Shown: positions 1 through 64,000 of the stretch, in pieces
Position numbering within the stretch: position 1 is the stretch's first letter
Layout of the letters: every line of letters starts with the position of its first letter
Source: Kocuria sp.
GTDB lineage: Bacteria > Actinomycetota > Actinomycetes > Actinomycetales > Micrococcaceae
Reading direction: 5' to 3'
Assembly: GCF_030538595.1 (NCBI RefSeq)
Contig: NZ_JAUNTS010000001.1
Location: forward strand, 110,200 to 174,199
Length of the DNA stretch: 64,000 nucleotides
Position numbers and translations under genes: made by a program
Notes under the pieces: generated by a model
What the model was told of the DNA's origin: nothing
Seen by the model: only the letters and a program-made list of their open reading frames with translations
Database searches by the model: none

Positions 1-75
<75 letters not shown>

Positions 76-111
76 CTCTCTGCTTGCTCCGTTTTGCGTT
101 CTCCGTGCGGG

Positions 112-630
112 TCAGTGGTCGTTCTCGGTGGTGGCCACTGGACGAGCGCCCAGCTCATCATCCAGACGCAGGAGGCCGGCGCCGTCGTCGCCAGCGCGTT
201 CCAAGCGGCCCACAATTTCACTCACCGTGGCCTCTTCTTCAATCTGTTCATCCAGGAACCAGTTGAGCAAGGGGCGGGAATCCAGGTCACCGGCAGATTC
301 GCAAGCCCGGTAGAGCTCACGGATGGATTCGGAGACCTTCTGTTCGTGTGCCAAGGCGGCCTTGAAGATTTCCACGGCCGTGGGGGCCTGCGGCACCTGC
401 GGCGCAGCAATTCCACCGATGGTGGCGTGCCCGTCCCGGTCCGTGACGTGGTCAATGAACTTGTTGGCGTGCACAATCTCTTCATCTGCCTGATGGCGCA
501 GCCAGGCAGCCATTCCCACCAGATCCTGCACATCAGCTTCAACAGCCAACTGGCGATAGACCAGCGAAGCCTCAAACTCCATGGTGATTTGTTCGTTGAA
601 CTTGGTTTCGAGTTCCGGTGTCAGCTTCAT
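112..630 (-). CDS. Ferritin (non-haem iron storage protein)
   Basis: A 172-residue ferritin, the usual bacterial FtnA length. The ferroxidase ligands are present in order: E18, Y25, E51 and H54 (in EEIVH), E96, and Q129/E132 in the last helix (DEQIEEE). It should form a 24-subunit shell that oxidises Fe(II) and stores it as a ferric mineral in the cytoplasm. The start is the ATG before KLTPEL; a longer frame adds 13 residues unlike ferritins. It is divergent from the CHAD gene across a ~116-bp gap that probably holds both promoters. Confidence 0.95.
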   Translation of the reverse strand: MKLTPELETKFNEQITMEFEASLVYRQLAVEADVQDLVGMAAWLRHQADEEIVHANKFIDHVTDRDGHATIGGIAAPQVPQAPTAVEIFKAALAHEQKVSESIRELYRACESAGDLDSRPLLNWFLDEQIEEEATVSEIVGRLERAGDDGAGLLRLDDELGARPVATTENDH

Positions 631-746
631 GTTTCCACTGTACCGAAGGCGCCACCGGACCCGGGACAAGTACCGGCCCTCCCCTCCTCACCGCAGTACA
701 TCCCCCGATACATTGGAGGGCAGAGGTGTGGTTTCCAAGGAGTGTG

Positions 747-1652
747 ATGGGCATGGGCGCGCAGCTTCCAACTGCCGGGGATGTGATCAGCGACTATCTC
801 AAGGCGCAGGTGGATGCGATTCACTCACGCCAGGACGCCTTACGCGCCGATCAACCTGACGCGGTTCACAAGACTCGTGTGGCCACTCGCCGATTGCGCA
901 GCACACTGCGCAGCTTCCGCACAATCTTCCATGAAGACGCCACGGACCCCCTCCGCGCCGAACTGAAGTGGTACGGGGAGGTTCTGGGCGGCCCCCGGGA
1001 TGCCGAGGTTCTCAGGCAGCGCCTTGTGGAGACCCTTGGCACCTTGCCCCACGACGCCGTCGTAGGTCCGGTCCGCGAGCGCTTGAAGTCCGAGCTGGAC
1101 GCTTGGCACACCCGGGCTCATGCGGAGCTGGTGAAAGCCATGAACTCCACCCGCCACCGGGAGTTGCTGAATGCACTGACCGAGCTGGCGACTGCCCCTC
1201 CCACACGGCCGGTGGCCGATGAACCTTTCCGCAGAGTCTTGGACCCACTGCTCAAGAAAGCCACCCAACGGGTGGTGAAGCGGTGGCGGGCCACGCAGGC
1301 GGCTGAGCCGGGAGCTCAGATGGAGTTGGCGCACGAAACTCGAAAGAAAGCCAAAGCTGCGCGCTATGCTTTCGAGGCCCTTGCCAAGACCAATCAACGC
1401 TATGTGACTGGCGCCAAAGCCTGGGAACAGGTCACGGAAGCTCTGGGCACAGCACAGGATTCCGTGGTGGCTTGCACCCACTTGAAGGAACTGGCAATGG
1501 CTGCTCGGTCTGCCGGAGAGCCCAGTTTCACCTATGGTGCCTTGTACATGCGTGAATTGACGCAACAGGGAGATGCCCATGACACTGCAACTCTTGCCAT
1601 CAGCAAGGCGCAGGAAGCATCACGGGCAGCGCTGGCAGAGGAGAAACCGTGA
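747..1652 (+). CDS. CHAD domain protein
   Basis: A 301-residue protein with the conserved CHAD opening (VHKTRVATRRLRSTLRSF), in which His and Arg/Lys residues line a basic helical surface, and a second basic repeat around HETRKKAKAARYAFEAL. CHAD proteins bind inorganic polyphosphate. The start is the ATG five bases after an AAGGAG motif; upstream in-frame residues are not CHAD-like. Its stop overlaps the GTG of the next gene (GTGA), so the two are translationally coupled. Confidence 0.9.
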   Translation: MGMGAQLPTAGDVISDYLKAQVDAIHSRQDALRADQPDAVHKTRVATRRLRSTLRSFRTIFHEDATDPLRAELKWYGEVLGGPRDAEVLRQRLVETLGTLPHDAVVGPVRERLKSELDAWHTRAHAELVKAMNSTRHRELLNALTELATAPPTRPVADEPFRRVLDPLLKKATQRVVKRWRATQAAEPGAQMELAHETRKKAKAARYAFEALAKTNQRYVTGAKAWEQVTEALGTAQDSVVACTHLKELAMAARSAGEPSFTYGALYMRELTQQGDAHDTATLAISKAQEASRAALAEEKP

Positions 1653-2110
1653 GCACAGCCGTTGATTTCAAAGACGTTTCCACGCAAGGCCTGGAATCTT
1701 CACCGGTTGCCGAAGCCCTGGCGGGCTTACGGGCCAACGAGGCCCGCTACTTTGCCAACAAGTACAAGCATTCGTATGAGGTCACACCGGCTACTGAAGC
1801 TGCGGACACCCTGGAATGGGTGACGCGTATCCTGCGGGAGGAGCGCGACATTGTGATTGGCGCCCGCCCGCTGGAGGTGAGCGTCAACGACGTCGAAGAC
1901 ATCCACTGGGTGCATGTGTTCTACGAATCCGGGCTGAGCATCAATGTCCTGTGGGGCCGGGAGGCCGGCAGCAAGCGAGCCGTTGGCTTCAAGCTCTCGG
2001 AGGGCATGGACGTTCCGACGGAGCTGTCGAATTTCAAGTTCGCGCGGCAAAAGTCCAAGCTGGCGGGGACAATTCGCGGTTCGTACTTTGTGATCAAGGG
2101 TGACTACTGA
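1649..2110 (+). CDS. Hypothetical protein coupled to the CHAD gene
   Basis: A soluble 153-residue protein with no signal peptide, membrane segment or motif I recognise. The C-terminal half is beta-rich, with alternating hydrophobic residues around VHVFYESGLSINVLWGRE. It starts at a GTG that overlaps the CHAD stop codon, so it is co-translated with that gene and may act with it. Function unknown. Confidence 0.8.
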   Translation: MSTAVDFKDVSTQGLESSPVAEALAGLRANEARYFANKYKHSYEVTPATEAADTLEWVTRILREERDIVIGARPLEVSVNDVEDIHWVHVFYESGLSINVLWGREAGSKRAVGFKLSEGMDVPTELSNFKFARQKSKLAGTIRGSYFVIKGDY

Positions 2111-2200
2111 CCAGCCGCTTTCGGAAAACGGTGGACAACACCTGGTCAAGGCCCCGGATTGTTAGAGTCAACTCACAACTGGCTCCCGGAGTGAGGCCCC

Positions 2201-2566
2201 ATGTTCCAGATCAACCAGCTCTCCACCGTCCCGCCGTTTGAGCAGATCAAACAGCAGATCACTGCTGCGCGGGAGTCCGGGGAATTACCTGCCGGTCATC
2301 ACCTGCCACCGGTGCGAAAATTGGCGGAGCAGCTGAGCCTGGCCCCCAACACGGTGGCCCGTGCCTACAAGGAACTGGAGGTCGAGGGAGTACTTGAAAC
2401 CCGAGGTCGGCACGGGTCATTCGTGACCGGAACGGCAGAGTCCGCTGACCGGGCCGCAGCCCATGCCGCCCGTCAATTTGCGGCGCAGATTCGCAGACTC
2501 GGAGTGGATGACACCGTGGCTGTGGAGTTGGTCAAGGTGGCCTTGGCCGCACAGCGCCAGAGTTGA
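2201..2566 (+). CDS. GntR-family regulator, YtrA-like short form
   Basis: A 121-residue protein made of an N-terminal GntR winged helix (PPFEQIKQQI, PPVRKLAEQLSLAPNTVARAYKELE, TRGRHGSFV) plus a short ~40-residue helical tail. This matches the YtrA subfamily, which usually controls ABC transporter operons; no such operon is adjacent. The start ATG is preceded by GGAGTGAG. A truncated homologue lies at 4753. Confidence 0.9.
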   Translation: MFQINQLSTVPPFEQIKQQITAARESGELPAGHHLPPVRKLAEQLSLAPNTVARAYKELEVEGVLETRGRHGSFVTGTAESADRAAAHAARQFAAQIRRLGVDDTVAVELVKVALAAQRQS

Positions 2567-2600
2567 ACATCCATCCGCCCACGGGGAGTTGGGTCCGTTG

Positions 2601-3023
2601 TCATCGGAGTTCCCGGGCGTCGTCGTAGCGGTTCCGGTTTTCCTGCACTGCATCGACGTGCTGCTCAGCCCATGATCGCAAGGCTGCCAGCGGTCCCACA
2701 GTTGATGCCCCCAGTTCAGTCAACTGATAGTCAACACGCGGCGGCACACTGGCTGTGACCTGCCTCAGCACCAAACCGTCACGTTCCATGGAGCGCAGTG
2801 TTTCCGTGAGCACTTTGGGAGAAACGCCCTGGATGGTGCGCCGCAACTCGGTGAAACGGACAGGCTCACCATGGGCCAGGACTGTCACGATCATGGGAGT
2901 CCAGCGATCCGTCAAATGACGCAGAACCGTTCGTGACGGGCAGTCCTGATTCAACACATCAGCAGGGAGCTCCGCGCGATCCAGAACAACTGTTGCATCT
3001 GTCACAATCGTGCATCCTTCCAT
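2601..3023 (-). CDS. HxlR-family transcriptional regulator
   Basis: A 140-residue HxlR/MarR-like winged helix. It has the family Cys (C28, in DCPSRTVL), the WTPMIV helix, and the recognition segment RFTELRRTIQGVSPKVLTET followed by the wing. It is divergent from the NAD(P)-binding gene at 3101 with a 77-bp gap. That arrangement is typical of HxlR regulators controlling a neighbouring redox enzyme in response to electrophiles or thiol stress. Confidence 0.92.
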   Translation of the reverse strand: MEGCTIVTDATVVLDRAELPADVLNQDCPSRTVLRHLTDRWTPMIVTVLAHGEPVRFTELRRTIQGVSPKVLTETLRSMERDGLVLRQVTASVPPRVDYQLTELGASTVGPLAALRSWAEQHVDAVQENRNRYDDARELR

Positions 3024-3100
3024 TAGTTACATTGAGGTAATCAGTTACCAATCCATACTATTGATTCAGTTGGTCAAAGCCAAACACTCAGGAGGACATC

Positions 3101-3718
3101 GTGAAGATCGCAGTCATCGGCGCAGCAGGCATGGTCGGTTCTGAAATGGTGGCGGAAGCCGCCGCTCGCGGACACCAGGTCCACGGGTACACCCGCAGCG
3201 GTCGCAGCGTGGGTGATACGCCCACGCAGAGCCTTGATTTCAACAACACGGATGCCGTGATGGAGGTCATCAATTCTTCCGAAGCCACCGTGATCTCCGT
3301 GGCGGGACGCGACGATTACGACGCCGTCGTCAACGCTCACCAACGCCTGATCGCCGCCGCACCAGCGGGCCGCTTATTGGTGGTTGGCGGCGCAGGCGCT
3401 CTCCAGGCCGGCGACGGACTATTGCTGGACTCCCCCGATTTCCCAGCCGAATACCTGCCGGAAGCCAAGTCCTTTGCCCAGGTGTTCGCCGACTACTCCG
3501 CGTCGAACAGCGCGCAGTGGACCATGATCGCCCCGTCTCCTGAGATCGCCCCGGGTGTGCGCACGGGCAAATATCTGATCGCCGAGAACACCCCCGCCGG
3601 CGGATTCGTGTCCACCCAGGACTTTGCCGTGGCCGCACTGGACGAGATCGAGAACCCGGCGCACCGGGGAGCACGCTTTACCGTAGCTTCGGCTGACGAA
3701 ACCGCAGCCCGCGGCTGA
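3101..3718 (+). CDS. NAD(P)-binding Rossmann protein, NmrA/SDR-like
   Basis: A 205-residue atypical short-chain dehydrogenase with the N-terminal dinucleotide motif GAAGMVG (residues 7-13) and a VISVAGRDDYD segment lining the cofactor site. It resembles the YwnB/NmrA-like group, whose substrates are mostly unknown. GTG start with a strong AGGAGG ribosome site. It is probably controlled by the divergent HxlR gene. Confidence 0.88.
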   Translation: MKIAVIGAAGMVGSEMVAEAAARGHQVHGYTRSGRSVGDTPTQSLDFNNTDAVMEVINSSEATVISVAGRDDYDAVVNAHQRLIAAAPAGRLLVVGGAGALQAGDGLLLDSPDFPAEYLPEAKSFAQVFADYSASNSAQWTMIAPSPEIAPGVRTGKYLIAENTPAGGFVSTQDFAVAALDEIENPAHRGARFTVASADETAARG

Positions 3719-3726
3719 CAGCCTGA

Positions 3727-3793
3727 GAGCCCCGCCTCACCAGTCGGCCACCTTCCGTTGCTGGTTGAGGTGTTGCTGGTTGAGGTGGGGCTC
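3727..3793. terminator. Hairpin with a tandem 15-bp repeat in its loop
   Basis: GAGCCCCGCCTCA (3727-3739) pairs with TGAGGTGGGGCTC (3781-3793), 12 of 13 positions plus a wobble. The loop contains two tandem copies of TTGCTGGTTGAGGTG (3758-3772 and 3773-3787), the second running into the right arm. It sits between convergent genes, so it is a plausible bidirectional terminator although there is no U-tract. Confidence 0.5.
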
Positions 3794-3836
3794 CGCCGTC
3801 GCCCGGGGCAAAAGATGGCTTCTACCCAGAAGCGCA

Positions 3837-4568
3837 TCACCCCAGAGTGGGGGCCGTGTAAACGGGGACGTAGCCAGCCGGGTAGCTCACACTGGGGATG
3901 GTGCCGTACTGCCGATAGAACACGGACGTATCCAGAGTTCGGTTGTCCCACAGGCTCCATCGGCCCACCATGGGCTCCGTGCGCACCCACACGGAGCTTC
4001 GATTGGCCATCAGAACGTCGTTGCCCGAATTGTCGTCGGCCGTCTCTCCAGTGGGGGACGGTAGGCGCTGGGTGATCTCAAAGGTGTATTGCCACGTCCC
4101 ATTTACTCCATTGCGATCTGGCCAGTTGATCTGAAAATCTGCTGACCCCGCGGAAGTAAAACCGGCGGGCAATGTGATGGTCTGCTGCCAGGTGTTCACC
4201 GCACGTGGGGAAGTTTGCGCAGCCCCTCCGCGGTAACCCGTGTCCGTGGTTCGGATTGGCGCCCCCAGGGTCAAGACGGAGCTACTGGTTTGCAGCATGG
4301 GAGTAACCCCGGCGGCATTGAGCGCCCTGTAAATCTCATACGCCCTCAGGGTGATCACCAGACCGGAGGTAGGCCGATTTGAGCTACCCACCCACGCCAG
4401 CCGGAAAGTGTCAGCACCTGCAGCAGCAGGCAAATGGTGGTTGGTCTGCCATAAAGCCAAGTCCATAGACTGGGAGGCTGCGTAAGCCGGTGCCGCCGTG
4501 GCAACAGCGACGGCCGGAACCGCCCATGCAGCGTGCCCCAGCACGGCCCTGCGGTCGATTGAGCTCAT
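3837..4568 (-). CDS. Secreted protein with Tat-like signal peptide
   Basis: About 243 residues. The N-terminus (DRRAVLGHAAWAVPAVAVATAAPAYA) has paired arginines, a hydrophobic stretch and an AYA cleavage site, as in Tat-type signals. The mature part is beta-rich and Trp/Thr/Ser-rich with no catalytic motif seen; it may be a surface immunoglobulin-like protein. The start is ambiguous between two in-frame ATGs four codons apart (4580 or 4568). No operon partner. Confidence 0.75.
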   Translation of the reverse strand: MSSIDRRAVLGHAAWAVPAVAVATAAPAYAASQSMDLALWQTNHHLPAAAGADTFRLAWVGSSNRPTSGLVITLRAYEIYRALNAAGVTPMLQTSSSVLTLGAPIRTTDTGYRGGAAQTSPRAVNTWQQTITLPAGFTSAGSADFQINWPDRNGVNGTWQYTFEITQRLPSPTGETADDNSGNDVLMANRSSVWVRTEPMVGRWSLWDNRTLDTSVFYRQYGTIPSVSYPAGYVPVYTAPTLG

Positions 4569-4752
4569 CGTCGCATCCACTCGTAGACATCAAATCGATG
4601 CGAATGTATCAAAGGTTCGATTCTTGAACTACATCAGCATCCATGACACGTCCGTGGGGACCATCACCAGAAACACAGCGCCCCTGCCTGTGGCGTGTTC
4701 AAGATCAGGCAACTACTAGGGTCAGTGCACCGTTCACAGCAGGAGTGGGTTC

Positions 4753-4920
4753 GTGTTCACCATAGAATCATCGCCCACTACCCCGCCATTCGAGCAGATC
4801 AAACGGCAGAGCAGTTGGGGCTGGCTGCCATCATAGTGGCTCGCGCGTACCCGGAGCTTGAAGGCGCCGTCGTGATGAGACCCATGGGCGGCAGGGGCTT
4901 GGGAACGCGATTGATCACCT
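4753..4920 (+). pseudogene. GntR regulator remnant with internal deletion
   Basis: The start (VFTIESSPTTPPFEQIKRQ) matches the first ~20 residues of the intact GntR protein at 2201. The reading frame then jumps to AEQLGLAAIIVARAYPELE, equivalent to AEQLSLAPNTVARAYKELE. About 20-25 codons of the winged helix are missing and the two halves are in different frames. An AGGAG site still precedes the GTG. Not functional. Confidence 0.75.
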
Positions 4921-4945
4921 TCAGTCCGTCTCAATCATTCCTTGC

Positions 4946-5062
4946 TCACACCGCCGCACGCACGGATTCTTGAATCGAACGCAACGGGCGGCCCACCAAC
5001 TCAGCCAAAGCCTGAGATTCCGTGTGCATTTCACCGGCGCGAATGGAGGCATCCACACCAAC
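4946..5062 (-). pseudogene. C-terminal remnant of a QorB-like NAD(P)H oxidoreductase
   Basis: On the minus strand the sequence encodes GVDASIRAGEMHTESQALAE followed by LVGRPLRSI and a stop at 4946. This is the typical C-terminal tail of QorB-like NmrA-family quinone reductases. Nothing upstream continues the protein; at about 5063 it abuts the TetR fragment on the other strand. Confidence 0.65.
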
Positions 5063-5436
5063 CCACAAGCCCGCAGTTGGAGGCGGAAGTCGACCGAGCG
5101 CGGGTCAGTGCTGAAGCTGATGATTCCTGGCAAGCCCTGATGGACTACCTGGAGGAGAGCATGCGCCTCCAGGCTGGGAACAAGGGCTTGCGGGCCCTCA
5201 TGTGCCCAGCGGGGTCGGTTTTTGACTCCGTCCGCGAGTGCAAAGCAGTGATGAATCCGTTGATCGAACAATTGGTAACCAACGCCCACTCGCAAGGCAC
5301 ATTGCGCCAAGACTGTACGGCGCGGGACATTGCATTGCTGCAACTTGCTCTGGTGGGAATCATGGACGCCACCCCCCAAGAGCCGGAGGCTTATCGGCGG
5401 CATCTGGAGCTGTTCCTGGATGGCGTACGGGCTTAA
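5063..5436 (+). pseudogene. TetR-family regulator, C-terminal half only
   Basis: The frame has TetR ligand-domain features (ALMDYLEESMRLQ, SQGTLRQDCTARDIALLQLA, YRRHLELFLDGVRA) but no helix-turn-helix; the DNA-binding domain is gone. The open frame extends left into sequence belonging to the QorB-like fragment on the other strand. The pair looks like a divergent tetR/qorB unit whose centre was deleted. Confidence 0.7.
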
Positions 5437-5480
5437 CTCGGCCGATCATCGCCGGTGGCCGGATATTTCGGCAGGGAAGC

Positions 5481-5999
5481 TCAGGCGTCAGGCGTCAGCT
5501 TGGCCACGTACGGCAGGTTGCGCAATTTGTCTTGCCAGGGCAACCCAAAGCCAACCAGCATGTCATCGCTGGCCATCTCACGAGCAAAGTACTGACGGAC
5601 CGGTATCTCAACCCGTCCGGGTTTCACAAAAAGGGTTGCCACAGAAATCGACGCCGGATTAAATCCGGCAATGTGCTCCACCAAGCGCTTCATGGTTCCG
5701 CCTGATTCAATGGCGTCATCAATCAAAAGGACGTCGCGGCCCTCAATCTGCACGTTCTGGTAATAGACAATCGGTGAGGCATTCTGGCGTTCACCAGGTG
5801 TGTGCGGGCAAGAAATCCAGTCCATGGCCACGTCAAAGGTCAATTGCCGCACCAGATCTGCCGTGACCAGAATTCCGCCCGGTACCACTGTGATCACCAC
5901 CGCTGAGTCAAAATCGGCATTGAGACGGGCAGCGACGTCGTCGAGCCCAGCCTTGATCTCCTCTGCGGTGAGTACTGTTTCGCCGATGTTCTGGCTCAT
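5481..5999 (-). CDS. hpt: Hypoxanthine phosphoribosyltransferase-like protein
   Basis: A 172-residue type I phosphoribosyltransferase. The PRPP-binding loop is VLLIDDAIESGGTMKRL, with the acidic pair in place. The PPi loop region is near VVPGGILVTADLVRQL, and the purine-recognition C-terminus (VGFGLPWQDKLRNLPYVAKL) matches Hpt. It salvages hypoxanthine/guanine to IMP/GMP in the cytosol. The start is the ATG before SQN, preceded by AGGGGA. It is not next to tilS/ftsH, the usual actinobacterial hpt context, so it may be a second copy. Confidence 0.88.
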   Translation of the reverse strand: MSQNIGETVLTAEEIKAGLDDVAARLNADFDSAVVITVVPGGILVTADLVRQLTFDVAMDWISCPHTPGERQNASPIVYYQNVQIEGRDVLLIDDAIESGGTMKRLVEHIAGFNPASISVATLFVKPGRVEIPVRQYFAREMASDDMLVGFGLPWQDKLRNLPYVAKLTPDA

Positions 6000-6014
6000 G
6001 TCCCATCCCCTCTC

Positions 6015-6307
6015 CAACGATCTACTGCAACGCTACTCGCATGAGGTGACTCAGCAACGTTGCCGAACCAGTACCTGGGCCGAATCCCGTCAACTGGGAT
6101 GTATGGGTCATCGGTAAACCTTGGCAGGGGCGCGACCACGCGACCTGCGCGGCGCAACAGCTTGTCCGACATCTCCGTGCGCAAGGCATCAGCCATTTGG
6201 TGGCCCGCATTCGCCCCGAGCACTACGCCTCACAGGCAATCGCGCGGAAGTTGGGCATGACACCAACGGATGCGACCGTTGACGGGGAAACTCAATGGGA
6301 GACCTGA
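6015..6307 (+). pseudogene. GNAT acetyltransferase remnant, paralogue of the gene at 11174
   Basis: From 6098 the frame reads VWVIGKPWQGRDHATCAAQ and on to RPEHYASQAIARKLGMTPT, ending GETQWET. It parallels the intact acetyltransferase at 11174 to its last residue. Upstream, LQRYSHEVTQQ still resembles the homologue's LEQRYTIQTRG but in another frame, and the N-terminal third is missing. The acetyl-CoA loop is degraded (GRDHAT instead of GQGHAS). A pseudogene. Confidence 0.78.
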
Positions 6308-6411
6308 TGTGCACACCATGATTGGGTTAAATGAGACATTTAACCCAGAACACTCGTTGGGGTTGCAAGCTGTCAGCTCAGGCCAAGAGTGGGCGCCTCA
6401 GCTGCGACAGA

Positions 6412-6783
6412 TCAGTGTGTTGCAGTCGTCTGGGTATACAGGGCGAGGCGTGGAGCCCCATCTACCGTGACGTAAACACTCGTCATGGCCGCGTCGAAAG
6501 GCAGATCACCCGCCCGGTGAGCTCTTGCCCTGTATACCAGCGCGGCCGATTCAGATCCCAGTTCCACGCGGCGAGGATCACTGATCTCGTAGCGGTCCCA
6601 CCCCGGCGCTTGGTCAAGGGACTGCACGACCTCAGTTTTGTCCATCACCAAACCGTTCACTAGTACCATCACAGCGTCCTCGGTCATCAATGCCCCGTAG
6701 AAGGAGGCGCCAGACTGACGGCAAAGCGCGTCCCAGCCTTGGCGCTCCAGTGCCATCAACTCGTCCATGGTCATCACATCCAT
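6412..6783 (-). CDS. DUF4440 / NTF2-like small protein
   Basis: A 123-residue cone-shaped NTF2/SnoaL-like fold with the pattern ALERQGWDALCRQSGASFYGALMTEDAVMV. Members bind small hydrophobic ligands or act as enzymes of unknown substrate; none can be inferred here. Several ATGs lie within the first five codons and no strong ribosome site distinguishes them. Confidence 0.78.
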   Translation of the reverse strand: MDVMTMDELMALERQGWDALCRQSGASFYGALMTEDAVMVLVNGLVMDKTEVVQSLDQAPGWDRYEISDPRRVELGSESAALVYRARAHRAGDLPFDAAMTSVYVTVDGAPRLALYTQTTATH

Positions 6784-6905
6784 GGCATCAGGCTAGCGCG
6801 GACATCAGCCTCACAGTGCGGCTACCACCTCGGCCACATGTCCTCCCGCAGCACACTCATCCGCAGCTTGGAGGACGTCGTGATTGTTCGGGCAGACTGG
6901 GCGCC

Positions 6906-7439
6906 TCAAAATCGGTACAGGTCTTCAACACCAGGCGTTCCGCCTGCAGGATCGCGGTGCATACCTAATGTGAGTGCCAGACGCACCGATGCTGCGTTTG
7001 AAGGGTCGATCACCGCAACGATGGGCCGCTTGGCACTGACCCCCTCAGCCCATGCGAGGACAGCTCGCGTCGCCTCTGCGGCATAGCCGTGCCCCTGAGC
7101 ACGGGGCGCGAAACGGTAATAGAGGTTCAACACTGCCTCGTCCTTCTCCACGGATCGCCTCGCTCCAGCAAAGCCAATCCGGTCGCCCGCCAACGTGGAC
7201 ACCACGAAATAGCCGATCCCATCAGCGGTCCAGTCAGCTTGCCACCCTTCAATAAGCGCTACAGCTTGCGCTCGTGAGCGCATCACAAGGTCAGGACGGT
7301 GCCTAGAGGTCCGCAAATCCGAATGAATCTCGAAAACCGCGTCCACATCAGCGTCCTGCGGCACAGTGAGCCGCAATCGGTCAGTCGTGATCACCGGCTC
7401 CGCGCCGTTAGAGGAAAGATTCTGCGCACGGTAAGTCAA
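6906..7439 (-). CDS. GNAT acetyltransferase, RimJ/RimL type
   Basis: 177 residues with the RimJ/L layout: VITTDRLRL near the start, a central GYFVVSTLAGDRIGFAG strand, the acetyl-CoA loop APRAQGHGYAAEA and the closing NAASVRLALTLGMHRD. It probably acetylates an amino group on a peptide, metabolite or drug. The TTG start overlaps the stop of the MazF-like fragment (TTGA); an alternative GTG start is at VITTD (7394). Confidence 0.85.
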   Translation of the reverse strand: MTYRAQNLSSNGAEPVITTDRLRLTVPQDADVDAVFEIHSDLRTSRHRPDLVMRSRAQAVALIEGWQADWTADGIGYFVVSTLAGDRIGFAGARRSVEKDEAVLNLYYRFAPRAQGHGYAAEATRAVLAWAEGVSAKRPIVAVIDPSNAASVRLALTLGMHRDPAGGTPGVEDLYRF

Positions 7440-7615
7440 AGCGCTAGCACCAGACGCAACGCTGCATCGACGGCGCGTTGTTCGTCGAACCCCAAGTAGT
7501 TCCCCACCCGGTCACCGAACCGGCTGGGGTCAACGGCTGCATCCTGGTTGACCAGCACGCGCGTGTGGTTGCCATCGAGGTTGATGGCTGGTCGGAAAGT
7601 GATTGTGGAAGCCAT
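7436..7615 (-). pseudogene. MazF/PemK toxin C-terminal fragment
   Basis: The last ~40 of 59 residues (HTRVLVNQDAAVDPSRFGDR and then AVDAALRLVLAL) match the C-terminal segment of MazF/PemK mRNA interferases. The catalytic N-terminal SH3-like half is absent and stop codons lie just upstream. No antitoxin gene is visible. Probably a relic, although the short ORF remains open and overlaps the next gene. Confidence 0.5.
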
Positions 7616-7708
7616 ACCCCAATGTCTCACAGGCGGTAAGACAAGGGAACAATTTAGAGCTGACGCCCGTAGTCACCCTGTTCGGGGCGGGTACTTAGAA
7701 TAAATTAG

Positions 7709-8228
7709 GTAACTCCGATTCTCACCGAACGCCTCCGCTTCCGCTGTATGGGCCCCGCCGACATCGATCTCATGGCAAGCATGTTGGGAGACCCAGAAGT
7801 CATGCGCTTCTACCCTGCGCCAAAGACTCGCGAGCAGACAGCCGCATGGATCGCCTGGAACGAAAAAAAATTATGCGGACCATGGATACGGCCTCTGGAT
7901 CGTGGAAACCCACGACGGCGATTTCATCGGGGATTGCGGACTCACCTGGCAGAAGGTGAATGGAATACCAAAATTGGAGGTCGGGTATCACATCGTCACC
8001 CGGGCCCAGGGCAATGGATACGCAACAGAAGCTGCCATGGCATGCCGCGACTACGCACGCGATGTTGTGGGTGCTACAGAACTCGTGGCGATCATTCACC
8101 CCGACAACACGGCATCTGAGCGCGTCGCCCGAAAGCTCGGCATGCAGCAACTCGAAGATGATTACGGCGGCAACATCCCCGTACGAACGGTCCTTGGAAT
8201 GGCATTTGATGTCTCTCCTAAGCGGTAA
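7709..8228 (+). pseudogene. GNAT acetyltransferase with a poly-A frameshift
   Basis: The N-terminal half (TPILTERLRFRCMGPADIDL to AAWIAWNEK) and the C-terminal half (NYADHGYGLWIVETHDGDF to VLGMAFDVSPKR, with the CoA loop RAQGNGYATEA) are in different frames. They meet at an 8-base A run near 7863-7870; seven As would restore one frame. The expected start codon is GTA directly after a stop, so expression is doubly impaired. Either a genuine pseudogene or partly a sequencing error. Confidence 0.8.
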
Positions 8229-8412
8229 CGATCTCACCATTCCGGTGAATTTTCCACTCAGCCGTTGCAATCACAAACGTCAGCGGAGTCGCCCCGGAGA
8301 TGGGCGACGACGTACTGCCCTGTGATCAGGTTCTGAGTCGTGTATCTATATCATCTCGTCCGAAACTGGCCACAAAACGGCAGCACCGAAACCCGCGATA
8401 GATTCCGGAGAC

Positions 8413-8709
8413 TCAGGCCTGAGAATCGAGGCCCACGACTTCTATGACGTAGTCCCTCTTGATATGTGCAGTCACTCGACCCCATTCACTTGATCGTACG
8501 CGCTCCTGGTGTGCGTCGAGGGATTGCTGATCCTCAAAACGTTCGGAGACCTGCCAGACATAGTGTTCATCTGCCGGCTCAACGCTGAAATACAGACATC
8601 CAGGCTCGGCACGAGTCAGGTTTACGTGCCGATCAAGATGGCGGCGGACCATAGAGGCTTCTTCTGCGTTCGCACAGATCAACCTACCCCTGAGCACGAC
8701 CACACCCAT
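8413..8709 (-). CDS. Antibiotic biosynthesis monooxygenase (ABM) domain protein
   Basis: 98 residues with the ABM dimeric alpha/beta barrel pattern: VVLRGRLICANAEEA, RAEPGCLYFSVEPADEHYVW, SERFEDQQSLDAHQE. Relatives are putative quinol monooxygenases (YgiN-like). The start is the ATG before GVVVLRG; upstream residues of the open frame do not fit the family. Confidence 0.85.
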   Translation of the reverse strand: MGVVVLRGRLICANAEEASMVRRHLDRHVNLTRAEPGCLYFSVEPADEHYVWQVSERFEDQQSLDAHQERVRSSEWGRVTAHIKRDYVIEVVGLDSQA

Positions 8710-8871
8710 GTGGCCTCCATCAGCTCGATCACTTCGTTCAAGGCCCACCATGAGCCAGATCGTAGCGGAGCTACAGCTCTTGCGCTAAACCACCAAAGAT
8801 GACAAAGTTAGCGCATGTTTGCACTCGCACATTAGGTCGGATTGGTCGGCCACAACTTGGAGAGACGAACC

Positions 8872-9267
8872 ATGAGCCAACCCTATGACCAGACCGGCCC
8901 TCACAATCCCTACGGTCAGTCGCCCCGCAATCGTAATCAAGAGCCCAAGAGTGCTTGGGGCAAGATTCCCGTTGGTCTTTGGGTGGGACTTGCCGCCAGC
9001 CTGGTGGGCTTCTTCCTGCGGCTCTCCATGTATTCAAGAACCACCACCAACGGTGTCGTAACGCAGTGCACGTATTTCGATATCGGCGCAATGATGATCG
9101 CTGTCATTTGCTTCGTGAGCGCCGTCATAGGGGTAGTGGCCTGGTCGCGCCGCCCCCGGGAAACACGCATGACTCCCGCCCTGATCGTGCCACTGACTGC
9201 ACTGATCGGTTTGTTGGGTGCGGTGCATGTGTTACGTGGGTTTGGAATCATCGGCGGCCTCTGCTGA
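8872..9267 (+). CDS. Small integral membrane protein
   Basis: 131 residues. A hydrophilic Pro/Asn/Gln-rich N-terminus (~28 residues) is followed by three or four hydrophobic segments: VGLWVGLAASLVGFFLRL, IGAMMIAVICFVSAVIGVVA and PALIVPLTALIGLLGAVHVL. GGAGAG precedes the ATG. No family recognised; probably a cytoplasmic-membrane protein of unknown role. Confidence 0.75.
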   Translation: MSQPYDQTGPHNPYGQSPRNRNQEPKSAWGKIPVGLWVGLAASLVGFFLRLSMYSRTTTNGVVTQCTYFDIGAMMIAVICFVSAVIGVVAWSRRPRETRMTPALIVPLTALIGLLGAVHVLRGFGIIGGLC

Positions 9268-9386
9268 GTGGGCTGCCGGCCAGCGCTTAAACCTTCTGGG
9301 TTAGACCGGTCTCACACCGAAGAAGCCCCGCCACCATCAATAGCATGACTGCCTGGCCATGAGTGTCGCGGAGTCTTACACGCACG

Positions 9387-9944
9387 CTAGATACGCTGAT
9401 AAATTCCTGCCCAACGACCAGGAAAGCGCTCTCGTAATGCATCGCGGAGGTTGTCCCGTACATCCCACAGCTCTATGGTGACAGCCAGAGTCCCGACGGC
9501 GACTCCGCTGTCCAGGCCCCAATAGTCCATGGGGATCGTTGTTCCGCATGCAGGACAAGTCAGCTCCGGGGCAACGCGGGTGCGCATCCACTCATCGCCC
9601 AATTCATAGAGATCCCAGTCGTCGTCGCTCACCATAAAGTTACAGCGCAGGCAGATGACACCTTCTAGAGCCTGAGCGCCGTCGTACATCTCCCAGGAGT
9701 CATACACAGTCAGAGTTTCGTCGTCGTAATAGTCCATATCCAGACTCCGAGCCAGATCCTTCATGCGCGGTCCGTAACGGTCCGCTGGAATCGCCCCACT
9801 ACTCGGCGAGAGCCAATCGGACAGCCCTTCCGCTTCGATGGACCAGCCTTCAGAACGCAACCACTCGCGCAGTTCTTGGGACAGGCGCCCAACGTTCTCG
9901 GACGTCGCTTCTAGATAAACCAGGTGGTAGCGCTGATCGCTCAT
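9387..9944 (-). CDS. Hypothetical protein with a split CxxC zinc-ribbon
   Basis: 185 residues. Two CxxC pairs (CLRC near residue 100, CPAC near 132) are spaced like a zinc ribbon. The rest is acidic and Trp-rich. No signal peptide or membrane segment. I cannot assign a function. Confidence 0.7.
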   Translation of the reverse strand: MSDQRYHLVYLEATSENVGRLSQELREWLRSEGWSIEAEGLSDWLSPSSGAIPADRYGPRMKDLARSLDMDYYDDETLTVYDSWEMYDGAQALEGVICLRCNFMVSDDDWDLYELGDEWMRTRVAPELTCPACGTTIPMDYWGLDSGVAVGTLAVTIELWDVRDNLRDALRERFPGRWAGIYQRI

Positions 9945-10143
9945 GTTTGTAGATTGTACCTAGTGAGCCGGATGTTCAATTGAATAGCGCGCAACCTGCT
10001 AGCGTTCAGCGGCACGAACGCTGGCGCCCCTGTCGAAGCTCACGGTGATGGTCATGACTTGAGTCTCCCATGATACGAACGGCACTGGACCGAGCGTCGT
10101 CGTGCTTACCGTGACGAACACGTTGCACTGACACACTGTGTGG

Positions 10144-10782
10144 ATGACCTTGAACGAGCACGCGGCATCTCAGTCGGGCGCACACACCCGAGAACACTGG
10201 GACGAGCGGTATTCCGGTGAACAGGTGTGGAGCGGGCAACCGAACGGCACCTTGATCAGTGAAGTGGCCGATCTTCCGGTGGGGCGCGCCTTGGACGTGG
10301 AGTGCGGAGAGGGCGCCGACTCCGTCTGGCTTGCGGAACAAGGGTGGGAGGTGACTGCCCTGGACATTTCTTCACAGGCGATCGGGCGGACCCTCACCGC
10401 AGCTTCGACGGCCGGAGTGAGCATCACGGGTGTTGCCCAGGGGCTGCTTGAATCCAAGCTCCCATCTGGCGCCTTTGACCTTGTCAGTGGCCAGTACCCC
10501 GTGCTTCCCAGAACGTCGCAACAGGTGGCCGAACGCCGCTTACTCGACCTGGTTGCGCCGGGCGGAACGCTGTTGGTGGTGCATCACGACGTCGACTGTG
10601 AGCACGCCCAGGCGCACGGTTTCAATTCGGACGAATTCATCACGCCGGGTCACGTCAGGGATTACGCGGTAGCTACGGGCGAATGGAAGGTGGTCACAGA
10701 CGATCGCCGCGAGCGCGACGTGGCCGGTGGCGCTGGGGCTCACCATTCCCACGATGTGGTAGTCCGGTTGAGGCGAGTCTGA
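10144..10782 (+). CDS. Class I SAM-dependent methyltransferase with altered motif I
   Basis: 212 residues of the small TehB/UbiE-like type: WDERYSGEQVWSGQPNGTL, then ALDVECGEGADSVWLAEQGW, WEVTALDIS, and LLDLVAPGGTLLVVHHD. Motif I is normally DVGCGEG; here the first Gly is Glu, which would crowd the SAM pocket. The start is uncertain: an ATG, or a GTG two codons upstream; neither has a good ribosome site. Substrate unknown and activity questionable. Confidence 0.78.
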   Translation: MTLNEHAASQSGAHTREHWDERYSGEQVWSGQPNGTLISEVADLPVGRALDVECGEGADSVWLAEQGWEVTALDISSQAIGRTLTAASTAGVSITGVAQGLLESKLPSGAFDLVSGQYPVLPRTSQQVAERRLLDLVAPGGTLLVVHHDVDCEHAQAHGFNSDEFITPGHVRDYAVATGEWKVVTDDRRERDVAGGAGAHHSHDVVVRLRRV

Positions 10783-10825
10783 GGTGCGGTGACATCGACC
10801 CTATGGACACAGTTACACCGGAGGA

Positions 10826-10968
10826 ACGACTACCGATCGTCAGCATGATGCCGCCGGTGAAGCGCTCCCCAGCAGGTCGCGCAGCTGCACGAGCTCGCGG
10901 AAGTCCTTGCCAGGAGCCCGCTCGCTGGCGTTGACATCGAAGGCGACGACCCGACCGTCGTCGTTACT
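10826..10968 (-). pseudogene. C-terminal remnant of a DUF4143-type AAA ATPase
   Basis: On the minus strand one frame reads RVVAFDVNASERAPGKDF then RELVQLRDLLG, and after a frameshift RFTGGIMLTIGSR. Together these resemble the C-terminal nuclease-like tail of DUF4143 ATPases (normally V.AFEVKA..., RDLLGERFTGGIVL). No ATPase portion is nearby. The whole 391-bp gap 10783-11173 holds no intact gene. Confidence 0.45.
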
Positions 10969-11173
10969 CGACGACGGTCTCCAGCAAATGTGAGCGATCT
11001 AAACCGACAAAACGAGCGGCATTGGCGCGAAGTTGAAATCCGTATGGGGGACGGGGAGCTCGGTCTCCGCGCAGGCCGCCGCAGCGGTCCGTACATCGAG
11101 CTGACCCTCCAACGCCTGAGCGGCACAGGGAGCTCTGGTTGCCGTACAACAGTGCCAATGGTCCACTGTCCCT

Positions 11174-11650
11174 ATGCCAAATACCGTGACACTGCGCCCC
11201 ATCACGATCCAAGACGCCGAGGTGATGGTTGGGGTGTTGTCAGACCCCACGCTCTACCAATTCATGGGTGGCGAACCGCCGACCGTCGCGGAGCTCGAAC
11301 AGCGCTACACAATTCAGACCCGAGGCCAATCACCAGATCGGTCCGCGGAATGGATCAACATGGCAGTTGTCCTTGATCCCGGCCAAAAGCTCATCGGCTA
11401 TGTGCAGGCAACGGTGCCCCACGACGGCGGACCGACCGAGATTGCATGGGTCATCGGACGGCCCTGGCAGGGTCAGGGTCATGCATCCCGTGCAGCGGAA
11501 CTGCTCTTTCAATATCTTCGCCAGCGAGGCGTCTGCAATCTGGTGGCCCACGTTCACCCGGAGCACGCTGCCTCCCAGGCAATCGCATCAAAACTAGGTA
11601 TGACACCGACCGAAGTCCTGGTTGATGGCGAAACTCGATGGGAAACCTGA
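11174..11650 (+). CDS. GNAT family acetyltransferase
   Basis: 158 residues: VTLRPITIQDAEVMVGVLSD at the N-terminus, then WVIGRPWQGQGHASRAAELL as acetyl-CoA loop and helix, then HPEHAASQAIASKLGMTPTE. This is the intact version of the remnant at 6015. Substrate unknown. Confidence 0.88.
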   Translation: MPNTVTLRPITIQDAEVMVGVLSDPTLYQFMGGEPPTVAELEQRYTIQTRGQSPDRSAEWINMAVVLDPGQKLIGYVQATVPHDGGPTEIAWVIGRPWQGQGHASRAAELLFQYLRQRGVCNLVAHVHPEHAASQAIASKLGMTPTEVLVDGETRWET

Positions 11651-11730
11651 GTCCACTCGCGCGGGTCAGGTCAGCCACTCCCGGCACCGCCCACGCCAGT
11701 GGCGGCACACTTGCCTCCACACAACCTGGT

Positions 11731-11745
11731 GAATACAGTGTATTC
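11731..11745. promoter_or_regulatory. Perfect palindrome upstream of the RelBE-like operon
   Basis: GAATACA-G-TGTATTC, 7-bp perfect arms, lies 20 bp before the antitoxin start and immediately ahead of its ribosome site (AAGGGGGAACG). Ribbon-helix-helix antitoxins autorepress through such palindromes, so this is the likely operator. Confidence 0.65.
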
Positions 11746-11765
11746 AAGTGATGCAAGGGGGAACG

Positions 11766-11978
11766 ATGAGCACCATGACAGTGCGCATGAACGAGCAGGA
11801 CGCCGAACTCGTCCGCAAGTTCGCCAAGTTCGAGGGGGTCACGATCTCCGACTTCGCCCGTACGGCGATCTTGGAGAAGATCGAGGACTCCTACGACCTC
11901 CAAGAGCTACGCGAGGCCATCGCGCAAGACTCCGGCGAGCGCTACAGCATCGACGAAGTCCTCGCCGAAATCGCCTGA
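11766..11978 (+). CDS. RelB-like ribbon-helix-helix antitoxin
   Basis: 70 residues: TMTVRMNEQDAELVRKFAKF forms the N-terminal strand and helix, and VTISDFARTAILEKIED the second RHH helix. The acidic C-terminal tail would wrap the toxin. The ATG follows a GGGGGA site. The stop overlaps the toxin ATG (ATGA). It should neutralise the RelE-like toxin and autorepress at 11731. Confidence 0.88.
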   Translation: MSTMTVRMNEQDAELVRKFAKFEGVTISDFARTAILEKIEDSYDLQELREAIAQDSGERYSIDEVLAEIA

Positions 11979-12292
11979 TGACCGCGCGGGTCGGCACCTA
12001 CCGCGTCGAGCTCACCGCCCGAGCCCGCAAGCAGCTCAGGAAACTGGATCGATTCGACGCAAAGATTTTGGCGACGTGGATCAAGAACAACCTCGATGGA
12101 TGCGCCGACCCTCGCGCCTGTGGCAAGGGCCTGACCGCTAACCGCTCAGGCGAATGGCGCTACCGCGTGGGCTCCTACCGGATCCTCGCCCTCATCCACG
12201 ATGACGTAGTCACGATTGAAGTATTCTCCATCGGTCGCCGCGACAAGGTCTACGACGACTCAAAACGAGGTAGTGTCAACCGATCCACTTGA
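11978..12292 (+). CDS. RelE/ParE-family toxin
   Basis: 104 residues: YRVELTARARKQLRKLDRFDAKIL, then KGLTANRSGEWRYRVGSYRILALIHDD and IEVFSIGRRDKVYDD. The basic residues of the R..R.G.YR segment and the C-terminal GRRDKVY match RelE ribonucleases that cleave mRNA on the ribosome. Start overlaps the antitoxin stop. The 157 bp downstream, to 12449, holds no gene I can see. Confidence 0.88.
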   Translation: MTARVGTYRVELTARARKQLRKLDRFDAKILATWIKNNLDGCADPRACGKGLTANRSGEWRYRVGSYRILALIHDDVVTIEVFSIGRRDKVYDDSKRGSVNRST

Positions 12293-12449
12293 AGTAGCGC
12301 GTAACGGACCAGCGTTCGCACCCGGCACAGGTTCCCTCACGCCTACGAAAACGGGCCTCACGACCGCAGAGCGACGTCTAGCGCAGCGTCCCTATGGGCC
12401 GAGTCATAGCGGACGATCGACTGGCCCCATTCCGGCTGACGAGGATCGG

Positions 12450-12770
12450 TCATGCCCGCTGTAGCGGTGCAATGGCTTCGATCTGTGCCTGAAGAAGGCG
12501 CCTCTCCAGCCGCAGTTCGTAGTTCGACTGCAAGTTCATCCAGAACTCTTCGGATGTCCCGAAGTATCGGGCGAGCCGGATCGCCGTGTCCGCCGTGATG
12601 CCTCGCTTGCCATGCACTATCTCGTTGATCCGCCGCGGCGGAACACCGATGGAGACAGCCAGCTTGTTCTGGGTGATCCCAAAGCCCTCAATGAAATCCT
12701 CCATGAGGATCTCACCAGGGTGAATCGGCTCGATCCGGTCCACGTCAGTGGTAGTCGACGAGTTCGACAT
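12450..12770 (-). CDS. higA: HigA-type antitoxin
   Basis: 106 residues with the HigA signature HPGEILMEDFIEGFGITQNK, the XRE helix-turn-helix through PPRRINEIVHGKRGITADTAIRLA and RYFGTSEEFWMNLQ. It binds HigB and represses the operon. The start is the ATG at 12770, inside the 3' end of higB (26-bp overlap), the usual higBA order. Confidence 0.9.
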   Translation of the reverse strand: MSNSSTTTDVDRIEPIHPGEILMEDFIEGFGITQNKLAVSIGVPPRRINEIVHGKRGITADTAIRLARYFGTSEEFWMNLQSNYELRLERRLLQAQIEAIAPLQRA

Positions 12771-12951
12771 CCTCTGCACCCCCATCCCTCCAGACGAAAC
12801 AGATGCGCCATTGCGCATTGACGCGGATGCTGTGCTGCCCCACACGATCGCCCTTGAGTGCTTCCAGCCTGTTCCCTGGTGGCACTCTGAGTGACTTCAG
12901 ATAGCGGGCAGCTTTGGGCTGCGACAGCTTACGGATCGTAGTGTTCTGCAC
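12745..12951 (-). CDS. higB: HigB-type toxin, N-terminally short
   Basis: 68 residues covering the C-terminal two thirds of HigB/RelE toxins: LRVPPGNRLEALKGDRVGQHSIRVNAQWRICF and the closing DVELVDYH. Typical HigB is ~92 residues. The first ~20 residues are missing, and an in-frame stop lies eight codons above the GTG used here. Probably disrupted at its 5' end, so perhaps inactive while higA persists. The 138 bp up to 13089 carry no gene I recognise. Confidence 0.7.
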   Translation of the reverse strand: MQNTTIRKLSQPKAARYLKSLRVPPGNRLEALKGDRVGQHSIRVNAQWRICFVWRDGGAEDVELVDYH

Positions 12952-13089
12952 CCGGGGATCAATGACGCACCCTTCCCTTCATCGAAGGCCACTTGAAAGC
13001 GCTCGGTCGATTCAATCCCGCGATCCCCACCTAGGTGAAGGATGCCCGCTAATGCGGACTCTAGTTTGCCCCTTCGCGACGTCCCGGTG

Positions 13090-14892
13090 TCATGGACGTG
13101 AGGTATTCCCAACTCCAAGAAGTGGGAAGCGTGCCATCACCCGTTCCGCTAGTTCGTTCGTGCGGTTCTCGATGTTCTCGGCGGTCCAAGACTCTCTTGC
13201 GGCCAGTTCTTCATTGAGCGAAAGGCCGTTGCGATATCCAATATGCCGCCCCTTGGAGTCTTTACGGTCGCGTTTCTCGACAAAGGACTTGTTACCTAGA
13301 TTGCTGTTGTACGCAGTGATCGTCAGGTTCCCGAGCGTGTGCCTATGCTCCTCCTGCACCTGGGCAGCATGATCTGCACCTCCGAGCATCTCCTGCCACG
13401 CAGTAGGGAGATTCTCGCCCTGTGGAAGGATGTGCTCAATCGTCCAGACGAAGTGGTTCTTCTCCTGACGCCAAAGGTCAACCTTGGTTTCTTTGGTCAT
13501 AGCGTCTTCAGCCAGTGTCGCCAGAATAAACCTCGCAATGTCAGTGTTCTCCTCGTAGATGCGACCCAGGAGGCGTGCCCGGAACTCCTCGTCGGACGCC
13601 GAGACGGCGTTCAGTCTCGCGTTGATGATCTCCGGCACCCCAGCCCCACGGGAATCACCCACGGCATCGATGGTCGTCATGAATAACTTCGACAGAGCGT
13701 ATGTCGGCGGGTGCCCGGTCAAGTTGCGGCGCACGAAGAAGCTGGTTAGGTGATCCACGATGGCCTCAAGCTGCACTTCACTCAACTGAAGCTGTTGTTG
13801 CTTCGCCATGAGCCACATCAAGAGAACGTAGGACGGCGCGCCCTGAGCATGCATCAGCCGCTGGAAGGCACTGTCGAGCGATATCGCATCATCAAGTTCA
13901 GACACGCAGTTGATGCGTCCGTATATCTTGCTCGCTTCAATGAGATCATCGACGATTCGCTTGAGGTCCTGCTCTAGGAGAGTCTCGTATATCCGAATCA
14001 GACTTGACTTGGTGGCGACGGGCGCATTGGGAACATCCGGCAGTTCTGACTTGAACGCGTTGTAGTAGTGCCGCAGAAATCGCTCCTGAGTGGAGTAACT
14101 ATCACCAAGGCTGGTCAGCATGTTGTTCCAGTGCTTGAACGCCTGATCGACGTTCATGACCTGCTTCTTCTCAGACTGCGCGAGAAGGTTGTTCTTGATC
14201 AAGTCCACCGGTGAGAGGGGCATACCCCGGTTATTGAGTGATTCGAAGAGCACGAACGCATCAGCGTGGCTAGCCACCTCGATCTTCACTATGACGGCCT
14301 TGAGCGCTGCCTCGTGCACTTTCAGAGCCGCTTTTGGCTCCGTGAGAGCTTCGGCCTCGGCCAGCTTCAGAATGGCCAAGCGAAAGTAGCGGTAGCACTT
14401 TGCGATCCTACGGCTGGGGTAGTATGCCTTCCACTCACCCTCAACCGGGAGCCCCGCACCTTCAAGTACCTTGCGGTAGTCAAAGAGGTTTTGCCCCTGC
14501 CTCTGCGGGGTCACCCGAAGTTCATGATCAGACTTGCGCACTAGCAGACGACCGAGGTTGGTGACGTCTGTTCGGGTGTCGTCATCAAGTTCGTCTATGT
14601 GCTCCTTGAGCACCGAATAGACGGCCGCAAGTAGAAGCGTCAGTGTTGTAAGACGCTGCTGGCCATCAACTACCTGAAGGATGCTTCCTTCAAGTGCGTC
14701 CTTGGTCTGATCTAAAGTTATGATCGTGCCCAAGAAGTGTGCACCGTCGGCTTCCACCAGGTCCTCGAAGAGATCCTCCCATTGAGCCTTGTACCAGGAA
14801 TACTCCCGCTGGTACGGCGGAATCCGGTACAGCACGTTCCCCTCGTGACTGAAAAGCGTGTGGACGGGGTACTGGTTCGCGGACTTGATCAC
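13090..14892 (-). CDS. DUF262/DUF1524 protein, GmrSD-like restriction nuclease
   Basis: 600 residues. The N-terminal DUF262 (GmrS-like, ParB-type NTPase) shows IPPYQREYSW (24-33) and DGQQRLTTL (76-84). The C-terminal DUF1524 (GmrD-like HNH nuclease) shows TIEHILPQG and HTLGNLTITAYNSNLGNKSF. Such fused proteins are type IV-like defence enzymes that cut modified phage DNA. GTG start with GGAG seven bases upstream. The gene begins just downstream of a ychF-tail repeat (14923-14966), so it was probably once placed directly behind ychF. Confidence 0.88.
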   Translation of the reverse strand: MIKSANQYPVHTLFSHEGNVLYRIPPYQREYSWYKAQWEDLFEDLVEADGAHFLGTIITLDQTKDALEGSILQVVDGQQRLTTLTLLLAAVYSVLKEHIDELDDDTRTDVTNLGRLLVRKSDHELRVTPQRQGQNLFDYRKVLEGAGLPVEGEWKAYYPSRRIAKCYRYFRLAILKLAEAEALTEPKAALKVHEAALKAVIVKIEVASHADAFVLFESLNNRGMPLSPVDLIKNNLLAQSEKKQVMNVDQAFKHWNNMLTSLGDSYSTQERFLRHYYNAFKSELPDVPNAPVATKSSLIRIYETLLEQDLKRIVDDLIEASKIYGRINCVSELDDAISLDSAFQRLMHAQGAPSYVLLMWLMAKQQQLQLSEVQLEAIVDHLTSFFVRRNLTGHPPTYALSKLFMTTIDAVGDSRGAGVPEIINARLNAVSASDEEFRARLLGRIYEENTDIARFILATLAEDAMTKETKVDLWRQEKNHFVWTIEHILPQGENLPTAWQEMLGGADHAAQVQEEHRHTLGNLTITAYNSNLGNKSFVEKRDRKDSKGRHIGYRNGLSLNEELAARESWTAENIENRTNELAERVMARFPLLGVGNTSRP

Positions 14893-14922
14893 CGGTAGTC
14901 TCCAAGATCGATGAGGGGCGGC

Positions 14923-14966
14923 TCACTTCTTATCTCCTGCACGTTAAACCTAAACTCCACCACGTC
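14923..14966 (-). other. ychF 3'-end attachment repeat, copy C
   Basis: Read on the minus strand this encodes GDVVEFRFNV, the canonical C-terminus of YchF, followed by GGAG and AAGAAGTGA. It aligns with copy B (15405-15448) and the live ychF end (32178-32225). The frame runs on past FNV to a stop that overlaps the GTG of the DUF262 gene. Interpreted as a recombination scar left by insertion at ychF. Confidence 0.75.
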
Positions 14967-15408
14967 GCCGGTTCACGGCCGACTTGCCCTGCGGGCGGCG
15001 TTCCATTCGGAGGTTGTAAGGTCGGTCCAGGTCGCACGCGGGCAGCCCAAGCTCACGCCTCAGGCTCGAACGAAGAGCCATGATGACCTCGTTGAGGTTC
15101 GCCTCTCCACTCTCAGCCATCCCCACCATGAACCGGCGCGCGGCTTCCACTTCTTGGGTCTCGCCCAGAAGCATGACGTCCGATAGTGAAGCCTCCAGCC
15201 CGGCGATCTGCTCGTCTGTCGGGCCGCCAGGACGGTTAGCCGCGTCGATCAGACGGCGATAGGCATGGACAAGGTAATCAGTCCGCTGCGCCCTACGCGC
15301 GCCCCGAACTTCGCGAACCGACGCGAGGTGGTGGACTAGAAACCCTCCGACTAAAGCCCCGAGACTCGCCGAAAGAAGGGGAACGAGGACATCCAGCCAA
15401 TCGGTCAC
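14950..15408 (-). CDS. Membrane-anchored hypothetical protein (single-gene cassette)
   Basis: 152 residues. One N-terminal transmembrane helix (VLVPLLSASLGALVGGFLVH) precedes a helical, charged cytoplasmic part (RRAQRTDYLVHAYRRLIDAA, EAARRFMVGMAESGEANLNEVI). The GTG start lies inside attachment repeat B at the same place as the restriction-enzyme start in copy A, and the 3' end overlaps repeat C. No family recognised. Its position between defence genes suggests, but does not show, an anti-phage role. Confidence 0.72.
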   Translation of the reverse strand: MTDWLDVLVPLLSASLGALVGGFLVHHLASVREVRGARRAQRTDYLVHAYRRLIDAANRPGGPTDEQIAGLEASLSDVMLLGETQEVEAARRFMVGMAESGEANLNEVIMALRSSLRRELGLPACDLDRPYNLRMERRPQGKSAVNRRRGGV

Positions 15409-15448
15409 TTCTCACCTCTCACACGTTAAACCTAAACTCCACCGCGTT
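15405..15448 (-). other. ychF 3'-end attachment repeat, copy B
   Basis: On the minus strand it reads AVEFRFNV-stop, then GAGGTGAGAAGTGA. The ychF natural end is intact here although no ychF precedes it. Shared with copy C: ACGTTAAACCTAAACTCCACC (plus strand, one base longer than the quoted core CGTTAAACCTAAACTCCACC). It lies 482 bp from copy C and 16.8 kb from the live ychF end. Confidence 0.75.
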
Positions 15449-15530
15449 CCGAACAAGACTTACGTATCTTTCGCTGGGTCTTACGCTCTCAACTGCCAAC
15501 ACGCGCCCCACCTTGCTACACTTGATAGCC

Positions 15531-15547
15531 TAGTCGAACGTCGACTA
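15531..15547. promoter_or_regulatory. Palindromic operator candidate
   Basis: TAGTCGA-ACG-TCGACTA, perfect 7-bp arms, lies 10 bp downstream of a possible -10 element (TACACT) in the 489-bp gap before the excisionase-like gene. Suits a dimeric repressor controlling the replication/excision operon, possibly the XRE protein at 23828. Confidence 0.45.
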
Positions 15548-15709
15548 CTACCCCGACCGGAGCAGTGCTCATCCGGCGGAAAAGCTGAAGACCCCGGCAC
15601 GAGCACACCGGGGTAAGAAGGACTGGCGGGCGACCCACCACCTTCGGATAACAGGGCAGGGTCGCGTGCCGGATGCCAGGGATGGGCTCCTCCGACTGCC
15701 ACTGATGAC

Positions 15710-15859
15710 CCACACTCGCGGGACCGGTGTGACTCCCGGCGCGAGAACAGAGGCCAGAGTCACGGGTTCCGAGCGAGATGGACGCGCGCGGGTAGACCGG
15801 CCGATTGCGAACCACACTCGTCGGTCCTGGTGCTCCAGCGACGAGGACAGAGGCCAGAG
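15710..15859 (+). repeat. Pair of ~50-bp direct repeats upstream of the excisionase/polymerase operon
   Basis: Two imperfect copies, 15710-15759 and 15812-15859, share CCACACTCG at the left, then GG..C..GTG, and ACAGAGGCCAGAG at the right. No ORF crosses this gap (15449-15937) convincingly. Direct repeats next to a replication gene suggest an origin or recombination-directionality site; a structured RNA is the alternative. Confidence 0.55.
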
Positions 15860-15937
15860 CGCAACCGCCCTCATCGGTAGGTGAGGGACCCAAGAGGCGG
15901 CCACGAGTACACGGGTACTGACTCCTAGGGAGTCCCT

Positions 15938-16234
15938 GTGTCCTCGGCACCTCACGTCCAACCTACTTTTCTCACCCTCCAGCAGGCAGCCGCCGATGGC
16001 TATGCCGCGTACTCCACACTTCGGAAGTACATCGCTGACGGCCGGTTGCCCGCCGTCAAGGTCGGTTCCCGCGTCAAGGTGCTGCGCACCGACCTCGACG
16101 CTCTCGCGGTGGCCGTCAGGCCTGCGACCTTCGAGGAGATCGAGGCCGCCGCACGACGGCTCGCCGCTACCGCTCCCCCACTGAGCGACGCCCAGGTTCG
16201 TCGCCTCAGCACGATCTTCGGCGATGCGTCATGA
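15938..16234 (+). CDS. Excisionase-like MerR-type DNA-binding protein
   Basis: 98 residues. The N-terminal helix-turn-helix (FLTLQQAAADGYAAYSTLRKYIADGRLPAVKVGSRVKVLRTDLDAL) is the excisionase-family winged helix; the tail is helical. GTG start after AGGGAG. Its stop overlaps the polymerase start (ATGA), so it is made with the polymerase. Possible roles are directionality factor for the integrase at 25190 or initiator at the repeats just upstream. Confidence 0.8.
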   Translation: MSSAPHVQPTFLTLQQAAADGYAAYSTLRKYIADGRLPAVKVGSRVKVLRTDLDALAVAVRPATFEEIEAAARRLAATAPPLSDAQVRRLSTIFGDAS

Positions 16235-19224
16235 GGGCCGCGGCTCCCGGTTGGGAGCGTCACGAGATCACCGATGGCGCACGGCACGGCATCGTCTTCG
16301 AGGTGCTCGTGCGGCGCCGTGCCCGAGCAACGGTCAGCGGGGGCGTGAACGTGCCCAACAACGCCTCGACCGGCGGGGCAGCAGGGTCTCAGCCTCACGT
16401 CACCGGGTGTGACAGTTCCGAGCTGTCACACTCTTTCGACCCCTCCGAGACCACTGTTTCCCCTGGTCAGGAGGCAGATTGTCGGGCACGGTCATTAGCC
16501 CCTATGGGGAGCCCCGCGTTACGACCGTATGACCGTGGTTCCGTCACCGGCTCGACGACGTCCTCGCCGAGCTGTGTCGGTGGGGGCGCGCCTGTGCCTA
16601 CGACCGCGTTCCGCGACCTTCCGTCGGTGAGGGCGATGGGGACGGGTCGGCTCGGGATCATCGTGGGCTTCGACACTGAGTTCACGACCATCGACGTGGA
16701 ACGGGTGATCGACTCGTACCAATTCGCGGTGCCTGACCCACTCGATCCGTCGGTAGTCGTCGAGGTCGTCATTCTGCCTCCGCTGGGCTCTGATGCTCGC
16801 ATCTCATTGCACACGGCGCTGTGGACCGTGGTGGTGGCCGCTGAACTGTGGCGCTCCCCGCTGGTGCCAGACGAGGTCGGTCCGCGTGGCGTGTCGCGCG
16901 GTGCGTTCTGGTCGGATGACTGGTGGGAGCGCCGGGAGGCGCTGGCGAAGCTGCGCGTGCCCATCGTCCTCGCTTGCCACTACGGGGCAGCGGATCTCAC
17001 GGCCTTCCGCTCAGGTGGGCAGGCTCGGGAACTGGACGCCCTGGTCCGCCTGACTTCAGCTGCCGGTGGTCTCGTGACGCTGCTGCCGTTCCGCTCGCAA
17101 CGCGGTAACGAGAACGGGTATTGGTGGGAGAGTCTCTCGGTGTCCGTCCGCGACACGATGTCGCAGGCCCCTGCCGGGAAGAAGTCGCTCGCTGTGCTTG
17201 GCAAGGCGTGCGGGGTGGCGAAACTCGACGTTCCGGAGGGTTGGGTCTCCCGGATGACCGAGTACCGGCGCGAGCATCTGGCCGAGTTCCTGGAGTACGG
17301 GGTCAACGACGCCTACATCGTCCTGGAGTACCTCGCGAGGCTCTGGGGCGATGGCGTGGTGCCTCCCATCACGCTGAGCGGAGGTGCCGCCGCTGCCCTC
17401 GTGGACTCGGGAAGCGCTTACCTCGGCGCGTCGAGCCCGGCAGAGTTCCGACGGAAGTTCGCTGGCCTCGTAGACGAAGATAACGGCGTAGAGGCCGTCG
17501 AGGAGGGAGACCGGCTGAGCTTCTACGCGAAGCGAGGCCGCAACCCGCTTGATGGTTCGGCGGCGCAGCTGTCGTCGGCATTCGCCCGCGCCTATCACGG
17601 TGGGCTCAACTCGTGCCCGATGCCGGGCTACTACCCGATCCCCACCGTGGACATCGACGCGCAAAATGCCTACCCCACCGCGATGGCGCTGGTGCGCGAT
17701 CTCGACTGGGAGGCCGGTGCCATCGAGGAGGTCGTGCACGAGCGTTTCCTCACCATCGACGACCTGCCGACTGCGTCGACCCCGTTCGTCGGGTTTGTGT
17801 CCTTCGAGTTTCCTGCCGAGGTCGCTCACCCGTGCCTGCCTATCGTCGCCGACGGCACACTTGTCTACCCGCGCACCTCCGAGGGCGTGGCGGGTTCGTG
17901 GTCGGGTGGCCCCGAGGTGTGTCTCGCGCTCCGCCTCGGCGCCGAGGTCTATTGCCAGATCGGCTTCTTCGGGCGCGAACTGAGGCGGGACGGGAGGCCG
18001 AGCTTGTCCCTGCGTAACGGCGTGAAGCAGCTCATCGACGATCGGAACGCCGCCAAGGCGCTCTTCGGCAAGGGTTCTCTGGAGGAACAGACCCTCAAGA
18101 CCGGTGTCAACTCCGTGTATGGGAAGACCGCGCAGGACGTGGCTGAGCAGCGGTCCTGGGATGCTCTTTCGCAGGAGATGGACAACGTCGGGGGTTCGGC
18201 GATTTCCAGCCCCTACCATGCGGCTACCACCACGTCCTTTGTGCGGGCACAGCTCCTGGCGACTATGAATCAGATCGTCGATCGGGGTGGGTGCGTCTAC
18301 TCGGTGACCACGGACGGGTTCATCACCGATCTCTCAGTTGACGAGGTCGCTTCTCTCGACCTGTACGGACTTGCGGAGCCGCTCCGCGAGTCGCGCACTG
18401 CCCTGACGGGCGACCCGTCCATCTGGGAGACCAAGCACCAGCAGGACGATCTGGTGAATTTCACGACACGGGGCAATGCTTCGTTGTCCTTTGGCGGGGT
18501 GTGCGCTCACAACGGTCTCAAGGTCCCGAAGGGGGTCGTTGAGGATAGCGCTGAAGACCGGGAATACCTGCTGCGCGCTGTCGTCACCCGCGAAGGCCGG
18601 GTCCCGAATGGCTATACACGGTTCCCGTCCTTCCAGGAGCTGTCGCGGACGGAAAACCGCAGGGACTTCATTCCGTCCCGCGTTGAGCGGTCCGTTTCGA
18701 TGGACTACGACCTCAAGCGCAAGCCAGTCATGTCGTCGATGACTCCTGAGTTTGTACCGCTTCCCGACGGAACGATGCATGAGGTGGCGACCTTCACCAC
18801 CGAGCCCTGGGAGACCGTCGAGGAGTGCCTGCGGGCTCGACAGATCGCCCGCGAGATGGCGCAGACCAGCTGTCTGCGCACTGTGGCGCAGTGGCGCGAC
18901 TGGGATGTGCGGTATTCCCATGGCAAGGGACGTCGCATCGTCACACCGCAGCGCGCTGTTCTCATGTCGATCGTCATGGCCCACCGGCAGGGCGTGGTGG
19001 AGATCCCAACTCTGGCAGAGGGCGCGCTGAGCGTGCAGCAGCGCCTCGACTGGCTCGCCGAGTGGGGGCTCGGGACGGTATCCCGTGGGGACTGGGACAA
19101 CGCGCGCCGACCGGAGAGGACCTCACAGATGCTGCCTCGGGAGACGTTGGAACCGTACCTGAGTCGTATGCGGCAGATGCCGTCCGGCGAGCATCCCGGC
19201 CCGGCCGACCGGCTGCCGCTGTAA
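16231..19224 (+). CDS. Family-B DNA polymerase, pipolin-type (piPolB-like)
   Basis: 997 residues. An exonuclease domain shows ExoI FDTEF (D148, E150), an ExoII-like HYGAADL and ExoIII YGVND. The polymerase domain has motif A DAQNAYP (D476), motif B KTGVNSVYG (K623) and motif C TTDG (D695). After motif C, FTTRG (TTRG at 745-748) occupies the place where primer-independent PolB enzymes carry KTRG, from memory. Length and layout fit piPolB rather than the shorter phage phi29 enzymes; no terminal-protein gene is visible. The first ~140 residues are low-complexity and contain a hairpin, so a later start is possible; the ATGA overlap supports 16231. Confidence 0.85.
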   Translation: MRAAAPGWERHEITDGARHGIVFEVLVRRRARATVSGGVNVPNNASTGGAAGSQPHVTGCDSSELSHSFDPSETTVSPGQEADCRARSLAPMGSPALRPYDRGSVTGSTTSSPSCVGGGAPVPTTAFRDLPSVRAMGTGRLGIIVGFDTEFTTIDVERVIDSYQFAVPDPLDPSVVVEVVILPPLGSDARISLHTALWTVVVAAELWRSPLVPDEVGPRGVSRGAFWSDDWWERREALAKLRVPIVLACHYGAADLTAFRSGGQARELDALVRLTSAAGGLVTLLPFRSQRGNENGYWWESLSVSVRDTMSQAPAGKKSLAVLGKACGVAKLDVPEGWVSRMTEYRREHLAEFLEYGVNDAYIVLEYLARLWGDGVVPPITLSGGAAAALVDSGSAYLGASSPAEFRRKFAGLVDEDNGVEAVEEGDRLSFYAKRGRNPLDGSAAQLSSAFARAYHGGLNSCPMPGYYPIPTVDIDAQNAYPTAMALVRDLDWEAGAIEEVVHERFLTIDDLPTASTPFVGFVSFEFPAEVAHPCLPIVADGTLVYPRTSEGVAGSWSGGPEVCLALRLGAEVYCQIGFFGRELRRDGRPSLSLRNGVKQLIDDRNAAKALFGKGSLEEQTLKTGVNSVYGKTAQDVAEQRSWDALSQEMDNVGGSAISSPYHAATTTSFVRAQLLATMNQIVDRGGCVYSVTTDGFITDLSVDEVASLDLYGLAEPLRESRTALTGDPSIWETKHQQDDLVNFTTRGNASLSFGGVCAHNGLKVPKGVVEDSAEDREYLLRAVVTREGRVPNGYTRFPSFQELSRTENRRDFIPSRVERSVSMDYDLKRKPVMSSMTPEFVPLPDGTMHEVATFTTEPWETVEECLRARQIAREMAQTSCLRTVAQWRDWDVRYSHGKGRRIVTPQRAVLMSIVMAHRQGVVEIPTLAEGALSVQQRLDWLAEWGLGTVSRGDWDNARRPERTSQMLPRETLEPYLSRMRQMPSGEHPGPADRLPL
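16407..16431. repeat. Perfect 9-bp inverted repeat within the polymerase 5' region
   Basis: GTGTGACAG-TTCCGAG-CTGTCACAC. Located in the N-terminal low-complexity part of the polymerase frame. Could be an operator, an mRNA hairpin that modulates the downstream start, or a replication/nicking site. Confidence 0.55.
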
Positions 19225-19419
19225 TGCTTCCTCGATACCTAGCCGTCGAGCCCATCGGCTCATCTCCCCACCGGCCCCCAGCACAGCGATGTTCGCGACA
19301 AGGGCATTCCCGCGAGCGTCCATCAGGGTCTACCCCGTCGGACAACTCAGGACACCTCTGATTCGCCGTTCAACGAGGTCCATCAGCAACTCATTAAACA
19401 CATTCGTAGGAGGGTCCAA

Positions 19420-20025
19420 ATGTCATCGAACACTACTGGGCAGGTGGTCGGCTACGTGCGCGTGAGCGCCGCCGACCAGAACGAAGCGCGGCAGCTCGAA
19501 GCGGTCGGCGACGTCGACCGGCTGTTCTCCGAGAAGGTCTCTGGGAAGAACACCGCTGACCGCGAGCAGCTCCAGGAGATGCTCGCGTACGTCCGTGCGG
19601 GCGACAAGGTGCGGGTGAAGTCGCCGGACCGGCTCGCTCGCTCGACGACGGATCTGCTCTCAATCGTCCGGGGCCTCGCCGCGAAGGGCGTCGCCGTCGA
19701 GTTCGTCGACAACCCGGCGCTCAACACCGACACGCCTCATGGTGAGTTCATGCTGACGATCCTCGCGGCCGTCGCCGAGTTGGAGCGGGCCACGATCCGA
19801 GAGCGGCAGGCCGAGGGCATCGCGATCGCTAAGCGACGAGGTGTGTATGACCGGGGACCGAAGTTGTCGGTTAAGCAGATCGATTCTGCTCGGGAGCAGG
19901 TCCGGGGTGGGGTGGCGAAGGCGGTCGTTGCCCGTGATCTGGGCGTGAGTCGGTCGACGCAGTATGACGCGCTGAACGGCAGGGGCCGCTATGCGAGGCG
20001 GTGGCTCCCTCTCCCTGAATGTTGA
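19420..20025 (+). CDS. Small serine recombinase (resolvase/invertase)
   Basis: 201 residues. Catalytic domain opens GYVRVSAADQNEARQLEAV with Ser16; R..DRLARS and the helix MLTILAAVAELERATIRERQ follow, and the C-terminal helix-turn-helix is VVARDLGVSRSTQYDAL. Typical of plasmid multimer resolvases. AGGAGG precedes the ATG. The 195-bp gap upstream (19225-19419) holds no gene and is a candidate res site. Confidence 0.92.
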   Translation: MSSNTTGQVVGYVRVSAADQNEARQLEAVGDVDRLFSEKVSGKNTADREQLQEMLAYVRAGDKVRVKSPDRLARSTTDLLSIVRGLAAKGVAVEFVDNPALNTDTPHGEFMLTILAAVAELERATIRERQAEGIAIAKRRGVYDRGPKLSVKQIDSAREQVRGGVAKAVVARDLGVSRSTQYDALNGRGRYARRWLPLPEC

Positions 20026-20041
20026 CGCCGCCGTGTCAACA
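20020..20041. terminator. Inverted repeat at the resolvase stop codon
   Basis: TGTTGAC-GCCGCCGT-GTCAACA, perfect 7-bp arms overlapping the stop codon. Possible terminator or recombination/operator site for the resolvase. The region to 20213 holds no gene I trust. Confidence 0.4.
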
Positions 20042-20213
20042 GTTTGCAGCGGTGCGGTGGTCGCGCCGTTCGTGGGGTGGGCGGCCAGGGACCGCCCCGG
20101 GTGAGGGGGTGAGAGGAAAGCAAACATGAACGGCGCTCTGAGCAATCCGAACATTGCAGTCCAGCAGCGTTCACAAGAGCACCGGCATCGCCGGGTGAAG
20201 AGAGGAGACCAGC

Positions 20214-20558
20214 ATGGCGAACCAGACGAAGGCACAGCGGATCGAGGCGAAGGTCGACAGCGGCTTGTCGCATATCGAGGCGGAGATCGAGGTCGAACAG
20301 GAGGACGCCGCTGCTCGTATCGCTCGGCTGCGGAAGCGGCAGGAGAAGGAGGACGCGAAGGTCCGTGGGATCGTCGTCGACCTCTTGGAGGAGGAGCACT
20401 CGGAGGTTTTCGAGCGTCTCCAGGCCAAGGCGCGGGAGCGGCTGGTCGGTGAGGCTCAGCGTCGTCGGGAGCGTGCGAAGCGGGCGGCGCGTTCGCCTCG
20501 GGTCGCGGCACCGGTTGGCGAGGAGACCGAGCAGTCGGTGTATTCCACCGGGGCGTGA
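20214..20558 (+). CDS. Charged coiled-coil accessory protein of the mobilisation region
   Basis: 114 residues, almost entirely helical and rich in Glu, Arg, Lys and Ala (IEAEIEVEQEDAAARIARLRKRQEKEDAKV), with a basic tail. GAGGAGACC precedes the ATG. No enzyme motif. Position before mobC suggests a plasmid-type accessory DNA-binding or partition factor, but this is inference. Confidence 0.65.
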   Translation: MANQTKAQRIEAKVDSGLSHIEAEIEVEQEDAAARIARLRKRQEKEDAKVRGIVVDLLEEEHSEVFERLQAKARERLVGEAQRRRERAKRAARSPRVAAPVGEETEQSVYSTGA

Positions 20559-20728
20559 GGCCGGTGGTCAGGAGGGGTCGAGGGGAGGGCGCAGCCCTCC
20601 CCCGCAAGCTCCTTTGAGGAAGACGAGCGCCTGCGATGTCTGACGAAAAGGTTGCTTGCACCTCATGTGTCTGGGTCACCGGGCAGAGCAGGCATTTGAA
20701 GCACGACGACGAAGGAGGAGGGATTCAC

Positions 20729-21139
20729 ATGGCAAGCAACAACCCAGACACGCGGCCACCGAGTAAGGGTAAGCGACTCACCGTGCGGTTCGACGAAGGA
20801 GAACTCGCACGCGTGAGGCGGCGCGCCCTTGCGATGGGGGTCGCTCCGTCGGCACTGGTCCGGGCCTCCGTCCTCGACGTTATCGGGGCCGGGGCTGTGC
20901 CGACGGCGATCGCGGCAGCGATCGCGGACCCCGAAGGGGTCACTGCGGACACTTCTGCTCTGCGAGAGCTGCGCATCGAAGTGAACCGCATCGGCGTGAA
21001 CTTCAACCAGCTGGTGCGCAAGGTCAACCAGCACGGGACTGCGGCGTTCAGTCCAACTGCGTTGGCGGTGCTCGCGCAGCTGACAGACGCGCTGCGTCGG
21101 GTCGAGGACGAGCTGGGCGGGACGAGGCGGGCGGCATGA
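20729..21139 (+). CDS. mobC: MobC-like relaxosome accessory protein
   Basis: 136 residues: KGKRLTVRFDEGELARVRRRALAMGVAPSALVRASVLD is the ribbon-helix-helix DNA-binding part, and ELRIEVNRIGVNFNQLVRKVNQHG is the conserved MobC segment. It binds oriT and helps the relaxase nick. The ATG at 20729 has a strong AAGGAGGAGG; a longer frame from 20636 exists but lacks a good site. Stop overlaps the relaxase ATG. Confidence 0.9.
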   Translation: MASNNPDTRPPSKGKRLTVRFDEGELARVRRRALAMGVAPSALVRASVLDVIGAGAVPTAIAAAIADPEGVTADTSALRELRIEVNRIGVNFNQLVRKVNQHGTAAFSPTALAVLAQLTDALRRVEDELGGTRRAA

Positions 21140-22341
21140 GCGTCACCAACTCCAAGCGCATCGCCAAGACCCGGCCCAAGGTCGAGTACGAGTTGTACGG
21201 GGCCAAGGGCACCGAGAAGTACCGGCGCAACAAGGCCGAGGGCACCGACCGGGTGGCAGCGCTGCGTGTGGACGCCGAGAGCCCTGATGAGTTCATCGAG
21301 CGCGCCGACGCACTGGCGAGGGCGCACGGCCGCCGGATCGAGGCTCGCTCCTTGATCCAGAGCTTCGAGCGCAGCGAGTTCGACCCGAACGATCCCGAGG
21401 CTGTGCAGCAGGTCAACGACTTGGGCTACGAGTTCGCCAAGACGCTGCACCCGAACAGCGACGTGCTGGTGATCACGCACGTCGACGGTGCGGGCGGTCA
21501 CCCGCACAACCACATCACGGTCATCAACCACGACAACGTCACCGGCCGTGCACTTCAGGGCAACAACATGCACTGGCACGTGGCAAAGCAGAACGACGAA
21601 CTGATGCGGGAGTACGGGCTGCGTGTGGCCGAGCGCGGTTCGCGCAACGTGGATCAGCGCTCGCTGTGGGAGCACCGGCGTGAAGGCGAGGCTGTCTCGG
21701 AGTTCGACCGACAGCTCGGCGACCTGATCGAGGAATCGCTTGCCGATCGGCGCTCGGTCGACCTCGAAAGCTTCCGGCAAGTGCTCGCGGAGAAGGGCAT
21801 GGAGCTGGAGCAGAAGGTCCACAAGATCAAGGCCAGCGCCGACGGATCGGCCCAGGACCGCGAGTCGATCGGGTGGACCTACAAGGCCGTCGATACCACG
21901 GGTGAGAAGCCGAGGAAACGACGCAGGAAAGCCTCGTCGCTCTCGGATGAGTTCACCTATCAGGGTGTTCAACAGTTTTTCAATTACAACCAGGAAAGGA
22001 CGGTGCGTCATGAGCACTTGGGACAAGATTGCACAGCAGGAATTCGAGGAGTCCAGGAACAGGCAGGAGGAGCTGTCGAGCACGAGTCACTCGATCGAAC
22101 CGCAGAACGACGCCGCACAGGCGGCGGAGCCGGTGAACAGCTCGGTGGGCTCAAGTCAGAGTTCGGCTCCGGGGGCCGACGGGTCGCCGATGAGCAGGCA
22201 GGAGGTCGTGGCTCTGGTGACGACGTTGCTCGGCGCGTCCAACGTGAAGCAGCTCGGCGAAGGCTCATCGAAGATCTCCAACGAGGAGATTCTGACCAGG
22301 ATCGAGAAGCTCATGGAGCAGAACGAGGGCCTTCGCTCTGA
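21136..22341 (+). CDS. Relaxase (MobA/VirD2 family)
   Basis: 401 residues. The metal-binding triad HPHNH (H122, H124, H126) follows VLVITHVDGAGG, and an N-terminal Tyr (Y21 or Y29) is the likely nucleophile. It should nick oriT and pilot the strand during conjugative mobilisation; no type IV secretion genes are present, so the element would be mobilised by a helper. The last ~110 residues overlap the next gene out of frame and look low-complexity. Confidence 0.9.
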   Translation: MSVTNSKRIAKTRPKVEYELYGAKGTEKYRRNKAEGTDRVAALRVDAESPDEFIERADALARAHGRRIEARSLIQSFERSEFDPNDPEAVQQVNDLGYEFAKTLHPNSDVLVITHVDGAGGHPHNHITVINHDNVTGRALQGNNMHWHVAKQNDELMREYGLRVAERGSRNVDQRSLWEHRREGEAVSEFDRQLGDLIEESLADRRSVDLESFRQVLAEKGMELEQKVHKIKASADGSAQDRESIGWTYKAVDTTGEKPRKRRRKASSLSDEFTYQGVQQFFNYNQERTVRHEHLGQDCTAGIRGVQEQAGGAVEHESLDRTAERRRTGGGAGEQLGGLKSEFGSGGRRVADEQAGGRGSGDDVARRVQREAARRRLIEDLQRGDSDQDREAHGAERGPSL

Positions 22342-22897
22342 TCTGAACCTCCTCAAGGAGGAGGTTCATGCCAAGGCACGTGCAAACATCGATCACAATC
22401 AGCTTGCCGAGCGTATCGGAGACTATCTTGCACCTCAGCTGGAGAGGCGTCTTAGCCCCCAGTTTGATGCTAGTGAAAAGCGTATGGCAGCGGCTTTCAA
22501 GGCTCAGGAGCGCCACCTCGAAGAGCTGGGCCGTACGAAGACTGCCGAGATGAGGGAGACGCTTCAGGACTTCACCAAGGGCCTGGACAGGGGCGAGAGG
22601 ATCGTGGCGGGGCTCAAGAGCGCACTGACCTGGGCAGGTATCGGGAAGATCGCTGTAGCGTTGCTGCCGTTTGTATTTGCCGCAATGGTATGGGGGATGC
22701 TTGTGGGCATCGTCGCGCAGATGTTCGGTATTCCCCAGATCTTCCACTGGGCCTGGACGTCATTCCTGGAGGCAGAGGCGTGGTGGTCGAAGTTGCTCAT
22801 TTTCCTCGCCACGACTGGTAGTGCTTTCGGTTTCTGCTGGCTCGTCTACTGGTCCGGCAATAGGGCGGCAAAGAGTCTTTCCCGGATGATGACCTGA
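22010..22897 (+). CDS. Coiled-coil membrane protein overlapping the relaxase
   Basis: 295 residues. A Ser/Gln-rich N-terminus, a long coiled-coil middle (ILTRIEKLMEQNEGLRSDLN onward) and two C-terminal transmembrane segments (IAVALLPFVFAAMVWGMLVG; LIFLATTGSAFGFCWLVYW). ATG preceded by AGGAAAGGA. It resembles MobB-like accessory proteins encoded within or behind mobA, which tie relaxosomes to the membrane. It overlaps the relaxase by 332 bp in another frame. Confidence 0.75.
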   Translation: MSTWDKIAQQEFEESRNRQEELSSTSHSIEPQNDAAQAAEPVNSSVGSSQSSAPGADGSPMSRQEVVALVTTLLGASNVKQLGEGSSKISNEEILTRIEKLMEQNEGLRSDLNLLKEEVHAKARANIDHNQLAERIGDYLAPQLERRLSPQFDASEKRMAAAFKAQERHLEELGRTKTAEMRETLQDFTKGLDRGERIVAGLKSALTWAGIGKIAVALLPFVFAAMVWGMLVGIVAQMFGIPQIFHWAWTSFLEAEAWWSKLLIFLATTGSAFGFCWLVYWSGNRAAKSLSRMMT

Positions 22898-22908
22898 TGC
22901 ATCGAGAA

Positions 22909-22948
22909 AGCAGCAACCCCGCAGCCATTCGGCTGCGGGGTTGCTGCT
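22909..22948. terminator. Strong bidirectional terminator
   Basis: A perfect 18-bp stem with ATTC loop (left arm 22909-22926, right arm 22931-22948), G+C-rich in the middle, between the convergent membrane-protein and lipoprotein genes. Confidence 0.88.
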
Positions 22949-22964
22949 CTTATTGGTCTCCTGA

Positions 22965-23717
22965 TCAGTCCTTGATCCAGTTGCCGGAGCTGTCGCGCAT
23001 CCAGTCGCCGGTATCCACCGAGGCAACCGAGACGCTGCCGTCGGTCATGACGGCGAGGTTCGCAGTGGCGAAGTTCTTGTAGATCTCATGCGAGCCGCCG
23101 AGAGAGTTTCGCGTTCCGAGGTAGCTGAAGCCGAGAGTGATGTCGGCGTCGTCGTCCTGGGGCGAGGATGCGCAGTCAGCGACCTGGACGATCTGCGAAC
23201 CGTCATCAGAGGCGTAGATGCCTTCCTCCGGGTCGGTTACATCGAGTTCGTCGAGTGTGGCGATCTCGCCCCGGTACAGGGTGGCGTGGGCGATCTTCTG
23301 CCCCTCTGTGTCGTCTCCGTGGTTCTCCAACGTGCTGTAGAAGTCCAGGAGCTCCGTCTTCGCTTGGTCAGAGACGAGTTCAACGCGGATGTCCACGGCG
23401 CAGTACTCGGCCGTTTGCAGGTCGTGGGAGGAGACGGTGAAGCTCTTGACCACGACGCTGCTGGCTTCCTCACCCGCGGCCTGCTTGAGGTCGTCAGGCA
23501 GGACCACGGTCAGCTGCTCGCCCTTGCCCACGGGCTCCATGCCGTTGAGCGGGAAGTCGTAGACGGCGGCCGACTGTCCCTGCGAGGAGTCCTCGCCGGT
23601 CGAGCTGGAGCTGTTCGTGTCGTCCCCCGTGGGTGAAGACGAGCAGCCGACCAGCATCAAGGCTGTGATGGCAGCGGCTGTGGTGAGGGCGGTGGACAGG
23701 GTCTTGCGGCGTGGCAT
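22965..23717 (-). CDS. Secreted lipoprotein of the mobile element
   Basis: 250 residues with a lipoprotein signal (lipobox LVGC, Cys25) and a Ser/Thr-rich linker, then a beta-rich domain (KGEQLTVVLPDDLK, AEYCAVDIRVELVSDQAK, ADITLGFSYLGTRNSLGGSH). Probably anchored outside the membrane. Surface lipoproteins on mobilisable elements often act in surface/entry exclusion, but no family match is recognised. Divergent from the XRE regulator. Confidence 0.75.
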   Translation of the reverse strand: MPRRKTLSTALTTAAAITALMLVGCSSSPTGDDTNSSSSTGEDSSQGQSAAVYDFPLNGMEPVGKGEQLTVVLPDDLKQAAGEEASSVVVKSFTVSSHDLQTAEYCAVDIRVELVSDQAKTELLDFYSTLENHGDDTEGQKIAHATLYRGEIATLDELDVTDPEEGIYASDDGSQIVQVADCASSPQDDDADITLGFSYLGTRNSLGGSHEIYKNFATANLAVMTDGSVSVASVDTGDWMRDSSGNWIKD

Positions 23718-23775
23718 ATGGGCTCTCTTTCTCGTCTCTAGTCTGGTGTTCCGCTCGAACGGGCACAGGTCTACC

Positions 23776-23797
23776 GGGTATCAGAATACCCTGGTAT
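23776..23797. promoter_or_regulatory. Overlapping palindromes between lipoprotein and XRE genes
   Basis: GGGTAT-CAGA-ATACCC (23776-23791) overlaps ATACC-CT-GGTAT (23786-23797). The second ends in a TATAAG that could be the -10 of the XRE gene. Looks like an operator for the XRE protein acting on both divergent promoters. Confidence 0.55.
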
Positions 23798-23827
23798 AAG
23801 GCAGGAATCGGGCTGACTCTTGAAAGA

Positions 23828-24124
23828 GTGCCTAAAGATGAACGTCCCAATGCGGAGCGAGTCGACCTCCCCGTCCTCGCCCGCCCCCTCCAGGAGTACG
23901 TAGGCCGCAACCTCCGCGCCTACCGCAGGCACAAGGGCATCACCCAGGAGCGCGCTGCCGAGCTGCTCGGCTTCGACGTCCGCTACCTCCGGCGCATCGA
24001 GACCGGGCAGATGAACCTCCAGCTCCAGACGATCGACCACATCGCCCGGACCCTGGAGGTCGACCCGCTGGAGTTCTTCACTGGCGGCCCCTGGGATGAG
24101 GACGCAGTCACGGATCAGGGCTGA
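23828..24124 (+). CDS. XRE-family transcriptional regulator
   Basis: 98 residues with a Cro/C1 helix-turn-helix: VGRNLRAYRRHKGITQERAAELLGFDVRYLRRIETGQMNLQLQTIDHIARTLEVDPLEF. The likely start is the GTG at 23828 (GAAAGA upstream); the frame extends further left through the operator, which is unlikely to be translated. Its 3' end overlaps the small disrupted ORF on the other strand. Probably represses element genes. Confidence 0.85.
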   Translation: MPKDERPNAERVDLPVLARPLQEYVGRNLRAYRRHKGITQERAAELLGFDVRYLRRIETGQMNLQLQTIDHIARTLEVDPLEFFTGGPWDEDAVTDQG

Positions 24125-24308
24125 TGCCCAGCTCCTCGTCGGTGTCGTAATACCCGAGCAGGTCACGCTGATCGCGGATCAGCTCGACCGTCGCCCTGTG
24201 CAGCGCCAGCAGGTCGTGCAGGCGCGCCTACTCGTCGGTGAGCTTGGGGCAGCCGCGCCACCAGTTGAATGCCAGGGCATGGCTGCTCGCGTTGGACTCT
24301 GCACTCAT
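24108..24308 (-). pseudogene. Small ORF with an in-frame amber codon
   Basis: A 66-codon frame MSAESNASSHALAFNWWRGC ... TDE-stop-ARLHDLLALHRATVELIRDQ ... ISPDP. The TAG is codon 27 (24230-24228); CAG would give a continuous reading. It overlaps the previous gene by ATGA, as in a working operon. Either a recent nonsense mutation or an assembly error. Confidence 0.55.
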
Positions 24309-24496
24309 TGCTGTCCCCTCCTCCGGGCACGGATAGCGCGCATGTCGACCACGACGGCGATCGACAGCGGCCCGTGCACCGGGCAGTAGTAGACCCGGCT
24401 CACGCTCATGTCCTCAGACATGACGAGCGCCCGCTTGGCAATATTTGGCAGCTCACACTGCACGCACACGCGCAGCTCCCAATCCTCATCAGTCAT
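24305..24496 (-). CDS. Small zinc-finger-like protein
   Basis: 63 residues with VCVQC near the N-terminus and YYCPVHG near the middle, a likely Cys3His zinc site. ATG start with AAGGAG eight bases upstream. Lies 18 bp behind ardA in the same direction and overlaps the next ORF, so part of an ardA operon. Function unknown. Confidence 0.65.
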   Translation of the reverse strand: MTDEDWELRVCVQCELPNIAKRALVMSEDMSVSRVYYCPVHGPLSIAVVVDMRAIRARRRGQQ

Positions 24497-24514
24497 CAGC
24501 ACAACTCCTTCCCG

Positions 24515-25063
24515 TCACAGGTTGCGGAAGACGAACACGCCGCCTCCCGGCGCGTCCTCGACCGTGTAGTCGAACGCGAGATCACGGGTCCACGCCGCCC
24601 AGTCGAAGTACCGAGCAACGTCCTCCGGTACTCCTGACAACAGGCCGGTGCTGTCAGCCAGCTCCTCTGCGTACTCACGGAACGACTCCCACTCGCCGCA
24701 GTAGCGGTCCTCGAAATCGGGGATGCTCGGCAGGTCACCCGTGCCCTCAGCTACGTAGTCACCGCTCCTCACCCACGCGCACAACGCCTCGCGCTGGTGC
24801 TCCGGAACCGACGCCAGGGAGCTACCCCACTCAGTAGCCTCGTGCGGGCTCATCTCGCCGCGCACGGGCAGATTCTCGTGGTCGAAGCACCACAGCTCCT
24901 CGCAACCGGCGCTGCTACCGCCCGCGCCCCGGTGCACGTCGGTCAGGGTGACCTCGTCGGCATCGACCGCGTCGAACCACTCACCGACGAGGCGTCCGGT
25001 GTTGTAGCAGTGCAGGCAGCCGACCCACACTCGGGGCGCGCTGTCCAAGGTGCTCGTGTCCAT
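24515..25063 (-). CDS. ardA: ArdA anti-restriction protein
   Basis: 182 residues, acidic throughout, with the ArdA pattern: RVWVGCLHCYNTGRLVGEWF, ELWCFDHENLPV, DRYCGEWESFREYAEELADS, VARYFDWAAWTRDL. ArdA mimics B-form DNA and blocks type I restriction enzymes so that incoming mobile DNA survives. Start ATG after AGGAGGAG. It fits the mobilisable nature of the element. Confidence 0.92.
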   Translation of the reverse strand: MDTSTLDSAPRVWVGCLHCYNTGRLVGEWFDAVDADEVTLTDVHRGAGGSSAGCEELWCFDHENLPVRGEMSPHEATEWGSSLASVPEHQREALCAWVRSGDYVAEGTGDLPSIPDFEDRYCGEWESFREYAEELADSTGLLSGVPEDVARYFDWAAWTRDLAFDYTVEDAPGGGVFVFRNL

Positions 25064-25167
25064 GGATCTCCTCCTCATGTCGAGGAGAGCGGCGAACGCG
25101 ACCGGCAGTCAGGCTCTGATGAAATGACGCGCTTACGCCGCGTCAACCGCTCTCAGGAGACACCCCG

Positions 25168-25186
25168 GGTCCGCCTGCGGCGGACC
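25168..25186. terminator. Hairpin after the integrase gene
   Basis: GGTCCGCC-TGC-GGCGGACC, perfect 8-bp arms, three bases beyond the integrase stop on the minus strand. Likely rho-independent terminator, without a clear U-run. The rest of 25064-25167 holds no gene. Confidence 0.6.
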
Positions 25187-25189
25187 TAG

Positions 25190-26764
25190 TCATTTCCAGA
25201 CGATTTCGACGGATGCTGGATCAAAGCCTTTTCGCCCTCGGGGCTGCGGCAACAGCAAAACAGTTGCCAGAACATCAATTATCTGACGCCGCAATTCGAG
25301 CGAAGCGTGCTCAAAAGCGGCAGCGGGGTTGTCGACCCCGAGGATCGGTAGAAGAGCGCCCGTACGACTTTGGAGCATCTTTTGGGCTTCCAGTTCTTGG
25401 ATGCGCGTGCCGGCGGCATCACGGACACGTTTGAGGTCGTGTCCTTCGATGATCTCTGCATCGTAGTCGTGCTGTGCACGGGTTATCCTCGCGCGCTGGT
25501 CGCTTATCGCGGCGTCAATAGACTTAGTCTTGGGCGTATCTACAGGCGTTATGATCTTCTTCACGGCATCTTTTTTGGCGAGACGGACACTGATGACCCG
25601 CGTCACAAAATCGTCAATGGCTGGACCTGATCGGACCATGTGACCTGGGCACGTGTACCCGCGAGGCGCGCCTGTAACCTTCTTGCCGCACGCCTGACCA
25701 GTCTCGGAATCGACGAGTCCGCAACGGTACAGCCCACTCCCGAGGCGCTTGCGTTTGGTAGCGCCACTGGTGTTGGTGACGCGCTTCTTATCGTCGAGGA
25801 TCTCCTGAACTTTCCACCATATTTCGTCGTCCACGATCGCGTCCCACTGACCCCGGATAGGCTCCCCGGCCTCATCACGAATGATCTGGGCTCGCCAAGT
25901 TCGTCGACGGTTACCGTCCTTCTGGTATTCCTTGGGCGTGTACGTCGACAAGGCCGCATATCGCGGGTTGCGGAGGATGCCGAGCACCGTCGAAGGTGAC
26001 CAGGGGCCGTCAGGTTTGGGTTCTCGCGGCTCGTACGGCCGATTCTCGTCCTCGGCCCGGATCTTCCGCGCTTGCTCGCGTTCCATTGACACCGTGTGGG
26101 TATGTTTCGGGAGCGCGGGCAACTCTTTGATGACCTCGGTGCCGCTGAGGGCTCGAGCTAGCGAGCGCAGCGACTCCGGATGTTCTGGTTTGCTGAATAG
26201 TGCATAGATTGCTCTCACCGCGTCGGCCTCGTGCTTGATCACGTCGCCGTTAACTGCGTACCCGAGCGGTCGCATACCCTTCGGCGCGCGGCCCATCTTG
26301 GCTCGCTGCTGCTGCGCCTTGGACTGCCGCTTGCCCTTGCGCACAACCTCTGCGCGCGCCACCTGGATCTTGATCCCGGCGATCAGCAGCCCGTTTTCGT
26401 TCGTCAGGTCCACATCACCGGACACTGACTTAAGCAAAAGCCCGCGGAACCGAGCGGCGTCAACCCAGTCCTCCATCTGCCGGGGCTGACGAGTGAGTCG
26501 GTCTAGGTCCCAACACACGATCGCGTCGAATGCACCGGTTTCATAGTCAGAGACCATGCGGTCGTAGTCAGGTCGAGACTTAGTGGCGTCTGTGGCGCTG
26601 ATCGACTGGTCGATGTATGTCTCCACAACGGTCCACCCTTCGCGCTCAGCGAGCCGTTCGCAATCCTCACGTTGACGCTCAATGGCGAGCCCGTCCATCT
26701 CGCGGTCGAGGGATATGCGTAGGTAGATGGCAGCACGACGAGGGGCGGCTGACGGCATCTTCAT
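25190..26764 (-). CDS. Large serine recombinase (integrase)
   Basis: 524 residues. The resolvase catalytic domain opens AAIYLRISLDREMDGLAIERQ with Ser18 and has DAIVCWDLDRLTRQPRQMED. The recombinase domain includes PLGYAVNGDVIKHEADAVRAIYALF, and a zinc beta-ribbon shows YRCG...C and GYTCPGH. A coiled-coil C-terminus follows. Such enzymes catalyse directional attP x attB integration. A site related to the ychF junction lies 20 bp upstream of its start (26785-26806). Confidence 0.93.
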   Translation of the reverse strand: MKMPSAAPRRAAIYLRISLDREMDGLAIERQREDCERLAEREGWTVVETYIDQSISATDATKSRPDYDRMVSDYETGAFDAIVCWDLDRLTRQPRQMEDWVDAARFRGLLLKSVSGDVDLTNENGLLIAGIKIQVARAEVVRKGKRQSKAQQQRAKMGRAPKGMRPLGYAVNGDVIKHEADAVRAIYALFSKPEHPESLRSLARALSGTEVIKELPALPKHTHTVSMEREQARKIRAEDENRPYEPREPKPDGPWSPSTVLGILRNPRYAALSTYTPKEYQKDGNRRRTWRAQIIRDEAGEPIRGQWDAIVDDEIWWKVQEILDDKKRVTNTSGATKRKRLGSGLYRCGLVDSETGQACGKKVTGAPRGYTCPGHMVRSGPAIDDFVTRVISVRLAKKDAVKKIITPVDTPKTKSIDAAISDQRARITRAQHDYDAEIIEGHDLKRVRDAAGTRIQELEAQKMLQSRTGALLPILGVDNPAAAFEHASLELRRQIIDVLATVLLLPQPRGRKGFDPASVEIVWK

Positions 26765-26784
26765 GAATCCAGTCTACCAACAAC

Positions 26785-26806
26785 ACGTAAGACGTGTACG
26801 AACTTC
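26785..26806. other. Attachment-site-like sequence beside the integrase
   Basis: Plus-strand ACGTAAGACGTGTACGAACT (26785-26804) aligns with ACGTAAGACCTGTCCTGAAC (32195-32214) at the ychF/restriction junction: nine identical bases at the left, then TGT, C and GAACT. It also forms part of a short palindrome (ACACGT-AAG-ACGTGT). Integrase genes usually sit next to their att site. Likely an att half-site. Confidence 0.55.
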
Positions 26807-26883
26807 TTTTCAGTGTCCGTCCGACTGCAAGTGGTACTCTCAAATTGTTCGCCCGTCGTCACAACGTGCCACAGGAGCCTGCC

Positions 26884-27309
26884 ATGCCGCAGATAACCCT
26901 TCGAGTCCCAGATCTGGTTGAGTGCACGCACCGAGTCCATCCCGACTTGGGGAGCGTAGTTGAGGAATTCTGCGACGCCGACCAGAACAATCTTGCAGAG
27001 GCGGCATCTCTATGTCAGAAGTGGATTGCTCCCGAGTTCATGAAGCTCCTCAACGAGCTTGAGCTCGATGGGCGCCTCCCTGACATCGACTTCGACATCG
27101 ACGCTACCGATGCTTCTAAGCGCGTACTGACGTTTAGAGCGCATGAGGGCACGACGACTGAGGATGTTCGCGGCCTCGTCCAACGCGCATGGAAAGCAAC
27201 ACTCAACACCTATGCGGATGCCCTGTACTATCGCGCGCAAGAGTTGGCGACCGGACACTCCACACCGGATTGGACCCCCGACAAGGCCGTGGGTTCCCCG
27301 ACGCTCTAG
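26884..27309 (+). CDS. Hypothetical protein upstream of AbiV
   Basis: 141 residues, acidic, no signal peptide. Segments: PQITLRVPDLVECTHRVHPDLGSVVEEFC, KWIAPEFMKLLNELELDGRLPDIDFDID, VLTFRAHEGTTTEDVRGLVQRAW. ATG with AGGAGCC upstream. Eighteen bp before abiV, same strand, so co-transcribed; it may regulate or partner AbiV. No family recognised. Confidence 0.7.
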   Translation: MPQITLRVPDLVECTHRVHPDLGSVVEEFCDADQNNLAEAASLCQKWIAPEFMKLLNELELDGRLPDIDFDIDATDASKRVLTFRAHEGTTTEDVRGLVQRAWKATLNTYADALYYRAQELATGHSTPDWTPDKAVGSPTL

Positions 27310-27327
27310 GTGTAGGAGAATCGTCGT

Positions 27328-28023
27328 GTGAAGATGCATCCGAACACGGCGCGCACGTTCTGGAAGGCCCTCATGGACAATGCCTCCGGGCTCATCGCTG
27401 ACGCCCACACTCTGCTCGAGCGCGGGTCGTTCGGTCGCGCCCGATCGCTCGCCGTCCTCGCTCAGGAGGAGCTGGGCAAGGCGCTGTGGATCTATGAGAC
27501 GTTCGAGCATGACTGGAGTACCGGGACCGAGCGCGCGTGCGATGTGCCACGGCTGACGTCAGACGGCCGTCGACATGCGATCAAGTACATGGAAGCCTTC
27601 GTTTTCGGACAGGAACTCGCTGCGTTCTGGGGCGACTACGAGTCCTACGAACTACCGGAGGACGAATCCCCAGAAGGCTGGAAGACTTACTTCGCGAAGA
27701 AGAGAGACGAAGCACAGGCCGCGGGTAAGCGAGCCAACGAGGAGAAGATGGCCGGGTTTTACGTCGACCTTAGTGACAAGGAGGTCCGCTCTCCCGCCGA
27801 CATTTCCGCGGGAACGATCAATGCCGACCTCCAGACAGCGGCACAGGTCGTCGAGATGCTGCTCATCAAGGACCACAGCCGGATGAAGCTCGAGGCCACG
27901 ACGCCTTACGACAGCACGCACGCGCAGCAGCACCGACTCCTGCCGATCTCGCACCCCGAGGACTGGGCTGCAGCGTCGCAGGAGTTCCGAGACGGTGACT
28001 ACCTCAAGGGCAAGGAGGTTTGA
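27328..28023 (+). CDS. abiV: AbiV family abortive-infection protein
   Basis: 231 residues with the AbiV core ALMDNASGLIADAHTLLERG, GRARSLAVLAQEELGKALWIYETF and a C-terminal YVDLSDKEVRSPADIS. Lactococcal AbiV blocks phage late-gene translation after a phage protein triggers it. GTG start with TAGGAGA upstream. It converges with the HEPN-like gene, six bp apart. Confidence 0.85.
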   Translation: MKMHPNTARTFWKALMDNASGLIADAHTLLERGSFGRARSLAVLAQEELGKALWIYETFEHDWSTGTERACDVPRLTSDGRRHAIKYMEAFVFGQELAAFWGDYESYELPEDESPEGWKTYFAKKRDEAQAAGKRANEEKMAGFYVDLSDKEVRSPADISAGTINADLQTAAQVVEMLLIKDHSRMKLEATTPYDSTHAQQHRLLPISHPEDWAAASQEFRDGDYLKGKEV

Positions 28024-28029
28024 GCAGCG

Positions 28030-29151
28030 CTATCCGGCCCCTCGGGCCAGCCGGTCGGCGTAGCCGATGAGGCTCGTGACGAGCATAAGCACTTGGATGC
28101 AGTTGCGCTTGCTGAACTGACGCGAGGAGACGCCGTGGACGCTGGCGTGGCGGGAGTAATAGTGCGGTGCCTTGTCGCCCTTGTGACTCCAGAACTCCTC
28201 GTGCGCGTTCCAGATCGGCAGCCACACGAACGCTTCGCGGACGCCCATCTCATCAATCTCCTCGGGGACGTCCGCTCCTCTCTTGCGGTTCGTGATAGCC
28301 CCGCGGGCCTTCCGGTCGGGGTAGAAGCGGTAGATCAGTGTGTCCAGCGTGACGGTGAACATGGCCTGGGCCGAACGGGCATGGCCGGCGCGCATCGCGC
28401 CGAGACCGTCGAGCGCGAAACCGAGCTCGTCGCTGACCGCGGCGTGGTCTGCCCGCTCCAGCACCGCCGCGCAGTCCTCCATGAGCGACTCATAGCAATC
28501 GCTGAGCACCCGTCGTCGCCCGGCGCGGTCCTTCGCTCGCAGCAGCCGCAGGGCCGTCCGGCCACGCGGCACGAGGTAGAGCGGGATGCCCTCCTGCTCG
28601 ACGAACTCGTGGACCTGACTGGCCCTGATCTCGTCCGCATGATCTTTGAGGTTGGGCGGCAGCAGGGCGCGGTTGAGACCACGGAGTGCCTCGGGTTCGA
28701 AGAGGGGCCCGAGAGACCTTCGCAGGCCTTCCATTGCCTGCGCCTGCTGCTCCGAAATCCGCTTGAGCATCTCCTGGGTCGCGGGATCGAGGACCGGTCC
28801 CTTCCGCGCGGACAGGTCGAACGGCGGCATCGAGAAGGTGGGAACGCTCGCGGCGGTCGACGCCATCTGCTCCCGGAGCCGCTCGTTCATCGGCGCGAGG
28901 GCCTCGCGGACTATGGCGCTGTAGTCGGGCATCGACGAGCGGATCCGCTCCTGCAGGGGCGCGAGGACGCTGGCAACGAGATCGTCCATGTTCGGCAGCA
29001 GCGACCGCGAGAACCCCGCTGGCATGCGGAAGCCGACCCTTCGATCCTTCTGATCGCCCTCGGACGGCTCTTCCAACTCCGACGCTCCTTCCCCGGCACG
29101 GGAGGCGTCCTCGTCTTCAGGTTCGACCCCGTGGCCGTCGTCATCGTTCAC
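28030..29151 (-). CDS. HEPN-like RX4H protein of the ychF-linked defence operon
   Basis: 373 residues. The N-terminal ~150 are charged and Pro/Met-rich with helical repeats (LAPLQERIRSSMPDYSAIVREALAPMNERL). The C-terminal domain is helical and ends YYSRHASVHG...NCIQVLMLVTSLIGYAD, where R334-x4-H339 matches the HEPN ribonuclease motif. The ATG overlaps the TIGR02391 stop (ATGA). Probably an RNA-cutting effector. I do not recognise a named family. Confidence 0.72.
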   Translation of the reverse strand: MNDDDGHGVEPEDEDASRAGEGASELEEPSEGDQKDRRVGFRMPAGFSRSLLPNMDDLVASVLAPLQERIRSSMPDYSAIVREALAPMNERLREQMASTAASVPTFSMPPFDLSARKGPVLDPATQEMLKRISEQQAQAMEGLRRSLGPLFEPEALRGLNRALLPPNLKDHADEIRASQVHEFVEQEGIPLYLVPRGRTALRLLRAKDRAGRRRVLSDCYESLMEDCAAVLERADHAAVSDELGFALDGLGAMRAGHARSAQAMFTVTLDTLIYRFYPDRKARGAITNRKRGADVPEEIDEMGVREAFVWLPIWNAHEEFWSHKGDKAPHYYSRHASVHGVSSRQFSKRNCIQVLMLVTSLIGYADRLARGAG

Positions 29152-30005
29152 GGCGAACTTCCGTTGGACGCCGACACGCCGTCAAGTCTTCGATGGACCG
29201 TGGAGACCATCGTCAGCACTTCGAGCAGCTCGTCGTCGCTGATCGTGCGGCTCAGCCGCGGGTCGTGAGCTGTCGGGTTCCGGTAGAGGCCGTTCAAACC
29301 CTTCACGAGATTCGCGAGCCCGGTCTGCTCGTCCTTCTCGGTCTGCGTCCGCAGCGAGTTGATCGCGAGCATCGGGACGCCAGACTTGCCGAGCGCCAGA
29401 GCGGCGTCGATAAGGGCGGCTCCGTCGCCCGACGCTCCGGTCAGGCTACGTAGACGATCGAAGATACTCTTGGTCGCTTCGAGGCAGGCATGAAAGTGCG
29501 CCTGCTTTAGCACCTCCATGGAGCAGTACCGGAGCACTTCCGGATGGCACTTGCGGCGGCGAAGCTCGTCGCGGAGCGACGTGGCGATGCGTGAGGCTTC
29601 ATCCAGGGACTGGGCGACTGCACCCTTGGCAACCTTGCCCTCGTCGTTGACCCGCAGCCCGACGAACGCGAGATGCTCGTTGAGGCCGTCCTGGCGGAGG
29701 GAGAACAGCTCCGGCTGGCTCCGATAACGCACTGGCTCCATCGCCGTGACGATGAAAGTAATGATGCGCTTCGGACTCCCGAATCGGTTCTGCGCCACGA
29801 CGAAGGCCTCGGCGAGGCGAACCCGCTTGGTCGCGCCAGGAAGCGGGTCCTGCATGTCAAGGCGCGCCAACAGGTCTTGGATCTCACTCCCGGTCAGTCC
29901 ATCCTCAGTATCGGCGAGCACTGCCGCGACCGACTGCAGGACCGAGTACGACCACGGCGGTAGCGGCGGCTTAGACGCGGTCCCTTCTGTCAACGATCCA
30001 AGCAC
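29148..30005 (-). CDS. TIGR02391 (Hypoth_ymh) family protein
   Basis: 285 residues with the family's C-terminal domain: HACLEATKSIFDRLRSLTGASGDGAALI, INSLRTQTEKDEQTGLANLVKGLNGLYRNPTAHDPR. R242-x4-H247 is a HEPN-type RNase motif. The family is common beside restriction-modification genes. The N-terminal ~150 residues may sense DNA or partner. Overlaps the methyltransferase by 16 bp and the next gene by 4 bp. Confidence 0.85.
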   Translation of the reverse strand: MLGSLTEGTASKPPLPPWSYSVLQSVAAVLADTEDGLTGSEIQDLLARLDMQDPLPGATKRVRLAEAFVVAQNRFGSPKRIITFIVTAMEPVRYRSQPELFSLRQDGLNEHLAFVGLRVNDEGKVAKGAVAQSLDEASRIATSLRDELRRRKCHPEVLRYCSMEVLKQAHFHACLEATKSIFDRLRSLTGASGDGAALIDAALALGKSGVPMLAINSLRTQTEKDEQTGLANLVKGLNGLYRNPTAHDPRLSRTISDDELLEVLTMVSTVHRRLDGVSASNGSSP

Positions 30006-31198
30006 CGCTGACCGGAAACCCGTCCGTGATCTGGTAGAGCAGAGGGATTCACTTTGTCGGCCAGACTCACCGCTTCGGCAATCTCGGACTCGGTCTCATC
30101 GCTTGAAGCAATAAGCCCTCCAAGGACGGCGCATCCGACCTCCCTGCCCAGCAGCGTTGGGTTGACTCCCTCAATAGCGCGAGCGACGTGCCTGAAGACG
30201 AGAATGTCTTCATAAACGAGCGCCCCATAACGACTCCGGAACTTACGCTCATGCTTTCCGACTAGTTCTAGGCCACCGCTACCAGTTGCCATTTCATACA
30301 CTATCTGCGGGTTCGGAACTGCAGACCCGCGGACGCTAGACTCGCGTCCAACCACCCAAACAGAAACGCCGCCATTTCTCACCGCACGCAAACTCTCGCG
30401 CAGAGTCTCCCCAATGTCTTGCGCGTACTGAATGATCGTTAGGAAGCGATTCTGTCGATGCTTCCTGTTCGACCCGAACTCCGCCCGGGCCGCGGGCAGA
30501 ACCCCGTAACCAAGCAGCTCCACAGCCTTGCGATAATTTTGGTGGTAGTTGAAGACGTTCACGTACGGTGGAGACGTCAAAACCATCCCTGCTTGACCGT
30601 CCGGGACAAAAATTGATCGGGAGTCACCTAGTTGGATAGAAAGCTCAGGCCCGGCATCGGGCAAGCTCTCCACCAGATCTGATACAAGTCTGAGCGCGCG
30701 ATCAAGATTCCTCCTCAAAACCGTGTCACCATTCTTTAGAGCAAGAAGGAACACAGCATTGGCGACGAGAGACTCAAGCGGTTCGTCGGACTCCTGCACC
30801 ACTCTGAGAAGGGAACCCGTGTCGCTACTGGCAGCGCGATCGGCAGCGAACCTCGTGAACACGCGATTGAGTGCTTTTTCTCTTTCACTCGGGTGGAAAT
30901 TGACCAGCAGATAGAGACTGGCAAGAATCTGCGCCGCGGGATTCACCTCTACCCCATGGCTGGGAAGTCCAGCGCGCGCAGCCTCGATCATCGTAGTGCC
31001 GCTCCCGCAGAAGGGATCGACCACCAAGCCACCTTCAGAGTATGTCTGGAGGAGTACCTCGACCAACCCCGGGCTAAACTGCCCTCGCCATGGGAGCGAG
31101 TTGACGCGCCTTCCGGGCTCGATATCGAGGCGACTCTGCGGGATCACGTCGCGAGAGTACGCAATTTCTGAGTAGGACACAGCTTCAGCCACAACCAT
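29990..31198 (-). CDS. DNA methyltransferase of the restriction-modification system
   Basis: 402 residues. SAM motif DPFCGSGTTMIEAA (61-74) and catalytic TSPPYVNVFNY (TSPPY at 208-212). FCGSGTT before TSPPY is the order of beta-class N4-cytosine or N6-adenine enzymes, N4-cytosine being more likely for TSPPY. The start ATG shares a base with the nuclease stop (TGATG). Expected to protect the host sequence cut by the Bpu10I-type enzyme. Only one methyltransferase is present, although asymmetric sites normally need two activities. Confidence 0.88.
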   Translation of the reverse strand: MVVAEAVSYSEIAYSRDVIPQSRLDIEPGRRVNSLPWRGQFSPGLVEVLLQTYSEGGLVVDPFCGSGTTMIEAARAGLPSHGVEVNPAAQILASLYLLVNFHPSEREKALNRVFTRFAADRAASSDTGSLLRVVQESDEPLESLVANAVFLLALKNGDTVLRRNLDRALRLVSDLVESLPDAGPELSIQLGDSRSIFVPDGQAGMVLTSPPYVNVFNYHQNYRKAVELLGYGVLPAARAEFGSNRKHRQNRFLTIIQYAQDIGETLRESLRAVRNGGVSVWVVGRESSVRGSAVPNPQIVYEMATGSGGLELVGKHERKFRSRYGALVYEDILVFRHVARAIEGVNPTLLGREVGCAVLGGLIASSDETESEIAEAVSLADKVNPSALPDHGRVSGQRCLDR

Positions 31199-32181
31199 CA
31201 GAAATAGCCCCGCTCCACAGCATCAGAAAGGTCGGTCGTCTGATTCTGAAGGATAGCCCGGACCCTGTGGACGAATCGCAAGACGACATCGGTCCTTACC
31301 GGAGTATTTCGGAGACGTGCAACGTACGCCTGGCGATTCTCACGCCGATAACGGGCATTACTATAGTTCTTCCGGTCTTGAGAGCCTGTTCGTTTGCCCC
31401 GCAAGACAAGCACTTCGGAGATGTCTGTGCCAGCCGAACTGATAGGCGTCATATCCAGATACTCGCAAATCAAGAAATAGTGAGACCCGGGAGCCGCAAT
31501 AGTCAGATCATGGCTTGTAGCCGAGGCTTCCTGAAACATCGTTTTGTCGAGATTCGTCTTAAGTTCCGCGGCAATATAAGCCACATACGTCGAAACTTCG
31601 TCAGTCATCGACGAGTCGAAAGAAGAACTAAACGACGCCTTCATATATGCCGGCCGACCAATCGTGAAGTCTTGGTCCTTGCTCCGCACGACCAATCCTG
31701 GGCGGCCCGTCCCATCAGTTAGCGCTGACTGGAACCGAGCCGCAGCGAACGCCTTCGCCGGCCCGACGACCAAGTCGATATCGCCAAGTTCAGGCATAAT
31801 GACCGGATCGACGAGCCACGGGAACCATTCTTCGAGCACCGAATTGTCGAGCTTCAACTGTCCTTTTTGCCTATAGAGGAACGATTCATCGCTATCCCAG
31901 ATGAGATCGACTTCGATCTTCTCCTTGTAGGCGTTGAGAAGGCCCACAAGGTCTTCAACCTTTGCATCGCCAGTTGAAGTCAAGTTGGACATGTCTTCGA
32001 TCCATTGCGCGTAATGCCGAACCAGTGACTCGACCTTCGGCAGGTCCGAACCGGGGAGCTTCGCATTATTGACAAGTTCACGCAGTTTGTCCCCGTGCGG
32101 CGTGGGGCGACGGTATGGAGCAGCAGCAACTTCCTCGACTGGGACGGTCTCCTCGAAGGCGTCCTGATCTTCACGCATCAC
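31198..32181 (-). CDS. Bpu10I family type II restriction endonuclease
   Basis: 327 residues with Bpu10I-family blocks: FLYRQKGQLKLDNSVLEEWF, then GRPGLVVRSKDQDFTIGRPA, AELKTNLDKTMFQEASATSH, and YFLICEYLDMTPI. The E..K of AELKTNLDK fits a PD-(D/E)XK active site. Bpu10I itself cuts asymmetric CCTNAGC with two subunits; here there is one. The GTG start overlaps the ychF stop (GTGA) and lies within the attachment repeat, so translation depends on ychF. Confidence 0.85.
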   Translation of the reverse strand: MMREDQDAFEETVPVEEVAAAPYRRPTPHGDKLRELVNNAKLPGSDLPKVESLVRHYAQWIEDMSNLTSTGDAKVEDLVGLLNAYKEKIEVDLIWDSDESFLYRQKGQLKLDNSVLEEWFPWLVDPVIMPELGDIDLVVGPAKAFAAARFQSALTDGTGRPGLVVRSKDQDFTIGRPAYMKASFSSSFDSSMTDEVSTYVAYIAAELKTNLDKTMFQEASATSHDLTIAAPGSHYFLICEYLDMTPISSAGTDISEVLVLRGKRTGSQDRKNYSNARYRRENRQAYVARLRNTPVRTDVVLRFVHRVRAILQNQTTDLSDAVERGYF

Positions 32182-32225
32182 TTCTTGCCTCCAGACGTAA
32201 GACCTGTCCTGAACTCCACCACGTC
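32178..32225 (-). other. ychF 3'-end attachment repeat, copy A (live junction)
   Basis: Contains the last codons and stop of ychF, a GGAGG ribosome site and the GTG of the restriction gene. It matches copies B and C at TCACTTCT, CTCC, ACGT and AACTCCACC, with a 4-bp insertion and an altered middle that instead resembles the site beside the integrase (26785). This hybrid composition is what attL/attR products look like. Confidence 0.72.
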
Positions 32226-33275
32226 CCCATCCTTCATGACGTAGTCCTTACCCTCCATCCGCACCTTGCCCGCCGCCTTGGCCTCCGCCATGGACCCCGC
32301 AGCCATCAAGTCTGCAAAAGACACCACCTCAGCCTTGATGAATCCCCGCTCAAAGTCCGTGTGGATGACCCCGGCGGCCTGCGGCGCGGTGGCACCCTTG
32401 CGTACGGTCCACGCCCGGGATTCCTTGGGACCGGCCGTCAGGTAGGTCTGCAACCCCAAGGTGGAGAAGCCCACCCGAGCCAACTTGTCCAACCCAGATT
32501 CTTCCTGACCGGACATCTCCAGCATCTCCCGGGCCTCGTCCTCGGAGAGCTCCACCAGCTCGGACTCCAGCTTGGCATCCAAGAACACACACTCGGCAGG
32601 TGCTACCAGCGCAGCAAGTTCGGCTTGACGCTCAGCGGAACCCAGCACGCCGTCGTCGGCATTGAACACAAAAATGAATGGCTTGGCGGACAGCAGCGTG
32701 AGGTCACGCAACTGCTCCATGTCCAGGTCAGCGGCACGGGAGAACACCGTGTGCCCCTCCCCCAGAACCTCCAACGCGGCCTGGTAGGCAGCCAGCTTGG
32801 CGGGGTCGGCCTTCTTGATCTTGACCTGCTTCTCCAGGCGCGGAATCGCGTTTTCCAGGGTCTGCATGTCCGCCAGGATCAGCTCGGTGTTGATGGTTTC
32901 CATGTCGGAGGCCGGATTCACGGCGCCATCCACGTGAATCACGTCGGGGTCCTCAAACGCCCGAACCACCTGGGCAATGGCATCAGCTTCACGGATGTTG
33001 GCCAGGAACTGGTTGCCCAGCCCCTCGCCCTCGGAAGCACCCTTCACAATGCCCGCGATGTCCACAAAAGACACCGTGGCCGGAACTTCACGCTCGGAAC
33101 CGAACACGGATGCCAGCTGGCCCAGACGCTCGTCCGGCAGGTTCACCACGCCAACATTGGGCTCAATGGTGGCGAACGGGTAGTTCGCCGCCAGCACGGT
33201 ATTACGGGTCAATGCGTTGAACAGGGTTGACTTGCCCACGTTGGGCAGTCCCACGATTCCAATAGTTAAAGCCAC
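32178..33275 (-). CDS. ychF: YchF/Obg-family ATPase with a remodelled C-terminus
   Basis: 365 residues. P-loop GLPNVGKS (9-16), switch FVDIAGIVKGAS, the YchF N-specificity motif region near FVFNADDG (equivalent to NKxD/NvxE), coiled coil and C-terminal TGS domain ending EGKDYVMKDGDVVEFR. YchF binds ribosomes and hydrolyses ATP, acting in translation and stress control. Normal tails end VEFRFNV; here VEFR is followed by TGLTSGGKK. GTG start; an ORF extension upstream is not homologous. Confidence 0.95.
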   Translation of the reverse strand: MALTIGIVGLPNVGKSTLFNALTRNTVLAANYPFATIEPNVGVVNLPDERLGQLASVFGSEREVPATVSFVDIAGIVKGASEGEGLGNQFLANIREADAIAQVVRAFEDPDVIHVDGAVNPASDMETINTELILADMQTLENAIPRLEKQVKIKKADPAKLAAYQAALEVLGEGHTVFSRAADLDMEQLRDLTLLSAKPFIFVFNADDGVLGSAERQAELAALVAPAECVFLDAKLESELVELSEDEAREMLEMSGQEESGLDKLARVGFSTLGLQTYLTAGPKESRAWTVRKGATAPQAAGVIHTDFERGFIKAEVVSFADLMAAGSMAEAKAAGKVRMEGKDYVMKDGDVVEFRTGLTSGGKK

Positions 33276-33374
33276 GGAAGCCGAGTCTACCGGCCACGGA
33301 CCATGCCAAATGTCATGCCCAGAACGTGACACTCGCCAGATTCGCTGCAGCGCCACACCGGGCAGTCTTGGACC

Positions 33375-34346
33375 ATGAGCACTCCAACCACACCGCAGAC
33401 ACAGGCCACACGGCCCGCAACGCCACCCGCCATCCAGCTCACCGATCTCCACAAGACCTTCACCACCCGCGGGGGTAAAATCCAGGCCGTCAAAAGCCTG
33501 GATCTGCGCGTTGACTCCGGGGAGGTGGTGGCGTTCCTAGGACCCAACGGGGCAGGAAAAACCACCACCTTGGACATGATTCTGGGTTTCACCTCCCCCA
33601 CGTCGGGCTCCTGCCAGGTCTACGGCACCTCACCTCAGACCGCGGTCAAACAGGGAAGAATCTCAGCGGTCCTCCAGTCGGGGGCTTTGCTTGACGACCT
33701 TTCCGTGCGGGAGACAGTGGCAATGATCGCCTCCCAGCACGCTCACCACATGCCCGTGGATCAGGCCCTGGAGCGAGCGGGAGCCAACACCTTCGCCTCC
33801 CGCAAAGTCTCCAAATGCTCCGGTGGCGAACAGCAACGTCTCCGCTTTGCCCTGGCGCTGCTGTCCCAACCAGACCTGTTGATCCTGGACGAACCCACCG
33901 CCGGCATGGACGTCACCGCGCGCCGCGAGTTCTGGGCCACCATGCACGCGGAAGCCGAGCGCGGCCGCACCATCGTCTTTGCCACCCACTACTTGGAAGA
34001 GGCAGAGCAGTTCGCGGACCGCATCGTGGTGATCGCCGCGGGCAGCCTCCTGGCAGATGGCACCACGGAGGAAATTCGCGCGCTGGGTGGCCTGCGCACC
34101 GTCTCGGTCCTGTGGCACGACGACGCCGACCCCTCCGCCGTCGTCGCCCAAGTCCCCGGCATTGAGAAATGGCACCGCGATCACCAGCGTGTGGTGTTTT
34201 CCGGCGCGGATACGGACGCCATCGCCCGCCACCTACTGACGCACACCAACTGCACCGACCTTCTGGTGACCCAGGTACCTCTGGAAGAAGCCTTTGTGGA
34301 CCTGACCCAAAACTCCGCGACTCACAGCACGCCCGGGAAGGACTGA
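33375..34346 (+). CDS. ABC transporter ATP-binding protein
   Basis: 323 residues. Walker A GPNGAGKTT (56-64), signature CSGGEQQRL, Walker [14 protein letters not shown]-loop ATHYLEEAEQF, plus a ~100-residue C-terminal extension typical of DrrA/CcmA-type drug exporters. First gene of a four-gene operon with permease, histidine kinase and response regulator, so probably a two-component-controlled exporter. It is divergent from ychF across 99 bp. Confidence 0.93.
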   Translation: MSTPTTPQTQATRPATPPAIQLTDLHKTFTTRGGKIQAVKSLDLRVDSGEVVAFLGPNGAGKTTTLDMILGFTSPTSGSCQVYGTSPQTAVKQGRISAVLQSGALLDDLSVRETVAMIASQHAHHMPVDQALERAGANTFASRKVSKCSGGEQQRLRFALALLSQPDLLILDEPTAGMDVTARREFWATMHAEAERGRTIVFATHYLEEAEQFADRIVVIAAGSLLADGTTEEIRALGGLRTVSVLWHDDADPSAVVAQVPGIEKWHRDHQRVVFSGADTDAIARHLLTHTNCTDLLVTQVPLEEAFVDLTQNSATHSTPGKD

Positions 34347-34352
34347 GCTGCC

Positions 34353-35195
34353 ATGACCACCACAGCCAATTCGCCACGTCAATCCGCCGGAGCAACATCG
34401 GGACCATCACCCCGGCCCAATTGTGTGAGCACCACCCTTCGCTATGCCGCCTACGACTGGCGCCGCCAGATCCGCATGGTGGAATCCCTGATCTTTGTGG
34501 TGGTGCTGCCCACGGTCCTGTTCTGGATTTTCGGCCTCAACGCCGACTACGCCACGTATCCGGCGGGCAACGGAAACGTCTCCGGGGCCACCGCCACTGG
34601 TATGGCGCTCTACGGTGCGGTGATCGCCACGACCAGCATTGCGGGATCGGCCGCTGTGGAACGCTCAAAAGGGTGGGGTCGCCTGTTGGCACTGACCCCC
34701 ATGCGGCAGTGGCAGTACATTGTGGCCAAAGTGCTGGTGGCCTGCGCAATCGCCGCCATGCCCGTGGCATTGGTCTTCACCATTGCTGCCTTGACCAACG
34801 GAGAACTGGGCTCCACAGCCAATTGGTGGGCCACGGGCGCCATCATCGTGGTCGGCTCAGCAATGTTTGCCCTTTACGGATTGATGTTCGGTTTGATCTT
34901 CAGAACGGAGGGCGCTGTGGCTGCAGCAAGCGGACTGTTGGTGGTGTTGGCCTTTTTTGGAAACCTGTTCATGCCGCTGTCCGGAACCATGCTGGAAATA
35001 GCCAAGTACACACCACTTTACGGTCTGCGAGGACTGGCCTCCTGGCCCCAGATGGAAGGCGCACTCAACAGCACGGATGGAACTGCGCTGACACCTGACT
35101 CCATGGGCCTGCTGATCGCTAATGTGGTGGTGTGGACCGTAATCTTCGCCATCATTGCACTGCTGGCAGCCCGTCGGGGAACGCAACGGAAATGA
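34353..35195 (+). CDS. ABC-2 type permease
   Basis: 280 residues with about six transmembrane helices (ESLIFVVVLPTVLFWIFGL, ATGMALYGAVIATTSIAG, IVAKVLVACAIAAMPVALVF, AIIVVGSAMFALYGLMFGL, LLVVLAFFGNLFMPLSG, LIANVVVWTVIFAIIALLA), the ABC-2 fold. Six bp after the ATPase. Its stop overlaps the kinase ATG (ATGA). Confidence 0.9.
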   Translation: MTTTANSPRQSAGATSGPSPRPNCVSTTLRYAAYDWRRQIRMVESLIFVVVLPTVLFWIFGLNADYATYPAGNGNVSGATATGMALYGAVIATTSIAGSAAVERSKGWGRLLALTPMRQWQYIVAKVLVACAIAAMPVALVFTIAALTNGELGSTANWWATGAIIVVGSAMFALYGLMFGLIFRTEGAVAAASGLLVVLAFFGNLFMPLSGTMLEIAKYTPLYGLRGLASWPQMEGALNSTDGTALTPDSMGLLIANVVVWTVIFAIIALLAARRGTQRK

Positions 35196-36316
35196 ACACT
35201 CCCGTCGCACAAGAAACCGTCCCGGACCGATACGGCCGCTCCATTGGAAATGCCCTAGGTGGCGTGGGCTACCCCTCCATTTGGCTGCTCTTCCTGACAT
35301 TCCCCGTAGTAGCGGTGTTTCAGTCGGAGGCCGGTGCTGGTCCCCGGGCACTCGGTGCCGCAGCAATCCTGCTCTTTGCAGTGGTCTACGTTGCCTCCTG
35401 GTGGTGGACCACTCCTTTCCCCGCATTGGGCAACACCGTTAACACGCTGCTGTGGTTTGCCGCGCTGTCATTGCTGATGGTGGCCATGATTCCCGCCATT
35501 GGTGCCGGTGCCATGTCCCCCGGGCCCTTCCTGATCGCCACCTTGGCTTTCAAACTGTCGCCGCGAACATCCATTCCCTTGATTGTGGTGCTGGCCACCA
35601 CCTTTGTGATCATTGCCGTCCGGGCGGGTGCTCCATTCACCTACTGGGTGCCGTCCATGATGATCTTCTCCGCTTTTCTGATGCTGAGTATTTCCACATT
35701 GATTTACCGCGAAGAACGCGCTCAAGCCATGGCCCATGACCTTGACTTGGCACGACAACGCGAATCCATTGGCAGAGATGTTCACGATCTCCTGGGCCAC
35801 TCTCTGACCGTGATCACCGTCAAGACCGAATTGGCTCGCAAACTCCTGGATCGGGACCCCCAGCGGGCCGCCGTGGAACTGGACGAGGTCCTGGCATTGT
35901 CCCGCGAAGCCCTGGGCGAAGTCCGTGCCACGGTTGGGCAGTTGCGGAGCCCGGAATGGTCCGCGCAATTGGCCTCTGCACGGACCGCATTGCGTGCGGC
36001 ACGGATAGAGGCCACATTGCCCGGTACGGCCGTTGACATCCCGGAGCATCACAAGCCGCTACTGGCCTGGTGCCTGCGGGAGGCTGTCACCAACGTGATC
36101 CGCCATTCTCAAGCCACTCAGTGCACGGTGGAGGCTGGGCCGGGCCACCTGCGGGTGGACGACGACGGCGTTGGCGCACCTTCCGCCTCCGCCTTTGGCA
36201 ACGGGCTGCGCGGCATGTCAGAACGGGTACAGGAAGCTGGCGGTAATCTGTCCGTGCGCCCCGTCGATCCGGGGCAGCAACGCCCTGGAACTCGACTGGA
36301 GATACTGCTTCCGTGA
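35192..36316 (+). CDS. Sensor histidine kinase (DesK/NarL-type partner)
   Basis: 374 residues. Five or six N-terminal transmembrane helices act as sensor; HisKA_3 dimerisation domain SIGRDVHDLLGHSLTVITVKTELA has phosphoacceptor His198; the short HATPase_c has VTNVIRHSQATQC, VDDDGVGAPS and GNGLRGMSERV. Probably senses membrane stress or the exporter's substrate and phosphorylates the next gene's product. GTGA overlap with that gene. Confidence 0.92.
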   Translation: MNTPVAQETVPDRYGRSIGNALGGVGYPSIWLLFLTFPVVAVFQSEAGAGPRALGAAAILLFAVVYVASWWWTTPFPALGNTVNTLLWFAALSLLMVAMIPAIGAGAMSPGPFLIATLAFKLSPRTSIPLIVVLATTFVIIAVRAGAPFTYWVPSMMIFSAFLMLSISTLIYREERAQAMAHDLDLARQRESIGRDVHDLLGHSLTVITVKTELARKLLDRDPQRAAVELDEVLALSREALGEVRATVGQLRSPEWSAQLASARTALRAARIEATLPGTAVDIPEHHKPLLAWCLREAVTNVIRHSQATQCTVEAGPGHLRVDDDGVGAPSASAFGNGLRGMSERVQEAGGNLSVRPVDPGQQRPGTRLEILLP

Positions 36317-36927
36317 CCACATCCATCCGGCTGTTGCTGGCCGATGACCAAGCCCTGGTGCGTGGTGCTCTGGCTGCCCTTCTGTCCTTGGAAGATGACC
36401 TGGAAGTGGTGGCCCAGACGGGGACGGGTAGCGACGTCGTTGAGATGGTCCGTGCACATCAGGTGGACGTGGCGCTCTTGGACATTGAAATGCCTGGCCG
36501 CGACGGAATAGACACCGCCCGTGCCATTCGTGACGCGGGGGTGCCTTGCAGGAGTTTGGTGGTGACCACCTTTGGTCGCCCCGGGTATTTGCGCCGCGCG
36601 CTGGAGGCAGGTGCCAGCGGGTTCGTGGTCAAGGACACCCCAGCGGATGAACTGGCTGCGGCCGTCCGGTCAGTCCACGCGGGACAGCGCATGATTGACC
36701 CGTCGCTGGCGGAGGAATCGCTGGTTTCGGGAAACAACCCGCTCACGGTCCGCGAGCAAGATGTCTTGCGAGCAGCCTTGAGCGGGCGGTCCATCAAGGA
36801 GTTGGCGGCACAGTTGTGTTTGTCCCCGGGTACGGTGCGCAATCACTTGTCTTCAGCGATTGGCAAGACCCAGACCACCAATCGCGCTGAAGCCGCTCAG
36901 AAGGCACAGCGCAACGGCTGGCTGTAA
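36313..36927 (+). CDS. LuxR/NarL-family response regulator
   Basis: 204 residues. Receiver domain with phospho-acceptor Asp57 (VALLDIEMPG) and DD pair LLADDQALVRG; LuxR helix-turn-helix LTVREQDVLRAALSGRSIKELAAQLCLSPGTVRNHLSSAIGKT. It should activate the upstream ABC operon. GTG start overlapping the kinase stop. Confidence 0.93.
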   Translation: MTTSIRLLLADDQALVRGALAALLSLEDDLEVVAQTGTGSDVVEMVRAHQVDVALLDIEMPGRDGIDTARAIRDAGVPCRSLVVTTFGRPGYLRRALEAGASGFVVKDTPADELAAAVRSVHAGQRMIDPSLAEESLVSGNNPLTVREQDVLRAALSGRSIKELAAQLCLSPGTVRNHLSSAIGKTQTTNRAEAAQKAQRNGWL

Positions 36928-37000
36928 CTCTTGGAGCTTGTCAGACAAACTTCAACGCTTGATTCCTTGTGTTGTCTGAGGTGCCTGGCACGCTGTGGGC

Positions 37001-38305
37001 ATGGAAACTTCAACCGTCACCGTGCTGGTCCTGCCGCTGATCTTGTTGGCGGTGGGGCTCGTGGCCGGCATGGCCGTGGGATGGGGATTGGGTACTCGGC
37101 GCACCACAGCTCGGTGGGAAGATGAGCAGAACACAGCACAACGCCAGGTGGAAGCACTGTGGAGTGAAAACACTCGTCTGACTCAGGAGCGCGCCACCGC
37201 GGTGGAAGCATCACGGTTGCAATCAGCCCGCGTCCAGGAGTATCAGGACCGCGCAGATCAGGACCACGATCTGCTGCGTGCCTTGGCCCCTTTAACGGAA
37301 CGGATGCGTCAGATGCAGGACCACGTTCAACGTCTGGAGCGGGACCGCGCAGAACAGTTCGGGGATGTGTCCCAGGCTTTGCGGGAGGCACGGGCAACAG
37401 ACGTGGAGCTGCGGCGGGTGACGGGCGCACTGGAAGGTTCGTTGAGGTCCAACTCGGCGCGTGGCACCTGGGGAGAGATGCAACTGCGGCGCGTGGTGGA
37501 AGCCGCCGGAATGCTGGCGCACGTGGACTTCACGGAGCAGGTCCATCTCACCACCGATCAGGGTGCACAGCGCCCTGACATGGTGGTTCATCTACCGGGG
37601 CAACAGCGCATGGTGCTGGATGCCAAAGCGCCTCTGGCTGCGTATTTACGCGCTCAGGAGTCTGGTGTGGCCGGCACCGGGTCCAACAGTTCGGGCACTA
37701 GGAGCGCCGGGTCGGTTGCAGGTGATGGGGACAGCGCCACCCATCTGGCCGCCCATGCCAAGGCCGTGCGAGCTCACGTGGATGAACTGGGTAAGAAGAA
37801 GTACTGGGAGGCTCTGGGCCACTCCCCTGACCTGGTGTTGTGCTTCATTCCGGTGGAATCAGCTTTGGCAGCCGCTCTGGAGGCCGACCCCAGTCTCCTG
37901 GACCATGCGGCCACACGCAATGTGGCTCTGGTTTCTCCGGTGTCTCTCTTGGCCTCGTTGAAAGCGGTGGCCTTCTCCTGGCGGCAGGAGTCTCTGGCGC
38001 GGGAGGCCACCGAGCTGTTGCGACTTTCCCGGGAGCTCTATGACCGTCTGGGCACCATGGGAGGTCACCTGAGCAAGATGGGCGGCTCTCTGCGGCGCAG
38101 CGTGGAACAGTACAACGAACTGGTCGGTTCCTTGGAACGGCGTGTGCTCCCCACCGCACGCAAACTGAATGACCTTGATCCAACCGCCGCTCCGGATCAA
38201 CGTCTGGACACGGTATCCGTGGAGGCCCAACTAAAAGTCATCACGGCACAGGAGTTCTTGGACACCTCAGTGTCAGTAGAGGCCCCAGATCATGCTGACC
38301 GGTGA
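37001..38305 (+). CDS. rmuC: DNA recombination protein RmuC
   Basis: About 434 residues. One N-terminal transmembrane helix, a coiled coil (~30-115), then the RmuC nuclease-like domain: LRSNSARGTWGEMQLRRVVEAAGML, RPDMVVHLPGQQRMVLDAKAPLAAYL, LGKKKYWEALGHSPDLVLCFIPVESALAAAL. It limits recombination at inverted repeats. Start is the ATG at 37001 or a GTG two codons before; neither has a strong ribosome site. Confidence 0.92.
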   Translation: METSTVTVLVLPLILLAVGLVAGMAVGWGLGTRRTTARWEDEQNTAQRQVEALWSENTRLTQERATAVEASRLQSARVQEYQDRADQDHDLLRALAPLTERMRQMQDHVQRLERDRAEQFGDVSQALREARATDVELRRVTGALEGSLRSNSARGTWGEMQLRRVVEAAGMLAHVDFTEQVHLTTDQGAQRPDMVVHLPGQQRMVLDAKAPLAAYLRAQESGVAGTGSNSSGTRSAGSVAGDGDSATHLAAHAKAVRAHVDELGKKKYWEALGHSPDLVLCFIPVESALAAALEADPSLLDHAATRNVALVSPVSLLASLKAVAFSWRQESLAREATELLRLSRELYDRLGTMGGHLSKMGGSLRRSVEQYNELVGSLERRVLPTARKLNDLDPTAAPDQRLDTVSVEAQLKVITAQEFLDTSVSVEAPDHADR

Positions 38306-38390
38306 ACACAACCGGTGCAGCGCTCAGACACCAATAGTGCGCCAGGCAGCCGGCAGGAGATCACCTGAAATCCCCTGAATGGTTCCGGGA

Positions 38391-39473
38391 TCAGCGGTTG
38401 GGCCTGGTGCCGCGCCCGCCCAGGTTGCGGTCGGCGTCGCCGTCTGCCGTGAGACGTGCTCGCAGTTCTTTGGGCAGGGAAAACAGGATGTCTTCCTCAG
38501 CTGTGACCACTTCTTCGATCTGGCCGTACCCGTAGTCCGCCAGCAAGGCCAGAACATCCTGAACCAGAATCTCCGGTACGGACGCGCCGGAGGTCACCCC
38601 CACGGTGGACACCCCTTCAAACCAGGCTTCATCCACCTGGTTGGCGTTGTCCACGCGCTCAGAGTGGGCGGCACCGTACTCGGCGGCCACTTCTTTGAGC
38701 CGAACCGAGTTGGACGAGTTGGACGACCCCACAACAATCACCAGATCGGCTTGCGGGGCAATCTCCTTGATGGCGCCTTGCCGGTTGGATGTGGCGTAGC
38801 AAATGTCATCGGAGGGGGGATCCTGCAAGTTGGGGAAGCGCTTGCGCAATCGGGTCACCGTTTCCAGGGCCTCATCCACGCTCAGTGTGGTTTGGGAAAG
38901 CCACACCAGATTGTCCGGATCATCCACCTCAATGGTGTCAGCCTCTTCCGGGCTGTTGACAATGATGGTCTGATCGGGCGCTTCACCGTACGTGCCCTCA
39001 ACCTCTTCATGCCCCACGTGACCGATCAGCAGAATCTGCTGACCCCGCTTGGCAAACCGCACGGCCTCGCGGTGCACCTTGGTGACCAGCGGACAGGTGG
39101 CATCAATGGTTTCCAGATTTCGCTCGGCAGCCGAGCGAACCACTGCCGGGGACACCCCGTGGGCGGAGAACACCAGGAGTGAACCCTCCGGGACTTCCTC
39201 CACTTCCTCCACAAAGATGGCACCTTGCCCTTCCAAGGTCTCCACCACGTGCTTGTTGTGCACAATCTGCTTGCGCACGTACACGGGAGCACCGTAATGA
39301 TCCAACGCCTTTTCCACTGCGATCACCGCGCGGTCAACTCCCGCGCAATAACCACGCGGGGAGGCCAACAGGACCTTTTTGGGTCCGTCAACGGGTGCGG
39401 CAGCTGCAACTTCCTCGGGCGTACGGCGGATGCGCGGGACGGTAGGCATGGCAAGAGCGACGGGCGTGGACAT
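38391..39473 (-). CDS. ispH: 4-hydroxy-3-methylbut-2-enyl diphosphate reductase
   Basis: About 360 residues. The three Fe-S cysteines are in [23 protein letters not shown] and [26 protein letters not shown] is the substrate loop. Last step of the MEP pathway, making IPP and DMAPP. Start uncertain among clustered ATGs (39482 or 39473); the ~40 upstream residues of the open frame are unlikely to be real. Converges with rmuC. Confidence 0.95.
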
Positions 39474-39621
39474 GTCCACCATCGTACGGGGTGGCGTCTC
39501 AGAAGAAACCTGCCCCGGGTCAGTCGTGATGAGGATCGCACAAGGCTTCAGCCCGTCATCGGCTGGGCGCCCGGGATCGGCCGGGTTCACTCAGCCGGCC
39601 TCAGCACACGGTGAGGGAGAG

Positions 39622-40743
39622 TCAGACCTCGACCACGCGACGTCGTCGTTGGGCATCCGTGGCGCCATGGGCCGCTTCCCAACCATCGCGCGAACCGGAG
39701 CGCCAGAGCACGCGCGTGGCCGCCAACAGCAAACCGATCACGGCCACCACCACACCACCCCACAGCCAAGGGTTCAAGGTGGCATCCATGCCGGCCAGCA
39801 AAATCTGGAAGACCCGATCCACCACGCTGCGGCCCACATCCTGCAGATCAGGAGAGGCCAGCACATCCGCGGTCAGGGCATCAGCGGCCCGGTTTGCCAC
39901 GACGACGGCGATCACCGCCCCCGCACCAGCACCCACCAGAGTCCATTCGCGGTGTCGAGCCATCAGCACCGCAATGAGCAGTCCGGCCACGCCACTCCAC
40001 GTGAACAGCGGTGCCTTGACCGCCAGATCGGCAAGGGCGTCAAATGCAGGCCCCGTGGCCGAGTCACGAACCACCAGGATGCCGTCCGGGCCACCCAAGG
40101 CTTCTTGTTCGCCCAGGTCCAAGTTGAGCCGAATCCCGATCAAACTCTGGAGGCGGTCTTCAATGTGAGCGCCAATCGAATCCACCACCGGCCCCACGTA
40201 GAGCTCCAGGTCCTCCGGAGCGCCGTCGCCCGAAGTCTCCGGAGTGCTCCCGGCGGACTCGATGTTGAGTTCGTGGGTGGTCAGCAGCATGCTGTTCCAG
40301 TCATCCACGTACTGATCAGACTCCACGTACTCCCGGATATAATCCGAAATCCGCCGATCCGCCATGTCCTTGACGGTTCCACTGAACGGGATCGCCCCCA
40401 GATCTTGCTGCTGAATGGCTTGCGATGCCTGGGTCACCGCGGTGTCCACCAGTTCGTCTTGCAACGCCTGATCCTGGACCAGCTCTTCAGAAATCCGGGC
40501 AAAACCATCACGTTCCACCACGGAATTTTGCAACCACTGCAAAGTCACACCAGTGACCACTGCGGCAGCACCCACCAGCGCCAGCACGCAGGCCATCACA
40601 GTGCGCAATCGGCCGATCCACCCGCCAGAGAGCCGCGGGTGCGGGTTGCGGTTGAAGCCAAGCAATAGTGCCTCCGGGCTGCGATGACGCGGCATCAGCT
40701 GAGTGTCTTGCGGGGCCAGTCGTGTGACCTCCCTGCCTACCAT
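39622..40743 (-). CDS. Membrane protein with large extracytoplasmic domain
   Basis: About 373 residues. A first transmembrane helix (LRTVMACVLALVGAAAVVTGV) is followed by a ~200-residue helical exterior domain (FARISEELVQDQALQDELVDTAV, VESDQYVDDWNSMLLTTHEL) and three C-terminal helices. The layout resembles small actinobacterial integral membrane proteins of unknown role. Start choice uncertain (ATG 40743 or 40695). Divergent from xseA. Confidence 0.75.
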   Translation of the reverse strand: MVGREVTRLAPQDTQLMPRHRSPEALLLGFNRNPHPRLSGGWIGRLRTVMACVLALVGAAAVVTGVTLQWLQNSVVERDGFARISEELVQDQALQDELVDTAVTQASQAIQQQDLGAIPFSGTVKDMADRRISDYIREYVESDQYVDDWNSMLLTTHELNIESAGSTPETSGDGAPEDLELYVGPVVDSIGAHIEDRLQSLIGIRLNLDLGEQEALGGPDGILVVRDSATGPAFDALADLAVKAPLFTWSGVAGLLIAVLMARHREWTLVGAGAGAVIAVVVANRAADALTADVLASPDLQDVGRSVVDRVFQILLAGMDATLNPWLWGGVVVAVIGLLLAATRVLWRSGSRDGWEAAHGATDAQRRRRVVEV

Positions 40744-40921
40744 CCACCCTACGCGGCCCCAGCTACACCGGCCCCACGGTTGGAGGCCACGCTCAAACTG
40801 TCTCCAGGCGCCCTCCACCGGCAGCCGTGCAGCTTCCTGAGCACGCGGGTTCGCACAGTTTCTGAGATTTTTGGGTCGGGCCACCGCTGTGCTGTCTGCT
40901 TCAGGTGATAGTCATGTGCTT

Positions 40922-42208
40922 ATGAGTTCTGACGACGCCGATCAGCCCACCGTAGAGCGCATGCTGCCACCGCGTGCGGGCCTGACCACGCCGGAAAACC
41001 CATGGCCACTGCGCCTGCTCTCCGAAAACCTCCATGCCTACATTGCACGGTGTGATCCCACCTGGGTTGAGGGACAGGTGGTGGAGCTCAATCAGCGTGC
41101 CCGAGTCACTTACCTGACCTTGCGGGACGTGGAGGAGGAAGTCTCCGTGCCAGTGACCCTGTTCGCTCGCGAGATGGCCCAGATGGAGACTCCACTGGAA
41201 CGCGGAATGCGCGTGATTGCGCAGGTCAAACCCGATTTCTGGACCAAGACCGGCCGCTTGTCCATGATCGGCCAAGGAGTCAGACCGGTGGGGCTGGGCG
41301 ATCTGCTGGTGCGCATTGAAAAGCTGCGCCGAGCGTTGGCTGATGAAGGTCTGTTTGACGCTGACCGCAAGAAGCCCTTACCCCCGTTGCCACACCGGGT
41401 GGGATTGATCACCGGACGCAATTCCGATGCGGAAAAGGACGTGGTGCGCAATGCAAAACTGCGGTGGCCGGCCGTGGAGTTTGAAATCCGCAACGTGGCC
41501 GTACAGGGCACCAGCGCTGTACGCGCCGTGATGGGCGCCTTGGAAGAACTCGATGCTCTCCCTGAGATAGATGTCATCATCATTGCCCGCGGCGGCGGTG
41601 CCTTTGAGGACTTGTTGCCCTTCAGCGATGAATCTCTGATTCGCGCCGTTGCGCAGGCCCAGACTCCCGTGGTCTCGGCGATCGGCCACGAAAATGACCA
41701 ACCGCTGCTGGATCATGTGGCCGACCTCCGTGCCTCCACACCCACGGATGCCGGAAAGCGCGTGGTCCCGGACTTGACTGAAGAGAAGGCCAATGTGGCC
41801 CGAGCCCGAGTGGTACTGGATCGCGCCATCATGCAGTTCCTGGACCGGGAACAGGACGCGCTGGAGGCCCTGCGGTCTCGCCCCGTTCTGGATCAGCCCG
41901 AAGGCATGATTCTGGTGCGGGAAGAAGACCTGGACCGGCTCCGTGAGCGTTCCCTGCGCACCGTTACGCATCGCACGGAACGTGAACAAGAAACCATCCG
42001 GCAGATGAAACACCGCGTTCGAGCCCTTTCACCGCAAGAGACTCTGTCCCGCGGCTATGCGGTGGTCATGACCCAGGACGGCGGCGTGGTGCGGCAGGCT
42101 GACCAGGTTGAGGCCCACGACTCCCTCAAAATCCGCTTGGCGCACGGGGAGCTGGCTGCCACCGTCACGGGCACTTCCAGCCGTCAGCCCGGTGAGCACT
42201 CGGATTGA
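40922..42208 (+). CDS. xseA: Exodeoxyribonuclease VII large subunit
   Basis: About 428 residues. N-terminal OB fold (WVEGQVVELNQRARVTYLTLRDVEEEVSVPVTLF), catalytic domain with VGLITGRNSDAEKDV, VIIIARGGGAFEDLLPFSDESLIRAV, SAIGHENDQPLLDHVADLRASTPTDAG, and a C-terminal SLSRGYAVV-type segment (ETLSRGYAVVMTQ). Degrades single-stranded DNA with XseB. Start is the ATG at 40922 or GTG at 40916, which is nearer the AGGTGA site. Confidence 0.94.
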   Translation: MSSDDADQPTVERMLPPRAGLTTPENPWPLRLLSENLHAYIARCDPTWVEGQVVELNQRARVTYLTLRDVEEEVSVPVTLFAREMAQMETPLERGMRVIAQVKPDFWTKTGRLSMIGQGVRPVGLGDLLVRIEKLRRALADEGLFDADRKKPLPPLPHRVGLITGRNSDAEKDVVRNAKLRWPAVEFEIRNVAVQGTSAVRAVMGALEELDALPEIDVIIIARGGGAFEDLLPFSDESLIRAVAQAQTPVVSAIGHENDQPLLDHVADLRASTPTDAGKRVVPDLTEEKANVARARVVLDRAIMQFLDREQDALEALRSRPVLDQPEGMILVREEDLDRLRERSLRTVTHRTEREQETIRQMKHRVRALSPQETLSRGYAVVMTQDGGVVRQADQVEAHDSLKIRLAHGELAATVTGTSSRQPGEHSD

Positions 42209-42348
42209 CGTGGCCTGCCAGGAGCAGTTCCTCTTCATACCCGAACCAGACCCACCCATAGCCCATAGACCTGAGCTAGACCCGCCCATAGACCTGAACC
42301 ACACCACACACCAGACCCGAGCTAGATCAGACCCAAGGAGTACACCTC

Positions 42349-42615
42349 ATGGCCCAGAAGAAGGCCCCCACCAACCCATCCACCGGTCCGGATCTCTCCG
42401 ACATTGCGGAGATGGGCTATGAACAAGCCCGGGAGGAACTGGTCCGCACCGTGGCACAGTTAGAAGCCGGGGGCACCGCATTGGAAGAGTCTTTGGCCCT
42501 GTGGGAACGCGGGGAGGCACTGGCCAATCGCTGCGAACAGTGGTTGGACGGAGCCCGCGAGCGCCTTGAAGCAGCCCGCGACCGCCGTGAGGAGGCCGTA
42601 GCAGATCAGGACTGA
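42349..42615 (+). CDS. xseB: Exodeoxyribonuclease VII small subunit
   Basis: 88 residues with the XseB pattern [44 protein letters not shown]. Forms the stalk of exonuclease VII with XseA. Strong AAGGAG before the ATG. The 140-bp gap from xseA contains short degenerate repeats of CCCATAGACCTGA, not a gene. Confidence 0.95.
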
Positions 42616-42660
42616 GAATTGGTCAGGGCCGAATTGATCAAGGCCGAATTGGTCAGGGCC
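42616..42660. repeat. Three tandem 15-bp repeats after xseB
   Basis: GAATTGGTCAGGGCC, GAATTGATCAAGGCC, GAATTGGTCAGGGCC in tandem, starting one base after the xseB stop and running eight bases into the convergent TetR gene's 3' end. Possible slippage-prone tract. Confidence 0.85.
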
Positions 42661-43192
42661 GCAGCCGCTCCAGGACATCCAGCAGTTGCTGCAAGATCGC
42701 CTGACTCTCAGCCTTGTCGGCCGGTAGCCACCCTATGGTGGCGTTGTAGTAGAGCCCGTCCCCCATGTGCAGCACGGCATTGGCCACGGCAGGCTCACCC
42801 AAATCTGCCAGCAGGAGTTCATACCACTGTGCTTTGAGGGCCTGCAGTGCTGCCCGGGCGGATTCTTCCCCGCCCTGCGCCAAGCGGGAGACCGCCACAA
42901 TCGCCAGGTCAATCTCCGATCCGGCCCAGACCGAGTTACGCAAGAACTGGCGGGCGGCCCCGTCCGGTGCCTGTGCCATGGACTGGCAATCCGCCTCCCC
43001 CAAGGTTTTCATCCGGTCCAGGAGTGCTTGCACCAGATCTTGGCGGCTGGCGAAATGGTAGAGCAGCCCGCCTTTGGAGACCCCCGCGCGGGCGGCCACG
43101 GCATCCAGGGTGGCGGCGCGTTCGCCGTCGTCTACCAGGATGGCTTGGAAGGATTCGACCGCACGGTCACGGGCCACCGGCTTGCGTCCCAC
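42653..43192 (-). CDS. TetR-family regulator of the adjacent MFS pump
   Basis: 179 residues: AVESFQAILVDDGERAATLDAVAARAGVSKGGLLYHFASRQDLVQALL is the TetR helix-turn-helix with the GLLYHF recognition helix. The C-terminal ligand domain resembles TetR_C regulators of efflux. The GTG start has GGGAGG upstream. Divergent from the MFS gene, with a palindrome (43393-43408) between, so a repressor of that pump. Confidence 0.92.
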   Translation of the reverse strand: MGRKPVARDRAVESFQAILVDDGERAATLDAVAARAGVSKGGLLYHFASRQDLVQALLDRMKTLGEADCQSMAQAPDGAARQFLRNSVWAGSEIDLAIVAVSRLAQGGEESARAALQALKAQWYELLLADLGEPAVANAVLHMGDGLYYNATIGWLPADKAESQAILQQLLDVLERLRP

Positions 43193-43392
43193 GGTGGGCC
43201 TCCCTTGTGAATTGAACGTCAGGCATGCGGATCGAATTTCAGCCACACGGATCATGTGTTGCGCAAATCGTGAGCGCCTTGCGCTCGCGCTGCGCAGGTT
43301 CGAGCATACGGGTAACACCAGCAGCCACAACATCATTGCCGAGGTGGGCAACGGCACAACGGCCAGGTGTTGCCTGAAATCACTTCAAACTG

Positions 43393-43408
43393 TACCGTCT
43401 GGTCGGTA
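43393..43408. promoter_or_regulatory. TetR operator candidate
   Basis: TACCG-TCTGGT-CGGTA lies 70 bp before the MFS start in the tetR-MFS gap (43193-43477), which otherwise carries only promoters. The palindrome size fits TetR-type operators. Confidence 0.6.
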
Positions 43409-43477
43409 AAGGTTCGATGACTGCCAAGGCGCCCGAACCACATCACGTCAACTCTTGTCACCCGTGGGGAGGTTTCC

Positions 43478-45082
43478 ATGTCCGCAGCATCCACCAGCAC
43501 CGAACAGGCAAATCAGGTCTCCGGCGTCACCAGTCGCCGGCCGCGCACCATCCGTCCGTGGCTGGCACTGGCAGCCCTGATGTTCCCGGTCCTCACGGTT
43601 TCCGTGACCACCACCGCGTTGAGCTTTGCCTTGCCGGACATCGCAGCTGATCTGCGCCCCACTGCCGCTCAACTGCTGTGGATCGTGGACATTTATCCCC
43701 TGATCCTGGCCGGGTTGCTGATCCCCATGGGTACCGTGGGTGATCGCGTGGGCCGCCGCCTCCTGCTGATCATCGGCTCACTGGGCTTTGCCGGCGCCTC
43801 CGTGTTCGGTGGCCTGGCCACGTCCGCGGAAATGCTGATTGCAGCGCGCGTGGCCATTGCCATTTTCGGTTCCATGCTGCTGCCCGCAACGCTGTCCCTG
43901 ATCCGCGTGATTTTTGACGACGACGCCGCCCGCCGCACCGCCATTGCCATCTGGACCGCAGGCTTCAGCGCCGGTGCCGCTCTGGGACCGATTGTGGGCG
44001 GAGCGCTCATGCAGGTGTTCAGCTGGCACGCAGCCGTCCTGGTTGCGGTGCCCGTCTGCCTGGGCTTTGCCCTGGTGGCACCGTTCACCCTGCCCGAGTC
44101 CAAGGACCCCCGCCCCGGCAAGCTGGACATCATCTCTGCGTTCCTGGCCATCTTGACCATGACCCCCATTGTGTACGGCATCAAGACGCTGGCCACGGGT
44201 GGTGCCCCTCTGTCCGGTGCAGTGGCCATGGTCTTGGGCCTGGCCGTTGGAGTGATCTTTGTGCTCCGCCAAAACCGTCTGGCCAGCCCCATGGTGGAGC
44301 TGGGCCTGTTCCGCAGCGGTCGATTCACCGGGGGCGTCCTGGTGAACATCATGGGCAACTTGGTGCAATTCGGTTTCCTGTTCTTCATCACCCAACATCT
44401 GCAACTGGTTGCCGGGCTGGAGGCATTCACCGCCGGCCTGCTGATCATCCCCGGGATGACGCTGGCCATCATCGCGGGTCTGTACGGTGCCCGATGGGCA
44501 GGCCGTGTGGGCGCGCGCACGGTGGTGGTCACCGGACTGGTCCTTTCGGCCTCCGGCTACCTGGTGGTTGCCGCCACCGTGAACACCTCCGTGTGGCCCA
44601 TGGTGATCGCCTACTGCGTGCTGGGTGTGGGCATCGGTTTTGCCACCACGCTCTCCACGGAATTGGTGGTCGGTTCGGTCCCCGCCGAGAAGTCGGGAGC
44701 GGCCTCGGCCATCTCAGAAACCGGCTACGAGGTGGGCGCGGTGCTGGGCACCGCCGTCGTTGGTGGTCTGGTGACCGGGTTCTACCAGAGGTTTCTGGCC
44801 GTCCCCACGGGCATTGACGCCACCTCCGCCGCAGCAGCCCGCGAAACCCTGGGCGGTGCCTACGCCGTGGCTCAGAACATTCCAGGAGGTGCGGAACTGA
44901 CCGCCGCGGCAGCCCTGGCCTACAACCAGGCCATTGCGATCACCGGCCTCAGCGTGGGGATCACCATCCTGGCCTTCACCGCGCTGGTGTTCTGGTTGCT
45001 GCGCACGCCCCGGAAGGTCATGGAACTGGACACCCGCACCGGTCAGCTCACCATGGTTCCGGCTCCGGGGCTGAAGGACTGA
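43478..45082 (+). CDS. MFS multidrug efflux transporter, DHA2 (SmvA/QacA-like)
   Basis: 534 residues, 14 predicted transmembrane helices. Motif A-like GTVGDRVGRRLLL, motif C AGFSAGAALGPIVGGALMQ, motif D1 LWIVDIYPLILAGLLIP typical of 14-helix drug:H+ antiporters. Expels cationic biocides or drugs. ATG after GGGGAGG. Controlled by the divergent TetR. Confidence 0.93.
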   Translation: MSAASTSTEQANQVSGVTSRRPRTIRPWLALAALMFPVLTVSVTTTALSFALPDIAADLRPTAAQLLWIVDIYPLILAGLLIPMGTVGDRVGRRLLLIIGSLGFAGASVFGGLATSAEMLIAARVAIAIFGSMLLPATLSLIRVIFDDDAARRTAIAIWTAGFSAGAALGPIVGGALMQVFSWHAAVLVAVPVCLGFALVAPFTLPESKDPRPGKLDIISAFLAILTMTPIVYGIKTLATGGAPLSGAVAMVLGLAVGVIFVLRQNRLASPMVELGLFRSGRFTGGVLVNIMGNLVQFGFLFFITQHLQLVAGLEAFTAGLLIIPGMTLAIIAGLYGARWAGRVGARTVVVTGLVLSASGYLVVAATVNTSVWPMVIAYCVLGVGIGFATTLSTELVVGSVPAEKSGAASAISETGYEVGAVLGTAVVGGLVTGFYQRFLAVPTGIDATSAAAARETLGGAYAVAQNIPGGAELTAAAALAYNQAIAITGLSVGITILAFTALVFWLLRTPRKVMELDTRTGQLTMVPAPGLKD

Positions 45083-45105
45083 TCCGGTACGGGCTGACGG
45101 GCCCG

Positions 45106-45163
45106 ACTTGAGCATGGAAAATGCGCCTCAGATCAGTCTGGGGCGCATTTCCCATGCTCAAGT
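45106..45163. terminator. Long bidirectional terminator hairpin
   Basis: Left arm from 45106 (ACTTGAGCATGG...) pairs with right arm ending at 45163 (...CCATGCTCAAGT) over ~29 bp with one mismatch and one wobble. Loop TCAG. Between convergent MFS and aminotransferase genes. Confidence 0.88.
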
Positions 45164-45177
45164 TCGCAGGTCCCGAT

Positions 45178-46404
45178 TCAGTTCACCTGGTGATACCCAC
45201 CCAGGAACTCCTCGATCCGATCCAGCGCCGTACTCAACTGCTCCACGGACGGCAGGAACACCAGCCGGAAGTGATCCGGGGCGTCGTAATTGAATGCCGA
45301 ACCGTGGCTGATCAGGATTTTCTGCTCCTTCAACAAGTCCAGGGCAAAGCGTTCATCGTCTGTGATGTTGAACTTCTCCACGTCCAGTTTGGGGAACAGG
45401 TACAAGGCACCGTCAGCCGGTTGACAGGTCACACCGTCAATCTCATTGAGACGTTCATACGCAAGATCCCGCTGAGCCTTCAACCGCCCTCCGGGCAGGA
45501 TCAGGTCATTGATGGACTGATACCCACCCAGCGCCGTCTGAATGGCGTGCTGGGCCGGCACGTTGGCGCACATCCGCATGTTGGCCAGTAATTTGATGCC
45601 CTCCAAGTAGGACTCAGCCTTCCAATTCGGTCCGGTGATGGCCAACCAGCCGGCGCGGTACCCCGCCACGCGGTAAGCCTTGGACAAACCGGAGAACGTC
45701 AGACACAACACGTCCTCCCCCGTCAGAGTGGCCAAATTGATCATGTGGGCGTCGTCGTACGTGATCTTTTCGTAGATCTCATCGGAGAACACCACCAGTT
45801 CGTGTTCCTTGGCAATGTCCACGATTCCCTGCAACGTTTCGCGTGAATACACGGCACCCGTGGGGTTGTTGGGATTGATCACCACAATGCCGCGGGTGCG
45901 TTCGGTGATCTTGGAACGGAGGTCCTCCAGGTCTGGGTTCCAGCCATCCGCTTCATCGCAGAGATAGTGCACCGCCGTACCACCGGACAGTGTGGTGGCT
46001 CCGGTCCACAGCGGGTAGTCCGGAGACGGGACCAGGATTTCATCGCCGGGATTGCACAGAGCTTGCAGGGACAGGGTGATCAGTTCGGAAACACCATTGC
46101 CCAGGTAGACGTCATTCACATCCAGGTTCATGATGCCCTTGGTTTGGTAGTACTGCACCACGGCGGTGCGCGCAGAGTAAATGCCGCGAGAATCCGAATA
46201 GCCCTGAGCTGTGGGCAGATTCTTGATCATGTCCACCAGCACCGCGTCCGGGGCTTCAAATCCGAAGGGCGCGGGGTTGCCAATGTTCAGGCGCAAGATG
46301 CGGTGCCCCGCATCTTCCATCTTTTCCGCCTGTTCCAGGACCGGACCCCGGACGTCATAGCGAACGTTGGCAAGTTTTTCTGACTGCGTGAACTTCTTTG
46401 GCAT
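45178..46404 (-). CDS. alaA: Pyridoxal-phosphate aminotransferase, AlaA-like
   Basis: 408 residues, class I/II fold. PLP Lys in FSGLSKAYRVAGYRAGW, NPNNPTGA, SDEIYEKITYD, LRLNIGNPAPFGFEAPD at the N-terminus: this set matches glutamate-pyruvate aminotransferase AlaA. Makes alanine from pyruvate and glutamate. Start at the ATG before PKKFTQ; a longer frame adds seven residues. Confidence 0.93.
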   Translation of the reverse strand: MPKKFTQSEKLANVRYDVRGPVLEQAEKMEDAGHRILRLNIGNPAPFGFEAPDAVLVDMIKNLPTAQGYSDSRGIYSARTAVVQYYQTKGIMNLDVNDVYLGNGVSELITLSLQALCNPGDEILVPSPDYPLWTGATTLSGGTAVHYLCDEADGWNPDLEDLRSKITERTRGIVVINPNNPTGAVYSRETLQGIVDIAKEHELVVFSDEIYEKITYDDAHMINLATLTGEDVLCLTFSGLSKAYRVAGYRAGWLAITGPNWKAESYLEGIKLLANMRMCANVPAQHAIQTALGGYQSINDLILPGGRLKAQRDLAYERLNEIDGVTCQPADGALYLFPKLDVEKFNITDDERFALDLLKEQKILISHGSAFNYDAPDHFRLVFLPSVEQLSTALDRIEEFLGGYHQVN

Positions 46405-46464
46405 GCAGTCACGATACCCCCGCACAGGCCGTGCCCCGTTCCCCCATCACCCGAACACATGCAC

Positions 46465-47472
46465 TCAGGGACGCACGGTCCCGTACCAATAAGCTGCGGC
46501 ATCCTCCGGCGAATAGGGGGTGGATGCGGTGGTCATGCGGGTCAGCAGAATCAGGGCATCCGTGTCCAGGTCGCTGGAAATCCCATTGATCTCCTGCCCA
46601 GCTGCGTCCGGAAGGTTTTGATCCGCTATGGGAATCACCCGCTCCGGGACCAGGGCATCCCGGTTGTCGTCCAGGGCCTTCAGGGAGTTGTCCCCCACCT
46701 CCGGTGTGGCTGAGAGCAGACCGGCCACATCAATCTGGCCGTCCAGCAGCGCCTGAGTCACCTCCTCCTGGGAAGCAAAGTCCTTCACGTCCTTGGGAGT
46801 GCAGGAATAGGTCTGTTCCACGGCCGCAGCGGTGACCGCAGCCTGGTCCTCCCCCACCAGCGCACCGAACGTGAGATCGGAACAGTACTGGGACAGTTCG
46901 CTGAGGCTGTTCACGGACAGTTTGGCCTGAGTTGCAGAAGTCACCGCCAGAATCCTCTTGTTCTCCGCGGGAGCCGGATTGAGCATCTGCACGCCGGTGG
47001 GCAGTTGCTCAGCCAAGGCCGATTCGACGTCGTTGTCCGTCACCCCCTGCTGCCCCTGCCCCAGCAAATTGGCCAACGAATCCACAAAACTGCCCGGATT
47101 CGCAGAGGCCGTGGCCTCCTGTGTGGGGGACGGCGTGCTTGATTCAGTGCCACGCAGCTGCAAGTAGAGATCACCGGTGTAATCGGGGTAAACGTCGATC
47201 TCCCCGTCTTGAACCGCTTGCAGATAACCGGCACGGCCACCGTCAACCTCACGGACCTCCACCTGCACGCCCGCATCTTCCAAGGCCAGAGCCCAGACCT
47301 GCGCCACAGTGCGGCTCTGGTCGGTGGGCCCCACACCAACGACGACGCTGCTCACCGTCTCGCCGTCACTTCCCGTCGGCTGGGGGTCCGGGCTGCCGGA
47401 ATCGCCGCAGGCACTCAGCAGCAGCACGGCGGAGGTCAGCGCGGCTGCGCGGGTCACGTCCCGGCGTCTCAT
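46465..47472 (-). CDS. Glycine betaine/choline-type substrate-binding lipoprotein
   Basis: 335 residues. Lipobox LLSACG (Cys22); OpuAC-type domain with VVVGVGPTDQSRTVAQVWALALEDAG, EIDVYPDYTGDLY and a closing YSPEDAAAYWYGTVRP. Binds osmoprotectants or related quaternary amines for an ABC importer that is not in this window. Its start overlaps the Nudix stop (ATGA). Confidence 0.85.
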   Translation of the reverse strand: MRRRDVTRAAALTSAVLLLSACGDSGSPDPQPTGSDGETVSSVVVGVGPTDQSRTVAQVWALALEDAGVQVEVREVDGGRAGYLQAVQDGEIDVYPDYTGDLYLQLRGTESSTPSPTQEATASANPGSFVDSLANLLGQGQQGVTDNDVESALAEQLPTGVQMLNPAPAENKRILAVTSATQAKLSVNSLSELSQYCSDLTFGALVGEDQAAVTAAAVEQTYSCTPKDVKDFASQEEVTQALLDGQIDVAGLLSATPEVGDNSLKALDDNRDALVPERVIPIADQNLPDAAGQEINGISSDLDTDALILLTRMTTASTPYSPEDAAAYWYGTVRP

Positions 47473-48002
47473 GCGTTCACTCCCTCAGCTGCAGGAGTTT
47501 CGGTTGACACCCCGGCCAGTTCCAGACCGACGCGCACCAGATCCAAGGTTGGATGATCGCTGAGCGATTCCAGGGGGAACCAACGGGCGTCGTCGGAAGA
47601 ACCATCAACTTCCGGGGTGAGGGTGCCCCCGGTGACCGTGGCCCGGTAGACCACGCGCAAAGCGTGGAGAGCAACCGTTGACGGTGACTGCCGCAGCTCC
47701 GGTTCAATGTAGAAACTGCTCACACCCAGCAGTTCTTGCAATTCCACCGTGTAACCGGTTTCCTCCCGGACCTCCCGCACAGCGGTTTGCGCCGGTTGTT
47801 CCCCCAATTCCATACCGCCACCGGGCAAGGTCCAGGAGGGTTGCAGTGTGGGGATGCGCGGCACCCAGCGGGTCAACAGGACGTGGCCTTGATCCACGAT
47901 CACCGCATACGCACCTGCACGAGTGTCCATGGGAGTGCGCACCGCAGCTGGAGTGGAGGCTGACCAGGATGATGCGGGCTGGGCTGGCTGCTGTGTGGAC
48001 AT
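47469..48002 (-). CDS. Nudix hydrolase
   Basis: 177 residues with a complete Nudix box (GGGMELGEQPAQTAVREVREETG): G-x5-E-x7-REVREETG. Hydrolyses a nucleoside-diphosphate-linked substrate, unspecified. Start is the ATG before STQQPAQ; the longer frame is repeat sequence upstream. Co-translated with the betaine-binding lipoprotein. Confidence 0.92.
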   Translation of the reverse strand: MSTQQPAQPASSWSASTPAAVRTPMDTRAGAYAVIVDQGHVLLTRWVPRIPTLQPSWTLPGGGMELGEQPAQTAVREVREETGYTVELQELLGVSSFYIEPELRQSPSTVALHALRVVYRATVTGGTLTPEVDGSSDDARWFPLESLSDHPTLDLVRVGLELAGVSTETPAAEGVNA

Positions 48003-48069
48003 GGCATTCAGTGTAGGCAGGCCAACGCCACGCAACCCCAACGGCCACGGCATGGTCCCTGGCCCGTCA

Positions 48070-48147
48070 TGTGCAAGTGCTGACCGATGATGTGCAGGTA
48101 CTGGCCCGTAGTGTGCAAATACTGGCCCGCGGTGGGCAGATAATGGT
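48070..48147. repeat. About four tandem 21-bp repeats before corA
   Basis: Degenerate units of about 21 bp, best conserved as TGTGCAGGTACTGGCCCG and TGTGCAAATACTGGCCCG, end just before the corA GTG. They occupy the whole Nudix-corA divergent gap, so they may bear on both promoters. Confidence 0.75.
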
Positions 48148-49227
48148 GTGGTGAGCATTGTTGACAACGCCGTGTACAAAGCCGGAAACCGTGTTGCCTC
48201 CCCCGAGTCCCTGGAGGAGACTTTCAAGCTGCTGGCCGAGCTGGATCAGCTGCCTCCGCCTGATGCGGACTGTTACGTGGCGCCACACACCCCCTGCACG
48301 GAAGCAGATCATCACCACGAACACAGCGCGCTGGCGTGGATCGGTCTTTACCGCCCGGGCAAGCACGAAATCATGGCGATCAAAGAGCAATTTGGGCTGC
48401 ACGATCTGGCCATCGAGGACACCGTGCTGGCGCACCAGCGCCCCAAAGCAGAGCGCTACGGCAAGACCCTGTTCACAGTTTTGCGCCCGGCCTCCTATCA
48501 CGATGCCGATGAAGCGATCAGGCTGGGCGAAATTCATGTGTTCACCGGCCCCAATTTTGTGATCACCATCCGGCACGCTGAAACGGCAGGTGTTGGCAAA
48601 GTACGCAACCGCGTGGAGCGTGAACCGGAGCTGCTGGCCCGTGGGCCGGAGGCCGTTCTGTACGCGCTGATTGACCAGGTGGTGGACGATTATTTTCCCA
48701 TCCTGGAAGCTGTTGAGGACGACATTGATCAAATCGAAGACAGCCTGTTCGCCGATGCCACGGATGTTTCCCAGCGCATTTACGAACTCGCCAGACAGGT
48801 CAACATCTTTCACCGTGCGGTGGCTCCGCTGACCCTGCTGGCGGATCAGTTTGAGGCCGGGTTCAAGAAGTGGCACACGGACCAGGAGCTGCAACACATG
48901 CTGCGCGATGTCCGCGACCACGTTCTGGTGGTCAATTCCCGGGTGGAGTCTTTCCGCGCCCAACTCAACGACGCCATGCAGTTGGACGCCACTCTGACGG
49001 CCGCCCGCCAGAATGACGCCGCCATGGAGCTGAACGAACAGACCAAGAAGATTTCTGCCTGGGCTGCCATCCTGTTTGCTCCATCCATGGTGGGCTCCAT
49101 CTACGGCATGAACTTTGAGCGAATGCCGGAGTTGAGTTGGGAGTACGGGTATGCCTACTCCCTGGTCCTCATGCTGGCCGTTGCCGTGGTGCTCTACGTT
49201 GTCTTCAAACGCAAAGACTGGCTCTGA
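48148..49227 (+). CDS. corA: CorA family magnesium/cobalt channel
   Basis: 359 residues. Large cytoplasmic alpha/beta funnel domain, long stalk helix, then two C-terminal transmembrane helices with the signature YGMNF in the loop between them. Mg2+ uptake. GTG start (two consecutive GTGs). Converges with the DedA gene with no gap. Confidence 0.95.
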   Translation: MVSIVDNAVYKAGNRVASPESLEETFKLLAELDQLPPPDADCYVAPHTPCTEADHHHEHSALAWIGLYRPGKHEIMAIKEQFGLHDLAIEDTVLAHQRPKAERYGKTLFTVLRPASYHDADEAIRLGEIHVFTGPNFVITIRHAETAGVGKVRNRVEREPELLARGPEAVLYALIDQVVDDYFPILEAVEDDIDQIEDSLFADATDVSQRIYELARQVNIFHRAVAPLTLLADQFEAGFKKWHTDQELQHMLRDVRDHVLVVNSRVESFRAQLNDAMQLDATLTAARQNDAAMELNEQTKKISAWAAILFAPSMVGSIYGMNFERMPELSWEYGYAYSLVLMLAVAVVLYVVFKRKDWL

Positions 49228-50010
49228 TCAACCGCGCCGCCGCGCCGCCTTGCGCTCCGCAACCTCTTGGGCATGAGCTGCGATCGTCTGATCCCGCCTG
49301 GCCAGAACCTCATCCACAGTTTCCTTCCGAACGCCGTCGGCAAGACCCCGCCGGTTACGGATGATGCGTTTGGTCACCCACCACACCACAAAGGCAATGA
49401 CCAGGACGTACACAATGTTGGAGAAGGTGCCCGCGTACTGTTCCGCAATATGCCACTGGGAGCCCAGGAACCAGCCGGCCAGCACAAAAATGGTGTTCCA
49501 GATCAAAGAACCCACCAAGCTGAGACCCACAAACAGGCCAAAGTGCATCCGTTCAATGCCCGCCGGAATGGAGATCAAGGAACGGAACAGAGGAACCATC
49601 CGGCCAAAAAAGATGGTGTAGGGACCGTACTTGTCAAACCAGTCTTCGGTACGTTCAACATCGTGAATGTCCACCAGAGGCATCTTGTCCACAATCAGAT
49701 ACAAGCGGCGGCGCCCCAGGGCCGCACCCAACCAGTAGAGCGCAATGGCACCCACAATGGAACCCAACGTGGTCCAGAACAGGGCCTCCCACAAGGTGAA
49801 ACCACCCTGCGCTGCAGTGAACCCGGCCAGTGGGAGAATGATCTCCGACGGCAATGGCGGAAACAGGTTCTCCAGGGCCACCAACAGTCCTGCACCTGGG
49901 GCACCAATGGCCTCCATGATGTCAACGGCCCAACCGGCAATACCGGTCAGCCCGGACTCTTCGGAAGCACTTTGAGCTTGAACAGCGGCGGGGATCAGTG
50001 AGGTATGCAC
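49228..50010 (-). CDS. DedA family membrane protein
   Basis: 260 residues with the DedA motif ENLFPPLPSEIILPLAGFTAAQGG, the GRMVPLFRSLISIPAGIERM segment (conserved F/GR..P..R) and five or six helices. DedA proteins are flippases for undecaprenyl phosphate or phospholipids. GTG start after AAGGAG. Charged C-terminal tail. Confidence 0.92.
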   Translation of the reverse strand: MHTSLIPAAVQAQSASEESGLTGIAGWAVDIMEAIGAPGAGLLVALENLFPPLPSEIILPLAGFTAAQGGFTLWEALFWTTLGSIVGAIALYWLGAALGRRRLYLIVDKMPLVDIHDVERTEDWFDKYGPYTIFFGRMVPLFRSLISIPAGIERMHFGLFVGLSLVGSLIWNTIFVLAGWFLGSQWHIAEQYAGTFSNIVYVLVIAFVVWWVTKRIIRNRRGLADGVRKETVDEVLARRDQTIAAHAQEVAERKAARRRG

Positions 50011-50101
50011 GGGGCTCCTTGAGAGTCTTGGCAGTACCAGCAGGGTGGTCTGCGCCGTCGTTCGGTCGATACTAAGTTGATGTTGAGGTGAGCTCACTAC
50101 C

Positions 50102-51088
50102 GTGAGGCCCATGGATTTATTGGCGAATGCGAGCACAACCATGCCGAATGTGGCTACCTGGGAGTTCTGGCTGGGAGTCCCCGCAAGGGTCCTGCTGATC
50201 ATAGTGATTGCGGGGGTGGCATCCGCTGCGATCCGTTTGATTATCCACCGACTGGTGCGCGGGATCGAGCGTGGGACGCGCTCCCGGGTGATTCGTAAAC
50301 TGGATTCGGGCAAAGCCAAATGGGTGGAGGACGCCGGATTGGCGCGGCAACGTCAAGCTCAACGCGCCCGAACCGTGGGCTCGGTGCTGGCTTCTGTGGC
50401 CACTTTGGCCATTTGGGCCATTGCCCTGCTCATGATCATTTCTGAACTTGGCTTCAACATTGCCCCGGTGATCGCTTCCGCCGGTATAGCCGGTGTGGCC
50501 CTGTCCTTTGGGGCTCAGTCCCTGGTCAAGGACTATCTCTCCGGGATTTTCATGGTGGCTGAGGATCAACTGGGCATTGGCGATGTGGTGGACCTTGGGG
50601 AAGCCTCCGGCACAGTGGAGGATGTGGGGCTACGTGTGACTCAGGTCCGCGATGTTCAGGGCACCCTGTGGCACGTGCGCAACGGTGAGATTCTGCGAGT
50701 GGGCAACTCCTCCCAGGGCTGGGCGCGGGCTGTACTGGATGTGCCGCTGCCGTATGACGCGGACCTGGACTCCATGACCACCCTCTTGAAGGAAACTCTT
50801 TCTGATCTCAAGGAAGACCCCACGGTGGGTGAGTTTGTGCTGGCCGCCCCGGAAGTTTGGGGCGTGGAGTCCCTGACCGGCGAATCAGTCACGGTGCGCG
50901 TGGCGGTCAAGACCGCGCCCTCTCAGCAGTGGGCCGTGAGTCGAGTCATGCGCGTGCGGGTCAAGAAGATGCTGGATGAGCACGGTTTGTCCGTTCCGTT
51001 GGTCAACCAAACGGTGGTGCGCGACGGTTCGGCAACGGATCTGCGCGGAGGAAGCGCGCCGTCGTCGTCTCCGAGCTCGGGGACCTGA
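50102..51088 (+). CDS. MscS family small-conductance mechanosensitive channel
   Basis: 328 residues. Helices at ~20-40 and ~95-150 include the pore stretch GIAGVALSFGAQSLVKDYLSGIFMV, followed by EDQLGIGDVVDLGEASGTVEDVGLRVTQVRD, the beta domain. Protects against osmotic downshock. Start GTG with GAGGTGAG upstream, or ATG nine bases on. Confidence 0.93.
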   Translation: MRPMDLLANASTTMPNVATWEFWLGVPARVLLIIVIAGVASAAIRLIIHRLVRGIERGTRSRVIRKLDSGKAKWVEDAGLARQRQAQRARTVGSVLASVATLAIWAIALLMIISELGFNIAPVIASAGIAGVALSFGAQSLVKDYLSGIFMVAEDQLGIGDVVDLGEASGTVEDVGLRVTQVRDVQGTLWHVRNGEILRVGNSSQGWARAVLDVPLPYDADLDSMTTLLKETLSDLKEDPTVGEFVLAAPEVWGVESLTGESVTVRVAVKTAPSQQWAVSRVMRVRVKKMLDEHGLSVPLVNQTVVRDGSATDLRGGSAPSSSPSSGT

Positions 51089-51091
51089 GCC

Positions 51092-51148
51092 GAGATCATG
51101 GGGGGAGGTAGCGATTCGGGCCTGAATCGCTACCTCCCCCATGATCTC
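51092..51148. terminator. Long hairpin, copy 1 of a repeated element
   Basis: GAGATCATGGGGGGAGGTAG... (51092-51117) pairs with ...CTACCTCCCCCATGATCTC (51124-51148) over 25 bp with one bulged G. Between convergent genes. The right arm recurs at 52236-52262. Confidence 0.88.
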
Positions 51149-51155
51149 AACCACG

Positions 51156-52127
51156 TCAGACGCTGAGCGCTTCCGCCAGCCACCGCACCAACTGCGCCCG
51201 CCGGTAAGGGTCCCTCAAGTCCTCCGCCACCACCAGGCGAATTTTCCACCCCATGTCCTGCAACTGGTGCAGTCGGTACATTTCGTCCCCATAGGCCTTG
51301 CGGTCCCGGTAGTGGATCTCACCGTTGTATTCCACCCCCACCTTCTTGGCCGCCCAGGTCAGGTCAATAATGGCGCGGCGGCCACTGGGCAGTTCAAGAA
51401 CGGTGTTGGTTTCCGGAACCGGGAATCCCAGGTGAACCAGCAGCAATCGGAGGACTGTTTCCATGGGAGACCAGACGTTCGGCACGGCCAACTCCAATGC
51501 TCGCCGCGTCCGCGCCAGCCCGCGAGTACCGTGCGGCAGCTGATCCAAGATCCCTGCCACCTCTTCCGGCGTGGCACATCCCGGCCCGCCAAGGTATTCC
51601 AGCCCGGTGGAAAGCACATGGTCCATGGCCGCCACCCCGCGCCACCCCATCAGATGGTGGTGCATGGAGACAAGGGTTTCCACCGGGTGGGTGACCTGAA
51701 TGTCCCACGGTCCTGATGTGAACGGCAGCCCCAGACTCTTGTGCATCACAAAGGTTCGGCTGGATTGATTCCGCCGACTACCCGCGTAGGCAAAGTGCGG
51801 CCCTGGGAGGACTTCCCTGGGCCTGATGGGTTCACCCAGGAGTTGATCCACCCACTCCATGCCCTGAGACAGCGGAATCTTCCACACGTGCGCTGCGGAG
51901 GCGTGGGCCACGGCAACCCGGGGGCCGAATCGCGGCTGCAAAACAGCTGCCAGTTCCCATGGCTCCACGTTGTTGGGGTCCATACCTCTTGGGCAACGCA
52001 TCCAGTACCCCGCCGGCAACCAGATCATGGTGGGGTCACGTTCGAGTTGCCAGCGTGTCATGTTCCACTCGCTGGCAGTGGCGACCCGGGGTTGCCGGTA
52101 CCTGGGGATTGCCCGTTGAAGCGTCAT
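51156..52127 (-). CDS. AbiEi-like / DUF559-type endonuclease-fold protein
   Basis: 323 residues. The N-terminal part is winged-helix-like (WELAAVLQPRFGPRVAVAHASAAHVWKIPL), as in AbiEi-type antitoxin-like actinobacterial proteins. The C-terminus is a Vsr/DUF559 PD-(D/E)XK fold: IIDLTWAAKKVGVEYNGEIHY, GWKIRLVVAEDL. Function unproven; nuclease or regulator. Start at the ATG before TLQRAIPRY. Flanked on both sides by the same hairpin element. Confidence 0.78.
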   Translation of the reverse strand: MTLQRAIPRYRQPRVATASEWNMTRWQLERDPTMIWLPAGYWMRCPRGMDPNNVEPWELAAVLQPRFGPRVAVAHASAAHVWKIPLSQGMEWVDQLLGEPIRPREVLPGPHFAYAGSRRNQSSRTFVMHKSLGLPFTSGPWDIQVTHPVETLVSMHHHLMGWRGVAAMDHVLSTGLEYLGGPGCATPEEVAGILDQLPHGTRGLARTRRALELAVPNVWSPMETVLRLLLVHLGFPVPETNTVLELPSGRRAIIDLTWAAKKVGVEYNGEIHYRDRKAYGDEMYRLHQLQDMGWKIRLVVAEDLRDPYRRAQLVRWLAEALSV

Positions 52128-52208
52128 GTCCCGACCGTAGAGACTTCTCACCGGCCGATCGGGGTTATCCACAGGCTCGATTCGGTCGAACCGCTGTGGC
52201 GTGGGTTC

Positions 52209-52262
52209 AGATCATGGGGGACGTCACGATTTCCCCCTGAATCACTACCTCCCCCATGATCT
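52209..52262. terminator. Hairpin, copy 2 of the repeated element
   Basis: AGATCATGGGGG (52209-52220) pairs with CCCCCATGATCT (52251-52262), 12 bp perfect, larger loop. Its right half matches copy 1 (ACTACCTCCCCCATGATCTC). Terminator for the LysR-domain gene on the minus strand. Confidence 0.75.
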
Positions 52263-52275
52263 CGCCACCGGGACC

Positions 52276-53256
52276 TCAACCCCGTTTGCGCCCACCACCG
52301 CCGCGGGTGCTGGGACGGCCTGGTTTACCGCCAGGCTTTGACCCCGGTTTGCCTCCGCGGCGTTGCTTACCACCGGCCAGGCGCTTGCCCTTGAGCTGAT
52401 CGCCCCGGCTGGTGCCCTTTGCCGTCCGAGTTGCCGTCGCCCCCGGTTTCAGTTTGGTGGTGCCCGCTTTGGCCTTGGGCTGCTTGGGTTTGCTTTTGCT
52501 CTCCATCCGCTCAGCCGGGGCTTCCCCAGCCACCACGGCGGTAGCCTGGCCGCGCGAGCTGTCTTTTTTCCTCCCCCGCACCACTCCCACCAGGTCTTGC
52601 ACCATGGCTTCAGTTTCCTCCGGCAAGTCCTGCGGCCACACGACGACGACGTCGATCCCCGGCACGTCCGTGACCGCCCGGTAAGTGAGGTCCTTACGGT
52701 GGAAGAACCGTGCGATGGACATGGGCACCACTGCCAGGCCGATGCCGGCTGCGACATATTCGATGACATCCTCATAACTGCGCGCTTCAAGGGGCGGGAG
52801 GGGTGCGCCGTCGTCGTCCGTGCCGGCGCCGGTGGGTGACGCGCGGTATTCGGGGAGGTCCGTGAGTTCATGGACCAGGCGTTCATCCGTGAGGTCGGCG
52901 ATGGTCAGTTCATCCAGGAGAGTGAGTTCGTGATCCGCGGGGAGGACCGCCACCTGAAGTTCCTGGTAAGCGGGGATCGCTCGATAGTGTCCGCGTAGCC
53001 CCGCCAAGTCCTGGCTCCCCGGCTTGGGGTGGGCGGGCAGGCGGATCAGGGCCACATCCTGTGTGCCCCCGATGTGTTCCGACCAGGTGGTCGGCGTCAA
53101 TTCCGTCTCAACCAAGCGGGCACCTGGGATGCGGTCACGCCAACGGTCGAACCATTTGGCGGGCATCATGCCGGTCTCATACCCCACGCGGAGGGTGGGT
53201 ACATCCGGTACGTCTGAGTGCTCTGGGCGATCGGGGGAATCGGCTACCTGGTCCAT
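52276..53256 (-). CDS. LysR-type effector-binding domain without HTH, with basic tail
   Basis: 326 residues. Residues ~20-230 are the LysR substrate-binding domain (TLRVGYETGMMPAKWFDRWRD, HYRAIPAYQELQVAVLPADHEL, YVAAGIGLAVVPMSIARFF). The usual N-terminal helix-turn-helix is absent. The last ~90 residues are Lys/Arg/Gly-rich and disordered. Such proteins occur in actinobacteria; the tail probably binds nucleic acid. Role unknown. Confidence 0.85.
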   Translation of the reverse strand: MDQVADSPDRPEHSDVPDVPTLRVGYETGMMPAKWFDRWRDRIPGARLVETELTPTTWSEHIGGTQDVALIRLPAHPKPGSQDLAGLRGHYRAIPAYQELQVAVLPADHELTLLDELTIADLTDERLVHELTDLPEYRASPTGAGTDDDGAPLPPLEARSYEDVIEYVAAGIGLAVVPMSIARFFHRKDLTYRAVTDVPGIDVVVVWPQDLPEETEAMVQDLVGVVRGRKKDSSRGQATAVVAGEAPAERMESKSKPKQPKAKAGTTKLKPGATATRTAKGTSRGDQLKGKRLAGGKQRRGGKPGSKPGGKPGRPSTRGGGGRKRG

Positions 53257-53388
53257 GGGATTCAGCGTAGTGGCGCGCGGGGACTCGGTGCCGCGCGGGG
53301 TGCACGGTGGTTGATGGCTGTCGGTTGGTGGCGGTCACGGGACGGGCGTAGCATGAACGGCGTCGCCACGGGCCGAATGCCCAAGCGC

Positions 53389-53461
53389 GGGGCTATAGCT
53401 CAGTTGGTAGAGCGCGTCGTTCGCAATGACGAGGCCAGGGGTTCGATTCCCCTTAGCTCCA
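53389..53461 (+). tRNA. tRNA-Ala(CGC)
   Basis: 73 nt folding into a full cloverleaf: acceptor GGGGCTA/TAGCTCC (one G-T pair), D-arm GCTC-AGTTGGTA-GAGC, anticodon loop TTCGCAA with anticodon CGC, T-arm CAGGG/GTTCGAT. Discriminator A; CCA not encoded. Reads GCG codons. Confidence 0.95.
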
Positions 53462-53513
53462 CCCTTCCCACTAGGGGCAACACGCGCCGCGTCTGTTTTG
53501 TGTGGGACGCCAT

Positions 53514-53567
53514 GTGTTCAGGCTGCTTGATAGCTTCGAGCCGGAACACGACGCTGTAGCCGTTCAC
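53514..53567 (-). pseudogene. 5' fragment of a ParE-like toxin gene
   Basis: A GTG overlapping the ParD stop (GTGA) begins NGYSVVFRLEAIKQ, which resembles the ParE N-terminus (YRVVF.PEA). Homology ends after ~15 codons and the frame runs into the tRNA. The toxin body is missing. Confidence 0.5.
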
Positions 53568-53833
53568 CGGCGTGTGGCATGCCTTGCCGCAATCTGCACA
53601 CGAACATCATCAGCGTTTGCGACATCGTTCGGATCGGCCACCAGCGCATCGTAGGAGGCAGCGACTTCCTCGCGTAGCCACGCTTCAACTGCTTGGTCTC
53701 GAACGAACAGTGCGCGCAGACCGTCACGGATGACCTCGCTCTCACTGGCGTAGGCACCAGATCGCACCTTTTCACGCAGAGCATCGGCCATGTCGTTGGG
53801 AAGCGTGATGCTCAACTGTCGTGTGGTCCGCAT
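53564..53833 (-). CDS. parD: ParD-family ribbon-helix-helix antitoxin (orphan)
   Basis: 89 residues: RQLSITLPNDMADALREKVRSGAYASESEVIRDGLRAL is the ParD RHH domain; the tail would bind ParE. Start ATG at 53833; a much longer frame upstream is the antisense of the ABC-F leader region. With parE truncated, it is likely to survive as a DNA-binding orphan. Confidence 0.85.
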   Translation of the reverse strand: MRTTRQLSITLPNDMADALREKVRSGAYASESEVIRDGLRALFVRDQAVEAWLREEVAASYDALVADPNDVANADDVRVQIAARHATRR

Positions 53834-53906
53834 GATCAACCTCGGGTCATTGATAGGACTCAGTTCTATTCTGGCCGTGCTTCGGCGCTCACTGCCGAGC
53901 CCGGGT

Positions 53907-53938
53907 TTGAAATGTGCTCGACGCCGGGATGTTAGGCT
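53907..53938 (+). promoter_or_regulatory. Possible promoter of the ABC-F leader
   Basis: TTGAAA (53907) and TAGGCT (53933) with a 20-bp spacer, eight bases before the leader ATG. Spacing is longer than ideal, so only a candidate. Confidence 0.35.
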
Positions 53939-53945
53939 GATCGGC

Positions 53946-53987
53946 ATGTTTGGTATTGCCTCGATGAAACTGTGGACTCGCCGCTGA
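53946..53987 (+). CDS. Leader peptide upstream of the ABC-F gene
   Basis: A 13-residue ORF, MFGIASMKLWTRR, followed by GC-rich inverted repeats (GCCGCTGACGGC; GCCGTCC...GGGCGGC). The ABC-F gene starts 108 bp downstream. Macrolide/lincosamide-inducible erm and ABC-F genes typically have such leader peptides, where drug-stalled ribosomes remodel the RNA. Confidence 0.6.
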   Translation: MFGIASMKLWTRR

Positions 53988-54095
53988 CGGCGGCAGAGTC
54001 GACTTTTAGAACTCATCCTCTGTTCGCCGTCCTGACCCTGTCGGGCGGCTGAATCTTGTGCTGCCCGGCTTCTCAGACGAGCCGAAGAGAGCACA

Positions 54096-55769
54096 GTGCA
54101 AAACTCATACCGTAAACATTCCCCATTTTCGGGTGGACTCCCCGCAGGTACCTCCGCCCATATTCGAGCCGAAGACATCAGCGTCACATTAGGTGAGCAC
54201 CACGTTCTCCAGGGTGTGGACGTCGTCGTATCGGCAGGATCACGCCTGGCCATCGTCGGTGAGAACGGAAGGGGTAAGACCACCCTCCTTCACGTTCTGG
54301 CCTCCCTGCGAGAACCGGATTCTGGCACGGTCAGCCGGGTTGGTACTTTCGCGCTGGTGGAGCAGGCATTGGACGTTCTAGCTGATGAGACCGTCGGCCA
54401 ATTGATTGATACCGCAATCAGTGACTCCATCTTGGCGCTGGAACGGCTCGACAGTGCCACGGCAGCACTCGCGGAGGGGCGTGCGGGTGCGGAAGAGGCG
54501 TATACCGAGTCACTGGAGCTGGCAACCACACTGGACGCATGGGACGCCCAGCGGCGGGTGGATGTGGCGCTGGCGGGCCTGGACGCCTGCACAGATCGGG
54601 GCCGCCGGCTGTCCACGTTGTCAGTGGGTCAGCGTTATCGGGTTCGCCTGGCCTGCGTACTGGGGTCCAGCACAGACCTGTTGCTGCTGGATGAGCCCAC
54701 CAACCATCTAGACGCGCAAAGTCTGGCGTTCCTGACCGAGAACCTACGATCCCGCGCCGGTGGGTTCGCCCTGGTGAGCCATGATCGCGCGTTGTTACGC
54801 GACGTGGCAAGCAGCTTCTTGGACCTAGACCCCAGCGAGGACGGCCTACCCCGCCAATACTCAGGAGGCTATGACACCTGGATCGAGGGACGACGTCGCA
54901 CCCGGGCACGTTGGGAGCAGGACTATTCCGATCAAGTCGCCGAAATGGCACGCCTGACCCAAGCTGCGGAAGACGCCAGAGGGCGGCTTCAGTCCGGCTG
55001 GCGACCGGAGAAAGGCCACGGCAAACATCAGCGGGCGACCCGAGCAGGCAGCGTGGTCCAAACCTTCAACCGCCGACAGGAGGCACTGGAGGCGCACGCG
55101 ATCACGGTCCCTGAACCGCCGACGCGCCTACGGTGGCCTGATCCGGGAGTCCCGGCCGGACGTCCGGTGCTTGCCTGCGATGCCGTCACCGTGGAAAGCC
55201 GTTTGGTGTCTCCGATTGATGTTTCCCTCCAGACCGGTGACCGGTTGCTCGTGACCGGAGACAACGGCACCGGCAAGTCCACCTTGCTCGCGGTGCTGGC
55301 CGGGCAGCTTTGCCCCACCACCGGGGTCTGCCACGTCCAGCGGTCTGCCCGGATCGCCTATCTGTCCCAAGAAGTGCCCGATTGGTCTCCGGACCTCACG
55401 GCTCATCAGGTCTACGAACGACACCTGGCATCCATCCCGTCACCGTCGCAGGAACAAATTTCTGCGGCGCAGACCGGTCTCCTGCAAGGACCCACGTGGC
55501 GCACTCCGGTGTCTCGCCTGTCTCAGGGACAGCAACGGCGCCTCCACCTGGCCCTGTGCCTAGCCACACAACCCGACTTGCTCATCCTTGATGAACCAAC
55601 CAATCACCTCTCTGCGAGCCTGGTCGACGACCTCACCGAGGCTCTTGAGAACACCAGCTGCGCCGTGGTTGTGGCCAGTCATGACCGACAGCTTCTCCAG
55701 GATTTGGGGAGCTGGCCCTCGCTACACATCGAGAGAGGCGGGGCGGCTCCGGGACCAGAATTCGCATGA
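54096..55769 (+). CDS. ABC-F ribosomal protection protein
   Basis: 557 residues, two ATPase domains and no membrane segments. Domain 1: [33 protein letters not shown]. Domain 2: [34 protein letters not shown]. The inter-domain linker ([24 protein letters not shown] to [15 protein letters not shown]) is the arm that enters the ribosome. Likely gives resistance to macrolides, lincosamides, streptogramins or pleuromutilins. GTG start with AAGAGAG upstream. Confidence 0.92.
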
Positions 55770-55863
55770 CCCAGGTCAGGGAAGCTGTGACCTTGAAGTC
55801 GTCGCTGCCCTCCGGGGAGTTCAACTCGTACTTCTACTGCGGGGCAGGTTGGTGGGTGTGGTT

Positions 55864-56949
55864 TCAGCAGCCGGCGCCGTGAGGGTTTTGGATGCAGTCA
55901 TCAGCATAGTTACGTACCTTGGCCCGCCATACGGAGAGCTCCACCGGGGTGCTGGTCACCGTGGAGGTACCCTCCACCGCCAGCCAGGGACCACCGGCCA
56001 CGGAGTACTCACCTTCAAAGACAGTGGTCAGGGTGACCTGCACATCCCCGGTCTCGGTGTACCGGTGACTGGTATCAGTGGGGGTGTCCCACTGGTCTTC
56101 ATCCAACGGGTACCCCGACAGCGGGCTGGGACCAAAAGCAGTGCCGTCACCGTAGTCCCAGGCGTACTCGATGGGGTAGACGCGTACGGTGACGGGGTAT
56201 CCGGCCAGGGTGGTGGTGAATTCCTGGGCTGTGGCTTCTGCGTAGACGTTGGTGTTGTAGTTGATCAAGGTGTGTGGGGCCGGTTCCACCACTGATACCG
56301 CTGCGGCGATGTCCAAGCGTTGTAGGTCTTGCACGGTGAAGACGGGGAGGGGCATGGACCCTGATTCCGGGACTTCACCGGTAGGTAGGCACAGGGGCCG
56401 GGAGACCCGTTGGGTGTTTGATCCTTGATCGACCTCGACGTAGTAGTTCTGCCCGGTGGAACCATCTTCCATGGTGCAGGACTCTTGTTCTTGGCATGCT
56501 GCTTGGTCCGGGGCGTCTGCGCAGGTGTCGACCACGGCGTACTGGCCAGAGCCAGCGTCTGGGAGGGCACTGAGAACACCGGAGCTCTCGCCTTCCTCTG
56601 CTCGGACTTGGGTGGCGAATTGCACCAGGGTGGTTTCGTACTGTTCCAAGGAGAGTTCCTGTCCGCTGCCGCTGCTTTCCTGGGATGCCATGACCCCCGG
56701 GGCGATCTCGATGGCCATGGAGCCGGTCTCTGCACCAGAGGAATCTGGTGAGGATGGTGTCCCAGGACGAGAGTCAGATCCCCGCACGATCACAGACCCG
56801 CCATCAGCCTGCGCACTCGTCTTAGGACTTGTGTATCGGTCCGCGAAACCTTCCCCCGTCAGACCGAAATCGTTCGCATTAGCCGCTGAAGGTATAGAAA
56901 TGATAGCGAAAATGCTGATGGTCATAATTAGAAACTTGAGCGACATCAT
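55864..56949 (-). CDS. Secreted PKD-domain protein
   Basis: About 361 residues. Signal peptide (FLIMTISIFAIISIPSAANA), a Ser/Gly-rich low-complexity part, a Cys-containing region (VVDTCADAPDQAACQEQESC) and a C-terminal PKD fold (YAWDYGDGTAFGPS...HRYTETGDVQVTLTTVF). Probably a surface-exposed protein. Starts at an ATGATG 2-4 bp after the lipoprotein stop, hence one operon. Confidence 0.82.
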   Translation of the reverse strand: MMSLKFLIMTISIFAIISIPSAANANDFGLTGEGFADRYTSPKTSAQADGGSVIVRGSDSRPGTPSSPDSSGAETGSMAIEIAPGVMASQESSGSGQELSLEQYETTLVQFATQVRAEEGESSGVLSALPDAGSGQYAVVDTCADAPDQAACQEQESCTMEDGSTGQNYYVEVDQGSNTQRVSRPLCLPTGEVPESGSMPLPVFTVQDLQRLDIAAAVSVVEPAPHTLINYNTNVYAEATAQEFTTTLAGYPVTVRVYPIEYAWDYGDGTAFGPSPLSGYPLDEDQWDTPTDTSHRYTETGDVQVTLTTVFEGEYSVAGGPWLAVEGTSTVTSTPVELSVWRAKVRNYADDCIQNPHGAGC

Positions 56950-56951
56950 TA

Positions 56952-57590
56952 TCAACCGACCGGTGCTCCGGTGATGTACGTCCACTCACCGTCTAGATAA
57001 GCGAGATGCATGGCAAGACTTTCATCGCTGGATTCCTCGCCGCTGACTTCTTGAACGACTTCTCCACCTGGCCCCCAGGCGGTGATGTCTTCTGCATCCA
57101 CACTGACCTCGGGTGCGTAGAAACCGTACGAATCCACCGGCAACTCTTTACTAATGACGGTGACTTTCTCATATCCTCTCGATGCCCAACCGCCAGCTTC
57201 ATATAGATCGTCGATGGTGTCGTACAAATTCATACAGGATTGGCACTCCTTGGCGGTCACTTCCCGCGCCAGAGAGGTATCACCGGTCTGTTGGGCGTAA
57301 GCCCGAGCATCCGACAGGTAATCCAAAAACGCCTGTGCACCCTCAACGGACTCCTCATCCGCCAGAGCCGGTTTGGTGGGCTCGGGAACGTTCTGGGCAG
57401 GGCCCTCAGCAGAAGCCTCCACATATTCACCACCAGAAGCAGAGGCAGAGCCACTACCAGACCCCGAAGCAGAGGTGGAGGTAGCCGAAGGATCACCACC
57501 GGCGTCGTCGTTGGTGTCACCGCAGCCGGTGAGCACCCCGACCGTGAACACCACTGCGGAAAACCCCAGCACAACCCCACCACGTACCAT
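56952..57590 (-). CDS. DUF6318 lipoprotein
   Basis: 212 residues. Lipobox VLTGCG (Cys23), Ser/Gly linker, then the DUF6318 core: AFLDYLSDARAYAQQTGDTSLAREVTAKECQSCMNLYDTIDDLYEAGGW. Known mainly from actinobacteria, function unknown, often beside PKD-domain secreted proteins as here. Gap to 57808 (218 bp) holds no gene. Confidence 0.85.
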   Translation of the reverse strand: MVRGGVVLGFSAVVFTVGVLTGCGDTNDDAGGDPSATSTSASGSGSGSASASGGEYVEASAEGPAQNVPEPTKPALADEESVEGAQAFLDYLSDARAYAQQTGDTSLAREVTAKECQSCMNLYDTIDDLYEAGGWASRGYEKVTVISKELPVDSYGFYAPEVSVDAEDITAWGPGGEVVQEVSGEESSDESLAMHLAYLDGEWTYITGAPVG

Positions 57591-57808
57591 AACCAGCCCC
57601 CTGATCACAAGACTCAATCCCGGGCAAGACCACGCGGGGCAGAGCCACCGAGCGCACTCACCAGGGCGAACGTGATTCGACCCTAAACACCGCCACCCCG
57701 CGAACGGAACCTGGACCCACCAAACTGTGGAAAACCACCCCGGATTCCCCGTCACGGACCGTCATCAGAGACCAATTCATCAACCCCCTCCACGGAGGCC
57801 TACTGAGC

Positions 57809-59395
57809 TCAATCGGATTGGGCTGCCTGAAAACGCAGTTCATCGGCGTCAAACCGGGCCTGGAGCGTTTGCAATACGGGGTCATCAATCACGCCGTCGT
57901 CGCGCAGCTTGACCACCGCGCTGCGCTCCAGGTCAATGGCTGCCAAACGCAGACTGATGAGTTGCTGCGCCTGAACCTGAGCACCTGGGGCGGATGGCTC
58001 AAGCGATCCGTCCAACGCTCGCAGGTTTTCCTGAACGCGCCTGAACTCCTCCACAATCACCTGGGTGATGTCATCCGAAATACCCCGTTCACGTGCCATC
58101 TCAGGGAGTTCGTCCAAAACCTTTTGGCAGGCAACGTCCTGGGCAAGGTGAATCTCCTCAGCCTCGGAGCGGTCCTGGGGAAGATCAGCCCAGCGGATCA
58201 CACGCGGCAAGGCAAAACCTTGAATCACCAAGGTGAGCACAACCACCAACCCGGTCACAAAGATCACCAAATCACGTGAGGCAAACCCTCCAGCAGCCAC
58301 GGTGGCAGGCACCGCCAAAGCCATGGCCAGCGAGATCCCGCCGCGGAAACCCGCCACCGTGCTGATCAGCCGGGCCTTGTTGGTGACACGCAAAGTGCGT
58401 TGATAGGGGCGCCGGTCCACAAGCCGAATGATGTAAGCGCTGGACACCAAAAATACAAAACGCGTGAGCATCATGGTGGCGTAGGCGGCAATCACCAGCA
58501 GGATCGCGTGCCCCACGGTATCCGTGGACAGCCCCGCCACCGTACTGGGCAATTGCAGACCCACCAAAACAAACAGGGCACCATTGAGCAGAAAGGTGGT
58601 CATGGCCCAGAAGCCCGCACCTTGCTGCCGGGCTTCTGCGGTGACAAAGGTTGGCGCAAATCGTGCCGTCAGCAGTCCGCAAGCAACGACGGCGAGCACC
58701 CCGGAGGCGCCCACTTGTTCCGCCAGTAGATAGGCCAGAAACGGTGCCACGATCGCCGCAGCGTTGGCCAAAACCGGGTCGGGAATCCGACGCCGTGCCT
58801 GCCAGAACAGGAGGCCAATCGCCACACCGATCACCAGGCCACCGCCAAAGGAAATCCCGAACTGCCCGGCTATGGGCAGCGCCCCGGTGTCTGCCGTCCC
58901 CGTGACCAACCCCAGGGCCAGAGCGTAGAGCACCAACGCCGTGCCGTCGTTGATCAGACTTTCGGCTTCCAACACAACCCGCGGGCGCCGCCCCAGCCCC
59001 CGACCAAAGGCCGCCACCGCGGTGGCATCTGTTGGGGCAAGAGCGGCGCCGATCAGCAGTGCCACGCTCCAGTCCACCCCCATCCAGTTGAGAACCAGGG
59101 CAATGCTCAGGGCTGTGATGATCACCAGCACCACGCCGGTCAGCAGCACCCCACGGATGAATCGGCGGACCTCACGCAGGGAGGTGGTGAGGCTCTCCCA
59201 GTACAACAGGGCAGGCAAAAAGAGCATGAGGACCAGTTCCGGTGGCAGTCCCGTGCCGTCAAGCGCCGGGATCAATGCCAGGCAACATCCGGCCAGCACC
59301 AGCACCACCGGTTGGGGGATTTTGAGCCACCGCGCCAGCAGGCTGCCAAGCACAATGGTCAGCCCAATCGCCACCACCATTTCCAATGCCAGCAC
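57809..59395 (-). CDS. CPA1-family Na+/H+ antiporter (NhaP-like)
   Basis: 528 residues, 12-13 transmembrane helices. The CPA1 motifs GAALAPTDATAVAAF, EAESLINDGTALVLYALAL and FRGGISLAMALAVPATV hold the transport Asp/Asn pair. A ~130-residue cytoplasmic tail follows. Exports Na+ (or K+) against protons. Confidence 0.93.
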   Translation of the reverse strand: MLALEMVVAIGLTIVLGSLLARWLKIPQPVVLVLAGCCLALIPALDGTGLPPELVLMLFLPALLYWESLTTSLREVRRFIRGVLLTGVVLVIITALSIALVLNWMGVDWSVALLIGAALAPTDATAVAAFGRGLGRRPRVVLEAESLINDGTALVLYALALGLVTGTADTGALPIAGQFGISFGGGLVIGVAIGLLFWQARRRIPDPVLANAAAIVAPFLAYLLAEQVGASGVLAVVACGLLTARFAPTFVTAEARQQGAGFWAMTTFLLNGALFVLVGLQLPSTVAGLSTDTVGHAILLVIAAYATMMLTRFVFLVSSAYIIRLVDRRPYQRTLRVTNKARLISTVAGFRGGISLAMALAVPATVAAGGFASRDLVIFVTGLVVVLTLVIQGFALPRVIRWADLPQDRSEAEEIHLAQDVACQKVLDELPEMARERGISDDITQVIVEEFRRVQENLRALDGSLEPSAPGAQVQAQQLISLRLAAIDLERSAVVKLRDDGVIDDPVLQTLQARFDADELRFQAAQSD

Positions 59396-59428
59396 GGCGG
59401 CCCCACCCTTCAGCAGTCGCTCAGGTGA

Positions 59429-59644
59429 TCAGACCTGCCCAGCCTGATGGACCTGCATGTTGATTTCAAAATTACCGGTCACCGAAACCATGGTGAAGTA
59501 CAAAACCATGTACGTCTCCGTGCCCCCGGACCCCACGAATACCGTCAAGATCAATCACGGAATCTTCCGTCCAGCCAAAATCGCGCAGGATGCGGCGGCC
59601 AACGTGCGGCCCACCATTCCGGTTCCCAGTACGGCAATTTTCAT
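59429..59644 (-). pseudogene. Remnant of an F420/NADPH-type oxidoreductase
   Basis: Starts MKIAVLGTGMVGRTLA, a Rossmann opening, then shifts frame into ILRDFGWTEDSVIDLDGI and again to TYMVLYFTMVSVTGNFEIN, the typical end of NADPH:F420-dependent oxidoreductase-like proteins. Most of the middle is deleted. The gene beside it is an XRE regulator that may have controlled it. Confidence 0.7.
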
Positions 59645-59706
59645 GTTGAATCCTCATGTTCTTGGTGTGTTGGTTTACTGCCGTGGTCAGGGCACAGCTT
59701 CCCAGA

Positions 59707-60594
59707 TCAGCTCAGCGCGGCGAGTTGTTCGAGTCGGCTCCGACTCTCTGTATCGGCCTGCGCGGACCAGGTGATGATGTGGATGGAAGGGTCGGCGTTC
59801 CAGGTCAGGGCATTCCAGTTCAAGTGCAAGTCCCCCACACAGGGATGCCTCAGATGTTTACGCCCGGAGGTTCGACTGTCCACTTGATGACTCTCCCACC
59901 ACGTACGAAAATCAGGATCGCGCTCCACCAACTCGGCAACCAGACCATTGATCGTGGCATCCCGTGGATGTAATGCGTTGTGGCGCCGCATTTGCTCCAC
60001 CGCCATCCGGGTGACCTCTGGCCAATCCGCGTAGAGCGCACGCATGGCCGGATCTGTGATGAGAAGACGGATGAAGTAGCGCTGGTGGGCTGGAATTTGC
60101 CCAAAGTCGGTGATCATGGCAGCTGCCAGGGAGTTCCACGCCAGGATTTCGGTGCGTGGGCCAATTGCAAATGCCGGAGTGATTGGCATGTCAGCAAGAA
60201 GTTCTTGGACCAGCCCCACCTGCACTGGATCAGGTGTGGAGGACTCGGAAACCTCCGGATAACCATGTTCCCGGGCCACCAGCTCCGTGAGATAGCTAGC
60301 CTGCGCTTCATTGAGTTGCAAAGCGCGAATCAAGGAGGCCAGAACATTGGGAGATGCCTTGATACGTCCCTGTTCAAGCCGGGTGTAATAGTCCACACTG
60401 ATCGCAGCCAGTTCCGCCACTTCTTGGCGGCGTAACCCCGGAACACGACGCCGCCCGCCCACGTTGCCCATGAGGCCCACATCTGCGGAATGCAGTTGGC
60501 CACGGCGAGCGCGCAAGAACTCGCCCACAGAGTGCGCCGGTTTCCGCGAATTACTGTCCGGCTGGGTCATTGATGGTGACTGACTACGCTCCAT
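59707..60594 (-). CDS. XRE-family regulator with MmyB-like ligand domain
   Basis: About 295 residues. Helix-turn-helix: VPGLRRQEVAELAAISVDYYTRLEQGR. The C-terminal MmyB-like PAS domain (ILAWNSLAAAMITDF, HPCVGDLHLNWNALTW) binds fatty acid-like ligands in homologues. Usually regulates a neighbouring oxidoreductase. Start is ambiguous between two ATGs (60594 or 60570). Confidence 0.9.
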   Translation of the reverse strand: MERSQSPSMTQPDSNSRKPAHSVGEFLRARRGQLHSADVGLMGNVGGRRRVPGLRRQEVAELAAISVDYYTRLEQGRIKASPNVLASLIRALQLNEAQASYLTELVAREHGYPEVSESSTPDPVQVGLVQELLADMPITPAFAIGPRTEILAWNSLAAAMITDFGQIPAHQRYFIRLLITDPAMRALYADWPEVTRMAVEQMRRHNALHPRDATINGLVAELVERDPDFRTWWESHQVDSRTSGRKHLRHPCVGDLHLNWNALTWNADPSIHIITWSAQADTESRSRLEQLAALS

Positions 60595-60706
60595 ACTCGC
60601 CATCATGCCGCATGATTGCACAGTTTGTCCCCGCTCTCACTTGCGGGGACACTCCCCTACCCGAAGGTCTGGGAACGCCCCCACATTCTGAGATGGCGAG
60701 CCTTGC

Positions 60707-61407
60707 TCAGCGGAGCGCGTTCAGCACAGCGTGGGCCAATGGCGTGGCTGAGCCCGGGTTTTGACCGGTGAACAGGGTCCGATCAATTTCCACGTGCGGC
60801 TCAAAGGGATCGACTTCCACATAGTCTGCCTTCAAGTCATCAATCAAGCGATCCTGTAGCAGCCAGCGCGCCCGGTCAGCCAGACCATTTTGGATTTCTT
60901 CCGCATTGGACAACCCGGTCAAGCGGTATCCCTGGAAGGGAGAGTTGCCGTCGTCGTCAATCGTGGCCAGCAAAGCGGCCGGCCCGTGGCAGACCAAAGA
61001 AATGGGCTTTCCGGTCGCCAACCACTGCTCCAAGAGGTGAGTCGATTCGGCATTGGTGGGCAGATCTTCCATGGGGGCCCAGCCACCCGGGTAGAAAACG
61101 GCCTCATAATCCTCAATCCGGACATCTTCAATGGCCATGGGTGCGCGCAGCTCCGTGGCCTCCTCCAGGGCTTTCCGCATTGCGGCAGCCCCTTCTCTTC
61201 ACCTCCGTTGAAATCTGGCGTCAGACTCATGGGGTCAGCGGTGGGCACACGGCCCCCCGGTGTGGCCACCGCAATCCGATATCCAGCTTCCTTGTAAGCC
61301 TGATACGGACCAAGTGCCTCCTCGGCCCAATAGCCTACGGGTTGTCGGGTGCCATCGGCCAATGTCCAATGATCGGCAGCACTGATCACAAAAAGAATAC
61401 TCGGCAT
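60707..61407 (-). pseudogene. DJ-1/PfpI family protein with a frameshift
   Basis: N-terminal frame: PSILFVISAADHWTLADGTRQPVGYWAEEALGP to DFNGGEEKG. C-terminal frame: AAAMRKALEEA to SLVCHGPAALLATIDDDGN (nucleophile Cys in VCHG) and AHAVLNALR. They meet at a GGGG run near 61190; five Gs would restore 233 residues. Relatives are glyoxalase III/chaperones. Either a pseudogene or sequencing error. Confidence 0.85.
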
Positions 61408-61485
61408 GGTGTTTTTGATTCCCTCATTGAAGTGGTTTCCCCGGCTGACGGTCTCCTCTGAAATCCGGGGCAAGTGCATACTGGA

Positions 61486-61887
61486 TCAGGCGATCAGCTG
61501 TTGCAGCACATGACTGTCCGCGCTTTGAATCAGCTGAGCCAATTTCCCGTCCTTGATCGTCCAGTCATGAGTGAACCGGATATCGGCAGTCTGACCTGCA
61601 TGGGAAACAGCGTGATAGTGCCCGGATACAAAAACGTGGTCCTCCGAGCCGTGGAATGCGTGCGTCACGGGACCATAACTTGCCAGTTCGGGCATGATCC
61701 TGCCAAAAAAGTTCTCCGCAACATCAGGCCATCCGTTGTAGACGCCGCCGAAAGGAAAGCCCGGCGTGATGTCAAAAACCAGGTCCTCGGCCATCACTTC
61801 CGCCACTACTTCCGGAGCCATCCCGGATTCATAGAGACGGCGGACCAGGGCAACGTTGGAGGATTCTTGATTCAGTGTTTCAGTCAT
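61486..61887 (-). CDS. SnoaL/NTF2-like protein
   Basis: 133 residues: ALVRRLYESGMAPEVVAEVMAEDLVFDITPGFPFGG, VAENFFGRIMPELASYG, FTHDWTIKDGKLAQLIQ. SnoaL-like fold, ligand unknown. Start is the ATG before TETLNQE; a longer frame is not homologous. Confidence 0.85.
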   Translation of the reverse strand: MTETLNQESSNVALVRRLYESGMAPEVVAEVMAEDLVFDITPGFPFGGVYNGWPDVAENFFGRIMPELASYGPVTHAFHGSEDHVFVSGHYHAVSHAGQTADIRFTHDWTIKDGKLAQLIQSADSHVLQQLIA

Positions 61888-62011
61888 ACTCCACACCGTA
61901 GACACCGCAACCAAGTCCAACCAGGGAAGGATGCTCCCTCCCTGGCCGGTCATGACACAGCACCGGAGGGGCCGCGGATCAGCCAGCAGACCGGAGCCAG
62001 CCGGCCCGGCC

Positions 62012-64000
62012 TCACCTTCCAACAGCATCCAGTGCTGCGTTGATGATGGAATCGCTGTCAATTCCGTGGAACCGGTAGGCCTCCTGAACGGAGGAAGCCC
62101 GCCCGAACTGGGTCACTCCCAGATTTGTCATGCGATCACCGCGAACTCCCGCCAAGAAAGCCAGCGTGTGCGGGTGGGCGTCCTGGACGGTCACCAACGG
62201 CACGGGGGCATCAGCGGGAAACAAGTGCTCCAACACACCGCCGCCAGCCCGACTCGGTCCACCCCTCAAACGCAGTGCCTCATACACCTTATCCGGGCTG
62301 CTCAGACACACCACCCCGGCCTGAACTCCGTAGCGCTCCAGGGCATCGGCGGCAGCGCAGACCTCGGTCATGATCGCACCAACCCCCACCAACGTGACGG
62401 CGTCGTTGTGGGCGGGGTGCTCGGAAATTCGGTAACCGCCTGCCAAGACTGCACGACGACGCCGCTCACGCAACACCGGATCTTCCGGAAGCCGTGCCAG
62501 TGATTGATCCACCGGGCGCGTGGTGAGTCGGAAGTAGGCAGAAGTGCCTTCAGGCGAATGCAGGGTTCGCATGGCCTCCAACATTGACCACTCCATATCT
62601 TGCGCAAACGCCGGCTCCCAGCTGGTCAGCCCGGGCACTTCCATGGTCACCGACGGTGTGTTGAAGGACTGGTGCGCCCCGCCCTCTGGGGCCAAAGTGA
62701 CCCCGGACGGGGTCCCCACCACGATGGAACGTCCCCCGGCGTAAATCCCGAAAGTCCACGGCTCCAAGGCTCGGTTGATGAAGGGGTCATAGATGGTGGC
62801 CACGGGAATCAACGGTTGACCCCAGCGGGAATAGGTGGCGCCCAGCTCACCGGCCAATCCCACCAGGTTGACTTCGGCAATGCCCAACTCAATGTGCTGT
62901 CCGCGCTGAGCATCCTCTTGCCAACGCAGAACCCGCTCACGGTCATCGGCAAACCAGTCTGCTCGTTCGGTCAGTGACCACACCCCGGTCTTGTTGATCC
63001 AACCACCCAGATTGGTGGAGGTGGCCACGTCCGGGCTCAGTGTCACCACACGCTCCGCAACCTCCGGCGCCGCCCGTTTGAGGTCAGACAGGAAACGGCC
63101 CAAGGTGGCTTGAGTGGAGGTCACGTTTTTGTGATGCCATCCGAGTTCGGCCGGAACGGGTGCCGTCTCAGCAACGCGGTATGGGGTTCGCCTGAGCCGC
63201 TGGGTGGTCTGCTCACACACCTGACCGGCGGCACTGTCCGGGTGGAACCGTTGCCACGGCTCCTGAAGGTCCATCCCGGACAGTTCGGCCAGCTCTTGCA
63301 TCTGCTCGGCGGTCAACTGCGCCGAATGGTTGTTCGGGTGTCCTTCCGTGGCCAGACCCTTGCCTTTGATCGTGTAGGCAAAAATCACGGTGGGTCGGGT
63401 GTCCTCAATCTGCTCAAAAGTCTCGATCAGGCGTTCGACGTCGTGTCCGGCCAGATCGCGGACCACCTCCGCCAGCTCACGTGCCGAGAGCGTGCTCAGA
63501 AGCTCGGCCAACGCACCGGCTTGGCCACCCTCAACCCCTGCCAGCAAACGCTCCCGCACCTCATCCGGGTGGGAGCGCAAAATGCGCTGGTATTCCTCGT
63601 TGGGCATCTGAGTCATCCGCTCGCGCAGCGCCTCTCCGCCGGGCTGGCTGAACAATCTCTCCAGGCGCCGCCCCCAGGTGCAGGTCAACACCTGCCAGTC
63701 CGCTGCGGCAAACATGCCCTGCAACCGTTGAATCTGTATGTCCGGGATCACCCGGTCCAAGGACTGCCGATTGAGGTCAACAATCCAGACCACTTCACCG
63801 AGCTGCCGGACCTCCGGGTCAATGATCGCTTCCCACACTGCGCCTTCGTCCATTTCGGCATCCCCCAACAGGGATATGAACCGACCAGCCTCCGGGCTCT
63901 GCGGGAAACGATCCTTCAGGTAGCGGTGGGACAGAGCCGCCCACAGGGGTGCAGTGGCCCCGATCCCCACAGATCCGGTGGAGAAATCAACGGTGTCCGG
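62012..64000 (-). CDS. AceE-like thiamine-diphosphate enzyme, 5' end outside window
   Basis: At least 662 residues. ThDP motif GDAEMDEGAVWEAIIDPEVRQL ... DLNRQSLDR at the N-terminal end, the transketolase-type pyrimidine domain (HIELGIAEVNLVGLAGELG, IYDPFINRALEPWTFGIYAGG), and a C-terminal transketolase-like domain. Matches the homodimeric pyruvate dehydrogenase E1 fold, but is shorter than classic AceE, so it may be a paralogue. Incomplete at the right edge. Confidence 0.88.
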   Translation of the reverse strand, partial: PDTVDFSTGSVGIGATAPLWAALSHRYLKDRFPQSPEAGRFISLLGDAEMDEGAVWEAIIDPEVRQLGEVVWIVDLNRQSLDRVIPDIQIQRLQGMFAAADWQVLTCTWGRRLERLFSQPGGEALRERMTQMPNEEYQRILRSHPDEVRERLLAGVEGGQAGALAELLSTLSARELAEVVRDLAGHDVERLIETFEQIEDTRPTVIFAYTIKGKGLATEGHPNNHSAQLTAEQMQELAELSGMDLQEPWQRFHPDSAAGQVCEQTTQRLRRTPYRVAETAPVPAELGWHHKNVTSTQATLGRFLSDLKRAAPEVAERVVTLSPDVATSTNLGGWINKTGVWSLTERADWFADDRERVLRWQEDAQRGQHIELGIAEVNLVGLAGELGATYSRWGQPLIPVATIYDPFINRALEPWTFGIYAGGRSIVVGTPSGVTLAPEGGAHQSFNTPSVTMEVPGLTSWEPAFAQDMEWSMLEAMRTLHSPEGTSAYFRLTTRPVDQSLARLPEDPVLRERRRRAVLAGGYRISEHPAHNDAVTLVGVGAIMTEVCAAADALERYGVQAGVVCLSSPDKVYEALRLRGGPSRAGGGVLEHLFPADAPVPLVTVQDAHPHTLAFLAGVRGDRMTNLGVTQFGRASSVQEAYRFHGIDSDSIINAALDAVGR

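Follow-up and report, generated by a model that had tools for sequence, protein, structure and literature searches.

Among described systems, the SCC elements are the closest in kind to the cassette arrays that we report here from the 3′ end of ychF. SCC and SCC-like islands lie at rlmH and are moved by the Ccr serine recombinases, sharing with the ychF arrays a large serine recombinase, the end of a conserved gene as target, imperfect direct repeats, recombinase-less elements, composite islands and restriction genes in the cargo (PMC10581047). The ychF arrays differ in their target (ychF rather than rlmH), in their hosts, which are Actinomycetes, in having up to 11 further sites, in right half-sites that mostly encode the end of the host protein, and in recombinase elements that rewrite the YchF tail such that it ends in two basic residues; moreover, the mobilisable element described below has a relaxase. 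Integrons and integrase-less cassette clusters resemble these arrays in their oriented small accessory-gene cassettes, which have a common site and are reordered between genomes; the ychF site, however, lies within a coding end and its half-sites match those of serine recombinase elements. Pneumococcal prophage and satellite insertions also adjoin ychF, but they are reported as intergenic, upstream of the gene and with 26-bp sites, and the PPH005 integrase is tabled among the tyrosine integrases (PMC8637289, PMC10383233). A search of the open-access literature outside preprints found no prior description of ychF cassette arrays.

The window, by which we mean the whole 64,000-nucleotide stretch of Kocuria DNA that was analysed, contains three repeats of the ychF 3′ end on the strand of that gene, namely copies A (32178–32225), B (15405–15448) and C (14923–14966), just as the first-pass annotation had located them. 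They agree in 35 of 43 aligned columns (A with B, and likewise A with C) or 37 of 44 (B with C); when aligned to A, both B and C show a gap of 5 nt. Copies B and C have an identical 21-nt core, for which 100 shuffles of the window gave a mean of 0.00 matches; in the 3.14-Mb genome, no repeat occurs in an unrelated context, this core having no other match even with up to three mismatches allowed. In translation, copy A reads DVVEFRTGLTSGGKK followed by a stop, copy B NAVEFRFNV followed by a stop, and copy C DVVEFRFNVQEIRS. The normal VEFRFNV ending, earlier claimed for both B and C, is thus complete with its stop codon in B, whereas C has the letters with no stop directly after them. The live ychF has indeed lost this ending, its tail now reading TGLTSGGKK before the stop. 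Every repeat ends in GAAGTGA, within which TGA could provide the stop of YchF and GTG the start of the next ORF.

Copies A and B are the ends, attL and attR, of a mobilisable element of 16.8 kb lying between their cores (15443–32220). Copy A (minus strand) combines the ychF half B with the element half-site P′, and copy B (minus strand) the core with the old ychF end B′, i.e., VEFRFNV and its stop; the half-site P lies at about 15444–15468 on the minus strand, just upstream of copy B. The outer half-sites P and P′ form an inverted repeat around a GGTGGA core, and the element has an imperfect direct copy of the ychF end on either side, as is typical of SCC. Judged from the DNA alone, the insertion is shown to have replaced the ychF tail by TGLTSGGKK while retaining the old VEFRFNV end at copy B.

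The anchor gene ychF, with its element-coded tail (32178–33275, minus strand; YchF-GTPase_C, 2.9e-38; MMR_HSR1, 1.1e-22), is overlapped at its stop by the start of a Bpu10I-type restriction endonuclease (31198–32181; RE_Bpu10I, 1.8e-76), which is followed, likewise on the minus strand, by a DNA methyltransferase (29990–31198; N6_N4_Mtase, 1.9e-10), a PD-Lambda-3_B-like Hypoth_Ymh protein (29148–30005; 2.5e-33; PADLOC, 7.8e-71) and a 373-aa ORF with no match in the family and PADLOC scans (28030–29151). An AbiV-like HEPN protein on the plus strand (27328–28023; HEPN_AbiV, 1.6e-39) separates these from two further minus-strand genes, a large serine recombinase of 524 aa (25190–26764) and an ArdA antirestriction protein (24515–25078; 7.7e-29). 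Both recombinase domains are present in the former (Resolvase, 2.9e-26; Recombinase, 1.7e-9), and among solved chains, to which the comparison was confined, the TP901-1 integrase is the nearest (2.3e-11). The remaining genes are on the plus strand: a relaxase (21136–22341; 1.6e-16), a MobC/NikA-like protein (20636–21139; NikA-like, 1.1e-6; MobC, 5e-5), a small serine resolvase (19420–20025; 1e-37), a 997-aa ORF (16231–19224) and an HTH_17 protein that is excisionase-like in size (15938–16234; 1.1e-6). The 997-aa ORF gave a first impression of a DNA polymerase, which no Pfam, PADLOC or solved-chain match supports. Gene lists from the codon-usage caller, which misses real genes such as the endonuclease and methyltransferase of this element, are descriptive only. 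With an integrase, a relaxase and two att ends, the element has the defining features of an integrative and mobilisable element, and the general family scan of its ORFs returned no conjugation-apparatus family. Serine-integrase mobilisable elements likewise combine recombinase, relaxase, MobC, ArdA, cargo, attL and attR; the present one differs in lying within an array of other insertions and in restoring the gene end with its own codons.

Copy C, an older site on the minus strand with VEFRFNVQEIRS, is the trace of an older insertion 482 bp beyond B. The sole ORF of the C-to-B cassette codes for 152 aa without a family match (14950–15408, minus strand), while behind C lie a GmrSD-type endonuclease (13090–14892, minus strand; GmrSD_N, 2.2e-36; GmrSD_C, 1.3e-19) and a HigA-like antitoxin (12450–12845, minus strand; HTH_3, 1.6e-10), the DNA of this pair also matching a cassette of G019. 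The G019 cassette has a site behind HigA. The foreign stretch reaches left of C to about 3.7 kb in the window, where synteny with the relative G020 resumes; the far end of the array was placed by this synteny instead of by arfB, for which the own genome gave two weak matches only, and no further site was recognisable left of C even at a low threshold. In the window, the GmrSD/HigA cassette (C) probably arrived first, followed by the 482-bp cassette (B) and then by the 16.8-kb element (A).

Successive insertion at one site, as proposed in the first-pass annotation, is borne out by empty, multi-copy and filled-versus-empty loci. Empty sites, where ychF ends in VEFRFNV and is directly followed by arfB, make up four of the 26 readable loci of the genus (G003, G014, G015 and G023) and contain the shared core; other genus loci have arrays of differing length with 1 to 11 further copies, and element-type YchF tails are present in 7 of 27. 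Across the family, a pattern search recovered at least two site copies in 123 of 295 genomes. All sites found are oriented as ychF, with no matches in reversed controls; these controls, the shuffles and the genome comparison contradict a derivation of the repeats from chance or from drifted duplications of the ychF end, to which, with nothing found in its favour, we accord a negligible probability. Among the sites scored with the profile, 34 had also served to train it; it was then applied to 17 other genomes, themselves chosen because the site pattern matched them. A weak site of G024 (score 15.2), which falls inside an ORF resembling HigA, is likely spurious, and the exact site pattern gave no stretches in viral contigs. 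Taken together, the ychF end in many actinobacteria appears to be a docking site for mobile DNA pieces in line, several with phage-defence genes and most apparently bringing the last codons of the gene, such that it stays complete.

A filled-versus-empty comparison is offered by G251, in which a 3.9-kb insertion that is absent in four species (G226, G290, G199 and G243) lies exactly at the site, its ends sharing only 27–29 bp and a conserved cassette standing behind it. Along with the units that have sites on both sides, this speaks against the spread of arrays by homologous recombination on the ychF flanks after DNA uptake, with the repeats as by-products, which we hold to be highly improbable despite the ychF flank common to all arrays and the whole array shared by G008 and G017. 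Of 49 array segments, three are site-to-site units at both ends, and the same small units without a recombinase reappear from site to site with 95–97% identity in different species, at differing positions and in differing orders. This recurrence and the retention of half-sites weigh against fossil arrays, in which elements with their own serine recombinases would have inserted serially before losing the bulk of their genes, with no mobility in trans. Decay is nevertheless evident: 29 of 87 detached tails no longer read VEFRFNV and a stop, recombinase fragments occur (e.g., Rothia L037), and no serine recombinase was found in the complete array-bearing genomes G272 and G290 (PF00239 at E ≤ 1e-4). 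Fossil arrays are hence conceivable, though we doubt them. In the 87 tails, 189 of 229 codon changes are synonymous (null mean 14%), the signature of a coding sequence.

Beyond the earlier claims, the comparisons define the two halves of the site and link a serine recombinase family to it. Relatives of the window recombinase stand behind ychF in 12 of the 16 family genomes followed, a set that leaves out relatives at E between 1e-66 and 1e-30, and at four of eight named loci; homologues at E ≤ 1e-30 are present in only 50 of 295 genomes, with at most five candidates scored per genome, as against the 123 that have two sites or more. P and P′ form an 18/26 inverted repeat in G000 (0 of 5000 shuffles), and likewise in G012 and G147, but the symmetry fails as paired in G018 (p 0.67) and in G020 (p 0.13). 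Mispaired arms score 14–18, about as high as true pairs, so that the symmetry points to a shared rather than pair-specific half-site. A profile of cassette left arms recognises reverse-complemented P′ in 16/16 tails tested (from 20 known, leaving out G057, G103, G120 and G169) versus 1/10 native tails, that of G021 (p 0.027). The 87 arms were taken from 29 genomes, of which some are near relatives, and exclude the sites of the window and the attR of G012 and G018. Many recombinase-less cassettes across the family use the same ychF site as the recombinase elements, their left half-site matching that of the elements and their right half mostly mimicking B′. Since these half-sites match, the cassettes may well be mobilised in trans, and we judge it probable that the ychF 3′ end serves as attB of a large serine recombinase family with such mobilisation, although the missing serine recombinase in G272 and G290 counts against this.

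The match of the left arms also bears on whether a tyrosine recombinase, either a lost integrase or the host XerC/XerD, moves the cassettes while serine elements only share the target. Its advocates could point to a short inverted repeat in the core (CGGAAC-N8-GTTCCG), to the arrays of G272, G226, G165 and G243, which have only two PF00589 proteins, and to a tyrosine-integrase element occupying the ychF end of G005, where an AICE-type tyrosine integrase stands beside att, as is not the case in the window. However, the core of G005 is different and shorter (TTCCGCTTCAACGTCT), with another left arm, and the own genome has five PF00589 matches, all of them off the contig of the window; we regard a tyrosine recombinase as unlikely. 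To our knowledge, the ychF site bears no resemblance to Xer dif. The general PF00589 model revealed no integron integrase, the only two matches in the complete array-bearing genomes G272 and G226 being far from ychF, and 87 sites folded on both strands with DNA parameters showed no clear excess of attC-like folding (mean z −0.36 and −0.39; z below −2 in 6 and 5 of the 87).

Returning to serine recombination, we posit that a circle with a P.B′-like site would join B.B′ behind ychF, giving B.B′-like, cassette and P.B′, with the cassettes acted on in trans by the recombinase of an element that is either resident or passing. Such a reaction would restore an intact attB and the YchF end each time, so that arrays could keep growing. 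We know of no canonical serine integrase that joins P.B′ to B.B′. The chances seem to us evenly divided on whether this constitutes a distinct kind of cassette-capture system, in which ychF-targeting serine recombinases and family-wide recombinase-less P.B′-like cassettes build open-ended arrays as an integron-like platform, with the YchF tail rewritten and cargo coupled in the genus; the arrays would be open-ended because the right half-site is both a recombination site and the last codons of the host gene. If true, integron-like gene capture would have arisen a second way in a large actinobacterial family, by serine recombination at a site formed by the coding end of a host gene. The ychF end would offer a fixed address for reading defence and other accessory genes across many genomes, the ychF-linked serine recombinases with defined sites would be possible integration tools, and the YchF C-terminus would be a case of a conserved GTPase rewritten by mobile elements. 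Cargo starting in the GTGA overlap, which is seen at six of seven genus loci as against none of 13 others, might be translated by coupling to ychF.

Three copies of the ychF 3′ end, A (32178-32225), B (15405-15448) and C (14923-14966), lie in the window on the same strand as ychF, as the first-pass annotation had claimed, with identities over aligned columns of 35/43 (A-B), 35/43 (A-C) and 37/44 (B-C). A translates as VEFRTGLTSGGKK and B as VEFRFNV, each followed by a stop, while C translates as VEFRFNVQEIRS. The 21-nt core of B and C has no match in 100 shuffles and, with up to three mismatches, no other match in its own 3.14-Mb genome. The 16.8-kb interval from B to A codes for a large serine recombinase and a small resolvase, together with MobC, a relaxase, ArdA and an AbiV-like protein; it also encodes a DNA methyltransferase and a Bpu10I-type endonuclease, the start of the latter overlapping the ychF stop. 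The C-to-B interval holds a single 152-aa ORF without a family match, and C is followed by a GmrSD-type endonuclease, then by a HigA-type antitoxin. As synteny with the related genome G020 resumes only at about 3.7 kb in the window, the foreign stretch extends over about 28.5 kb; no recognisable site is found in its left part. Two 208-nt stretches left of C (6100-6307 and 11443-11650, the latter in an acetyltransferase-looking ORF) are 71% identical, and a 997-aa ORF (16231-19224) has no Pfam, PADLOC or solved-chain match. Elsewhere in the window, a 48-nt hairpin-like repeat (51101-51148 and 52216-52263, 83% identical) has the long arms GGGGGAGGTAGCGATTC and GAATCGCTACCTCCCCC.

The window recombinase combines resolvase and recombinase domains, and its nearest solved chain is the TP901-1 integrase. 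Among the 16 family homologues followed (E ≤ 2.3e-80), 12 share a contig with ychF and lie downstream of it (in the window's own genome G000, G012, G018, G040, G057, G103, G120, G130, G147, G169, G232 and G244), the recombinase being oriented against ychF in three (G103, G120 and G169). Three others (G011, G026 and G211) show the site but no ychF in the fetched DNA, and neither is seen in G225, at 405 bases from the end of a contig. Four of eight named loci have ychF (Promicromonospora, Gordonia, Sinomonas and Rothia), and in two more (Lentzea and Rathayibacter) a ychF-end site adjoins the recombinase; neither is found in Bowdeniella and an Eggerthellaceae bin, where the recombinase reaches the contig end. 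YchF identity is 78% for Sinomonas (Micrococcaceae) and 80% for Rothia, which suggests that the family sampled may be Micrococcaceae. The distance between the first base of the YchF stop and the start of the recombinase ORF is 12 nt in Promicromonospora, Gordonia and G040.

The proposal that such arrays record successive insertions at one site predicted empty and multiply occupied loci in related genomes, and both are present. All 27 genomes of the genus have a ychF match: seven (G000, G011, G012, G018, G020, G022 and G026) carry an element-type tail, i.e., a YchF C-terminus recoded by the inserted element, and the other 20 end in FNV (17) or in FAI or FAV (three) before the stop. The DNA behind ychF could be read in 26 of these, the G007 contig ending at ychF. 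A convergent arfB lies directly behind ychF at the empty sites of G003, G014, G015 and G023. Further site copies are detected in 15 of the 26 loci, G024 being doubtful, with a 49-nt profile built from 34 sites: 11 in G013, five each in G010 and G019, three each in G002, G006, G008 and G017, and one or two in eight others, including G024. All share the orientation of ychF, and the profile finds no sites in 655,452 bases of reversed sequence. In G006 a native-type ychF end and then arfB come after the last site, placing the array within the ychF end. Across the family, a 21-nt pattern (one mismatch allowed) matches in 271 of 295 genomes, ychF itself counted, and at least twice in 123, on a single strand in 109 of these, with zero in the control columns. 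The same oriented sites occur in 17 other genomes chosen for hits to this pattern, as compared to none in 389,184 reversed bases.

VEFRFNV and a stop are encoded by 58 of 87 detached sites, in 50 DNA versions. Where the F, R, F, N and V codons depart from the consensus, 189 of 229 changes (83%) are synonymous, as compared to a mean of 14% and a maximum of 23% under the null (0/2000 reach the observed value), and substitutions fall on third (205), first (69) and second (20) codon positions. This pattern argues that the detached tails were once shaped as the end of ychF, which fits the predicted successive displacement.

The element half-sites, P to the left of B and P′ to the right of A, form inverted repeats (18/26; 0/5000 shuffles), as they do in G012 (18/26) and G147 (16/23); one G013 cassette, a recombinase-less unit between sites, shows an arm symmetry of 14/26 (p 0.007). 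As paired here, the symmetry fails in G018 (p 0.67) and G020 (p 0.13). Since arms mispaired within the same family reach scores close to those of true pairs, the half-site is shared rather than pair-specific. A left-arm profile from 87 cassettes detects reverse-complemented P′ in 16/16 recombinase-type tails tested (p ≤ 0.006 each) and in 1/10 native tails (G021, p 0.027); hence, cassettes and recombinase elements have a common half-site. Together with right halves that in most cassettes resemble B′, the half of the ychF-end site (B.B′) encoding VEFRFNV, this suggests a P.B′ × B.B′ reaction, which would yield a B.B′-like site and P.B′, thereby restoring both target and gene end.

One insertion can be read from a comparison within a single genus. 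A 1.2-kb cassette lies directly behind ychF in G226, G290, G199 and G243; in G251 it stands second (94-95% identical), with a 3.9-kb cassette between it and ychF, and homology ends precisely at the site, where both flanks have 27-29 bp in common. We also compared 49 homologous segments (≥250 bp, wholly inside arrays of two genomes), which come from related genomes and are hence non-independent. Three are bounded by sites on either side in each of the two genomes, the longest spanning 2,566 bp (97.3%; G010 and G013); including these, nine end at a site on the left and seven on the right, positions within 40 bp of a site making up 2.1% of the arrays. At least 36 of the 49 end away from sites. 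Counting against the proposed reaction, the array-bearing G272 and G290 (one contig each) have no PF00239 match, and just two PF00589 proteins are present in each of G272, G226, G165 and G243. Either the enzyme comes from passing elements, or another enzyme acts, or the arrays are now immobile. A further point against it is a different, tyrosine-integrase element that occupies the same ychF end in G005 (locus L065; ychF to arfB, about 11.6 kb); its integrase adjoins ychF downstream on the opposite strand, and the core TTCCGCTTCAACGTCT is repeated before arfB.

SCC at rlmH is the closest known kind (PMC10581047), and in pneumococci the DNA upstream of ychF receives prophages and a satellite (PMC8637289, PMC10383233). 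Listings from one open-access library without preprints showed no other paper that appeared to describe arrays at ychF.

Element-type tails end in two basic residues at 20/20 loci (18 KK, one RK and one KR); these tails, including that at window 32178-32225, vary in length and sequence. A GTG that overlaps the ychF stop (GTGA) can serve as the start of the next ORF in six of seven such loci of the genus and in none of 13 outside it. Hence, we propose a possible coupling of cargo to ychF for this genus only. First ORFs behind ychF, surveyed in ten such loci, encode DNA methyltransferases in G011 (type III), G026 (HsdM), G232 (N6_Mtase) and G169 (EcoRI-type), an SNF2 helicase matching DrmD in G012, an AAA ATPase in G020 and a YobI-like ATPase in G120, with no Pfam match in G018, G022 and Rothia (3/10). 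Another ten cassette proteins, chosen by eye, include seven with Pfam matches (among them a P-type ATPase, GmrSD, OLD-like and TIR proteins) and three without, and eight of ten proteins chosen from the cargo samples match PADLOC, these being picked samples whose counts carry no enrichment claim. In Rothia (L037, 9155-9973) the C-terminus of a cargo ORF reads DGDVVEFRTGLTSKK before its stop, the attachment site doubling as the 3′ end of the cargo gene. In the G169 array (L135 and L153) a nearly identical 118-aa ORF (beginning MSDGLPACPECHE) opens three cassettes, directly behind the site.
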